DNA of 64,000 nt, from contig CP126194.1 in assembly GCA_030272155.1 (NCBI GenBank), positions 3,835,501 to 3,899,500 of the forward strand. The letters are read 5' to 3'. Each line of letters begins with the position of its first letter. Positions within the stretch are counted from its first letter, which is position 1. Positions 1 to 64,000 of the stretch are shown piece after piece. Below the pieces are notes generated by a model, which was given only the letters and a program-made list of their open reading frames with translations, searched no databases and was not told the DNA's origin. The position numbers and the translations under genes were made by a program. This stretch comes from Tetradesmus obliquus (Eukaryota > Chlorophyta > Chlorophyceae > Sphaeropleales > Scenedesmaceae).

Positions 1-2856
1 ACAGACGGCACAAACGACAGCAGATGCTGCACATGCTGCCGAGCCTGCTGCCGATCACCATACTGTGGTCTACTGCGCAGCCACGGGCCCCATATCTCGC
101 GCTCATAAGCGGAGCGCTGAACAGAAAGCCCTGGCAAGGCACAGACACGTTCAAGTTCTGACAACAGCAACACTGCCTGACCCAAACACTGTAGCTTGGG
201 GAGCTCCAGCAGGCCACATGGCACGACCTGTTCCAAGCCCACCTCCACCTGACGCTGCTGATCAAACCATTGCCATGACTGTACCACTGTAAACAGAGGA
301 TTGGCCCACAGCGGAGCCTCCCAGCACAAACCATCCACGTCTAAAGGCTGGTTGCCCACATGACGCAACGGCGGCAGGGCACGCAAACCCATCGCCAAAA
401 CACGCAAAGGCGATGGCAAGCAGGCATCCGCAGGGGCCGCAGGGAAGATATGATGACGGGCACACAATGCAAGGCCCCAAGGGCTACCAGCAGCAGCGCG
501 TGTGAAACAATCCACAGCGCTAGCCCACTGTGCCCACAATTCCCGTCCCACTGCCACCCACGGTGCAGCACCGCCCTGCAGGAGGGGGATTGCTTCACAA
601 GCCCAGCGAGACAACAAGTGATGATGAACGGGCAGAAGGCCAAACCCACCACACCTAGGATGTGCAGCCATGCAGTCCCCAGGGATGCCAGGGGCACGCC
701 TAAGATCATCCTCAGGCCCCAAGCCAGCATCAACAAGCGCTGCCGTCCACCTGCTGAGCTGTTCCGACACAGTCGCTGGCAACTGCCCGGCAAACTGCGC
801 TGCATATAGGATGGTGGACAGAGCATATGCATTAGCTGCAAAAGCCCTGCCAAACGCAGACAGCTTGGAGATGCGACTGATATTTTGCATGCGGCGACGC
901 ACTGTCTCCAGCCTGCCCTCCCAATCCACGTTGCTATTGCCACGTTCACCAAAAAACACTCCCAGAGATTTGGCGCGCTGCACAACCTGCATGCCGCCCA
1001 CATTCTGCGTTGCCCCACCCGGCGCAGCTGCCGCTGCTGGCTGCCGCCCAACATGCAGCAAACGCGACTTGGATGGGTTCAACCGCTGCCCTGACGCTTT
1101 GGCAAAATCCTCCATGCAGCCAAGGAAAGTGGGGACATTCGCAAGCGACAGCAGAAACACCTCGGCATCATCCGCATACTGTGCTGCTACAAGCTGCTGA
1201 CTAGCTGCAACAATACCAATGCCGCGCTGCTTCAGGAAGCACAACAACGCCTGCCCAACGAACAAATACAGCAGAGGTGCAAGGGGGCAGCCCTGACGCA
1301 CCCCAGCCTCACACTTGTAGAAGGGGCTGCAAAAACCATTGGCTGTGGCGCATGTGTATGTCGCCGTCAGCAGAACTTGCATCCAGCTGACAAAACCCTG
1401 CCCTACACCCAGTGCTTGGGCCACATCATACAACAATGAGCGATCCACAGTATCGTAGGCTTTTGCAAAATCAGTGAAAACAACTACCGCCATCTGCCGC
1501 TGCTCATGCAGTAGAGCAGGTAGCATTTGCAGCAGCCTGATGCTATCGCCAATATGCCGATGCTGCAAAAATGCGGACTGCGCAGGGTGTATAACATCGC
1601 CTGCCTCTGCCAGCAGCCGGTTAGCAAGTAGCTTAGCTAAGATGCGGTAATCATAGTTGAGCAGCTGGATTGGACGATAGGCAGCAGGATCTGCCACCGC
1701 ACCTCCCGGCTTCAGGACAGGCAGTATGACTCCATCCAGAAAACCGGCCGGGACGCGCTGAACCGCGCCAATTGCTGAGTATAGCGCTGCTAGCACCGGC
1801 GCCATCTGCTGCTTATAGTACCTATAGAACTCTCCAGGCACCCCATCCAGGCCCGGCGACTTGCCCGGGGCGGTGCGGGAGATGGCGACACCGACTTCCT
1901 CAACTGCCACCGCCGCTGCCCCAAGCCTGCCAGCTGCTGCAGCATCAAGGCGCTGGGAGTGCTGCGCTACTGCCTGCAGGACAGCCTGCCGTTCTGCCTG
2001 CTGCACCTGTGGCGCCACAGTGAGCGCTGCATAGCGCTGGCCGATGATACGCGACAGGCTGACACCATCTCGCACTAGGTGCCCAGTGCCAGGGGCGCGC
2101 AGACCTGCGATGTATGTAGCGCCCTTGGGGGGTTTGAGTACACGGGACATGGCCGGGCCTGGGCGTTCACCTTGGTGCACCCACTGCTGGCGGCGGCGGG
2201 CACGCTGCACCGCCTCTTCCTGCTGCTGTAGCTGCGCCAGATGGCTCCTAGCTGACACCACAGACTGCAAGGCAGCAGGCACCGCTGCGTCAGCGCATGA
2301 CTCCAGCTGGTTGTACGCAGTTAGCACTGCTGCCGCCGCTGCTGTACGCTGCGCTGCAGGTGCACGCGCTGCCTGGGCTTGCCGCGTAGCACGGTTTAAT
2401 TCTGCAAACTTGGCTGCCAACCGGCGCTTGAAAGCCGGCCACCACTGATCGACAAGGGTCGCGGCGTCCGCAGGGGGCTGCTGGGATGCGAGCCACGTGC
2501 GCATCGCATCTCTGCACTCTGCATCGGCCTGGAAGGACATCCGAAGCCGCTGCAGGCCAGGCCCCAGCACGCCTGGCCCACGCGGCTGCAACTGCACAAC
2601 CACAGCGCTGTGATCACTGACTGCTGCACACCGATCCTCATGACGGCAGGCAACCACCTGCGGCATCAACGCATCTGAGCAGTAAATTCTGTCGATGCGG
2701 GACGCTGCGGTAGCGCGGACGTAAGTGAACGCCCTGCGCACCGGGTGCTTGGCACGCCACACATCGCACACGCGCGGCAAATGCTGTGCCCAAGCAGCTG
2801 CAGGTACGGCATCTCGCGTCTGCATGCCACGTTCCTGCTGCTGCTGCTGGTGCTGC

Positions 2857-2891
<35 letters not shown>

Positions 2892-3440
2892 TTGTGCAGC
2901 AGCAAGCTGTCTACGATCCATGATTCTACTGGGAACAAAGTTGAAATCACCAAGAACAATTAGTCCATGAGCTGGCTGGTGTCGCTGCCGCTGGTAAAGG
3001 TCTCGTAGAGGGCCACTGATGATGGCAGCATTAGCCACATGATCGTCAGCATGCATGTATACACCAACGACACGCAGCTGCTGTCCTGCCCACACCAGTG
3101 GTACCTGCAGCAGCCTGCCCTGAGCTGGCCCATCAACGGCTGCATGTACAGTGTCCGGCACCTGTACTACTCCACTGTCAACGAGACTGCGGCGAATGAG
3201 CACTGCAACACCTGCTCTGGTGCGGCCCTGCCCTGAAAGCCCCACACACCAGAACGACTTCCAGCCACGAAGCTGCAGGCGGCGCTGCTGCGCTGGCCTG
3301 TCACTGAAACTAACATGCGTATCAACAACTGCTACAACGTCTAGGCCCAACTGCTGCCACTGATCACTGAGCTGCGGCAGCTTGGCTGCAAGGCCATTGA
3401 CGTTGTGCGAGCCCACCCTAAGGCTGGGAATTCTGGGCAT
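1..3440 (-). CDS. LINE A ORF2 polyprotein (endonuclease + reverse transcriptase), partial
   Basis: Starts at ATG 3440-3438, overlapping the ORF1 stop, and stays open to position 1 (at least 1146 codons). Endonuclease motifs in order: SHNVNGL near 3405, VLGDFNF near 2960, SRIDRIY near 2700 and SDHSAVV near 2620, typical of APE-like nicking nucleases. A Gln run of about 20 residues (2834-2892) interrupts the endonuclease just after GDFNF. RT motifs: PGLDGVPGEFY near 1855, YRPIQLLNYDYRILAKLLANR near 1650 (partly quoted from the usual LINE block 2), TDFAKAYDT near 1480, GVRQGCPLAPLLY near 1300 and YADD at 1178. The frame of YADD matches the ATG at 3440, which supports one unbroken ORF. The C-terminal zinc-knuckle region would lie beyond the window. 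Confidence 0.85.
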
Positions 3441-3657
3441 TAAGACGTGGTTGGTGCCGCGCCCTCCAGCTGCTCGCGTGCTGCTGGCTGGCAAGGCAGG
3501 GGTGAGCCGTCAGGCCCATGGTGGCTGGAGGCATCTGAGGATGACTGTCGGAGCTGCTGGGCAGGCGCCTCCACCTCAGAGGCTTCGGACGCAACTGCAC
3601 TGATCTTACGCGGCGGGGAGCTGTGCCGCCTGGTGGAGCGAGGCCGCTGAGGCCCAC

Positions 3658-3707
<50 letters not shown>

Positions 3708-3981
3708 TGCTGCTGCCGCTTCTGCTGCTGCCGTGCCGGCGCATCTGCCGGCGGCGGCTGGTCAGCAGGAGGCTCCGAAGCAGGAGGCTCGGCGGCAGGA
3801 GGCTTCTCAGCAGGAGGCTGCCTCAACAGCAGCAGCTGCTGCTGCAGCGGCTGCCACTGCTCCTGACGCTGCAGCGCTGCCCTGAAGGCCGCCTCCTCCT
3901 CCGCGCTCTTGGGGCGGCGTGCCTGCCGTGGGCGCCCCACTGCTTTGAGGTCGCGCTGTTGTCGCATCTGCTGTTGCTGCA

Positions 3982-4017
<36 letters not shown>

Positions 4018-4962
4018 GCTCACGCAGGCGCCGGCTGCACCGGGAGGCTGCAGATGTACTAGCCGCCGGCGCTGCTGGCGCTGCTGGCGCCGCTGGCGCC
4101 AGCTCTGCTGCCTGCTTGTACGTGCCTACTGCCGCTGCTACTGCTGCTGCTGCCGCTGCAGCAGCTGCACGAGCTGCCGCAGCAGCCGCCAAGGGTGCTG
4201 CTTGCGCCTCCATCTGCTGCTGGCGCGCCAGCACCTTGCGGTACTCTGCAGCAGCAGCCTCCGCAAAGGGTAGCTGCTGGGCTGGCGCTTCACGTAGCAC
4301 CAGGTCGAGGTGCCTGCCGTTTGGCAGGCGCAGCGTTGTGCTGGCTGGAGCGTTGCCAGTGATCGCCGCCGCAAAGCGCAAAACGTTCTTGCACTGCTGC
4401 TCGCCAGCTGTGGCGTAGGCTGCTGCTAGAACATTGATGCCTGCGCTGCGTAGGATAGCCACACACTGGTCGACACTAGCACCCTGCACACCCTTCAGCA
4501 GGAAGGCACGCACTGGGAGGTCCTGATAGTGAGCTATGAGCTGAACATCAGTGTCAGGCACGCGCACCCGTCCCGTGGCTGGATCCACCAGCTGCTGCAG
4601 CTGCTGCACGTCCTCCACCAGCAGCCCATAAGCTGCACAAGTCACTGACACCCTACCGTCGCCATCCTTGCGCGGTTCTGTTGTGTGCCAGATACGCGCC
4701 CCATCATCGCCGCGACTGAGGCCAGGGGCACCTGCCAGCTTGCCAAACAGCTGCATCGCCGCATCCAGCTGCGCGCGTGTGAGCGGATCGCCGCCAGGGA
4801 AACGCTGGTGCACCTCCAGCACCGGGAATGTGGCGAAAGGCTCGTCCGCCACAAGCTCTAGGCTGGCAGGAAACGCATGCGCCACACGATGGGCACGCCT
4901 CCTGCCCTGTCGCGCAGCTGACGCAGCAGCAGCCGCAGCAGCGCGGCTTCGCTGTTGCTGCA

Positions 4963-5020
<58 letters not shown>

Positions 5021-5152
5021 TCCCTGCCGCCGCTGCTGCTGCTGTCCCTGCCGCTGCTGCTGCTGCTGCTCCTGTGCAGGCTGCTGCCGCTGCTGTGGCT
5101 GCTGCTGCCTTTGTGGCTGCTGCGAGACAGGTGCAGGCGAGCTGGCAGCCAC
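3440..5152 (-). CDS. LINE A ORF1 protein, poly-Gln-rich, 570 aa
   Basis: Complete ORF of 570 residues. Roughly residues 1-70 and large parts of the C-terminal half are Gln/Ala-rich runs from CAG tracts (3661-3716, 3980-4018, 4960-5015 on the plus strand read as CTG). Between them lies a normal-complexity core of about 200 residues (around 80-290) that includes FPGGDPLTRAQLDAAMQLFG and the stretch DLPVRAFLLKGVQG. By analogy with LINE ORF1 proteins this should be the RNA-binding chaperone; the core might be an RRM-like fold, but I see no CCHC knuckle. The stop codon TAA overlaps the ATG of ORF2 by one base. Confidence 0.75.
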
Positions 5153-5307
5153 AGGCCGGGTGGGCGTAGCCTTCGAGGCACTCCCTGCAGCTGCTGCTGT
5201 CGCTGCTGCTTTCTTCGCTCCCGCCCATCAGGGAAGTCCGCCTCGGAAGAGTCGAGAGGCACCCATGGGCAAGCATGAAAGAGCGGGAGGACGATTAACC
5301 CACAGTC

Positions 5308-8300
5308 AGAGAGGTCTGTTACAGGGGTGGGCAAGCTATCGCCCTAGCACACTGTTGAGAGAGGTCTGTTACAGGGGTGGGCAAGCTATCGCCCTAGAGC
5401 GAGTCACTTGCCCCTCTTTCAGCTCACATATCATGAGAACCCGATAGCAAGCCACAAGATGCAACCAAAGTAAAACTCCAGAGGCATCTTGCAGCCCCTA
5501 CCTCCCCATAAACCAACAAGTACATGCAGTGCAGCATGTGCGAAGTGCAGCACGAAAAGCAGCAGGGTGCTGAAAGCACAGGGCACAAAACGCACAAGGG
5601 AAGGCAGGCATGGTCCAAACAGCAAGCGGGAGGCACAGTGGTGCTGCTTACCATAGGTGTTCGGCATGATTGCACCAAGGCACTGCTGTACACACCAGAC
5701 TGCAGCAAGCAGGAGCACGCGGGACCGACAGGAGACACTGCATGTGACACGCAAACTAAGGTGCTACTGCTTCTGCAATCCTCATGGCTGACAAGCACAG
5801 AAGCACGCAATGCGACACACATAGCTGATAAATCAAGCACAGTGACACACAACATGCAACATGGCCTTGCCAGAAAGTGGAAATTGGACAACTACTGACA
5901 GCACATCATGTAAAAGCAGGAAGGTCAACCAGAGCGGGGCGCCAGTACAATGCGCAACTGTGCTGGATCAGATCGCAAGAACGGGTGATCTCCAGGCACC
6001 GCAACACGCCAATGAGCCGGCGCAGCCTCCATTGCCACAAAATCAGCAAGCAATTCCCAAAACCGCAAAACCGCCTGCTGCTTCGCCTCCTGTAACACCT
6101 GCGCTAGTAGTTGCTGTCGCTGTTGTTGTTGTTGCAGCAGCTGCTGCTGCCTACGCTGCTCAACCAGCTGGTTATGCTGTTGCTGCGCAGCAGTGAGAGC
6201 TGCAGGCTGAAACACATCTGTAATAGGTACCTGCCATTGCGGCGGCGGCGCAGACGGCCGCGGCGCAGCAGGCGCGGGCGGCGGAATGTGCAGCGTGTTA
6301 GCCTGCCGTCGGCCAACATCCATGGCATTCAGAGCAGCTAAACAAATAACCCCCCAAACACCCTGGTGGAGCCGCTTAGGGCCGGGAGGCCGCTGCATCA
6401 ACCAGACATGCCGCATAGCAAGCGGCGGGCGGCCCGCAGCCCGCGTACACCATGTTGCAGGCAACGCAGACAGCAGGCTGTCAATCACCGCTACCGCAAC
6501 TGGGCACTCCCAAAAATGGTGCACCAGACCAGGGCACGCAGCGCCACACATGCATGTATCATGCTGCTGGTGCATGCGCTGCGACGTAGGCAGGCCATCC
6601 ATGATCAGCCGCCAATACGTCTCCTTGTACGCATTATCCCAGCGCATCTTCCATAGTGCGCCCTGGGCGGCTGCCACACATTGCAAACCACGAGTCAACG
6701 CCGCGGGCGGGGCACCCGCACCGATCGCAACACTGACAAACCTAGTGCGCCGCTCCTGGCGCTCAGCACGCAGGGGACCAAGCTGCAATGAGGTAGCTTC
6801 ACGAACAGACAATTGCGCAACAGACACCGTCTTGCCGCGATGATTCCGCCAGCCTAGCCGCGCCACCAACATGGCCTCAACATGCTGCTCTGCTGCAGAA
6901 GGCACACATGGCGGGTCTGGCACAGCTGCAGGCGGCCAGGGCCGGTCTGCTGCAGGATGCCGCACAACAGCCAAGGCAGCCCGATGCCACGGCATGGGCA
7001 ACAAGTTAACCAAGTCTGTCAAATCTGCCGATTCGTTGTCTGCATTGCTGAAGTTGGAGCCGTACGGCAGCAATGGGTGTGGCAGCTGCTGCCGTGCAGC
7101 ATGCTGGATCACATGCCAAGCGCGACAGAGATCGGCCACAGTGCGGATGCGCGGCCGACACTTGCCGCCAGAACATGCATGTGGCCCGCGCACAGAGGGC
7201 ACGGGATGCATTTGCAGCCCACCGGGCACAAACCCAACCATTGCTTGCAAAAAAGGGTTAGCAAAGACAGGAGCCAAACTACACCAAGCCCCGGGCTGCA
7301 GCACCGGCGCATCCTGCACAGCCTGTAGCTGTGCACGCAACTGCTGCACGTCTGACAGCTGTTGAGGATGTGGCGGCGGCAGTGCAGGGGCAGGCGCCGC
7401 AGGCGCCAACGCCTTCACATCACAAACTTTGCCTAGCGCTTGAAGACCAGCAATCATGCGGCGCAGCGGCGGGGGAGGGAGGGACTGCTGAGGGAACGCC
7501 TGCGACGGCTCCATCGGCGTTTGCGTGTCTTCAAAGCTGTCAAACAAGGACAATGGGCCCCACCATTTATGCTTAGAACGCAATAGCTCCCGCCCAATGC
7601 GGATCCAAGGCAGCTCAGTGTCAGGCGGCGCAGTAGCAAACTGCGCGCCCCACCAAGCATGCCGTGCACGTATGTGTTCAAGCCATGGCAAAGCACCAAA
7701 GCCACCTTCAGCCGGCCTGCCCGCCAAAAAGCGAGCAGCCACACCAGTGAAACGCCGCACAGACGAAGCAGGTGCCAACCCTCTATCCACTAGCTTCCCA
7801 ACCGCCGCAACAAGGTGCTGACGATCAACATCAGGCGGCAAATCAGAGAATTCAGCTGCATAAAGCAAGGTGCTCACACCATAAGCAGCGCTACCCATAC
7901 CTCTGCCAAACACCGAAAGCTGCGGAACGTGCGACAGCCGCGCGAGCGCAGCATCCACAGAAGCCAGCTTCTGACCCCAATCCACCGGAGAGTCAGAGCC
8001 CACGCACACACCCAACACATTGGCCTGCAGGACAGGGCTGAGCGGCAACACACCAGCAGCGTGCTGCCGAGAGAGCGTCGCGTGCTGCTGCCGCGCAGTA
8101 GCACCCAGCAAAAGCAACTTGGATTTGTGCAGGTTGAGCTGCTGCCCAGACGCGGCTGCCATAACCTGCATATGTAGTAAAAACTGTGCAACCTGTGCAG
8201 GGGAGCGCAGGTAGACCTGCGTGTCATCGGCAAACTGAGTCGCTGACAACTGCACACCTTGCACGGTGATGTTGATGCCTTTACTCTGCAAAAACCGCAA

Positions 8301-8617
8301 CAATGCCTCACCAACAAACAAGTAGAGCAGAGGAGACAGGGGACACCCCTGCCGCACGCCAGCATCAAACCTGCGCATGCCAGACACAAAGCCATTCATG
8401 CACGCGCACGCATGCGTGTTGGTGAGCAGTAACTTCACCCACTTACAGAATTCAGGCCCCACGCCCATAGCACTCATGACAGACAGCAGGAAGGGCCTGT
8501 CCAAGGTGTCGTACGCCTTGGCAAAATCCAGCAGTGCTGCCACCACTGTGCTGTCTTCTGGCAGCGCGTGCAGCAGGAGCTGCATGGTGATGATGTTGTG
8601 GCCGATCCTGCGGCGCC
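5308..8617 (-). mobile_element. 5'-truncated LINE copy B
   Basis: Second LINE, same strand as A, its 3' end meeting A's leader. The 5' truncation lies near 8617, just before the RT block with LDFAKAYDT. Downstream of the ORF is a 3' UTR of about 617 bases, with TGTAA about 13 bases before the end. The last 38-40 bases (ending in a CT-rich GACCTCTCTC) occur twice in tandem, at 5308-5346 and 5356-5396, separated by a short spacer. The copy at 25746-28628 matches it over its whole shared length apart from that extra terminal unit. Confidence 0.9.
5925..8585 (-). CDS. LINE B reverse transcriptase and C-terminal region, 886 aa, 5'-truncated
   Basis: Long open frame of 886 residues. It begins inside the RT domain: LLDFAKAYDTLDRPFL (about residue 18), GVRQGCPLSPLLY (about 80), FADDTQVYL (about 117) and [12 protein letters not shown] (about 150). 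A cysteine-histidine cluster [17 protein letters not shown] near residue 676 fits the zf-RVT knuckle found at the C-terminus of many plant and algal LINEs. The tail has a Gln-rich coiled stretch. The first ATG is an internal methionine and not the native start, because the endonuclease and N-terminal RT are missing. The element could not move by itself. Confidence 0.85.
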   Translation of the reverse strand: MQLLLHALPEDSTVVAALLDFAKAYDTLDRPFLLSVMSAMGVGPEFCKWVKLLLTNTHACACMNGFVSGMRRFDAGVRQGCPLSPLLYLFVGEALLRFLQSKGINITVQGVQLSATQFADDTQVYLRSPAQVAQFLLHMQVMAAASGQQLNLHKSKLLLLGATARQQHATLSRQHAAGVLPLSPVLQANVLGVCVGSDSPVDWGQKLASVDAALARLSHVPQLSVFGRGMGSAAYGVSTLLYAAEFSDLPPDVDRQHLVAAVGKLVDRGLAPASSVRRFTGVAARFLAGRPAEGGFGALPWLEHIRARHAWWGAQFATAPPDTELPWIRIGRELLRSKHKWWGPLSLFDSFEDTQTPMEPSQAFPQQSLPPPPLRRMIAGLQALGKVCDVKALAPAAPAPALPPPHPQQLSDVQQLRAQLQAVQDAPVLQPGAWCSLAPVFANPFLQAMVGFVPGGLQMHPVPSVRGPHACSGGKCRPRIRTVADLCRAWHVIQHAARQQLPHPLLPYGSNFSNADNESADLTDLVNLLPMPWHRAALAVVRHPAADRPWPPAAVPDPPCVPSAAEQHVEAMLVARLGWRNHRGKTVSVAQLSVREATSLQLGPLRAERQERRTRFVSVAIGAGAPPAALTRGLQCVAAAQGALWKMRWDNAYKETYWRLIMDGLPTSQRMHQQHDTCMCGAACPGLVHHFWECPVAVAVIDSLLSALPATWCTRAAGRPPLAMRHVWLMQRPPGPKRLHQGVWGVICLAALNAMDVGRRQANTLHIPPPAPAAPRPSAPPPQWQVPITDVFQPAALTAAQQQHNQLVEQRRQQQLLQQQQQRQQLLAQVLQEAKQQAVLRFWELLADFVAMEAAPAHWRVAVPGDHPFLRSDPAQLRIVLAPRSG

Positions 8618-8715
8618 TGTTTTTTTTAACCCTGAACCCTGTAAGTCAACTTTTTATATAATGGCTACTGCCGGCTAAATTTGCACGCTCATCTGGTAGT
8701 TGCCTGGTTCGCCAG

Positions 8716-8787
8716 GGCTCGCTAGCATAATGGTAGTGCATCCGACTCCAGATCGGAAGGTTACAGGTTCGATTCCTGTGCGGGTCA
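8716..8787 (+). tRNA. tRNA-Trp (anticodon CCA), copy 1
   Basis: Full cloverleaf. The acceptor stem 8716-8722 pairs with 8780-8786, with G-T wobbles, and the discriminator base is A8787. The D arm is 8725-8739. The anticodon stem 8741-8745/8753-8757 pairs perfectly around loop CTCCAGA, giving anticodon CCA. The T arm 8763-8767/8775-8779 is perfect, with loop TTCGATT (B box). There is no intron and no encoded CCA tail. A CCTGG-TTCG-CCAGG hairpin (8703-8716) sits directly at the 5' end and is kept in the second copy. Confidence 0.88.
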
Positions 8788-8792
8788 TGTTT

Positions 8793-8823
8793 TGTTTTTG
8801 CCAACTGCTGGGTGGTAGCACTG

Positions 8824-8861
<38 letters not shown>

Positions 8862-9832
8862 TTTTGCTGCCTGCGAGCTGTCTCTGCACTGAAACTTATG
8901 CTGCTACCGTGCCCAGCCACAGCGTTGGCGCACTGTGTTGCCGCAGCACTCTGTTGCAGTCCACCTTGGTGCGCAGACGCGCTTGGCCTCAAGCACGCTC
9001 AGTCGATGCACAACAATCCATATGAACAACCCGCGTCTGCAAGAAGCATCTAGACTCGTAGAAATTGCTCATCGGTTGATTGTTTGCCATGGACTGCCTG
9101 ATCGACTGCATGTTCATGTGCTGCAGCTGCGTGCATGTTGTATAAGAACGATTTACACATCCGCTGAGTCCTCAGGGACTGCATTGGATGCGAAACATGC
9201 AAGCAAAGCTGCGCCAGAAGACCTCTCGTTCTTAGTCTCCTGACCATCTGCGTGGGCTGCAGCTGGCACGCATGCAGGCAGTCGTAAGCTCGGCTGGCAT
9301 GTAGGCATAGCATCCAATGTTTTTGTCAACTGCTGGGTGGTAGCACTGCCTGCTGCTGCTGCTGCTGCTGCTTTTTTGCTGCCTGCGAGCTGTCTCTGCA
9401 CTGAAACTTATGCTGCTACTGTGCCCAGCCACAGCGTTGGCGCACTGTGTTACCGCAGCACTCTGTTGCAGTCCATCACCTTGGTGCGCAGACGCGCTTG
9501 GCCTCAAGCACGCTCAGTCGATGCACAACAATCCATATGAACAATCCGCGTCTGCCAGAAGCATCTAGACTCGTAAGAATTGCTCATCGGTTGATTGTTT
9601 GCCATGGACTGCCTGATTGACTGCATGTTCATGTGCTGCAGCTGCGTGCATGTTGTATAAGAACGATTTACACATCCGCTGAGTCCTCAGGGACTGCATT
9701 GGATGCGAAACATGCAAGCAAAGCTGCGCCAGAAGACCTCTCGTTCTTAGTCTCCTGACCATCTGCGTGGGCTGCAGCTGGCACGCATGCAGGCAGTCGT
9801 AAGCTCGGCTGGCATGTAGGCATAGCATCCAA
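8793..9832. repeat. Tandem direct duplication, about 525-bp unit, two copies
   Basis: Unit 1 is 8793-9317 and unit 2 is 9318-9832. The copies are nearly identical, differing by a few substitutions and by the length of the (CTG)n run near each start (8823-8860 and 9352-9371). Each unit carries a minus-strand 87-codon open frame (9313-9050 and 9828-9565) with no recognisable domain, so coding is doubtful. Both units follow directly on the tRNA-Trp. Confidence 0.9.
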
Positions 9833-10445
9833 CGACATCCATACCTTCAAGCAATGCTGAGCCAGAAGCCCCCCGCCCTAGGGCTCCTAGCACTCCGACT
9901 GGGCTGGTCATGCAGGCACATCAGTCCAGCACCACGTGGTGCACGTCTCTCGGCATGTGCCTGCACGGCCAATGATGGTGGTGCACTGGATGTGAAGAAC
10001 ACGCATAAGAACAGTGACTGCCGGCAAGTGAGTACCAGGTTTACGGCCCGGCAGTCACCGCTAGACCGGCGTGCGTGAGTAGCAGCTGCCTGCAGAGGTT
10101 GAACTGCGTCCAAAGTTTACGTCTGTTTTGCAGATGACGTGTGTCTGAAAGATGCAAACTCACAGGACTTTATTAGCATTCTACTAGTATGTTACTGTCA
10201 ATTCTACGATAGGGTGAAGTCTACGACACAACGTGCGTTGGTGTGACCGAATTATGACAACCACCCACCGTCAAGCTCGATCCCTGGTTGTCCACTGATC
10301 CCTTGCAGTCGCCAATAGACACACCTGATGTTTCATTGCTCAATTCAGCGCCTAGTGACGCGAACCTGGCGATAGAGATCGGCCTCGCAGGGCAGGACGA
10401 GCAGGAGCAGTGTTGGTGAAGTTCGCGCTCCTATCGCAGCATATT
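9833..10445. other. Spacer between tandem repeat and F-box gene
   Basis: About 610 bases upstream of the F-box gene. I see no gene, RNA or clear promoter element; the 5' UTR and promoter of the F-box gene should lie here. Confidence 0.5.
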
Positions 10446-11257
10446 ATGGGCTGCACGGAAAGCAAAGTGACGTGTCTACCTGAGTGGGAGTTAGCAGTAG
10501 ACGCAAAGCAGTGCGCTTCAACAGACAATGCATGGCTACAGCAGTACCCCTCAACATACAACCCCACCCCATGGCGGGTGCCTGGAAAAGACCAGGACAG
10601 CAAGCCCCCTGCAGCTGCCTACGGCGCCAAACAGCAGCTGTTGCAGCAACAAACCACAATTCAGGTGATCTGGGAGTCACGGGTGTGTCTGCACTGTCGT
10701 CGTGCTGCCTGGCAAATGAACCTTGTACAGGCATGTCGCTGCCTGCAGGGTTCCTGCAACTGTATGGCTGGCAGCAGCAGACTCTACGTCCCTCTATGCA
10801 CCACATGCTCTGTACTTCTGTACATTTTAAACCACAGCCCCAGGCAATGCGCTTTACAGCTTGGGCCTTCAAGGTCACGCCACACTTCTCGTTGCATTCA
10901 CCATGTATACATATATTATCACCTGCTGCTTGCAGGACCTGCCACCCCACCTGCTAGCCAACATCCTGTCAAGGCAGGACAGCTGGGTGGAACTTTTCCG
11001 CTGCATCCCCCTGGTGTGCAGATCCTGGCGCCAGCTGGCCCTCACAGCCACCCCACACAGCCTGCACTTTGCTTTTGACCTGGAGCAGCAACCCGAGCCA
11101 GGGAAGCTGACCGGCCTAGCAGCCTTGCCAGGCCTGCAGCGCCTCGCTGCTTGGCGGCTGCTGCTGCAGCGGCAGCAACAGCGCCGCCAGCAGCAGCAGC
11201 AGCAGCAGGCTGCTGTGCTGAGGCAGGGGTCGATGGGCAGCAGCTGCTGCAGCCGCA

Positions 11258-11292
<35 letters not shown>

Positions 11293-12228
11293 TGCAGTAG
11301 CCCCTTGCCTGAGGAGGCGCCATGGGCTGAGTGGCTGAAGGGGCATGTGAGCCAGGCGCAAGAGGTCAGCATTGTGATCAGTGCAGCAGGCCCTGGCTGC
11401 ACCGGCCAGCAGCACCAGCTGAAAGATGAGGCACTGGAAGCACTATGCATCAGCAGCAGCAGCAGCAGCGCCGCCAGCATCAGCAGCAGTACCAGTGCCA
11501 GCATCAGTTCTTCAGATGTGGCTCTTGAAGCTGCATCCAGCAGCAGTGTCAACAGCAGCAGCAGCACTGGCCAGCTGCAGCTGCGTGCATTGGAGCTTCA
11601 GCTGCCACTGTTTGAGCATGACGTGCAGATGCTAGCCAAGCACATCAGCAGCAAGGCACCCCGCTTGGAGCGTCTGACCCTTGTAGGGTACACATCTAGC
11701 ACTGGCAGCAGCAGCAGCAGCAGCCAGCTGGTGCCAGCACCCGCTGCACAGCAGCCACTGGCGCTGCCACTGCCGCCGCAGCCACAACCGCCACCGCAGC
11801 AGCAGCAGCAGCAGCAGCAGCCAGCACCGGTGCAGCCTGCTGCACAGCCAGGCAGTGGTGGCCAGGGTGGAAATCCAGAGGGCGGCATGCCTGCCAATGC
11901 CAACACTGCTGACAGCAGTGCCGCCAACAACAGCAGCAGCAGCCGGCAGTGCGAGGCGAGCCAGCAGATCATCAAGCAGGGCTTCATCACAGGCGCCTGC
12001 CTGCAGCACCTGCTGGCCAGCAGCAGCAGCTTGCGCAGCCTTACCTTTGCCCGCAGGCAGCTCTACAAGACTGGCTGGCTGGCACCTGCCACTGGCCTCA
12101 CACATTTAGCACTAAGGGATTGCCAGCTGGGAGAGCAGTGCCTAGCTGATCTGGCTGGGCTGCAGTTCCCTGCACTGCTGCATTTGGACCTGAGCTTGAA
12201 CCCTGCGCTAGGGTTTCAGCACGGCAGG

Positions 12229-12270
<42 letters not shown>

Positions 12271-13245
12271 GCGCATGGCAGCAGCATTACATGCAGCTCA
12301 CTGGAGATAGTTTGCAGGAAGTTCACGCAGCTGACTGCGCTGGACATTAGCGGGTGGAACTTAGCACCACCTAAAGCTGCAGCAGCAGACAGAGCCAGCC
12401 GCCGCCGTAGCAGCAGCAGCCGCAGCAGCTATCTTCAGTGTCCCTGGGCAGTTATTGAGCCGTTAGCAAAGCTGCGGCAGCTGCAGGAGCTTAAGGCAGA
12501 GGGCTGTGGCATTGTGGAGTGGCGTAGCGGCCCCAGCGGTGCACTGCAGCGGCTGACAAGCCTCAGCCTGTCAGGCAACCCCCTGAGCAGCACTGCTGTT
12601 GCAGAGGTGTGCAGCATGCAGCAGCTGCGGCGTGTCGAGCTTGCTGCCTTGACAGCAAGTGCAGCAGCAGCAGAAATTAGCAGCAGCAGCAGCGGTGGCT
12701 GCAGCAGCTGGGAGGGTTTGAGGGGCATGTCTGGGCTGACAGAGCTCAACTTGTCAGGCAACTGCCTGTGTCTGCCTGACAGCAGCTTTGGCGTGTTCAG
12801 GCGGCACTTCTGCCCTGGCCTAGCTGACATGGCCAGCCTAGTCAAGCTCGATTTGAGCGGCTGCCGCTTTCCGTATAAGCTGCTGCGGCTGCTTGTCAGC
12901 GGCCTGCCTGGCAGTGTGAGTGATGTTATTTTAGACGGCTGCGTGGATGTGACGGCTGGGGACCTGCAGGCGCTGGCGCTGCTGCCGGGGCTGCGGCGGC
13001 TGAGCGTTAATGACACGCAGCCCGCGTTGCGTGACAAGCATGCGGAGGTGCTGGCTGGCATGGCTGGCCTGAGGCAGCTGCTGCTGGCAGGGAATGAGCT
13101 GGGGCCTAAGGGGCTGGCGCTGCTGCTGCAGGGGCTGCCGCAGCTGCTGCTGCTGGATGTGAGGGGCAATGTGAAGCTGAAGAAAGGGGGTGCAGTGGCT
13201 GCGGCGGCTTGCCAGCACTCAGGCTACTGCCAGGTGCTTGTGTGA
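10446..13245 (+). CDS. F-box / leucine-rich-repeat protein, 2 exons, about 842 aa
   Basis: Proposed exons are 10446-10664 and 10936-13245; both junctions are GT-AG and phase 0. Exon 2 opens with DLPPHLLANILSR and later has PLVCRSWRQLA, an F-box-type module that would bind Skp1 in an SCF ubiquitin ligase. It is followed by Ser/Gln-rich runs from CAG tracts and about eight LRRs in the C-terminal half (for example LLHLDLSLNPALG, LTALDISGWNLA, LTSLSLSGNPLS, LTELNLSGNCL, LVKLDLSGCRF, LLLLDVRGNVKL), the likely substrate-binding part. Exon 1 is the less certain part: it would give an N-terminus MGCTESKV, a possible myristoylation and palmitoylation signal. If exon 1 is wrong, translation could start further upstream or at 10861. 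A TGTAA signal follows at 13332-13336. Confidence 0.75.
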
Positions 13246-13331
13246 GGGGGTGGGGTGCTTCCCAGTGGTGTACACGCGGGATCTGTGCATGCCGTGGCGC
13301 GGCATCATGTATAGAATAACGCGGTCATCCA

Positions 13332-13336
13332 TGTAA
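13332..13336 (+). terminator. Likely poly(A) signal TGTAA of the F-box/LRR gene
   Basis: TGTAA, the usual poly(A) signal of chlorophycean algae, 87 bases after the stop codon. Short motif, so only moderately specific. Confidence 0.5.
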
Positions 13337-15920
13337 TTGTTGTGAGCAAAGGCTTGCAACGGCGCCGCTACTCATGAGGGTTTGGTTGGCTCTTGATTGA
13401 TTGCAGGGTGCATGGGTATGAAGGTGTAGGGCTTGCAGCAGGTTTGGAGCCTGGCATGGAGCCAAGTGCCAGCGAGTTTTACTCCCAAGTCATGTAAGGT
13501 CTGCTTTCAGCAGCAATGTGACATGGTTTGAGCGGTCTCCGTCTGTTTGGTGTTGGCAGCTGGTTGCGCAACCTGCTGCTGCAGCAGGCAGCACTCAAGA
13601 CACTGGCTGTCGTTGTTGTTGCCTGCTTTTTTATATTTGGCAAACCTCTCAATGGCAGCTGCTGCAGCTGGCGTTGCTCGACACGCATGGCAGTGCGGAG
13701 CAGAGTTTGGGTAGAACTCTGCCTGGTGGTGAGTGTGCGCGCGAGTTTGCAGCATGTAGGGCTATGCAGCACTGTGCAGGAGAGCGGCTTGGGCACGGTG
13801 CAGGTGCAGCAGTTAGTATGGGCGGCATCTACAGGCAGGGCAGGATTGTGTAGCGTCCTGCAAATCGCATGATGTGGACCACTGTCATAGCATACGTCTT
13901 TAGGTGTTGATGAGTGTGGCAGCACTTGGCCTCCTAACGTGCACCTCCATCTCAAAAAGGTGGCAGATAGTGTCCGCCAAGGTCATACAGTTCACTGCCA
14001 ATTTCTGCTGGATGTTGCGAGGATGCAGCAGGATGGTGCAGCAGGCTGGCCGCTGACAGAGCAGGCCAGTGCTGTACAACCCTTTGCAGGAGTGTCTGGA
14101 TTTTGTAGAGCTCTCTGTCAAGAGAGTGGTAGATGCAGGTTTGGCTCTCTATCATTATGACTGTATGACAGCAAATGCTGTGCCGCAAGTTTAAGACTGC
14201 ATTTTGTTCATGTGCTCAATCAAAATTGCGTGCCAGCAGATCACGGTGCATGTTTGCAGCTGTGGCAATCTCTAGCATGCTAGCGCATGCTGTCTGTGGT
14301 GTAAGTGCTGCTCATATGAGCAGCAGCGGCACCGCAAGATGCTGCTGTGTTGTGTGCCAGCTGCTACCCAGCTTGGCGGCAACAAAAGGTTTGCATGTTT
14401 GGAACACAAAAGTGCCTGCATTTTAATGCAGGGTGCAGAGCTTTGGAGGCCATGCATAGGCGCAGTGCATGACAGGAGCATGAAATCGGGCCTTTCCTGT
14501 GGGCCGTCAGTCCTTGCTGTGCATCGCCAAGCATTTGCTGAAGTGCCAGCATGTCTTTTTCAGCACACAGGCCGCCAGCTGTGCCTTGAGTGATGTCATG
14601 TTGATGTTTGTGTGTTTGCCAGCATTTGTGTGCATGGTGTGCGCCTGCTAGGGTTCAGCTTGTCATGCCTTTTACTGCGCCGACAGAGCGCCGTTGCTGC
14701 TGCGCCGTTGCTGCTGCTGGAAGAGGCCGGCAGCAACTCGCAGGTCATGGGGCTCAGTGCGTAGTGCTGTGGGAAGGCTTTGCTTGGGTTGTGCATTCAC
14801 ATGGCATGTGGCATGTTTGTGTTTTTATTTTCTTCCCTTTTCCTGCACGCCTGCCGTGCTGGTGGCCCACTGGATACAGCACAAGCAGCATTGCTGCACG
14901 GCTGCACAGCACAGTCTGCTCAGATGGCTTGCTGCCAGCAAGCAGCGGAGGTCTGCTGGGCACATTACGCATGACCAATGCCACAATGCCGCCAATGCAG
15001 TGCAAGCTGCAAGTGCGTGCATTGACAGCTGTGGTGTGCCTGCATGCACACTGTACAATGTTGCTGGTATGTGCTGCTATCTACTGCCTTGACTGCCGGG
15101 GCGCAGGGCTGTCATGGTTTGCTGGCACTCAAGTTGCTTCAGGCTCAGCATGCTCATGCTCAGCATGCATCCTGCAGGGCGGTCAGTGTGTACAGCTGCA
15201 AAGCTGGGCATGCAAAGATGGTCTCGAGTCAGTGATTGATGAAGAAGAGTTGTTGCAGAGTTGAGCGGATCTCGTCGCATGTTGGCATGACGGATATGGG
15301 GCTTGAATCCAGCACAGTGGCATTGTATCAGTTGCATAGTGCTGCTATGATGAGCATGTCAGGTTTGGCAAAGGTTGTTTGTGCCTTGTTGGGTGCTTTC
15401 CTGCTTGGTCACAACTGATGTTTGATTCGTTGCAGGTTCGTTGCAATAAGTTGCTTGCAACAATTGTTTGATGCATGAATCCATTGTACACGGCACTTGC
15501 ACATGTGCTGGGCGTCGTACTGCAGGAGCCAGCACTGCTGAGCAGGTCTGTGTTGCGTACATGACTAGGGTTTTGTGTTTTGACAGTTACGGTGGTGGTA
15601 GATGACGACGCACCTGTGGTAGATGGACTCTGCCTTGGCTTTCTTGTGGTATATAAGGCTCTGTTTCGTTTGCGCTGTGTGAAACATCACATCCAACGCT
15701 CTATGTTATCGTCAACAACTGTGGGAGACAATAGCATCTGCTTATCTTATTGAATATCGGGCCTGCACCACCAATTTGAGTCGAGAAGCTCAGAAGTATT
15801 GGGCTTTGACCGGCTGCTTAAGGGTGTTAAAGGTTGCTGAAGCTCTCAAGCACAGGGTGAAGCAGCAGCAGGCTGGAGACTACTGGAGATGGGTGACTAG
15901 CTAATCAGCAGAGTTGCACC
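13337..15920. other. Long intergenic region without a recognised gene
   Basis: About 2.6 kb. Open frames here are short, Cys/His/Ala-rich and without any known motif, with TGCATG-type words common. I see no tRNA, exon of a known family, or repeat shared with the rest of the window. A TATA-like element close to its right end probably belongs to the next gene. Confidence 0.5.
15650..15658 (+). promoter_or_regulatory. TATA-like box upstream of the CH-domain gene
   Basis: TATATAAGG, 263 bases before the ATG at 15921, followed by a pyrimidine-rich stretch that could hold the start site. It would imply a 5' UTR of about 230 bases. Based on the motif alone. Confidence 0.35.
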
Positions 15921-18900
15921 ATGTCCACGCTTGCTAGCTTGCCTCGCGAGGTGCTGAAGTGGCTCCTGAGTCTAGACCTTTCTTACACAGTTCGCCACAT
16001 AAAGCGGTGCGCTGAAGAGGCCAGCAATCAGATGCTTGACTTGCCATCCTTGGGCGTATCCCTGAGCACAGGCTGTGGAGCATCGCCAGCTCATTAACAC
16101 GTGATGTACATGCATTGCAGAGATTTCTCAAATGGGTTCCTGTTTGCGGAGATTCTATGCCGCTACTACCCAGCGGACGTGCAGATGCACTCGTTTGAAA
16201 ACGTGACCAGCATAGAGCGCAAGCGGGCCAACTGGGTGGTTCTGGAACGTTTGTTCAAGGTAAGGAGTTGTTTACATGTTTATGCAGCAGGGCTGGTTCG
16301 CTCTTTGCTTTTGGGCGCTAACAGTACTGCTGCTGGCTCTGCTGCAGAAAAGGAACATCCCAATTGAGCAGCAGCAGGTAGAAGCAATTATAAACGCAGA
16401 AGGAGATGCAGCAAGTGAAGTACTGCAAGCAATATACAGCTTCATCAACAGCGAAGCCTACAGGTGAGTAGCAAACCAGAAGTATCCCAGGGCCAGCACA
16501 TGCAGATGCACACATGGCCTGGAGAACACGACACTTGCATCGTTGTTTGCATCTTGAGCAACCAGCATTTCTTTGACCAATTTGAAACGTTGAACCTCTT
16601 TAACAAGCTGCTGCTCTCCATCCATGCAGGGAGTCTCTAAACCCATCAGTAGTACAGCAGCAGCCAACCAGCAGCAGTCCTAGTCAGCATGTTAGCAGGC
16701 AGCATTCATTCAGCAAGCAGCAGCATAGCATAGGCAGGCAACCATCAACAGGCAGGTCAAGATCAAACGGCAGAGGACAAGAGGCAGCTGTCACTGGCTA
16801 CTGCTATGGTGAGTGGCGTCATGCCTGCCGCCCATTGATGGGCCCTATACAGATGCAGCCACATCACTTCTTGGCTTGAAGCAGACGCATCTGCAGCGCC
16901 CATTGTTCGTCTAAGCATGTGCAGAAGCAGAGACAACAACTTGCGCGTGCACTTGATTGTGTCCTGTAGGTCCTGATGGCGCGCTGTACCCCACATATGC
17001 CAGCGAGCAGGAGGTGGGCAGGCACACAGAGCAGCCAGCAAGTCCTGCCAGTGAACCCGTCAGCTGCTCACTGCATGCGTCTTAATGACATGCCGCGGGA
17101 TGCAGCGCTTGGCTTCGACTCAATGCAAAACACGCAGCTGAAGCTGGTGCATGCCTGCAAGGTGGCATGCAGCGTGGCGGTCATCCATGCTGAGCCACAC
17201 ACATATGGTTCACTGCACATAACATTCGTCCTGGTGTGCACATGCAGGCGCAGATGTGGCAGATGATGATGTACCAGCAGCAGCAGGCAGCGCTAAGCGC
17301 TGCTGGCAGCACCGCCTACATGCAGCAGGTGCAGGCCTACGGCCAGATGATGGGCGCGCTGGGCGTGGCGCCTGACGGCACGCTGCTGGCAGGTAAGCGG
17401 GGCCCGGGGTTGCTGGCGTTGAAGCTGTGACAGCAGCAGCATGTCATAACAGGGAACACGGCCAGCGTTGACATCAGCAATTGCGAAAGCAACACAGGCG
17501 GATAGTCAGATACTGACAAGTGCTTCTGCATTTTGTTGGGTGAAGCAGGACTTGGCCGCGGTTGCTGAGAAGGGTGCAGAAGGTTATAGCGCTTTGGCTC
17601 ATCATGTTAACCATTATGTTCCAACATGTTCACTGGCAATGAGTCTGTTGGCTGTGCTGTATGTGTGCTGCAGCTCCCGAGGGTGCCGCTGGCAGCAGCG
17701 CGCTGGATGAGCTAGCTTTCAACAAGAAGCCGCGGCCAGTGGAGTTTGAGCCCTACAAGATGGTGAGGCGCAGATAAACTCATGTCTGGTGGCTCTGTCC
17801 TCCTTCGCCTTTCATTGCCTGTGTTAGCCAACACATGCAAGGCAGCATCGCAGGGCTGCGTAGGCAGCATGCTGCTCGTGGCTGGGCCGTGGTAGCTGCG
17901 ACGTGGTGAGCATCAGCAGTGCGTCCTCTGGATGAGCTTTACCTGAGCCAGCTGGTACCTATGCTGGCGTCTGCGCTGCCTGTGTTGCCTGCCTGGCTGT
18001 GTGTGCAGTCGGACTACGAGGCGCGCAACTACGACGTGAAGAAGGCCAACGGCTACTGGCAGCTGGGGCGGCTGGGGCCCGAGGAGACGGAGGAGCTGCA
18101 GGCCAAGGTGCGGCACAGAGACATGGGGATTGCTGTGCATTGCTTGCATGACTCTGCTCTATTATGGCATATAGTTGCCGCCTGTGGCTGCGCTGCGGTG
18201 CAGATGGCAGCAGACTGGTGTAATTGCGCAGGCAGTCGTGCTCCCTGCGGTTTGCTAGGCGACAATGAGAGAGAGGATAGTTACATGTGAGTCCTGGCAC
18301 AATCTTAGACGGTATAGAGATTACAACAATGCATTCACTGCCTACGCTGCCTTGCAGCGGGAGGCCAAGGAGCGTGTGCGGGAGCTGAGCAACCGCATCA
18401 AGTCGGCCAATGCAGAGCGCCTGGCAGCAGCAGCGCCAGCCAGGGCCAAGCCCAAGGAGCCCAGCGCGAGGCAGCGTGCGGTGGAGTATGCCAAGAGCAG
18501 TGTGCCGCGCCCGGAGCTGCTGAAGCAGCGCTCGGGAGCAGGGGGGCGCTCCAGTGGCCGGCAGCGCGGCAGCAGGAGCGGCTCGGAGGTAGGTTGGGGT
18601 GGTGTGGTTGCAGCTGCAGGGGTGGCATCCATTGCAGCTGCTTGGTCACCAAAGGGCATGATGGTTGCTGCTGAGTGCTGCAGGCTGTGTGGGCACATTG
18701 AACTGTGTATACACACCCAGATGTTCCTGCACATGCATGTTCATGCACCCCTTCCTTCAATGCGCAACTTTGTTGAGGTGAACACCCTGCGGATTTGTTG
18801 GCTCATGTCCTTCCAATGTATGCACCGCTGCTGCAGGCGGGGTCAACATCTGGGGCAGACGAGCAGCAGGATGGTGGCAGCCAGCTGGAGCAGCTGCAGC

Positions 18901-18986
18901 AGCAGCATGAGCTGTATGCACAGCAGGTGGAGCAGATTAGGCAGGAGCTGGAGCGGTCGCTAGGGGCGATGACAGAACAGCAGTAG
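15921..18986 (+). CDS. CH-domain (SPEF1/SPATA4-like) flagellar-type protein, 10 exons, about 425 aa
   Basis: Exons 15921-16006, 16121-16259, 16348-16463, 16630-16808, 16970-17013, 17248-17392, 17674-17762, 18009-18107, 18358-18588 and 18837-18986; all phases join. Residues 1-115 form a CH domain of the CLAMP/SPEF1 kind: MSTLASLPREVLKWLLSLDL, RDFSNGFLFAEILCRYYP, ERKRANWVVLERLF and AIYSFINSEAYR. The middle is Gln/Ser-rich. A second conserved-looking block, VEFEPYKMSDYEARNYDVKK and LGRLGPEETEELQAKREAKE, precedes a basic linker and a C-terminal coiled coil rich in Gln/Glu. SPEF1-type CH domains bind axonemal or cortical microtubules, so a role in flagella or cytoskeleton is inferred. Exon 5 is only 44 nt. 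The domain call is good; the precise orthologue is not known to me. Confidence 0.75.
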
Positions 18987-19414
18987 CAGGGTTTTGCAGC
19001 GAGGACAACCTTCACCGTGTGCTGGCTGGTGTTGCGATGCCGCTGTTATTGCGTGTCACGATGGTATGGTAGTTTGATTGCAATGTACTGGTGCTTCCGG
19101 CATAAATGAACAATGTGCTCTGTAGCCTGGTGAACTTCATCTGTACTGGCACGACCAAAACTGCCGGGCGGTTCAATAAGAAGAGGTCAGCACGCACCTT
19201 TAGAAATTTTACAATATGTCAGCCTGCTGAAGAGTCTAGTAGCACGCAGTGCATTGTCACGAGGGCGTGACGAAACAGCAGCAAGAGGTCTTCAAGGCAC
19301 GGTGGTTGCAAGAGGGACGGTATAGAATTGATCGTGCGAAAGAACATCGTTTTAGGCACTGCACATTGTTCGGGCGCATCAGTCGGCTTTGACTGTGCAG
19401 GTCCAGTGTAAGCC
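18987..19414. other. Intergenic spacer between CH-domain and GH32 genes
   Basis: About 430 bases holding the 3' UTR of one gene and the 5' region of the next. TGTAA at 19407-19411 lies just before the GH32 start. No other feature seen. Confidence 0.4.
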
Positions 19415-22040
19415 ATGGAGGCCCATGCAGATCAGCCGGTGTACCACCTGTATGACCCGAACGGCTGGGTCAACGACCCAAATGGGCCTCTGTATTACAA
19501 AGGACAGTACCACATGTGAGTGCTGGGAGGCGAGCTTATACAACGCTACACATGCAGCAGATCAGCACACCAGAATGCAGCTGCTGCAACAGCAGGCAAG
19601 CTTTGCATGCATGGCAACCAGAGCTGCAACTGCAGCAACGTTGTACTTACAGCTGCGCTAACTATGAATGCACGAAGGCATTGTGCATTGTCAGCGGGTG
19701 ATGGCCGGAATGCCATGGTTGGGTTGCAAGCAGCGCCCAACTCATACCTTGCAGCTGTGCTGTACCACAATCTGCTGCAGGTTCTTTCAGAACGTAACAG
19801 ACAGCACAAAATGGACATGGTGAGAGGGCGGTACCCTGCAGCAGCAGTCCTGTACAGTCTTGATCTGGCAGTTGTGTCTACAGCAGCTGCAGGCGTGCGC
19901 CTTCGTGCACTTTACGGTGAACACAGCACGTTTCTTCTGGGCAGTCAGCCACAAGCGCTGCAGCAGCACAATCACGGAGATTGCTGCAGCAGTAGGCTGG
20001 TCTGCTAAGCGGTGCATCATCGCAAACCCATGCATGTTGCTGCATCTGGCACCTGTGCTGGCTGTGCTCAGTAGCATGTGCATCACTTTGCTGTCCGATA
20101 TCTGCAACACTACATACACACTACTGCTTGTCGCCTTTTTGACATTGCTTGCCAGCTGCTGCGCTGTGTGCTGATCTTGTGGTCTGATCTTGTGTTCTGA
20201 TCGTGATTATTTGCTGCCGCTCCCACTCGCCTCCGCAGGGGCTTGAGCTGGGGCCATGCCACCAGCACAGACCTGCTGCACTGGAAGCAGCTGCCTCCTG
20301 CACTCACACCTGACCCGGGCTGGTTTGATGCTGACGGCTGCTTCAGCGGCTGCGCCACTGTGGACGCTGACGGCGTGCCTGCCATACTGTACACGGGGTG
20401 AGCTGGCCGGGCAGCAGCTGGGCTTGAAGCTCATGTACAGAAGCTTCTTGTACCTGTCCATGCATTCTTGTTGCTCTTGCTTGCTGCTGCTCTGCACCGG
20501 CTGTATCGACCTGACAATGGCGAATGCAACTGCCTGTTTCTTTTTCTGCTGCATGCGCAGTGTTGCCAAGAAGCCTGATGCAGGGGAGCGCGAGGGCATG
20601 CCGCTGACTGTGGCCAACATGTGCTACGAGCGCCAGCTGCTGGCACGCCCGGCAGACCCAGGTGGGTAGAGGCAGGGTTGCTTGCATGAATCAGCTTGAG
20701 GAGGCACAATTTAAGTTATATGTTGCTGTGCAGCTGCTGCCATGAAATGCACTGGCCAGTGCTTATAGCTCGGCGACAACATGCATGGTTAGGGCAGCTG
20801 CGCGTGCAGCGTCGTGTCGCAGCATAAATATGGTGCGGAAGACAAGTGTCTGTGCACACCCTTCACTCTGTTGTCACTGGGCATCTGCATTGTGTGTTTC
20901 TTGCGTGCTGCAGGCGACCCTAAGCTGCAGGCGTGGGTGAAGGTGCAGCAGCCCTTCCTGGCTGATGACGGCTCAGGGCTGCCGCTGCTGTGCTTCAGGT
21001 GCGCGGCTGGGGGCCTGCTTCGATGCAGTGGCTGGTGCATTGGGCATATGGCATTGCAGTGCTTGCGCTTGCGCAGCAGGGGTATGTCCAGCAGTCTCTA
21101 ATGCACGTGCTGCTGCTGCTGCTCGCCTGCAGGGACCCGTTCCTGCTAGAGAAGCCCAGCGCTGCCAACGGCTGGCGCTGGCGCGTGATGGTGGGCGCCA
21201 ACATAGACATGGAGGCGCTGGCGCTGCAGGCATCAGCAGCAGCTGCAGAGCCCACAGCAGCCACACCTGCAGCACCTGAATCAGGAACAGGAGACCATGC
21301 TGCTGCAGCTGCAGCTGGTGTATCAGCTGCGGGTGCTGCTGCAGATGATGGGTCAGCAAGTAGGGCCGAAGGCGTTGCTAGTAGTAGGGCTGAGGAGGAG
21401 CGGCAGCAGCTGCGGCGTGCGGCTGCTGCGCTGGCTGCTGGTGGCTGGATGGGTGGCGGGCGGGGCCTGCCTGGCGGGCTGACGCTGGGCACTGCCACGG
21501 TGTACCGCAGCAAGGGGCGGCAGCTGGAGGGAGGTGAGCAGATTGGAGCAGATGAGATGACGGCAACATGCAATGGGCCCGTCTTTTGGGGCGTTTGTGC
21601 TGCAGCAGAGCTGCATGCCAGGGTGGGAAGGCAAGGGGCGGCAGCTGGAGGGAGGTGAGTGGGGTTGAAGTGTTGGGCAGATGGAGGGGGGATGGGGTTG
21701 CTGTGTCTGGGTTTTTTGCTGCAGCGAAGGGTGGGAAGGCAAGGGCTGGCAGCTGCAGGGAGGCAGCGGATGCGTAGGCTGGAGATTGGTGTGTCGTGCA
21801 GCCACGGATGGGGTTTGACAATCTAATAATACATGTTGCATGTTTCTCGCCAGCGTCCTTACCTCCTTGTACCCTGTGTGGCTCAAGCGTTTGGCATTGC
21901 TGACTGCGCCACTGCCTTGTGATGAATCCCTGCATGTGCATGCAGAGTGGGAGTATGAGGGTCTGCTGTGTGTGGCCAAGCCAGGGGAGGGCGCAATATG
22001 GGAGTGCCCCATAATTGCGCCACTGCGCCTGCCAGACAAC

Positions 22041-22075
<35 letters not shown>

Positions 22076-22179
22076 TGAGGCGGGCGCTGCTGCCGCAGCT
22101 GCTGGTCAAGATGTTGCTTTGTCCTCGCCTGCTGTGCCTCCCAACACGCCCCTACAGCCAGCAGCCAGCAGCAGTACTG

Positions 22180-22213
<34 letters not shown>

Positions 22214-22327
22214 GCAGCTTGAGGTAGAGAGGGCTATGTCTGGCTGCCTAGGCCTGTGTGACAGCTGGCTGTCAGGCAGCAGAGATGGTGCTGCTGAGGC
22301 TCCACCATCTCCCAGTGGGCACAGCAT

Positions 22328-22383
<56 letters not shown>

Positions 22384-25300
22384 TGGGCCCGCCTACCCAT
22401 GTGTTCAGCGTCTCCTGTGGCGTGTGCCCAGCGATCTACTGGTGCGTGCAGTGCAGACATTGCCCCTGTCTGTGCATGGTACAGCTGTTATGCTGGGTTT
22501 TGCTTGAGTAAAGGTGCTTGCAAGCTTGCGTAGCATATACGCAACAAGCAGCAGCCCATGCATGCGCTGTCTGGGGTGCTCACCATGTCCAGAGTGTGGT
22601 AGTCAAGGTGCCTTGACTCAGCTGCTCAGCACTGAGCTGCTATCATCGCAGCCATGCCACACACACACTGATGTGCACAGCGGCAGAGCGGCCACCATGT
22701 CGTTGTGATGGTGGCACCACTTGGTGGCACCATAGCTCACTGGCTGTCTCATGCACTCTGCTGGTTGTGCGCTGCAGGCTGGGGCGCTATGCTGATGGCA
22801 AGTTTGACCTGGACTCAGCAGATGGCCCTCACGCACTGGACCTGGGGGATGTGCTGTATGCTCCCAACCTGCTTGAGGATGCACAGGTGGGTGGCTGGGC
22901 AGCAGGGGCAGCACAGCAGCAACAAGGTGGCTGGTGCAAGGACAAAATGACCCGCACAGGAATCGAACCTGTAACCTTCCGATCTGGAGTCGGATGCACT
23001 ACCATTATGCTAGCGAGCCCTGGCGAACCAGGCAACTACCAGACGAATGGCAGCGGCATCGAAATCTTAGGCTGATGTTGCCGATTGCTTTTCAGGTTTT
23101 CAGGTTTCTCGGTTTTCCCTGAGCAAGGCGTAAAAAGGCTTGGCTTGCTTTGCCCTCTGGTCCAGCCCGGCTGCGCCAGTTGCGGCCCGCGAGTCGGAAG
23201 ACCGTCTAGTACAGCTTCTTCTAATGCTGGAAGCTATATTAGATAAGAGGAGTGGCGTCCTGCAGGCCGATACTGCCTGCCTACGCAGCTACGCCGGGTC
23301 ACCGAAGAGACAGCACAGTTGACAGCCGTGCAGCGCGCAGTGGACGCCCAGGCAGCTGGCTACAACCGGAGGAAGATGTGCTCAGCAATAGTTTAGTTTT
23401 GGGCGCTCGTCAGCAGCAGCTGGCGCCTGTGGTTGCGTCATGGTCCCCAGCAGCAGGGCTACAGCAGAATAAGGCAAGGTGCTGGTAATGCTCGAGTGTG
23501 CTGCGGCGCCCTTGCAAATGTCGTCCACCAATGTGTGTTCGATTACGGCAACCCCCCCATGACTGTTGAGCGTGCTGGACTGCTGGCCCAGTGTCTAGAG
23601 GTGCTCAGCTGTTCACTCAGCAGTGCTGCAGCGCGCCTGCAGCAGATTTCTAGACAACAGCTGGGCCAGTGGATTGCCTGCCATTAAGGTTGTCTGGGTG
23701 TTGTATTCTACATGATTTTTCATCTGCTGTGCGCAGGGAGCAGCAATGTGCTTGCATTCATATTGCTGCACTCACATCAGCCGGTTGTCAACTGCATTGC
23801 TGGTCTGGCAGCTACCTGGGGCGGTGGTGGTGCCCTTGCTTGTGGTGACAGTGTAGCCACACAGTGGAGTTGCTGCATGTAGTCAGCGGTAGGAGTGTTT
23901 TTTTTTAGGTCAGCTTAGCTAGTTGCAGCGGTAGGAGTGGTTTTCTTTGTGCTGGGATGTAGTGCAGCCTAGTGCTTTGTCATGCAGCAACAACAGTGTG
24001 GTGTTGCAGCCAGGTCTCTGTAAGTGTTGCTTGCATGCTGTATCATGCCATGCGCTTACATGCTTGCTTTGCCATGCCATGCTGTCCCTTGGAGGCGACC
24101 ACTCGGTTGTGCTGCAGCATTGTGGTCATTTTGCTAGGCGGGCAGTGAGGCTGCAGACTTGCTGTTCCGTCGTGATGGTGGTGGGGGACGGAGTTGGACT
24201 GAAACCCTACCTGGCTGGTATGATACGCCAGTTCAAGAGGCTGGAATTGCCTGGCCCCCATGTGTAACAAACACAAACAAACGGTTTTCGGATGAACAAG
24301 CTACTGATTCTTTGATGTAGGCTTCTCCCAATTTCTGCCCGTGCCATGCCACGGACTGTTTGGCTTCGGCAGCATGGAACGCCGTTGCCCTCTGCTATGA
24401 AGGTTCTGACATTTTATTGTTTGCTTTAGGTGCCAGCGAGGCGCGTGCAGTCCTCAGTGGAGCCACGGCAGCCGCGTCAGCCCCTTCCGCAGCATTAGTG
24501 CCAGGCCTTCTACCACTCGCGCTCGAGGCCGGTGGACAGCATGACCTAATTTCTGAAACAGCGTTAAGCGCTGGAGCAGCTGGAGCAGGCCTCATGGCGG
24601 TGCCTAGCGTTGGCCTCAACAGCAGTGGATGACTTGCCTCGTTTGGTGCAGCACAGCAGCCGCTTCTGACCCTCATACTTATGCTACTTATGGCAGGCAC
24701 ATTGAACGATGACGTCCCCATAAATGTCTGCTTCTGGAGCCAAACTGGAGGATCTGCTCCAGGACCAGCAGTCGCAGTGTGATGTAGCAGCAGCAGGAAG
24801 CTGGAAGTGCAGCCAGTTAGTCAGCTGTGCGTGGAGAAGTGATGAGTGCAGCAGTCTGGCGCTGTCTTTGCAGTGTTGTGTTAGCTACCGACTGGCAGAT
24901 GCTGGTTCTGAATTGCCTTTAGAAAATCCTGGGTGCCTGCTTGCTATCAGTGCTGGAGGTTGCGCTGTTGTAGCAGTTGGTGCTTTGGGGGCCCACATTC
25001 TACATGCCAGCACCAGTAGAAGGCGGTGGGCAGGTGGCGTTGTGGAGTTGACTTTTGTCAGCTTTGATTGCAGGCGTATCCAGCCAACTCTTGTGGGCAC
25101 CATAGGTTGATAGCCGTGGTCGCGGGACATTGACCTCAAAGTGGCCGGTGTCGTTGTCTGCTAGGGGGCGGTGTTGTTGTAGTGTCAAGGGACCCTTGAC
25201 ACTGCACGCTGTGATGGGACGGGGGTTCTGTGTGCGGGTTGCAGCAGTCCAGGCCTTTCGGTCCCGAGTGTCGCTGGTTGTTGTCGAGTCTATTGAGTTA

Positions 25301-28300
25301 GGCCTGGCCAACCTTCGTGTTGCATGTGTGTTGTGTTGCCAGATGTTGTGCAGGTGAGTGTTGCAGAGGCTTCTGCAAGCCTGTCGACCAGCAGCTAACT
25401 GTGGGTTGACTCAGGAGGATCACCCTGTTTTTGCGTCAGGCGGCATAAGCACACCTGTATTTATGTTTAGTTTGCTTATGCGGGTGATCGTAGCGTTGTA
25501 TGCCGGCAGCTTCTGCATTCCATGTGCTAGCCTGCTTGTATTGCATGCATGCTTGCGTTTACGGTGGCATGTTACCGCGGTGTGGGGAACTGGAGGTTGG
25601 ACAAATACCCACTGGTCCTTATGATACGAGGGCTTACTTGGCGGAGTGTTGGCTTGACTGGCAGTACCTAGCCCCTGCGGGGTTGGGGAGACCGCCTCCG
25701 TGTAACAAATGCAATGCAATGGTTTTCAGGTTTTAGGGTTTGGACCAGTTTGCCGATGACACGCAGGTCTACCTGCGCTCCCCTGCACAGGTTGCACAGT
25801 TTTTACTACATATGCAGGTTATGGCAGCCGCGTCTGGGCAGCAGCTCAACCTGCACAAATCCAAGTTGCTTTTGCTGGGTGCTACTGCGCGGCAGCAGCA
25901 CGCGACGCTCTCTCGGCAGCACGCTGCTGGTGTGTTGCCGCTCAGCCCTGTCCTGCAGGCCAATGTGTTGGGTGTGTGCGTGGGCTCTGACTCTCCGGTG
26001 GATTGGGGTCAGAAGCTGGCTTCTGTGGATGCTGCGCTCGCGCGGCTGTCGCACGTTCCGCAGCTTTCGGTGTTTGGCAGAGGTATGGGTAGCGCTGCTT
26101 ATGGTGTGAGCACCTTGCTTTATGCAGCTGAATTCTCTGATTTGCCGCCTGATGTTGATCGTCAGCACCTTGTTGCGGCGGTTGGGAAGCTAGTGGATAG
26201 AGGGTTGGCACCTGCTTCGTCTGTGCGGCGTTTCACTGGTGTGGCTGCTCGCTTTTTGGCGGGCAGGCCGGCTGAAGGTGGCTTTGGTGCTTTGCCATGG
26301 CTTGAACACATACGTGCACGGCATGCTTGGTGGGGCGCGCAGTTTGCTACTGCGCCGCCTGACACTGAGCTGCCTTGGGTCCGCATTGGGCGGGAGCTAT
26401 TGCGTTCTAAGCATAAATGGTGGGGCCCATTGTCCTTGTTTGACAGCTTTGAAGACACGCAAACGCCGATGGAGCCGTCGCAGGCGTTCCCTCAGCAGTC
26501 CCTCCCTCCCCCGCCGCTGCGCCGCATGATTGCTGGTCTTCAAGCGCTAGGCAAAGTTTGTGATGTGAAGGCGTTGGCGCCTGCGGCGCCTGCCCCTGCA
26601 CTGCCGCCGCCACATCCTCAACAGCTGTCAGACGTGCAGCAGTTGCGTGCACAGCTACAGGCTGTGCAGGATGCGCCGGTGCTGCAGCCCGGGGCTTGGT
26701 GTAGTTTGGCTCCTGTCTTTGCTAACCCTTTTTTGCAAGCAATGGTTGGGTTTGTGCCCGGTGGGCTGCAAATGCATCCCGTGCCCTCTGTGCGCGGGCC
26801 ACATGCATGTTCTGGCGGCAAGTGTCGGCCGCGCATCCGCACTGTGGCCGATCTCTGTCGCGCTTGGCATGTGATCCAGCATGCTGCACGGCAGCAGCTG
26901 CCACACCCATTGCTGCCGTACGGCTCCAACTTCAGCAATGCAGACAACGAATCGGCAGATTTGACAGACTTGGTTAACTTGTTGCCCATGCCGTGGCATC
27001 GGGCTGCCTTGGCTGTTGTGCGGCATCCTGCAGCAGACCGGCCCTGGCCGCCTGCAGCTGTGCCAGACCCGCCATGTGTGCCTTCTGCAGCAGAGCAGCA
27101 TGTTGAGGCCATGTTGGTGGCGCGGCTAGGCTGGCGGAATCATCGCGGCAAGACGGTGTCTGTTGCGCAATTGTCTGTTCGTGAAGCTACCTCATTGCAG
27201 CTTGGTCCCCTGCGTGCTGAGCGCCAGGAGCGGCGCACTAGGTTTGTCAGTGTTGCGATCGGTGCGGGTGCCCCGCCCGCGGCGTTGACTCGTGGTTTGC
27301 AATGTGTGGCAGCCGCCCAGGGCGCACTATGGAAGATGCGCTGGGATAATGCGTACAAGGAGACGTATTGGCGGCTGATCATGGATGGCCTGCCTACGTC
27401 GCAGCGCATGCACCAGCAGCATGATACATGCATGTGTGGCGCTGCGTGCCCTGGTCTGGTGCACCATTTTTGGGAGTGCCCAGTTGCGGTAGCGGTGATT
27501 GACAGCCTGCTGTCTGCGTTGCCTGCAACATGGTGTACGCGGGCTGCGGGCCGCCCGCCGCTTGCTATGCGGCATGTCTGGTTGATGCAGCGGCCTCCCG
27601 GCCCTCAGCGGCTCCACCAGGGTGTTTGGGGGGTTATTTGTTTAGCTGCTCTGAATGCCATGGATGTTGGCCGACGGCAGGCTAACACGCTGCACATTCC
27701 GCCGCCCGCGCCTGCTGCGCCGCGGCCGTCTGCGCCGCCGCCGCAATGGCAGGTACCTATTACAGATGTGTTTCAGCCTGCAGCTCTCACTGCTGCGCAG
27801 CAACAGCATAACCAGCTGGTTGAGCAGCGTAGGCAGCAGCAGCTGCTGCAACAACAACAACAGCGACAGCAACTACTAGCGCAGGTGTTACAGGAGGCGA
27901 AGCAGCAGGCGGTTTTGCGGTTTTGGGAATTGCTTGCTGATTTTGTGGCAATGGAGGCTGCGCCGGCTCATTGGCGTGTTGCGGTGCCTGGAGATCACCC
28001 GTTCTTGCGATCTGATCCAGCACAGTTGCGCATTGTACTGGCGCCCCGCTCTGGTTGACCTTCCTGCTTTTACATGATGTGCTGTCAGTAGTTGTCCAAT
28101 TTCCACTTTCTGGCAAGGCCATGTTGCATGTTGTGTGTCACTGTGCTTGATTTATCAGCTATGTGTGTCGCATTGCGTGCTTCTGTGCTTGTCAGCCATG
28201 AGGATTGCAGAAGCAGTAGCACCTTAGTTTGCGTGTCACATGCAGTGTCTCCTGTCGGTCCCGCGTGCTCCTGCTTGCTGCAGTCTGGTGTGTACAGCAG

Positions 28301-31300
28301 TGCCTTGGTGCAATCATGCCGAACACCTATGGTAAGCAGCACCACTGTGCCTCCCGCTTGCTGTTTGGACCATGCCTGCCTTCCCTTGTGCGTTTTGTGC
28401 CCTGTGCTTTCAGCACCCTGCTGCTTTTCGTGCTGCACTTCGCACATGCTGCACTGCATGTACTTGTTGGTTTATGGGGAGGTAGGGGCTGCAAGATGCC
28501 TCTGGAGTTTTACTTTGGTTGCATCTTGTGGCTTGCTATCGGGTTCTCATGATATGTGAGCTGAAAGAGGGGCAAGTGACTCGCTCTAGGGCGATAGCTT
28601 GCCCACCCCTGTAACAGACCTCTCTCTCCCATGGCCCTGAGCAAGGCGTAAAAAGGCTTGGCTTGCTTTGCCCTCTGGTCCAGCCCGGCTGCGCCAGTTG
28701 CGGCCCGCGAGTCGGAAGACCGTCTAGTACAGCTTCTTCTAATGCTGGAAGCTATATTAGATAAGAGGAGTGGCGTCCTGCAGGCCGATACTGCCTGCCT
28801 ACGCAGCTACGCCGGGTCACCGAAGAGACAGCACAGTTGACAGCCGTGCAGCGCGCAGTGGACGCCCAGGCAGCTGGCTACAACCGGAGGAAGATGTGCT
28901 CAGCAATAGTTTAGTTTTGGGCGCTCGTCAGCAGCAGCTGGCGCCTGTGGTTGCGTCATGGTCCCCAGCAGCAGGGCTACAGCAGAATAAGGCAAGGTGC
29001 TGGTAATGCTCGAGTGTGCTGCGGTGCCCTTGCAAATGTCGTCCACCAATGTGTGTTCGATTACGGCAACCCCCCCATGACTGTTGAGCGTGCTGGACTG
29101 CTGGCCCAGTGTCTAGAGGTGCTCAGCTGTTCACTCAGCAGTGCTGCAGCGCGCCTGCAGCAGATTTCTAGACAACAGCTGGGCCAGTGGATTGCCTGCC
29201 ATTAGGGTTGTCTGGGTGTTGTATTCTACTTGATTTTTCATCTGCTGTGCGCAGGGAGCAGCAATGTGCTTGCATTCATATTGCTGCACTCACATCAGCC
29301 GGTTGTCAACTGCATTGCTGGTCTGGCAGCTACCTGGGGCGGTGGTGGTGCCCTTGCTTGTGGTGACAGTGTAGCCACACAGTGGAGTTGCTGCATGTAG
29401 TCAGCGGTAGGAGTGGTTTTTTTTGTTTTTTGTAGGTCAGCTTAGCTAGTTGCAGCGGTAGGAGTGGTTTTCTTTGTGCTGGGATGTAGTGCAGCCTAGT
29501 GCTTTGTCATGCAGCAACAACAGTGTGGTGTTGCAGCCAGGTCTCTGTAAGTGTTGCTTGCATGCTGTATCATGCCATGCGCTTACATGCTTGCTTTGCC
29601 ATGCCATGCTGTCCCTTGGAGGCGACCACTCGGTTTTGCTGCAGCATTGTGGTCATTTTGCTAGGCGGGCAGTGAGGCTGCAGACTTGCTGTTCCGTCGT
29701 GATGGTGGTGGGGGACGGAGTTGGACTGAAACCCTACCTGGCTGGTATGATACGCCAGTTCAAGAGGCTGGAATTGCCTGGCCCCCATGTGTAACAAACA
29801 CAAACCATGCCTGCCTTCCCTTGTGCGTTTTGTGCCCTGTGCTTTCAGCACCCTGCTGCTTTTCGTGCTGCACTTCGCACATGCTGCACTGCATGTACTT
29901 GTTGGTTTATGGGGAGGTAGGGGCTGCAAGATGCCTCTGGAGTTTTACTTTGGTTGCATCTTGTGGCTTGCTATCGGGTTCTCATGATATGTGAGCTGAA
30001 AGAGGGGCAAGTGACTCGCTCTAGGGCGATAGCTTGCCCACCCCTGTAACAGACCTCTCTCTCAAAAAATGACCTCTCTCTCCCCAGTTTGTCGCCTCAG
30101 ACCACCGCCTGCCAGGCTGTGTTGCTGCTTGGTGGGTGTTGTTCTGTGGGTTCAGCCCGCCCGCTGCACTGCATAAAGTGCAGCTTGCTGTCACTAACAC
30201 TGTTTACACTAGTCCTGCCTTTGTTTAGCATCAATACTGCGTGTGCTGTGACTGACGGCTTTGCCTGCAAGGCCATATGTCAAGTTACACACACATCGAG
30301 ACTTTTTGGGGTGAGTCTCCTTGAGTGACAGCCTGTTTTGCTGAGTCATCTGCGACGCTCCAGATTTTCGGGTGTTCGTTGCAACGTAGTTGCCTGTGCA
30401 CACCGTGTAACCCCTCTTCTTCTTTTCAAAAAATGACATTTTTGTCTTTTTCTCCGCGCATGCCGCTCGGCTCCGAGATCGATCCGATTTCACAGCACCA
30501 GCGATTATCTACCATTTGGGTACCTGCGCTTCGGCCGATACGGCTGACTTGCAACATTTGGCAACACCATATTCTGCCCCACTTTGCCACTGCTGCCTCT
30601 GCCGCAGGGTCGTCAGGTCATCTGGTCATGGCTGCAGGACCATCCCTCACCCATCTCCCACGACTATGCAGGCTGCATCAGCCTGCCCCGGCAGCTGCAG
30701 CTGGGCATGCGCCGCAAGACGCCCACAGCAGCTGCTGGTGTTGCCAGCAATGCCAGCAGCCCACGCAGCAGCAGCTTGTACAGTGGCAGCAGCCTGCCTG
30801 GGGGCCCAGCCCTTGAGCTTGGCAGCCCCACAAGGCAGGCTGGTGCTGCTGGCGCCGGTGGGGCTGATGTTAGTAACATCGGCCACAGCAGCAGCAGTGG
30901 TGAGGGGGATGTGGAGTACTTTCTGGTGCAGACGCCGCTGCCTGAGCTGGAGTCGCTGAGGAGTGGCAGAGGCCTCAGGCTGCGCGGTGTGCGGCTGCCA
31001 CAAGGCAAGCCGTGGTGAGTGGCATGGCCTGACTCTGGTATCACTGTGTACTTACTTTGGCATTACTGGCAACAGATTATGGGTTGGGTTGACAGGCAAG
31101 CTGTTGAACTATACATGGCAGAAGGTGGACAGGCAGGTTGGCAGCGCGTCGAAACCAAGTTTCACGCTGTTTGCAATGAGCCACCCTTAATTGTGCAGGG
31201 ATACTGCTTCGGGCGTAGCATGCCCATTGCAGCATTTCTTGGGTGTCAGCAAGCCATGTTGGACCCGCCCTTACTTTAATGCAGCGTGCTGGATCCTGAC

Positions 31301-32131
31301 TTAAACATGTGTGCCTCTGCTGGCCTGCTGTACTGTAGGAGTGTGCCCAGCCAGGTGTCAGCCAGCCTCACCCTACTGCGGTGTAATGTCATCAAGCATG
31401 CTGCCTGCCTTGTATCTCTTGCACAATAAAGCATATCTCTGCTGCAGTGCTGGCCTGCCGCGCCGCAGGAGTGTGCCCAGACAGGTGTCGGCCAGCCACC
31501 TGGACCTCGCCCTCACTTTTGTGCAGCACACTGTGCTGCATGTGTGCTAACGACGTTATGTATGGCCTACTGCTGTGCTGCAGGAGCGTGCCCAGCCAGG
31601 TGTCGGCCAGCCATTGGACCTCACAGCGTCACTCTTGTGTAGCACACTGTGCTCGATGTGTGCTGTTACCTCTTTAAATGTGATGCAAGCATGTTGTTGA
31701 CAGTGAGATGTTGTGTTTACTGCTGCTGCCCTGCAGGAGTGTACCCAGCCAGGTGTCGGCCAGCCACCTGGACCTCTCCCTCACTTTTGTGTCGCGCACT
31801 GTGCTGCACGTGTGTTGACAATGTTATGTATGGCCTACTGCTGCGCTGCAGGAGTGTGCCCAGCCAGGTGTCGGCCAGCCACTTGGACCTCACCCTCACC
31901 GTGCGGCCCACACGAGGCATGCAGCGCTTCCAGCTGCTGCTGGGGCCGCTGAGGCAGCACGGCGAGCAGCAGCAGCAGCAGCAGCACCACCACCAGGTGC
32001 TGCCAGGCATCATGAGTATGGACCTGGGCGGCAGCAGCAGCATGGCTGGGGCACCCAGCGGAGCTGAAGATCAGGAGGATGAAGCAGGCAGTGGGGGACA
32101 AGCTGATGCTGCAGGGGCTCGTGCCTCATCC

Positions 32132-32170
<39 letters not shown>

Positions 32171-34867
32171 CCACTCAGCTTTGTCCCACTTGCAGGCCCT
32201 GCAGCAGCAGCTGCTGCAGACGTTTCTGCGCCAGCTGCTGCTGCGCATGCTGCCCCACCCTTCCCTGACAGCCTTGGCAGTGGACTTGCACGCATGCCTG
32301 CTGTGCTGTCAATGTTACCATCTGTTGCAGCCAGCAGCAGCAGCAGCAGCAGCACTGCAGCCACACCATCAGGAGCTCCACATGATGCAGCTGCTGCTGG
32401 CGATGCAGGCTCACAACTGAACTCATCCAGCAGCATCAACCCATTCGCTGCATTTGCGGCAACGCCTGCAGCTGCCGGCATCTTTGCAGCCAACCCAGCA
32501 GCAGCAGCAGCAGCAGCAGGCCCAGCCAGGCAGCTTTCAGAGGAGTGCGAGTCAGCTGCACTGGCAGCAGCAGCAGCAGCAGAGCAGGTGGCGCAGGAGC
32601 ACCACCAGGCTGCTGCCATCACATATGAGTTTGGCTCCTCATACCTGCAAGTACTAGTGGGCCCTCCTGGACCCTTACTGAAGCTGCTCAAGCAGCAGCA
32701 GGAGCAGCTGGCAGCAGCAGCAACAGGCTCACCATCTTCAGCAACAGCAGCAGCAGCAGCACAACATACGGCTGCTACAGCTGGTGCATTCAGCTCTGCC
32801 AACCCCGCCACGGCCCGTACAGGCACGCCAACTGCAGACGCGCTTGGATTTGAGCCGCCGCTGCTGCCGCCGGCACCGACTGGCGGCCTCGCTGACATCA
32901 TGGCTGAGGCTGCTGCTGCTGGCGTGCGGGTGCTATCATGTGAGGCAAGGGCTTTGGAGGCTGGCGAGGCGCTGCGGCTGCGGCTGCTGCTGGACTACAG
33001 CATACTGGAGCTGTTCCTGGGCACAGGGGAGGTGCTCACCACACGGGTGAGCCTTGAACACAGCTGTCTCAGAGACGTACATCTCATTCTCACAGCCTGG
33101 CAATCTCTCGTAAGAGATTAACAGGCAGTGATGTGAGAGTGAGATTGGGAGTGAGAGTGACAGTGAGAGTGAGAGTGAGAGCGATGTTGCTGTCCCCTGA
33201 GATATCATGGAGCTGTTCCTGGGCACAGGGGAGGTGCTCACCGCGCAGGGGAGGCGCGAGCTGGGGTTAAGGGTTAGAGTGTTTCCTGGTGGTTTTGCCT
33301 GAGAGTGGGGAAATGTGTGTGTACGTGATGATGGCAATGCAGAGCAGGTAGTGAAACTGATGGGCTTCTTCTGGTTTACATGACCTGCACCATTCTTGCA
33401 GACAGCTTTGCCTCAAGCTCTGCGCCAGCTGCTGATACCTTTTGTGCTGCACCCCCCGCAGGTGTACCGCGGCGCCCCCACAGCGCGCGCAGCAGAGATG
33501 TCAATGAAGAAGGCAGCAGCACACGCAGCCTCCGAAGCTCATGCGGCAGCAGCAGCAGCAGACAGCGACCTAGCCAGCCATGGCAGCCTGGCAAACCTGG
33601 GCCTTGTGGTGCAGCAGCAGCTGTCACCTTATCCGCATCAGCACCTGCTGCTGCGCAGCGGCAGCGGGCATCGGCTGCTGGGGTCAGCACACAGCAGCGG
33701 CTGCCTGAATGGGGTGGGGTCACCCCGCAGCAGCCTGCATGGTGTGGGGTCGCCTAGCAGTCTGCATGGTGTGTCGGGGTGGGCCTCACCACCTCTTGCG
33801 GGGAGCCCTAGACTCGCTGGTGCCGCCGCTGCTGCTGCTGCTGCTGTTGGGCGAGGTGAAGAGCTAGCAGAAGGATCGGCAACAGTAAGCAGCCCTGTCA
33901 GCCCAGCAGCAGCAACAGCTGGTGCGCCTGAGGGTCACAAACTGTCTCACAGCAACCTGCAGCTACAGCAGCAGCAGCAGCAGCAGACGCTGCGCCACGT
34001 CGCTGCCACAGCGCCTGGCACCCCACCACCCCTCAAGGCCGGCGTGGGGCCCCTGCCTGGTGCTGCTGCTGCTTCTGTGGGCTCCCCGAGGCTTGCTGCT
34101 CAGCTGCTGAGCCCAGGCACTGCTGCTTTCGGCAGCTACATCCACTACTTCTCACCTGGGCGCAGCCTGCATGCACATGTGGGTGGTGGCGCGAGGCACG
34201 CATCCTCGCTGCCGGTGCTGGCAGGCATAGCTGAGGCGCATGCAGACCAGCTGGGTGGTGGGGACAGCGCTGCTGCTGCTGCTGCTGCTACTGCTGGCAG
34301 TGCAGAGGGTGTCCGCATCAGCAGTGCAGCAGCAGGCTTGTTTGGACTTGAGAGCATGACTGCGGCTCCTGCAGCACCTGCCGCCGCCGCCGCAGCAGCA
34401 GCAGCAGCAGCAGCAGCAGCACCGAGGCAGGGCGCGGTTGCCGGCGGCGGCAGCAGCGGCATGGCTGGCAGCAGCCATCGCATCAGCGTGAGTTCCGAGG
34501 ACTCTGAGTCAGCGCTAGATGCCTTCCCAGGTTTCAGCCCGCACAAGCCACCTGCCCACCCTGGATTCTTCATGCCTGGTGGCCCCAGTGCTGCTGCAGC
34601 AGCGGAGCGGCATGCAGCGGACAGCAGCGCAGGTGAAGCGGGCAAGGCCAGCAGCAGCAGCAGGAGTGGCAGTGCTGGTGAGAAGCTGTCGAGCTGGTTC
34701 ACACGCAAGCTGAGTTTGAAGGGCAGCAAGTCAGGGAAGGCAGGCAAGGGTAGTAAGGCCGGCAAGGGAGACGGCGGCAGCAGCAGTAGTAGCAGCAGCA
34801 TGGGTGGCACCAGCCAGGTTGTGGTGCCTGCTACGTTTGGTGTGCCTATGCCTCCCCAGCTAGGGCC

Positions 34868-34907
<40 letters not shown>

Positions 34908-34963
34908 CCAGGGGCCGCTGCTGGTGACAGAGATGAGCTGCTGAAAGACCAGCAAGGCCCGGC

Positions 34964-34994
<31 letters not shown>

Positions 34995-35586
34995 GCAGGG
35001 GAGAAGGCTTCAGAAGACAGCAGCAGCAGCAGCAGCGTGCAGCCCAAGCTGCTGCTGGGGTCAGGCCTGCCACGCATCCGCACCATCCCGCAGGGGCGCC
35101 GCAGCGCTGAGCTGCAGCCAGCAGAGGCGCTATTAGGCCACAAGCCAGCTGCTGCAGCTGCAACGGCTGGGTTCACGCCACACATTGAGGCCGGCACAAA
35201 GGCATTGAGCAAGTCTGCATCAGCAGATGGAATCGCACAGCAGCAGCCGACGTCACCGAGCAGTGCCAGGGCAGGCAGCGCCGGCAGCAGCCCCTTTTCT
35301 GTGGGCCGCTCGCCACGGCGCAACTGGCGCGCTGCGTTCGTGCTGCCAGGGATTGACGATGACGATGACGATGACGATGGAAATAAGGGCTCTGGGGCGG
35401 CTAATGCCGTGTCTGCTGCTCAGGCAGCAGGGGTTGGTGGTGCTGGTGGGGGCAGCAGGCCAGTAGGGTTTGGGCTGTGGGGAGGGTTGAGGCTGCGGCA
35501 TGGCCCTAATCATGTGGATCCGCTGGTTGCTGAGTACGGCATGTATGCTAAGGTATTTGCCACTGGAGGTGGCTGTGTGGGGCGGC

Positions 35587-35617
<31 letters not shown>

Positions 35618-35732
35618 TGTTGGGGAGGCAGGTGCTGCTGGTGCAGGCGCGAGCATGAGTGAGAAGCATGGTGAAGTGAATGGCGCAGCAAGTGAGGGTC
35701 AAGGTCGGGCAGCAGAAGCACCTGCCGGCCGA

Positions 35733-35763
<31 letters not shown>

Positions 35764-35894
35764 GTGGCAAGGCTGTGTCGAGTGGGTATGTGGCTGGTGC
35801 TATGCGTGAGCTGTCGCTGGTGGCGCTGGGTGGTGGTGGGGTGGTGCTGCAGCTGGAGGCGTACGAGATGGCCAGCATGTGGGACAGCGAGTGA
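19415..35894 (+). CDS. GH32 beta-fructosidase (invertase family) with giant low-complexity C-terminus, 11 exons, about 1841 aa
   Basis: Exons 19415-19515, 19781-19819, 20239-20397, 20561-20661, 20914-20998, 21133-21533, 21946-22441, 22778-22886, 30608-31014, 31852-33046 and 33462-35894; the phases add up to one frame. The three GH32 signatures are present: WVNDPNG (nucleophile Asp21), FRDPF across exons 5/6, and WECP (acid/base Glu, codon 22002-22004). Family blocks also include [23 protein letters not shown] and the beta-sandwich end [13 protein letters not shown] followed by TTRVYRG. The enzyme should cleave fructose from sucrose or fructans. No signal peptide is seen at this start, so it is either cytosolic or missing a 5' exon. 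Usual GH32 enzymes are 500-700 aa; here Ala/Gln/Ser runs are inserted in several exons and about 800 residues, including an Asp run near 35360, follow the catalytic fold. Exon 2 is 39 nt. Intron 8 is 7.7 kb and full of mobile DNA. Confidence 0.85.
21629..21764 (+). repeat. Two donor-side exon echoes after GH32 exon 6
   Basis: The last 21 bases of exon 6 plus its GTGAG donor (to 21539) recur at 21629-21660 almost unchanged, and again more degenerate at 21738-21764, where the GT is lost. Spacing is about 120 and 107 bases. Both copies lie in the intron downstream of the donor used. Confidence 0.85.
22948..23019 (-). tRNA. tRNA-Trp (anticodon CCA), copy 2, antisense in GH32 intron
   Basis: Exact reverse complement of the tRNA at 8716-8787 over all 72 bases. 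The upstream 23-24 bases, including the CCTGG-TTCG-CCAGG hairpin, are also the same, and a few 3' bases (ATG/ATT then T-rich) resemble copy 1. Whether it is transcribed inside a Pol II gene is unknown. Confidence 0.85.
23117..24278 (+). repeat. Segment X, copy 1 (1.16 kb, unassigned repeat)
   Basis: About 1162 bases repeated at 28635-29805 with only about four substitutions and one short T-rich indel. It holds short open frames (23140-23322, 23252-23488, 23433-23687, 23947-24267) with no motif that I recognise. It ends in GTGTAACAAACACAAAC: a TGTAA poly(A)-type signal followed by an A-rich tail. That suggests the 3' end of a retroposed transcript or non-autonomous retroelement, but the family is unknown. 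Confidence 0.7.
24279..25745 (+). other. Unassigned intronic stretch Y
   Basis: About 1.47 kb between segment X and LINE C. Open frames up to 131 codons (24724-25110) carry no known motif. It contains a perfect 21-base hairpin (25182-25202). Like segment X it ends in GTGTAACAAA (near 25701), followed by A/T-rich bases and a telomere-like motif. This may be a second degenerate retroposed sequence. Confidence 0.45.
25182..25202. repeat. Perfect 10-bp inverted repeat with 1-base centre
   Basis: GTGTCAAGGG, one A, then CCCTTGACAC. Could form a hairpin or a dyad protein site; it lies in non-coding intronic DNA. Confidence 0.8.
25746..28058 (+). CDS. LINE C reverse transcriptase fragment and C-terminal region
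   Basis: About 770 codons open from the FADDTQVYL motif to the stop at 28056-28058, with the [17 protein letters not shown] zinc-knuckle-like cluster intact. Motifs upstream of FADD (block 4 and earlier, and the endonuclease) are absent because of 5' truncation, so no active enzyme is expected. Equivalent to residues 117-886 of copy B. Confidence 0.85.
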   Translation, partial: QFADDTQVYLRSPAQVAQFLLHMQVMAAASGQQLNLHKSKLLLLGATARQQHATLSRQHAAGVLPLSPVLQANVLGVCVGSDSPVDWGQKLASVDAALARLSHVPQLSVFGRGMGSAAYGVSTLLYAAEFSDLPPDVDRQHLVAAVGKLVDRGLAPASSVRRFTGVAARFLAGRPAEGGFGALPWLEHIRARHAWWGAQFATAPPDTELPWVRIGRELLRSKHKWWGPLSLFDSFEDTQTPMEPSQAFPQQSLPPPPLRRMIAGLQALGKVCDVKALAPAAPAPALPPPHPQQLSDVQQLRAQLQAVQDAPVLQPGAWCSLAPVFANPFLQAMVGFVPGGLQMHPVPSVRGPHACSGGKCRPRIRTVADLCRAWHVIQHAARQQLPHPLLPYGSNFSNADNESADLTDLVNLLPMPWHRAALAVVRHPAADRPWPPAAVPDPPCVPSAAEQHVEAMLVARLGWRNHRGKTVSVAQLSVREATSLQLGPLRAERQERRTRFVSVAIGAGAPPAALTRGLQCVAAAQGALWKMRWDNAYKETYWRLIMDGLPTSQRMHQQHDTCMCGAACPGLVHHFWECPVAVAVIDSLLSALPATWCTRAAGRPPLAMRHVWLMQRPPGPQRLHQGVWGVICLAALNAMDVGRRQANTLHIPPPAPAAPRPSAPPPQWQVPITDVFQPAALTAAQQQHNQLVEQRRQQQLLQQQQQRQQLLAQVLQEAKQQAVLRFWELLADFVAMEAAPAHWRVAVPGDHPFLRSDPAQLRIVLAPRSG
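28610..28614 (+). terminator. TGTAA poly(A)-type signal at LINE 3' end
   Basis: TGTAA about 14 bases before the end of the element. It is conserved in copies B and D, as expected for a Pol II transcript using the algal poly(A) signal, although no poly(A) tail is present at the insertion. Confidence 0.55.
28635..29805 (+). repeat. Segment X, copy 2
   Basis: Second copy of the 1.16-kb segment at 23117-24278, in the same orientation and starting within about 7 bases of the end of LINE C. It differs from copy 1 at about four positions and by extra bases in a T-rich run near 29417-29435. It breaks off at CACAAAC, where LINE fragment D begins. Confidence 0.85.
29804..30063 (+). mobile_element. LINE 3'-end fragment D (same family as B and C)
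   Basis: About 260 bases matching the last part of LINE C (28367-28628) essentially exactly. It is followed by AAAAAA and a second GACCTCTCTCTC, that is, a partial repeat of the element's own end (30069-30081). A severely 5'-truncated insertion or a product of the local duplication. Confidence 0.88.
30064..30607 (+). other. Remaining 3' part of GH32 intron 8
   Basis: About 540 bases with no recognised gene or repeat apart from the short CT-rich repeat at its left end. Leads to the acceptor of exon 9. Confidence 0.5.
31339..31851 (+). repeat. Four acceptor-side exon echoes before GH32 exon 10
   Basis: The acceptor AG plus the first 35-55 bases of exon 10 (encoding [13 protein letters not shown]) recur at 31339, 31469, 31584 and 31737, ahead of the real exon start at 31852. 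Spacing is 130, 115, 153 and 115 bases. Every copy keeps the AG and the GAG(T/C)GTGCCC start; read onward, copies 2-4 run into stop codons. They look like tandem decoy acceptors. Confidence 0.9.
33047..33461 (+). repeat. GH32 intron 10 with (GTGAGA)n tract, exon echo and telomere-like motif
   Basis: Contains a hexamer-like tract of GTGAGA/GTGACA/GTGAGT units (33136-33182), a copy of the last 40 bases of exon 10 (33206-33248, donor GT lost), and GGGGTTAAGGGTTAGAG at 33264-33280, which resembles plant/algal telomere repeats. All are seen directly; any function is unknown. Confidence 0.75.
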
Positions 35895-35955
35895 CTCAGA
35901 AGGCTGGGCCTGCAGCAATCGATTTTGGAGTGAGTATAGGAAAGCAAGTATGTCT

Positions 35956-36107
35956 CTGGTTGGAGGCGTGTGGGATGGCCAGCTTGTGGACAGCGAGTGA
36001 GTGGCTAGGTGCTTGCTGTGCTATGGTTGTGGCATGTGGAAGCAGTTGTGAGTGGGTCCTGTGGCTGGAAGCATATGAAATAGCCAGCATGTGGGACAGT
36101 GAGTGAG
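35956..36107 (+). repeat. Two echoes of the GH32 stop-codon region
   Basis: About 45 bases around the stop (35853-35898, encoding [13 protein letters not shown] then TGA) recur at 35956-36000 and 36061-36107, about 104 bases apart. Both copies keep the TGA in a GACAG(C/T)GAGTGA context. Confidence 0.88.
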
Positions 36108-37574
36108 GCTGTGTGTCTGCGCTGAAGCACATAAAGCACCGTGTGACAGGGGTCCGAACCGGTGTCATCGGCAGTTGCTGTGGGTGCTCAGCGCTTGTTG
36201 TGCCTGCGCTAGCGGCACTCCGTCCTCTCATGAGCCATAGTTTGCTGTGAGCAGTTGAGTGCGTGGAAGCATGTGCGATAGGCAGATGTTGTGGTAACGC
36301 TGACCGGCTATGGTGTTGCACACAGCTGTGCTGCTGCGCAAGCCGCATGTGCGCACACTGTCAGTGCCAACGCCGGTGCTTGTGTTGCTGCGCTCAACAG
36401 ATTGGAGTGCGCTGTGGTGCATGACGGCGTTGGCTGTGAACACAGGCACGTGATAGAAGCCAGCAGTTGAAGTTGTGCTGTTCCTGGTCACAGTTTTGAT
36501 GTATTTGCATTGTACAGTACACTGCTACTCAGCAGTGCATGTTGTGCCGGTAGTACTGCAGTCAGCAACCACATGTGACGTTGCAATTTTGAAACTGCTG
36601 CATGCGGTGTGGCTCTTCGCTTGCCTGGCTGTTGTGTTTTGCTTGCGTTGCACGTCGACGAGAGCGGCAGCTACCGCGGCTGGCGGCTATCTAAGCTTGG
36701 GCTGGCTCCTCCCATCGTTGTTAAGGGGCATTTGCGATTGTTGAGGACATGTCCGATGTTCATCTGCATCACCTGGCCCAATAATTTGCAGGAGCGTTGA
36801 CCCTCAGCTGCCACCAACATTGTGCTTCTTCCCAAACTTATTTAAAAGCTGCTTCCGCGTCTGCGTCACTGGTTATGTTAGACTGGTCGTGCCGTGTGGG
36901 TCCTGACACCATCTGAGACGACATGAGCCACAACAGATTGAACGCATGGTCTGAGACCTGCGCATGGCTTACTGCAGAGGCACCTGGTATGTCCTTCGAA
37001 AACTGCCACCAACAGATCTTTGAGGTGGTTTGATCAGCAGGCGGTTCCACTGGCACCACTGCCGGAGGCTTGCCAAACAAACGCTGGACCGCACTAGCCG
37101 CCAGCATACAACATAATGCCAGGTGGTGGTTCATTCTGTATACACCACCGCAAATTGCGCAACAATTGCGATACTCACAAACGACACACGGCTGCACTCT
37201 TGAACCTTTGCCATGAGCCTCGCCCGCTCAAGTTGCAGGACACCACCTGCCGAGGTAAGCCTGCTGTGCCAAATATGTCATGCACCCTTGCTGTTGTGCA
37301 CCCAGGGTTGACCGGTTAACACCCCATGCTGTGCGAACAAGTTCATTAACAGCAGAAACTGGGTCATCGGACAAACAGGCGATGCACAGTCACTACGGTT
37401 GGTGCCATCAACCGTATGATGACATAGATATGCATGGCCATACGCCAGGCTTGCAAAAGCTGCCAAAGTAATGGGCGTGCAAGGCAGCCACAACTCCAGC
37501 CAAGGCAGACTGCACTGCTTAAGCCAACCAATTTGATGTAATCAATGCATGGCATCTGCCCAGCGGTCATGCTC
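36108..37574. other. Intergenic region; possible broken ORF on minus strand
   Basis: About 1.5 kb between the GH32 and expansin genes. The only item of note is a minus-strand frame of 119 codons (37197-36838) with ordinary composition (VQRLFGKPPAVVPVEPPADQ, ICWWQFSKDIPGA). It resembles a fragment of a mobile-element protein more than a shadow ORF, but I cannot name a family. Confidence 0.3.
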
Positions 37575-38203
37575 AAAGGCTGCAGCAGCAAACGAGGGAT
37601 ATCACAGAACAACTGCCAACAGGTCGCAGGATAGCCAAAACTCTGGATGACATGCAGCTGCTGGCTACTGAAGAGGTCTGGACTCGGTGATCACTCAGAA
37701 GCATGCATGCTGCTGGAGCTCAGCTGATGACTAGTTAGCTGGCAAACATCTAGCACCATAGCTGGCCAACTTGCTATCAGCCAGCCTAGCCAACCACCTG
37801 AGCACCAAACAGGCAATCAAACCGAAGATACTGCGGTGCCGCAGCAGCTGGCTACGCACTAGCCCCTCAGCAGCCGCAGCTCCCCCAGGCAGAGCAGGAC
37901 CCGCAGCAGCAAACAGACATCACAGCACAACCGCCAAAAGGTCGCATGTAGCAAAGCTCAGCAGCTGGCTACTGAAGAGGTGTAATCTCAGTGATCACAG
38001 GAGCAGCATGCATGCTGCTGGAGCTCAGCCGATGACTAGCTAGGGGCAAAACAGTTAGCACCACAGCTGGCAGCTGCTATACCAGCTAGGCTAATTACAC
38101 AAACACCTGAGCCCTTAACAGGCATTCAAACCGAAGGTACTGGAGCGCCGCAGTAGCTGGCTACAAACTAGCCCCTCAGCAGCCGCAGCTCCCCCAGGCA
38201 GAA
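37575..38203. repeat. 309-bp tandem duplication at the 3' end of the expansin gene
   Basis: Unit 1 is 37575-37893 and unit 2 about 37897-38203. They share many blocks at a constant offset of 309: CTGGCTACTGAAGAGGT, GATGACTAG, and the 35 bases around the expansin stop (37859-37893 and 38168-38203). Unit 2 contains the real stop codon; unit 1 is a diverged copy further downstream on the gene's own strand. Confidence 0.85.
38095..38099 (-). terminator. Likely poly(A) signal of the expansin gene
   Basis: TGTAA on the minus strand, about 70 bases after the stop codon. Confidence 0.45.
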
Positions 38204-38427
38204 GGCTGCATGCAGCACCTTGGTGTTCTGCAGGTCAATGCGTGTCAGCTGGTGCGGCAGCGCTCCCTCGTAGTCGCACTTGAAGGCGCTGAGAGGGATC
38301 TTGTAGGAGAACCAGCCGTCACCCAGGGATTGCGTCACGAACTGGCCGGTGCGCACGTCTGAGTTGCAGTACTTTTTGCTCTCGTAGTTCTGCAGGAAGA
38401 CCTTGAGGTCGACAGGCTGCAGCAGGG

Positions 38428-38523
<96 letters not shown>

Positions 38524-38527
38524 CGGG

Positions 38528-38571
<44 letters not shown>

Positions 38572-38952
38572 CGGTTCATAACAATGTACATTGAAGCGTT
38601 TGCTGCAGGCAGCTGCAGGCAGACAGCACTGCGATGCACAAACCAGGTGCAAGCTTTGATGATGCTGCGCCTGCTGCTGCTCTCTCTGCTGCTCCTGTAT
38701 CTGTGGCTGCTGCTGCTGCTGCTGCTGCTGCTGCGCTCACCTCATTCTTTGGTGTGGCAGTTTTGTCGGGGCTCTTGTCATTTGAGTTTGACCTGAGCGT
38801 GAGCTGGATGGCGTTCACCCCTGCAAAGGGCTGGTAGCCTGGCTGGTTGCCTTCCTTCACGTGGAAAGACAGCCCGCCATTCTCTGTGAGCTCAACACAT
38901 GTGGCAGCAGTCTTTTCGAGTGTGCGGCCTGGCCGCGGCAGCAGCAGGAGGG

Positions 38953-39008
<56 letters not shown>

Positions 39009-39514
39009 GTAGAACATCATGGTGCATGGGAAGAATGCTGCATTGCATTAAACTGTAGAACCACAGCATATGAGCGCAGCACAGGTGGTGCATGTGTACG
39101 GAGCCTGACATGCTTCAGCATTGACTGCCTACCTGGGACTGCATACCGCTTGTAAGCTGAGAAGTAGGGGAACCTGCAGCAGTAGTGGCAGCAGCAGATT
39201 GTTGTAAGGCAGTCGGCAGCATGTTGCTGGCCTCGTTTGCATGTGTTGTATGCATTGCTGCATCATGGCTTGCTTTCCTCCTGCTGAACACGCCAAGAAC
39301 TTTGGAGCAAAACCGTGACAACTGCATGCCAAGCATGTTTTGCAGCAGCTGGCGACTCTTGGAGATGCACTGGCATGTCCTGTGATGAATTCAAAGCTGC
39401 TTTTAGCTATAGCCGGCTCACCAGTTCCAGCCCGCTTTTGTGCCGTTGCTGTAGATGACATCCTTGCTGATGAAGCCAGGAGTGAAGGTGGGCAGAGGCT
39501 GACCCCTGCACACA

Positions 39515-39550
<36 letters not shown>

Positions 39551-40344
39551 GACAAAAGCAGGCCACACATGTAAAGAGCGGGCCAGCCAGCACGCTGCTG
39601 GCACATCCTGTGCACTCGTTCACAGCAAGAACAGGCTCATGCTCTTGCCATGGCATGCGTTGCATGGCATGCAAGACCCAGGCCAGCAGTAAGCAAAATG
39701 CACACCCACTACGCCTAGGCGGCTTCAGCCCAAAAGTGTAACAACACACAGCGAGGCTGGTTCATTAGGGGTGTTGTTGTAGGTCAGCACCTCACACACT
39801 CACGTCTCACAGTCCACGGGCCGGTACTCCAGCATCATGCGGCCAGACAGCGGGTGTGCAAGCTTCTCAAAGGCCCAGAAGGACAGGTCAAAGTGCGCAA
39901 AGCCTCCTTTGCCGCCGCAGCAGGCCAGCTGCTTGCGCACCTCCCCGCCCTTTTTCACACCAGGAGCACCGTCAGGCAGCACCTGGGGTACAGCAGAAGC
40001 AGGATGAGCAGCAACCACCAATCTGCTGTAAAATATGATCACCCAACCACAAGCTGCTCATCTTGCTGCTGCTGCTGCTCAGAATTAACTGCCAGCGCGC
40101 TCCGCGGAGCTGCTGCTGCTGCTGCTGCTGCTGCAGCTCACCTGTGTGCATGGGCAGGTGTCGATCATGCGCACTTTGACCTCCTGGCTGCTGTTCCAGC
40201 ACTTGGTGAACATGTTGCCCTCTGCTTCTGCAGGGTTGCCTGGCCAGGTGCGGCCGTAGGTGTCTTTGAGGCTGTGTGCCGCAGAAACCTTGGGCAGGTA
40301 GAAGACTGTGTTCTGCTTCAAGGGGCCGCCGTCATTGTCTGGTG

Positions 40345-40381
<37 letters not shown>

Positions 40382-40946
40382 ATGAGTTGACGTGGCCGCG
40401 GGTGCAGCAGCACGAAAGCAGGCAGCAGCAGCTGCTGCACACTCTGTGCACCCACCAATATGCTGTGTTGTGTACTGCATGGTGTAGTAGACAGATTAAA
40501 ATCAGCATTATGTGTTGACCTGAGCTTGTGCCATAGTCATGCTGCCAGCCAAGCATGCAGTGCCAAACAGCCCATCCCACTTGCTGCTTGGCTGCTTGAT
40601 CACCCCACTCACTCTGCACTAGCCCTTCCTTGCAGCGCATGGCGTAGCACCTGCCGCAGCTGCCCGGGTAGTCGGGGTTGGTGTCTGCGCTTGCTGCAAC
40701 TGCATCTCGAGCAAATGGTAGGTGTACTTTTCCGTCTGCTGTGGCATCTGTGAAGCCGCAGGAACCAAATGTCAGCATTCCAAATGAGCCTCTGCCTCTG
40801 TATGGATCGAACGCTTTTGAAAAATCGAACGGAGCACCGAAGTAAGTGGCTCGCCCTAGCTTCCAGTCCTGCCCTAGGACTGATGTGCTGCTGAGGAGGA
40901 GCAGCAGCTGTGAGAGCAGCAAGAAGTGTTGGCAAGCCATTGCCAA
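38168..40946 (-). CDS. Secreted expansin-like protein, 7 exons, about 408 aa
   Basis: Exons 40946-40613, 40338-40142, 39982-39804, 39505-39422, 39173-39133, 38883-38741 and 38416-38168; all junctions are GT-AG and in phase. An N-terminal signal peptide (HFLLLSQLLLLLSSTSVLG) is followed by a six-stranded double-psi beta-barrel: GRATYFGAP, GSFGMLTFGSCGF, GSCGRCYAMRC, MIDTCPC, and HFDLSFWAFEKLAHP ending in MLEYRPVDC. The expansin HFD motif and cysteine pattern are kept. The second half (ENGGLSFHVKEGN, AIQLTLRSN, SLGDGWFSYKIPLSAFKC) fits the expansin C-terminal beta-sandwich (CBM63-like). Expansins loosen walls without hydrolysis, so a wall-growth or wall-release role is inferred. Exon 5 is only 41 nt. 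The last intron carries a 148-bp tetranucleotide array next to its acceptor. Confidence 0.85.
38426..38573. repeat. (AGGC)n tetranucleotide array, about 37 units
   Basis: Nearly pure AGGC on the plus strand, (CCTG)n on the transcribed strand of the expansin gene, with one AGGCGGGC variant near 38521. It lies in the last intron and ends 7 bases before the CTGCAG acceptor of exon 7. Confidence 0.97.
38960..39006. repeat. (CAG)n tract, about 15 units, in expansin intron
   Basis: Uninterrupted CAG on the plus strand, CTG in the sense of the expansin transcript, in the intron between exons 5 and 6. Confidence 0.95.
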
Positions 40947-41786
40947 GCAAGCCGTGTATGAGACTCTGATCGTGACTAGCAGATGATAAGAAGCATTCAG
41001 AGTTGGGCACTGCCTTTCAGGCGGTCGAAACAGGGCGAGGTAACACAGCAGGCCGAGCAGGTAAGGCGTGTGCTCTGTACAAGTTGTAGCTGCCGAGCCT
41101 TCAGCAGCTAAAGTAATGAACCTTGGACTTTAAGAACCGTCGTACCACGAACCAGGTCAATGAGCCGGCCAGATTCGTGGAGTGACAAAGAACCCTGGCA
41201 GGTGTGCAGTGCGCTGGTGCGGGAGCAAAACAGCAGATCTCCTGACGGCGCTGCTGACAGGGTATCGATAACCTGCTGTGCGTACGTCTCTATGTAAGGT
41301 TGGCTGTGTCTGCTTTGTGTCTGCTTTCGAACGGTGTCACTAGTAAATGTTTGCTTGAGGCACTCATGACCGAACGCATCGCAGCACAACGTGTCAAACA
41401 GCAACGTTTACAGACAACCACTCAGGTTAAGCATTCGCTGCTACAAGCTTAGGCACCCGCCATCCGTGCTGACCGGTGAGTGTCGCCGGTGTTGCTGCTG
41501 CTGCTGCTTCTTGTGCTACTGCTGCTGCTGCTGCTGCACTGCAGCCACATCCATCCCACCCCAACAAAACCGCAATTCAGGACCGCTTTTCGCTCCTATG
41601 AAGGGTACTGTACCTTACACACCAGAGCATGTTGTGCACAGGTGGTGCTGACGTCCAAGGTCAGGGCAGCCGCACAGGCATCACACAGCAGCAGCAGCAG
41701 GCTGGCTGAGTCACACACACATCAGTAGCAGCAGCAGCAACAGCCAGATGCATTCAAGTCAAACACCCCATTTAAGATTGCTTCAG

Positions 41787-43000
41787 ATGGCTGCCCTGCT
41801 CTCGCTCCTGCTAGTAGTTACAGTAACAGCACCAGCAGCAGCACAGTCCCAGCAGGCTGGCGTCCCCCTGACATCTAAGGGCCGCTTCCAGCTTGAATCA
41901 GCAGCCAAACCCCAAACCACACAGGCTCAAGCCCTGCAGCGCTGCCTAGCCGCTGCCCGCCCTTCTGGAGCTGGCAGCCTATCTATTACCTTCCAGCAAG
42001 ATGCAAAGAACTACAAGCTGCTGCAGACGCGCAACGCGCAGCTGCGGGGCTCTCGCATCATGCCGCTGGCCTTTGTGCAGCCAGCCAGTTCAGCAGATGT
42101 GTCAGCAGCGGTGCGCTGCAGCGTGGAGGCTGGGCTGCGCTTTGTGGCCAGGAATGGTGAGCAGGGCTGCTGCTGTGTGCTGTGTGCGGGGTGTGACCCA
42201 AGTTGCATGTGGGACACATTGCGTGGCAGTAGGGTGCTATGAAGGTTGGTGGAGGCTGGGCTGCGCTTTGTGGCCAGGAACGGTGAGCAGGGCAGCGGTG
42301 TGCGCTGTGTGCGGGGTGTAATCAAAACATGGTGCCGGGAGGCAGAGCAGTTAGGGTCGTGCGCGCTGCAGGTTGACAAGGCCTGTCAGCACAGCAACTG
42401 GCTGCCTCATGCCAGCTGGCTGAGAATGATGTAAAACGCAGCACTGCATGGTCTTCGTTGCATGCACCTTGCGCTGCGCTGCTCTGACGGACTATGCGCT
42501 GCTCTGACGAAATATGTGCTGCCTGGTGTGCCGTTGTTCTGCTGCCTGGTGTCTGCTCAGGTAGCCACAACTATGAGGCCAACAGCCTGGTAGGAGGTGG
42601 CGTGGTGATTGACCTGATCAACCTGCTTTGCTCTGCGGTGCACTGACACATACATTGCTGCCTCCTTTGTTGCCTGCTGTGCTGCCTGTTTGTTTGTGCT
42701 CAGGTGGCCACAACTACGAGGCGAACAGCCTGGTTGGGGGCGGCGTGGTGATCGACATTATCAACCTGCATTGCTTTGTGGTGCACTGACGAAATAGTTG
42801 CTGCTTCCTGTGCTGCCTGTGTGTTATGTGCTCAGGCGGCCACAACTACGAAGCAAACAGCCTGGTAGGAGGTGGCGTGGTGATCGACCTCATCAACCTT
42901 CAGGAGCTCAAGATAGACTCCAAGGCCAACAGCATGACAGTGGGCGCAGGCTACAGGCTGGTAAGACTAACTCCTACGGTTGACCTGAACTGCATAGCTC

Positions 43001-43043
<43 letters not shown>

Positions 43044-43145
43044 ACTGCCCTGATAATGGCCTCTGCATCTCCAACGAAGCTTTGCCGTATATGCCTTCCC
43101 ACGCGCCTGTGCTGCTCGCTGCTCCATGAATGTGTGCACAGCTGA

Positions 43146-43188
<43 letters not shown>

Positions 43189-43514
43189 AGGGCTCGCTGT
43201 ACTCCAAGCTCACCCCCCTGGGCTACGTACTGCCAGGCAGCACCTGTGTAGGGGTTGGCATCAGCGGGCTCACCCTAGGGGGTGGCATTGGCCATGCCAC
43301 GCGGGCCCTGGGTGTGCTGGCTGACAGTGTGCTGGCTGCTACTGTGGTGCTGGCAAATGGCACTGTGGTGGAAGCTGACAGCAAAAGTCATCCGGATCTG
43401 TTCTGGGTGAGTGTGGATGAGTGTGTGGTCGGAGCCGATTGTGCTTGCATTGAAGGTGTGCCAGGATGCGTGAGGTGCTGCTCGCTGCAAGGGGAGCAGG
43501 AGGGCTGCTGCAGC

Positions 43515-43545
<31 letters not shown>

Positions 43546-46208
43546 TGACAGTAGTGATGTGTGGGGTGGGCATCAGCCGGCTAACCCTGGGGGGTGGCAT
43601 CGGGCATGCAACACGCGCACTCGGTGTGCTGGCCGCCAGCGTGCTGGCTGCACACAACAATGGTGCTGGCAAATGGCACTGTGGTGGAAGCTGACAGCAA
43701 GAGCAATGCAGACCTGTTCTGGGTGAGGGGATGATTTGAGTTTGGAATCAAAGGTGGTTGGAACAAGACACTGGGTTGTGTGGTGTTCTGGCGCAGAGAG
43801 CAGCGGCGGGGTGCAGAAAATCGCCAATGCGCAGCAGCAGTGGTGCCAGCAGCACTGCATGACCAGATTTGTGCTGGAAAGCGGTTGCAGCACATGTGCT
43901 GCACATCCTGTATTGCTGCTCTAGTACCACTGCTGAATAATGCTGCTGTTGTGCTGTGTGTGCCTGCTGCTGCTGCTGCTGCTGCTGCTGATGCTGATGC
44001 TGATGCTGCTGCTGCTGATGCTGATGCTGCTGATGCTGCTGCTGCTGATGCTGCTGATGCTGCCGCTGCTGCTGCTAGGCTATCCGTGGTGGTGGTGGGC
44101 TGTATGGCATTGTCACGTCCTGGAAGTTCAAACTCTTCAAGGCACCTAAACAGGTGGGCGGGCTGCACTGCACTTGCATTGCAGGCGGCTGACTGTGTTG
44201 TAGAGCATGATGTGGGGCACCTGCCGGAAAGCACTCTAGCAACCAACATGGCACACATACCTGCACATCACTTCTGCAGCCAACAGCACGCAGCTCATGT
44301 ATTCAGTTTATTAGTGCATTCAGTCCAGCTGTCGCAGATTCATGTTCTGCAAATTGCTCGTGTCAACGCCATATGTCTACACCAACTCTGCTGCATTGCA
44401 GGTGTCTGGGGTGCTCTACTGCATGCATTGCATCAGCTCCCCGTGCATCACCCATTACTCTCCCTGCAGAACACCCATGCCGACACCAAACGCATGTGCA
44501 CTCCTCTGCACTGCAGGTGTCTGTGGTGCACTACCGCTTCCGTGAAAACTGCACGCAAACCAAGTGCTCTACCGTGCTGTGCGCCTCTTAACTCCTGCAA
44601 AGCACTCATGTCGCCACCAACACTCATGTGCACCGCCTGCTGGGTTACAGGTGTCAGTGGTGCGCTACCGCTTCCGTGAGAACTGCACTGAGGCCAAGTA
44701 CGCTGCAGTGCTGGGCGCCTTCAACGCCTGGCAGCCCTGGAGGCTGCCCAAGGAGGTGGCCCTGGCTGAGGTGCAGTGCGGCTACGACAGCCTGCAGGTG
44801 CAGGTGAGGCCGGCTCATCATTCTGTTACGATAGCGCACACCAGCCATTTGCTCAGTGAGCCCTGCTCCGTCACAGCTGGCTGAGGTGCAGTGCGGCTAC
44901 GACAGCCTGCAGGTGCAGGTGAGGCCGGCAGCAGCCACTAGCACTCCTTGCACTATCTGGAGGATGCAAGGATGCTGTTTGCAGACGATGCCGACAGATA
45001 CAAGCATGCCTTCTCTTGAGCATGCAACATACATCACATGCAGGCGCAGGTGCGGGCACGGGAGCCATAAGCATGACTTTCAGTGCTTGAACTCTCTGGC
45101 CCTCGTCTGAGATCAGCTCCCTGGTGCCCAACTCTGCACTGCCACGTGTGCAGCACTGTCGCTGCTTGCGACGTGGCGGTCATCCGGCTCGTGTCCAGCA
45201 GGGTCTTTTGGCTGCACGCTGGTGTAACTACTTCTGAACCAAGTCACCTGCGTCAGTATGTTCTGCTCGCTCGATGTGCGTGTTTGTGCAGTTCTGGTAC
45301 TGGGGCCCCATGTCGGAGGCCAACAAGACAATGGCGTCCTCCCCTGTGTTCAAGCTGCCCAACAGCTACCCCTTCATACACAAGGAGTACTCATGGGCTG
45401 ATTTTGTGGCGCACCGCATGACAAACCTGCACGACGAGACGGTGAGAGACTGTGTCAAGAAGCTTGCTGGTGTTGCTGCACCCACCACATGCTGCTGCTA
45501 ATGCTGCCACGTCCAGCTGTGCAGCTGTTTGTGGGTGATATGTTCAAGTTGTAGCGGATGCTAATCGCAGGATATCAAGCCTCGGCAGCATGCAGAAGCA
45601 CAGCACAGCAGCAGCAGTCAGCCGCATCCCTGCAACAGCTTAACCTCTAAGGTTTGCGGCTGCTGCCGCCTGAAACCGCACAACTCCTGAAACACCTGTT
45701 GTCTCTGTGTCCGCAGGACTGGGGCAACGGCAACCTGCTGCTGTCAGACATGCTGCAGCAGCTGTACAAGGAGCGCAGCAGCTTCGTGGCTGCCTCCCTG
45801 GTGCCCCTGGTCCCTCTAAACAGCAGCGCAGTCAAAACCATTGCCAAATACATGGTGCAGGCGCAGAAGCATGCATTCATTCAGAGCCGCGCATGGGGCG
45901 GCCAGGTGACAGCTGTTGCAGATGATTTCAATGCATTTCCGTGGCGGCAGGCGCCGTTTGAGTGCCAGGTGTATAGCAATAGCGGAGATGCCCGGAAGGA
46001 CCGCAGCTGGGTTGATGGATTGTTGGCTGCTGTGCATCCTCTGATCGGGAAAGCGGAGTATTTGAACTATTTTCACTGCGTAAATGACCCCTGGCAGGCG
46101 TACTTCGGGCCACATGCTGCGCGGCTGCAGGCGATCAAGAAGGCGTATGATCCGCAGGGCAGGATTGGCGGGCTGTACTGCCAGCAGGATAATATCATTG
46201 ACGAGTAG
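41787..46208 (+). CDS. Secreted berberine-bridge-enzyme-like FAD oxidase, 7 exons, about 526 aa
   Basis: Exons 41787-42156, 42836-42960, 43191-43406, 44079-44153, 44651-44803, 45292-45441 and 45717-46208; the phases sum to one frame. A second in-frame ATG at 41748 is possible, but 41787 starts directly at a signal peptide (MAALLSLLLVVTVTAPAAAQ). The FAD-binding PCMH domain contains VARNGGHNYEANS, whose His is the usual site of covalent FAD attachment, then GLTLGGGIGHATRALG and AIRGGGGLYGIVTSWKF. The C-terminus YLNYFHCVNDPWQAYFG plus YDPQGRIGG is the BBE domain. The family oxidises sugars, alcohols or amines and releases hydrogen peroxide; the substrate cannot be told. The length is normal for the family. 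The join between exons 5 and 6 is the least certain. Many introns carry exon echoes. Confidence 0.85.
42249..42835 (+). repeat. Exon echoes in intron 1 of the BBE-like gene
   Basis: Directly after exon 1, its last 33 bases plus donor recur at 42249-42290 (offset 125). Before exon 2, its acceptor plus the first 65 bases (HNYEANSLVGGGVVIDL) occur at 42561 and 42704 ahead of the real start at 42836 (spacing 143 and 132), each preceded by TGCTCAG. The two upstream copies have an acceptor but no donor and lead into stops. Confidence 0.92.
43148..43190 (+). repeat. (CTG)n tract forming the acceptor of BBE-like exon 3
   Basis: About 14 CTG units running straight into CTGCAG, the 3' splice site. A second (CTG)n run lies at 43003-43042 in the same intron. 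Confidence 0.95.
43566..43728 (+). repeat. Echo of the 3' two-thirds of BBE-like exon 3
   Basis: Repeats 43256-43412 downstream of the exon's donor, including GISxLTLGGGIGHATRALGV, the Asn-Gly-Thr stretch and the GTGAG donor. An internal length change shifts the frame, so it is probably not an alternative exon. Confidence 0.88.
44401..44925 (+). repeat. Echoes on both sides of BBE-like exon 5
   Basis: Acceptor-side copies of SVVRYRFRENC begin at 44401 (weak) and 44518 before the real exon start 44651. After the exon, its last 42 bases plus the donor (44762-44810) recur at 44878-44925, offset 116. Confidence 0.9.
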
Positions 46209-48893
46209 GGCGGGCAACAGAAGGGGACAGGGGAGGGAGGGCAAAGCAGGATGACAGAAGCGGGTCGATGTACAGAGTGAATGTGGAGTTTGAATGCTGT
46301 TGAGTTTAGGGGTTTGTGTGCATGATGTTTGCAGGTTGTATGAGCAGGTTGCGCTTCGCATGTTGTGCAGGCATGGCAGGGGGGTTGGGGGGTTGACTGT
46401 TTGTCACAGGCGCGAGGTAGCACCGCCAGCGCGGCTGGTTATGCTGGTCAGCAGCAGCAACTGCAGCATTGTTAGGCTGCTGCGCTGTCTGAGGGGGTGC
46501 TGCATCCAGCATCATCATGGTTCATAGGATAATGGCCGCATATCAGGTTATGTAAACTTCCAACACCCTGTTAGTGCTGCACACTGGGTCAGCTGTGCTA
46601 GCAGGTGCTAGCTAGCGTGATTCAGCATGGTCGGCGTGATTCAGCCTGGCCTGGCTGGCATAGGCATGCCTGGGCAGCGTGCACGTACATGACATATACC
46701 AGTCAGTTCTGCTAGTGCTTGTTTGTGGCGCTGTACTTCCACTTAAACATGCTTTGTTGCAGGGAATGCCACAGTCTGTGGTGCAGTCCTTGTTCAGCTC
46801 ACAGCGTGTTCAGCTAATTTCAGCAGGGAATGAAGATTCAAGCAGCTTGCAAGTGCATTTGTTATGTGTGATGACTGTGCACGCGTTGTTGCCACTATCG
46901 TGATGCTGCTGCTCATGCTCAACCCTACACGCACTGCATATGAGAGAGGGCACATCACCATGTGCATCAGCATTGCGTGGCGCATGCACACGCAGGTTAT
47001 GGAGAATCTTCTACTTTTGGAAGCTGGAACCTCTTGCTGTACTACAAATCTTACTACAGTGGTATTCCTGCTTGTCTGTGGATGTCCTTGCACATAATGT
47101 GTGGCAATGGGTGCTCTGTTGATTCAGTAGGTGGCCACTGGCCCAATAACTGCTTCAGGTTGGTAGGCCTTTGTGTGGATGATTTCTGTCATCCTGGTTG
47201 CTAGGTTGAAGAAGCTCGTCTGCCTCGCAGCAGCGGCTGCAGCAGCAGCAGCAGCAGCAGCTGATCTCACCAAGGAGCCTGAATGCTGCCCGCTGGCAAT
47301 GGCAGCAGCGCTCACAAGCTAGCCTTTGGCCTGGTGCTCAGTTTTGTAGTTTGTAGTTTAGATTATACAAGGCATGTGCATTGCACATGTTGCTGCTTGT
47401 ATACAACGTAGGTTGGGGTGGCTGGTCGGCAATCATACTTAGTCGGACATCACAGGTTGCACAGGCAGGGATGTTTATGCATGTCAACAGAGCTGCAGAG
47501 GCATGGCATGCATACTGATAGTGTCTCCATGCTTGCATGCAGCAGTAGCAGCAGCAGTTGTTGCTGTACATAGTGTCTGGGGCTCTGTTGCGGCTCAGTT
47601 GCATGTTTTCAACATACACAGCACAGCTCACGGTTCAGTGTGGTTGATGTTGGGGGTTCATGTCCAGCACAATGTAGCAGCACATGTGTGGTTGACGTTG
47701 GGTCACAATGTCTTCAGGGATGGTCGGCTTGAGGTGGGATTTGCTTGTTGGTAAGATCGTTCGCGCATTGTGGGGTACACAGTTGTGCTTGCGCAGCCAA
47801 AATGATGCTGTCCGCCTTACCACATAGGCTTTGCTGGGGTTGCATGACAGTCTAGACCCTGCTCTGTCTTTGCAGGTGCTCAATCCGTCCAGTGCCCATT
47901 GGCAGCAAAGTCGTTCAGCCGCTTGTTCAATGGCGTCGATGCTATGGCTTGATGGGTGGCATGATGGTGATTCAGCCGCTTGTTGACCCCAAGCTGGGGG
48001 TCCTTAAGGTGACTCTGGAAGATCGTCTTGTGCACGACCATGTGCACGTAGAACTCATTGTCAAGCAGAGGTGCAGGCGGAGCATAGAGCTGGTCTATAG
48101 CTCTGGTCCGAGCCGATCTTGGGCTGCAGCACTGAGCACGGCGGCATGCATTATACGCAGTGTTACAACAGTGTTACAACAGTAGCAAAACAGGCAGTTG
48201 GTATGCCACTTCACAGCGGACAAGACCACAACCCTGCCCTGCCAGATCGATACCTGCCGCAGCAAGGCACCTGCAAGACTGGAAAGGGGTGTAGCAAAAG
48301 GGTTGTGCACAGTGCAACATGCAATTGCTTGCAAGCAGGGTGCTAGCAGCCGACACAATGATCAACATACTCAAGAGGCGGCAAGTAAGTCAATTGCCGT
48401 TGATGCAGCAATCACTGTCGATTAGCAACAAATCACAGCACAGAAGAACGCAGATGCAGGTTTCAAGGCCTAGATATCTGGCCCCATGGCGCAGATTAAT
48501 GCACTCAAATCACAGCTGCCTCGATTGGGTTGCAACATTGCAAGTGATGCTTGGCACCACTTGTAGAATCATGCATCGCAGGTTCCCCCAGGCTGGCCCT
48601 CATGGGGTGAGTTTGCAAAATAACATCACAGACTTCCAACAACAACACAAGAGCTTGCCATGCACGGCGCAAATCATTACTTTTGGTGCAAATCTGTTAC
48701 AGGCATATGCAAACAGGCGCTGCTTCACATCCTGGTAAGCCAGCCACTGCTAAGCTGCAAGGCACTGCTCCTTAACTTCAAGGCTCTCGCACACCCTGTC
48801 CAGCCTAAAACCCCTTACCCAGCAGCGGCAGAGCGGCCTGGGTAGCCACCCACTCACTTGCTACACCTAAAGCGCAACCGCAGCTGCAGCACC
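46209..48893. other. Intergenic region between BBE-like and GH13 genes
   Basis: About 2.7 kb between two convergent genes. Open frames are short and without known motifs. A TGTAA lies near 46550, 342 bases beyond the BBE-like stop. A short (CAG)n run lies at 47240-47262, and a 15-base word (TTCAGCCGCTTGTT-like) occurs twice near 47916 and 47972. No gene can be supported. Confidence 0.5.
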
Positions 48894-50773
48894 TCACCCT
48901 CCTGTTGCTGCCTCACAACGCTCATCAGGCTGCCTCCAGCCATATGAAAGGTCCAGCTGCTGCAGCACACCATGCTTGCCCCTGCCATTGCCATTGCCAT
49001 TCTCAGCTGCCTTAGCCCCTCCCGCTGCCTCCACTGCATCGCCAGCAGCTACATCTGATGCTGCTGCTGCATCAGCCGCGCGCGCTGCATCTACCTCCCG
49101 CTCCTCAACCTCCGAGGCACTGCCTTCGTCAGTCTCTGACTCAGATGCTGACGTGTTATAACCGTTATAACTGTCATCGCCGCTGCCAGCAGCCAGAAGC
49201 TGCCCTGCACCTGATGAGATGCTTGCAGCAACAGGCACCCGGGCGCGCTTCGCCACCCTGCCGCTGCTGCCCCTAGCGCTGCTGCCAACCTGGCCGTTGC
49301 TGCCTGCTCGCGCGTCCCCACCGTTGCCGTTGCTGCTGCCGTTGCCATTGCTGCCAGCTGCGGCTCCATTCTGCTGCTGCGCCTCCTGTTGCCCGTCTGT
49401 CTGCCCAATCGCTGCTGCTGAGGAAGGCAGTCGCCTTGCATCTTTCCTCGCCTCCAGAAAGTCAACGCTGTTTGCTGACCCTAGCATCTCACCGAACAGC
49501 TCCTCCGCTGCTGCTGCACTGCCGTATGACTGCACCTTATCGCGGATGCAGCTACTGTCCATCTCTTGCAGCGCAGCATCAACCATCTGCCGCCGCACCG
49601 CTGCACGCGCCTCTTCATCGAGCGCATCGATATTAAAGACGCTTGCAAGATCCTGGCTGCTGAGGCCAGCCGCTGCTGCTGTCCCTTCGCCAAACGACGC
49701 GCCAAACGCTGCGGCAATCGCGCCAGCAGCTGCATTAGGTGCCGCAGCATCAAGCGCAGCATCTGCTGCTGCTGATGTGGATGCATCTTTGACACCCTGC
49801 GCTGCAGCCTCGTCTTCAGGGTATGGTGTGTGGCTGATGCTGAACTCGAGTGTCTGCAGGTCTGCCCACAGCACCGCCATGTGCTTGCTGCCGCTGTACC
49901 AGCGCACATGTAGCTCATGGGGTGGTGTGGCATCATCAACGAACACGCCGCCCGTGAACGCGGGGTGGCGGTTGCGGAAGCGGCACAGCTCGAGTAGGGC
50001 CTGCACACACGCATACATCACATGCACATGCACAGCACAGCCCTTAGCAGTGGTTGAAAACTGAGGCTGGATGGCGCTTGAGGAAGCGGCACAGCTTGAG
50101 CAGCGCCTGCAGGGCGCAGCAGGCAGCAGGAAATGGTTTAAATGCAACACTAGGCAGAACATGCTCACACAGTTGACCCCAGAGGATCATACATAGCCTG
50201 TGCTGCCGCACAAAAGCTTGCATGTATGCGCAGCGCCGACACTGCAAGCCACGCACCCCCATAACTCAACCTAGATGGCAGACATAGCTGCTACCAAAAT
50301 GCACCACAAACCAGCCAGCAATCCCACCTGCACCACCGGCCGCTGCTTATGCAAGCACATACATTGATTATATGCACAGCTTCAAAAGCCCAAAACGCTC
50401 CCACCTGCACCACTGGCCGCTGCAGGCAGCAGGCCGCCTCGTCCAAGCTGAAGTGGTGCCTGTTGATGTCACGGATGCTGCCGCGCTTCATCAGCTCAAT
50501 GTCATCCACACCAGCCAGCAGGCCCTGGCAGCAGCAGCAGCAGCAGCAGCAGCGGTAGCAGCAGCAACAGTAGTCGCAGCAGCAAACAGCAGCATGCAAG
50601 AATGCCATAGCCAGGCAAATGCAGCTGTGAAGCACAACTCGGAGACAGGTAAACGCTGGCAGAATTGCGCTGTATGCAGGAGCAGCAGCAGGTGAGCGCA
50701 GCTGCTGCGGGTTAGTCCGCCTCACCACATAGTAGACCATGGGCACGCCTGGCGTGAAGAACTGGATGGCCCT

Positions 50774-50828
<55 letters not shown>

Positions 50829-53800
50829 TACCTCAGGGTGGGGTATGATGCGGCAGCACATTGCAGGCTTCGAAGATCTGGTCACTCAACCAGGGCTTGA
50901 TGCTGACGTGGTTCAAGAGGCAACCAACGGCTGCATTCCTGCAGTGCCATCCAAACTTTTGAGCAATTCCAGGAGTCCCTCCTGTAGCTGAGCTAGACGC
51001 TCAACCCTGCCCCCACCTGGCCAGCAGGTACTGCTGCGGGTCCTCCCCCAGGGCACTGAAGTAGGTCTCGTTGTACTGGTGCGGCACACTCTTGTAGCAG
51101 CCCTGTAGGCAGTCAGGCTGCAGGAACTGGGACACCTGCTGCAGCGTGTCGCTGGAGCGCCGGCACTGCTCGCCGCCTGCAGGTGGTCGTGATGCACACA
51201 GTGGATACAGGAGTGACTAGGTGTTCAAATGGATATGCTGACGGAAAGCAGAAATGTGAAGGGGCACGCAATGCCATGAAGCAGCCAAGGATTATCTGCA
51301 GTCGGTTGTTGCTGCTGGCCACCGCCACCCCGCGTTACAACCGACATACATGAATGCTTTGCCTGGAGCAGACCTGCTGCTGCTGCTGCCGCGCACCGTC
51401 GTCGCAGCTGGCGTCTGCCTCAAACTGTGCTGCTGGCACGTAGAAATGCTTGTAATTGATGCTGCCGCCCCTGCACACAATGCTGCGCTCCAGCTCAGGC
51501 ACGGCAGCCAGCGGCGCCAGGCCCTGCGGTGTAGTTACAACAGAGGATGCAAGGATTGGAGTACATTGCAGACTTTGAAGCAGCATAGTGCGGCACAAGG
51601 CAATGCATCAAAAGTGCCATGGTGTGAAGCTTTGAAGCAGACAACAGCTAAGAAGCATGTGTGGGCTGCGCAGAAAGGCCTCTGCACAACACTGCAACGG
51701 TGCGGCTTGTGTACAGTACTGCATCAGGGACAATCACAAGATGGTCACATTTAAGTCTGAAGGCGATGGACGAAGGCTGGCGAGTTGGAACGCAGGATGT
51801 TCTTCTAAATAGTGCGGGATGTTCCATGAAACAGAGGCAAGCCGTGCAGCTGCAGCTCACCGCAACATCGTCAACGCCCCTGCAGCAAGGGCAGGTCATA
51901 GAGCACAGGCAGCATGTCAGTAACTAGAAATGGGCTGCGCAATGTCACACGCAGCAGCTTTGCCAAGCTGACATACCAACACTACAGCTGTGCAGCAGCC
52001 GGACAAGCTGTTGCACAAGCCACCTCAGCAGGAATAGGAAATTCTTTGCTGCCATAATGCACACATTGTGATAAAGTGGTAGGTGGCCTAGGCATGCCCC
52101 AGGTCTTGTGAGTATCCCTTCACTGCCATGATCACAGTACAGGATGGCAAAGTCATCATTGCAGTGTAGGGATCGTCACAGCAACGCGGCGTTGAATGTC
52201 CACACCCAGTCAACCAAACTAGGTAAAACTAGAGATGGCTGGACACTGCTTGCGTGAAAAACAACGCGGCTAGCACTTGATACAAGCCAGCACCAAGATC
52301 TGTAAGACACAGCTTGCGCAGCGCTGCGGCAGAAGTAATGAGGCAACGCAGACTGACAGATGGCAGCCTTTGAGGAGCGATGACTGGATGGTGACGAACC
52401 ATGCCCGTACGGGCGTTACCTGGTGCCACACTGTCATTGCCTCCCACATGCTGTGGCAATGGTTGTCGTCCGCACAAGTACTGACAGTGTCAATCATTCA
52501 ACTGTGATCAGTTTGAGCATGGCATCCAGCACGCTTTGTGTTGCTACTGAACCCCTGAAAACAGACGCCCGACATACCAGCACGCTGGTGTTTGCATGCA
52601 TAGCAAAGGCAGCCCTGCCACAGCACGCCTGCCACAGCATTCCTCTCAATAAGACGCTCACATGCCATCGTGTGTGTCCAAGGTTGTGATCTGGCGGCGT
52701 GGGCAGATGGACAGCCAGTGCCGCAACGGCTCCGCTGTCTTGAACTTGAGCGCGTGCAGCATCAGCAGCGGCAGCGCAAAGTCGTACACCCTGCGGCAGC
52801 AGCAACAGCAGCAGCAGCAGCAGGCGGATGAGCAAGTTGGTGACAGTGCTGTGACGGCAGCTGTGGCACATTTCATTCAGCAAGAAAGGTGGCGCCAACA
52901 TTGCAGCGGCTGCACGCTCAAGGTAATGTATTGGTTGCTAGCCAACCCACGACAGCACAATAGGCGTGTGCATGGGATCAACACAGTTTGCACACAGCTT
53001 GCAACACCGTTTGCTGCAGTATGATGTAGGTTATGAAAGGTGTTGAATCTGTGCAGCAGCTCTCACCAGTAGCCATGCCTTGCCAGCTCAATGTTCAGCT
53101 TCTGCACAGCACAGCACAGCAGTGAAGGACAGCATGAACCTCGTCAGCCTGCACCTGAAATGAGCAGGAGCCCGCACAGCAGTGCAGCAGCAACCTGCAG
53201 CTCACACGGCCTGCTTATGCTGCAGCAGCCATATGCATTTGCAAATATGTTCAGAATCCTTCTGGTCATGAGCGTGCTGCAGCAACTGCAAAAGCACCAC
53301 GGCTGTGGCACTGGCACAACTGCTGAGCGGGGAAATCTAGCTGACTGCAGCCACAAATCACCACAGTCACAACGGCTCTTGTGAAGTTCCTAAGACAACG
53401 CTCTTGTGATGTTCCTAAGACACGCTCTTGTGAACTGTCTAAGACACGCTGCCATCGCCGCCACTCACAAAGTCCTCGTGCACCTCGCACAGCAGCTGCA
53501 CGCCGTACGGCTTGACCACAGCCTTGATGCGCTCCAGCAGCTGCCACACCTCGGGCGACTGCAGCCAGGGAGGCAGCAGTGGCAGTGCATTTTGTTGATA
53601 ATCGTGTGCAATGCTATGGGCGCGGTCTTTGCCACCTCTGTGCTGCTCAGCGCACCCACTTGGTATGACACAATGTTTTCCACAGCATGCCAACCATGCT
53701 GTTGTGGCTTCATGTAACCCCCACGCACGTTTGAAGCGGCTAAAGCCAGCCCTCATCGTGGCAATCTGTCCTCACCACCAACGGTTCAGTGCGTAAACCA

Positions 53801-54906
53801 AACTTCTGCAACACCAGTCGGAAGACGCAGCAGCAGCAGCAGCAGCAGCCAGGCTGGCGCCCCACCTGCATGAAGCAGCTGGTCCCCGCCTTCTTTGTGA
53901 CGTAGCCAAAGGCGTCCAGCCGGATCAGCCGTGCTCTTCCTTTCTCACACAGCGACCGCAGGCTGGCCTCAGTGAAGGCCCAGCCCTCCTCACTGAATGG
54001 GTTGATGTCCACCTGCAGCAGCAGATACAACTATATAGTTGACTGTCACAAACAGGAGTTGCTGCTATCAGGCTGGTCTTGTGAAGGAAAGGTGACCTCT
54101 ATGAAGGTCCAGCCCTCCTCACTGGAAAGATTTGATGTCCACCTATGGCAACAAGTGCGACATAAATAAACAGCAGTTGCAGTGTGAGAGAGTTGGCTGC
54201 TTCGTGCATCTGCTGCCAGGTTTGGGGTCTTGAGTCCGGCAGTAGCGGGAGTACTTGTGTGCAAGCGCGGCCTGACAGCAGTGCATGCGGCAGAGCCACC
54301 ACCAGGACGCATAAGCACAAGGCAAGTTTCACATGTGTACTTCAGGGTGTGCTGTGCTGTGCTGCCACCCACCTGCTGATCGCTGAAGGTGTTCCAGAGC
54401 GGCATGCAGCTGCCATCAGCCAGCGTCACAGACAGCACGGGAGGTGCGGGCTTGCGCGTGCGCACCTTCTCCAGCTCATCTGCTGAGGGGCCGCCTGGAC
54501 AGCAGCAGCAGTAGCAAAGGCAGCAACAATAAGCAGCAGCATTTGCAGTTGACGGGCATCGCCAATGGCTCACTCTACAAGGTGACATTGGCACGTAGGA
54601 CACATCATTGATACGCGTTGCAGCCGCTTATGCAGATACAGCCACTGCACACCAGTGACACTCGCGCTCCTGGCAACTGCATTGGCTGTGTAAGGGCCGA
54701 GCAGCTCCTGTGACGCTAACTGAGTGGGCATATAATATAATGTTATGACATGTAACGCTAGCACCCCTCACCCTCTGGCCAGATGTCCCTCCACTTGACA
54801 AACATGCTGGCGTAGCGCGAGGCCTCGCCATGCTGCAGGTAGTCCTGGAACTGCGGGGAGCCTGGGCTGATGTGGTTCACCATGTACTCCAGGCACAGCT
54901 GCGTGG

Positions 54907-54968
<62 letters not shown>

Positions 54969-57099
54969 GTACTTGCGCATGAGCTCAAGCATTGTTTGAG
55001 CAGCAATTACCTATGCAATATTGGAGCACATGGTGCCGGTGTACACGAATTGCATGCGGCTCCACGGCTGCATAAGATACACCCACACGGCTACATTGTA
55101 GCTGGCGATCCCAGCCGCATCAGCGCATAAGCGGTGCAGCGCAATGCGCCACAAGCAGCTGCCTGCTGCAGGTCTTGCACAACACGCCCAGCATGTAAAT
55201 GACCCAGCACACCTGATAGTCATGTCCTAGTGAGTGCACCTGGTCCCAGTTGCCTGCAGCACATGCAGCAGCAGCAGCAGCAGCAGCAGCAGTGTTTGGC
55301 GTGACGAGAGGCTCATTGCTGCAGCCACTGCTGCATTATGGAACAAGCGTTCCAGGATGTGCAGGTGTTGCTGCTTTTCACACTGCTGCTCGTCACCCCC
55401 ATATGGCCTCACTAAGCTGTGAGTCCACCTCCTTGCACATGATGACCATCTTGGGACAGGCTCAATGGCGCCTTTGAAGCTGGGGCTACAGCAGTTCTCA
55501 TGGTATAACTGAAGCTACAAGGGTTTTGATTGTCAGATCGTGCATAACGTGCTTGCTGGCCTCACTCATTGCTGGGTTCACCTCCTGGTAGGTGATGATC
55601 CCATAACAGGCTAATCCTGTACTACACCGCTGCAGGCGTGACAGTTCTGCGTGTTGTGCTGTATCAAAATGTGCTTGCTGGCCTCACCCATCTGCGGGTC
55701 CACCTCTTGGTAGGTGACTGGCGCAAAGCCGCGGTCTCCTGTGGAGGGGTAGATGGGCAGCAGGTGCAGGCTGCCAAAAGCACCTGCAGCAGCAGCCGCA
55801 GCAGCCACAGCAGCAGCAGCAAGTTGAAACTAACCACAGGCAAACAGGCACTGGTACTGGACCCTAGGGGTGGGCATACGCTGGGGTGTGTGCATGCTGG
55901 CAACGCCAGATTGTACGTTTGCCAGTAATGCACCACAACATTGTTCGTACTGCACTCTGCTCGGCTGGCACCTGCATCCAAAACCTGCCCCAAAACGCAG
56001 ATACTTCTGCAGCCACGTTGTGTGTGGGACTGGCAGCAGCATGCTGATAGCTAGCGGCTGCGAGAGACTGCAGCTGGCAGCGGTACTCTGACTGATAGAT
56101 CACACGGCTAGCAGCCGCAGCAGTACCTTGCAGTTCATCCTGCTGCAGGAAGGCAGTCAGGTCACTCAGGTTGTCACCAATGGCATCTGCATACGTGCTC
56201 AGCTGCACCTGGTTGCTCACACCACGCCTGCAGCAGCAGTGGCAGCCAGCAGCATTTGGAACAGGCAGCAGCGTCACTGTGTCCGTGGCCTGTTGCCGCA
56301 TGCTGTGAGTATGCCTGTGCTAGCTGCTTGCGCGCTGCTGTTGTTGGTGCGTGCATGTATAAAGGAGCTGTTTACACGGTAGTTGCAAGGCTGCACACCT
56401 TCAAGCAATGCCGGACCAGGGGAGCCCGCATGTGTATGGCCAGCCATGCAGCGTGCAGTGCATGCGGGCTTCAGCACTTGTATGGCACAGTATTACATGG
56501 CATGGTTCGATAAGCTTCATTTGGCTGCTTGTCCCCTGCTGCTGCTCTGGCCTAGCCTGCTGCTGCCTGTCTGGCCTAGCCTGGATGCAGGGTGGTGGCA
56601 TCCGCCCCCACCCCCCTGGGCTGCCTAGGGCATGGTTATGCAGACACAGCGAAGCTCCCCCTGTGCCTGCACGTATATGTGTAATAACAAGACGAGTATC
56701 ATGCGTGACAATCAGAGCCTTGCATTAAATCTCCTCCCACCTTGAGGTGTGATGCTGTGGTAGCCCCTCTGCGTCCCATCCACAGATGAACTTCAAATTC
56801 TCATCGACACGTTGCTCCTTCAGGCACTTTGAGCACTCCCGCTCGTCCTTTGGGTAGGGCTTTTTGCCATTGGTTGTGCTGCTACTGCTGTCGTGGCCAT
56901 TGGCATTGCTGCTGCTGCCATTGCTACTGCTGCTGTTGCTGCTGCTGCAACGCACAGCGCGCACAGAGTCCCTAAAGCGGCTCGATGTAACGCATGGTGT
57001 GCTAAGAGGCCTGAAGGCTGGGTTCCTGGCGTGTGTGGAGCAGCTCGCAGGGGAGCTGCCAAGCATGGACAAGTGCATCATCTGATGCGACACAAGCAT
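48894..57099 (-). CDS. GH13_18 sucrose-phosphorylase-like enzyme, 16 exons, about 942 aa
   Basis: Exons 57099-56741, 56227-56127, 55783-55688, 55253-55213, 54898-54772, 54494-54373, 54012-53863, 53558-53469, 53101-53067, 52790-52662, 51879-51861, 51523-51397, 51176-51017, 50771-50726, 50524-50405 and 50000-48894; all phases agree. Family blocks: [66 protein letters not shown] (nucleophile Asp), LLCEVHEDF (acid/base Glu), [14 protein letters not shown] (stabilising Asp), [28 protein letters not shown] and FRNRHPAF. These mark subfamily 18, which splits sucrose or glucosyl-glycerate with phosphate. All three catalytic residues are present. An N-terminal Ser/Arg-rich leader (first 55 residues) suggests a plastid transit peptide. 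A Ser/Asn/Ala-rich tail of roughly 300 residues follows the fold. The exact donor specificity is unknown. Confidence 0.87.
50054..50347 (-). repeat. Exon 15 and exon 16 echoes in one GH13 intron
   Basis: Between exon 15 (ends 50405) and exon 16 (starts 50000): a donor-side copy of RPVVQ plus GTGGG at 50347-50328, and an acceptor-side copy of [14 protein letters not shown] (as [15 protein letters not shown]) behind a CTGCAG acceptor at about 50103-50060. Confidence 0.88.
50775..50826. repeat. (CAG)n tract, about 17 units, at GH13 exon 14 acceptor
   Basis: CAG on the plus strand, (CTG)n in the sense of the gene, continuous with the CTGCAG acceptor of a 46-nt exon. Confidence 0.96.
53376..53448. 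repeat. 24-25 bp minisatellite, 3 units
   Basis: Three tandem units beginning CTCTTGTGA and ending AAGACACG, at 53376, 53401 and 53425, in the GH13 intron after exon 8. Confidence 0.9.
54093..54143 (-). repeat. Acceptor-side echo of GH13 exon 7
   Basis: Copy of the first 45 bases of exon 7 ([13 protein letters not shown], start 54012), preceded by ATAG, 126 bases upstream of the real acceptor. The copy has a one-base length change. Confidence 0.85.
54906..54968. repeat. (CAG/CAA)n tract before GH13 exon 5 acceptor
   Basis: CAG with three CAA/ACAG interruptions on the plus strand; sense CTG, directly upstream of the acceptor of the MVNHIS exon. Confidence 0.93.
55540..55610 (-). repeat. Donor-side echo of GH13 exon 3
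   Basis: The end of exon 3 plus donor and 20 intron bases (55668-55730) recur at 55546-55606 (offset 123), further downstream in the gene. The donor is GTGAG in both. Confidence 0.85.
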
Positions 57100-57712
57100 G
57101 TGCCAACCAACACAGTTGCCGGCAGTGGCAGTGCAATGTCGCTTACATCCCGCAGGACCACATAAGTGGCATGTGCCGCGCCATGTGCGTCAGTTCTGTC
57201 TCTTTCTTTTACCTCGGACGATATGCGTCATGCATTACACAATTCGTTGCCAGGCAACCGACCGCTACTCTGGAACCGTGATTATTCCTGATATCAAGTT
57301 TTGATTTATAAATCAGGCAGCAGGCAGCGGACTCACTCTCCCCGCGAGTACGCAGCACGCTGGGAATCGTACTGCAGCATTTACAGGGCCAGCATCATCA
57401 TGCACATAATTGATCAGCTACGAGATTTTGGAGCGACCCATGCAGTCCATGAATTTGCACACAGCGGCACAAGGAAACACTGGACCATGGGCATCCTGGC
57501 CAGGCAGGCCAGAATCTGACAGCTGAAGGATTTTGCCATGCACAACAGCGATTTGAACAAGCAACTCTATAAACAAAAGTACTGGCGGAACCAAGCATGC
57601 GGATCTTAGGGTTTAGGTCTTACACACATGCTGTACATCTTGTGCAAGCATACAGCCCAGGGGCCTGCGCTCCCAGCAGTAGCACCTGCTGCCACAATAT
57701 GACGCATCAACT
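57100..57712. other. Intergenic region upstream of GH13 gene
   Basis: About 610 bases with the GH13 promoter side on the left and the monooxygenase 3' end on the right. TTAGGGTTTAGG near 57607-57618 is telomere-like. No gene seen. Confidence 0.45.
57620..57624 (-). terminator. Likely poly(A) signal of the minus-strand monooxygenase
   Basis: TGTAA on the minus strand, about 90 bases after the stop at 57713. Confidence 0.45.
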
Positions 57713-60774
<3,062 letters not shown>

Positions 60775-60891
60775 GACACCACAGCAGGCCGTTTCGATAG
60801 ACTGCAAGCGAGAGTTTTATTGAAAGACCTGAATCCACCTCCCCCTCCTCTGGAAACTAGGGGCAATCACTGTTGCACTCTGGTGCAGGAT

Positions 60892-60939
<48 letters not shown>

Positions 60940-61513
60940 GCAGTGACGCTTATCATTGCGAGAGACACCATTTATTAGTGTGATGCAGTGTATACTGGCT
61001 GTGTTTGCGTTGAGGTGCCGCACCTCAGTGAAAACGCAGGACAACGCATTTCGCGATGCAGACCAGTTCTGTCGGAAGTGATGGTGATGCTCATGCTCAG
61101 GCTGAAGCCGCAACAACGGCAACAAGGGTGTCAAGCATTGTATTTTGTCAAGGTATGGGCGAACTCCTACAGAATGATGACGCCTGGGATGACTAAAGAA
61201 AAGTGACCGACGACTCTGCAGGGTCCGCACTTTCTTAGAGAAGGCGTGGCACTTGAGAACACGCTTGCCGAAGGCGTAAATGGCTAATAGTGTCAACTAC
61301 TGGAAAATTATTGGTCCATAGGTTGAATGCGAAGCAGCAGGTGGGCTCCTTTCCCTTTCGACAGAACCCTTTCGACAACATGCATATGCCCGAAGGACTT
61401 GTCCTGCGTAAGTAAGACTTGTCCTGCCACGTGTGCAGCACAACGAATACAAACTCAGATTACTGCGGAGCACACTCGAGGATCGCTGCATAAGCCTACT
61501 GCTGATGCTATCA

Positions 61514-61551
<38 letters not shown>

Positions 61552-61629
61552 AGCCTGCGCCTACCTGCAGCAGTGACTCTCCTGTGACATCTCTCAAACA
61601 CTTGCCACGGTGTCATTGTTGTGACAGTC
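60775..61629. promoter_or_regulatory. Shared divergent promoter region of the monooxygenase pair
   Basis: 855 bases between the two ATGs. Each side has a (CTG)n tract in its own sense (60896-60932 as CAG; 61513-61551 as CTG), followed by a similar stretch (CAGTGA(C/T)T) before the ATG. The inverted duplication therefore includes upstream sequence. No TATA box is clear. Common regulation is inferred. Confidence 0.6.

Positions 61630-64000
<2,371 letters not shown>

Follow-up and report, generated by a model that had tools for sequence, protein, structure and literature searches.

The window, a stretch of 64,000 nucleotides from Tetradesmus obliquus contig CP126194.1, holds a GH32-span locus, an expansin-like gene, a BBE-like locus and a GH13_18 locus, and in all of them the edges of coding sequence recur as local copies, here called echoes. 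The GH13_18 name given in the first-pass annotation is borne out by matches to PDB sequences of sucrose phosphorylases, as is the BBE name by Pfam BBE together with one FAD_binding_4 exon over the cut-off and two more below it. The GH32 name stays provisional, its Pfam support being weak (Glyco_hydro_32C, E 0.005, below the cut-off), and the gene at 38168, for which the pieces searched gave no Pfam match, is presumably an expansin. The copies are as follows (window coordinates; spacings in bases):

21510..21763, plus strand: exon end and donor (21533) of the GH32 span, with two extra copies at 21631-21659 and 21728-21763; spacings 121 and 108
31318..31899, plus strand: acceptor and exon start (exon from 31852) of the GH32 span, with intronic copies upstream at 31318, 31448, 31570 and 31723; spacings 115-153
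33006..33253, plus strand: exon end (donor 33046) of the GH32 span, with a single copy at 33208-33253; spacing 202
35843..36106, plus strand: C-terminal coding end and stop codon (35894) of the GH32 span, with downstream copies at 35961-36000 and 36055-36106
37655..38202, minus strand: last ~34 coding bases, stop (38168) and 3' sequence of the expansin-like gene, with a copy at 37655-37893; a tandem duplication of ~305 bases
42123..42286, plus strand: BBE exon end and donor (~42155), with a copy at 42249-42286; spacing 126
42554..42902, plus strand: BBE acceptor and start of exon 42836-42960, with upstream intronic copies at 42554-42647 and 42703-42790; spacings 143 and 132
43251..43727, plus strand: BBE exon 43191-43406, of which ~160 bases and the donor recur at 43563-43727 as a frameshifted copy that has a donor too; spacing 312-316
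44385..44720, plus strand: BBE acceptor and exon start (exon 44651-44803), with upstream copies at 44385-44422 and 44500-44586; spacings 115 and 134
44762..44929, plus strand: BBE exon end and 11 intron bases (donor 44803), with a copy at 44877-44929 identical in 53/53 bases; spacing 115
49960..50111, minus strand: GH13_18 acceptor and exon start (exon 48894-50000), with a copy at 50066-50111; spacing 106
50322..50423, minus strand: GH13_18 exon end and donor (50405), with a copy at 50322-50346; spacing 77
53964..54144, minus strand: GH13_18 acceptor and exon start (exon 53866-54012), with a copy at 54093-54144; spacing 129
55543..55717, minus strand: GH13_18 exon end and donor (55688), with a copy at 55543-55595; spacing 122

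Several of the true exons have homology support. The sucrose phosphorylase matches cover exon 53866-54012 and the exon at donor 55688. At the BBE-like locus, FAD_binding_4 profile positions 33-74 fall on exon 42836-42960 (E 0.00035, below the cut-off) and positions 77-138 on exon 43191-43406 (over the cut-off), while positions 1-32 end at the donor that we read as ~42155 (E 0.0064, below the cut-off) and that the gene finder placed at 42190. The copy at 33208-33253 carries GG in place of the GT of its donor, and 35843..36106 is a stop-codon edge without a splice site. Sequence searches with the 31318..31899 array, with 42554..42902 and with the 62-base spacer of the 44762..44929 pair matched the own locus only. 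The same outcome led us to reject a surviving genomic paralogue as the source of the copies at C1:1068560.

An ungapped scan of the window for local duplications (spacing 40-2000) returned 38 segments scoring at least 18, and none reached that score in either of two order-2 Markov shuffles of the window; exon-edge echoes are confirmed as real and far above chance. At spacings of 60-600 the window contains 15 clusters, 14 inside predicted genes and one intergenic (8962). Inspected alongside the sequence, all 14 genic clusters prove to touch a coding edge, in keeping with the first-pass annotation, which had nonetheless described every case as a splice edge; those at 35894 and 38168 are stop-codon or 3'-flank edges. 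Window repeats away from edges have shorter or much longer spacing (23884, 29402, 28369/29804) or are short-period minisatellites (42475, 48158, 53375).

In a 264-kb sample, 109 clusters were found at spacings of 60-600. Spacing lay at 93-163 bases in 82 of them, which agrees with the 105-155 first proposed, at 164-200 in none, and at 201-256, about twice the unit, in 15; seven clusters fell below these ranges and five above. Local direct repeats in this genome thus have a short, definite unit length. They also prefer edges: of the 30-base windows at exon edges, those of 68/293 acceptors and 64/309 donors (21-23%) have an echo on the intron side, against 1-4% for windows starting 80 bases into the exon, the rate dropping with depth, and 3-6% for intron windows. 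Edges no richer in duplications than exon or intron interiors had been named beforehand as the refuting outcome, and it was absent. A control against unrelated genes, with simple repeats masked, gave 0/2578 echoes for 30-base windows. Fewer than 10 predicted coding bases in every copy occurred in only 4 of 97 gapped clusters, and, counting copies called coding, 108 of 404 predicted introns carry a one-sided echo of this kind at an end.

Stop-codon ends are also affected, with an echo in the 3' flank of 4/26 in 30-base windows and of 5/25 in 40-base windows, two of the latter being the window's own cases. Start-codon ends gave 0/24 in 40-base windows. These 40-base counts omit edges whose sole echo falls in predicted coding sequence (30 upstream and 18 downstream of acceptors, 42 downstream and 27 upstream of donors, 2 upstream of stops). 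The proposed placement rule holds, with exon starts copied to the upstream side of the acceptor and exon ends to the downstream side of the donor, but it calls for no special cause: an edge-crossing duplication that leaves the protein working has to produce it. Introns with a non-coding echo (n=56) have a median length of 452 against 238 for the others (n=348), a difference partly expected because longer introns offer more room. The intron-length histogram is uneven, which false exons could produce.

The exon-derived part of a copy has a median of 48 bases (10-90% range 29-97; 41 pairs) and is usually well short of the exon; complete exons with both splice sites are not the rule, the exceptions being a few short exons copied whole. 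Young pairs include 2-13 intron bases. At a threshold of at least 65% of 15-20 bases, 39/91 donor and 43/94 acceptor copies match their own intron flank, and 0/185 (0/91 donor and 0/94 acceptor) continue into the neighbouring exon, a test that took in copies called coding. These counts indicate an unspliced, genomic template. As had been claimed, most copies retain their splice dinucleotide, with AG kept in 39/49 acceptor-edge and GT in 26/35 donor-edge copies and lost in 10/49 and 9/35, counting only copies not themselves called coding.

The copies drift. Frameshifts result from 33 of 41 indels, and private third-position changes number 87 synonymous to 14 non-synonymous, where 85% synonymous is expected if unselected; on these grounds we reject a present coding function of the copies. 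Private changes of intronic copies are third-position-rich (72/65/108 by codon position), and the ratio of third to first-plus-second codon position mismatches is about 3.2 in 51 comparisons and about 2.6 in the 41 pairs, both sets requiring one non-coding copy. As proof of present or past coding, this excess is weakened by the frameshifts and the unselected look of the third-position changes. Similarity stops sharply at splice sites and at most stop codons seen. In full-unit tandem pairs (18 pairs, some from one array), exon-like columns (122/1886 mismatches) and intron-like columns (107/1278) diverge alike. A clear alignment of the spacer (z>4) was obtained for only 27 of the 75 edge pairs, and similarity there does not follow exon identity (rank correlation 0.08, p 0.48, 75 pairs), which counts against ageing of whole units, since ageing would predict such tracking. 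The similarity profile at splice edges draws on 78 and the spacer alignment on 75 of the 109 clusters; clusters entered both subsets when the matching stretch lay at a predicted splice edge and was no longer than 0.9 of the spacing, and the 75 additionally exclude short exon parts or spacers.

We hold with middling confidence that these features reflect tandem duplication that recurs in units of about 95-165 bases and that is tolerated, and can be recognised, when the unit crosses a coding edge. The nuclear genome would often duplicate such units locally, possibly by break-and-fill-in or a similar repair. A duplication within coding sequence would break the protein and be lost, whereas a unit spanning an acceptor, a donor or a stop codon could leave one copy as exon and the extra in the intron or 3' flank, from which the observed placement on either side of the exon would follow. 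Extra copies would then drift without selection while the protein holds the exon copy, and because of this one-sided constraint the exon-derived part would stay recognisable longest. Repeated rounds may build arrays and lengthen introns. A mean intron of 462 bases is tabulated for T. obliquus (GC 57%), against 230-302 in the others of that table (PMC5966456), a difference in line with a process that lengthens introns.

A simple model of neutral duplication with selection failed in simulation, the observed edge preference being larger. The lack of echoes at start-codon ends and the third-position-rich private changes of intronic copies weigh against the duplication reading as well. Neutral simulations predicted 63-70% of detected pairs to be wholly non-coding, against 11 of the 67 clusters having at least one non-coding copy, a set that leaves out the 42 of 109 clusters with both copies called coding, and against the 4 of 97 gapped clusters that are non-coding in every copy. 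The intron/exon echo ratio beside the edge was 0.59-0.63 in simulation and 0.23-0.24 as observed, background included, and the simulated codon mismatch ratio of 1.4-1.7 lay below the observed one. Nor does the duplication reading account for the stop of similarity at the coding edge, which is sharper than neutral decay predicts. The misfit means that the copied stretch is often limited to the exon, or that for a while both copies encoded protein, or that the annotation misleads. We regard as rather doubtful the stronger proposal of copying limited by the coding edge itself. In steps of ~120 bases, the final 30-100 bases of coding sequence, up to a splice site or stop codon, would be placed in the non-coding DNA next door while the intron beside them is left behind; this would affect roughly a quarter of introns and be a main engine of their growth. 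If true, the sharp coding limit would imply either a diverged homologue as origin of the copied piece or a restriction of copying to exon-like DNA.

A diverged homologue is also central to an exchange between homologous chromosomes, in which a staggered junction would join one haplotype to the other ~120 bases further back. Copy and exon would then stem from different alleles, alike in their coding parts but with introns and 3' flanks that differ from birth. This would explain why similarity breaks off at splice sites and most stop codons seen, and also the third-position excess, the poorly alignable spacers and the rarity of purely intronic pairs, but we consider it unlikely: the extra synonymous divergence it needs, on a rough estimate a few % of third positions, is too small for unalignable introns, and the third-position changes private to intronic copies appear free of selection. 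The first-pass annotation had offered, as one possibility, a splicing-linked process such as reverse splicing or cDNA-templated repair; in the form weighed here, such a process, with pre-mRNA as a further possible template, would put exon ends into introns. The strong peak at splice edges and the ending of copies a few bases into the intron speak for it; the echoes of stop-codon ends, where there is no splice site, the copying of splice-site bases and the absence of copies crossing an exon-exon junction speak against it. The last point leads us to reject a spliced-RNA or cDNA template, a pre-mRNA template escaping that test, and we judge a splicing-linked origin improbable overall. Selection for the copies as functional decoy, poison or alternative splice sites is quite improbable in our estimation; it accords with the frequent retention of AG and GT and with the gene finder's calling the copy at 44877-44918 a 42-base exon, and it sits poorly with the frameshifts, the lost dinucleotides and the unselected third positions.

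A further alternative is an artefact, produced by the gene finder or by low-complexity sequence. All exons were predicted with a finder of our own; some of its calls are false, and homology supports a part of them. It yields 433 exons in 29 genes, nearly twice the introns per gene reported for T. obliquus (7.8; PMC5966456). Both copies are called coding in the 42 clusters mentioned above, and multi-copy 'exon' copies show 23 private non-synonymous changes at first or second positions against 31 synonymous changes in all. Some predicted exons are therefore wrong, and genes may be merged. The effect is nevertheless seen at homology-anchored edges, namely the COX15, Clp protease and mitochondrial carrier exons in C1 and the FAD_binding_4 and GH13_18 exons in the window. 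Among exons anchored by the alpha-amylase family without the gene finder, an echo overlaps one end of the matched exon in 3/7 (L001, L002 and L004) and none does so in L003, L005, L006 and L007. With simple repeats masked and the unrelated-gene control empty, we find an artefact very hard to credit. Intron birth is the least credible reading of all. Tandem duplication of an AGGT-bearing exon segment (the Rogers model), or introner-like elements, would account for a unit the size of a short intron and for exon-derived sequence inside introns, but a predicted donor aligned with the other copy's predicted acceptor in 0/109 clusters, like aligning to like in 36. Rogers-type intron gain is rejected on these predicted edges, as is an introner family by the search for dispersed matches (4/109 clusters tried, simple repeats and very common words skipped), in which 4/4 sequences matched their own locus only.

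The origin of longer introns and of competing splice sites is usually studied via transposons or point mutation. With about a quarter of predicted introns in one genome carrying copies of their own exon edges within a narrow size limit, local duplication becomes open to direct measurement. Should the sample be typical, the 109 clusters in 264 kb would scale to about 43,000 in 104.7 Mb, and the process would supply cryptic splice sites by the thousand and possibly the long introns of the lineage. Gene predictors run on genomes of this kind will report false exons. Among titles and abstract openings, in a search with most subscription literature outside it, we recognised no publication describing the pattern, which is weak evidence.

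Introners, or introner-like elements, are short sequences in algal introns; the echoes differ in not being dispersed, as each of the four sequences searched matched its own locus only. In the potato RdRp case (PMC4974935) the duplicated stretch kept the intron/exon structure of its parent together with the 3' splice site, and the echoes resemble it in this; unlike that case and the Rogers model, no new intron is seen here, and the defining donor-to-acceptor alignment is absent from the clusters. In tandem exon duplication, as outlined in PMC9013439 and PMC12343006, whole exons are copied side by side and often spliced as alternatives. The echoes share with it the local exon copies adjoining their source exon within introns, but they usually hold 30-100 exon bases at one edge, degenerating and frameshifted, and they occur at stop-codon ends too. 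Among the short insertions (<100 bp) of human DNA, small tandem duplications are described as the commonest form, and as arising when Pol alpha-primase fills in 3' overhangs during break repair (PMC8355091). The echoes are likewise short, local and tandem, and we propose such repair as the underlying mechanism; compared with the human duplications as that source presents them, the units here are mostly 93-163 bases long, narrow in range and tied to coding edges.

The window was scanned for local direct repeats with simple repeats masked, which returned 38 segments against 0 in two shuffles, and edge cases were inspected in the sequence and compared with gene finder exons. Fifteen clusters of repeats have spacings of 60-600 bases, 1 of them intergenic and 14 within the GH32, BBE-like, GH13_18 and expansin genes. 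All 14 genic clusters touch a coding edge. The first-pass annotation had placed degenerate copies at the splice edges of these four genes; this holds for 12 of the 14, while the remaining two lie at stop codons:

35894, stop-codon edge, in the GH32 span
38168, stop-codon edge with a copy, in the expansin-like gene; unit of about 305 bases, unusually long

The window also carries an intergenic tandem duplication (8793-9832, mostly 98-99% identical) directly after a tRNA-Trp gene (8716-8787); its unit of ~515 bases far exceeds the 93-163 bases that are usual. The predicted GH32 gene span includes a second tRNA-Trp gene (22948-23019, minus strand) and, within 23243-30050, an RT-like ORF (25737-28058; RVT_1, E 0.0018, below the cut-off) with its repeats, namely a ~1-kb segment present twice around it (23243-24300 and 28761-29800, judged by matching ORFs) and a nearby 247-base exact repeat (28369/29804). 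The expansin-like gene holds a GGCA tetranucleotide run of 36.8 copies (38426-38572), and CAG/CTG/GCA runs are frequent throughout the window.

Together with 200 kb of contig C1, the window yielded 109 clusters (15 and 94 in C1). Adjacent copies are spaced at 93-163 bases in 82 clusters and at 201-256 in 15, with none at 164-200, 7 below and 5 above these classes; few segments (5 and 14) have periods of 15-60 bases. Seven alpha-amylase-family loci, picked by family match without the gene finder (22.4 kb on contigs C2, C9, C10, C12 and C15; two overlap), showed local repeats in five, mostly at spacings seen elsewhere, with one at 169. The echo overlaps an end of the matched exon in three (L001, L002 and L004); no echo was found there in L003, L005, L006 and L007. 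Dense multi-copy arrays at C1:1020033-1021569 and C1:1066345-1068349 have adjacent spacings of ~107-183 bases, identities up to 99% and predicted exon edges in their units, and are candidates for very recent events.

The assembly comprises 104.7 Mb in 17 contigs, the window lying at C4:3835501-3899500. The 200-kb sample has 56.7% GC, the window 52-65% in most 2-kb bins, and no N occurs in either. Exon edges came from a purpose-written gene finder, self-trained on these 264 kb, which called 433 exons in 29 genes (median exon 102, median intron 250 bases) and learned the consensus CAG|GTGAG for donors and TGCAG|G for acceptors of intron-rich genes. Together with the GC values, these motifs and the intron richness would suit a green alga of the Tetradesmus/Scenedesmus type. 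The gene finder probably calls too many exons or fuses genes, since it gives ~14 introns per gene with a mean of 341 bases, compared with the 7.8 and 462 tabulated for T. obliquus (GC 57%; 230-302 bases in four other species of that table; PMC5966456). Both copies are called coding in 42 of the 109 clusters, and exon copies carry 23 private non-synonymous first- or second-position changes, of which a true exon should carry none; the coding share is thus inflated to some degree by false exon calls. On homology, several true edges are fixed independently of the gene finder. FAD_binding_4 positions 1-32, 33-74 and 77-138 are spread over three BBE exons (only the third match passes the Pfam cut-off), which leaves no room for the copies at 42249, 42560, 42703 and 43563, and exons 53866-54012 and 55688-55781 of the GH13_18 gene resemble sucrose phosphorylases.

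Comparison of edges with exon and intron interiors, the check proposed with the first-pass annotation, upheld the edge preference. With 30-base windows, at least 23 matches, distances of 60-260 bases and coding-called copies included, echoes toward the intron occur at 68 of 293 acceptors (first exon bases) and 64 of 309 donors (last exon bases), against 10/210 and 11/206 at 60 bases into the exon, 3/169 and 6/169 at 80 bases, and 13/237 and 14/289 for windows lying 10-40 bases inside the intron, scored in that same direction. Searched the opposite way, windows 100-140 bases into the intron rise to 10-15%, being copies themselves; the unrelated-gene control gave 0/2578. A second test used 40-base windows and counted only non-coding copies. 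It found acceptor echoes upstream in 34/281 and downstream in 7/281, and donor echoes downstream in 28/296 and upstream in 6/296, with exon interiors at 0/107 and 3/107, intron windows at 10/283, 6/283, 10/287 and 14/287, and the control at 0/2021. Stop-codon ends echo downstream in 5/25 and upstream in 0/25, a small sample in which two positives are the window cases and a third, at 35826 in C1, is a weak match (30/40); start-codon ends, the least reliable predicted edges, echo in 0/24 in either direction. Because stop-codon ends also echo, this small sample shows that the relevant edge is the coding edge and not the splice site as such.

The copies derive from unspliced sequence: of 185 tested, 82 go on to match their own intron flank, none extends into the neighbouring exon, and in young pairs the match extends over 2-13 intron bases. 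Most keep AG or GT, as first reported (39/49 acceptor-edge and 26/35 donor-edge copies). They stay close to their source: in genome-wide searches with four sequences, C1:1068560-1069060 and three window sequences, each matched its own locus only. They also drift, with 33 frameshifting ones among the 41 indels of 41 gapped pairs, and private third-position changes in intronic copies of which 87 are synonymous and 14 not (85% expected without selection). Between matched non-coding copies (window and loci L008-L027), CpG sites differ ~4 times as often as others (0.242 of 298 against 0.063 of 2517), which suggests CpG hypermutability. Full-unit arrays show that ordinary tandem duplication with such a unit size does occur: in 18 pairs, their exon-like columns have diverged to a similar extent (122/1886 mismatches) as their intron-like columns (107/1278).

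In simulations, survivable duplications matching the observed sizes arose at random and their non-coding copies decayed neutrally; these runs gave 63-70% wholly non-coding pairs. Among the 67 clusters in which one copy or more is non-coding, 11 were so. A gapped scan (188 hits versus 27 in an order-3 Markov null) left 4 of 97 clusters (3 of 74 under the strictest scoring) with fewer than 10 coding bases in every copy. The near-edge intron/exon echo ratio was 0.59-0.63 simulated and 0.23-0.24 observed, and the third to first-plus-second mismatch ratio 1.4-1.7 simulated and, from counts, ~3.2 ungapped or ~2.6 gapped observed. On the exon side of the splice site, the first 20 bases are 0.85-0.91 identical; in the intron, identity is down to ~0.5 at 5-10 bases and to 0.34-0.46 in the following 15 (control 0.25-0.30), a step exaggerated by choosing edges nearest the match end but present without that choice in the first edge test. 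Alignment of the spacers is clear in 27 of 75 pairs, more commonly where the pairs are most alike (6/10, 10/20, 5/17, 6/28), and spacer similarity shows no rank correlation with exon identity (0.08, p 0.48, 75 pairs). Two intronic copies are 0.85 identical in exon-derived windows, picked by similarity, and, with gaps allowed, 0.81 in intron flanks. From the simulation mismatches and the identity step, therefore, the sharp coding limit is unaccounted for by selection and neutral decay as modelled.

It may be that only coding edges are copied, or that diverged haplotypes have exchanged sequence. The splicing-linked process proposed at first is disfavoured, as stop-codon ends echo too and none of the 185 copies looks derived from a spliced template. 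The best-supported account, to which we give about even odds, is frequent local duplication, limited in size to ~95-165 bases and visible mainly across coding edges. Such duplication could arise through repair, for example fill-in at staggered breaks, as work on small tandem duplications would suggest (PMC8355091).
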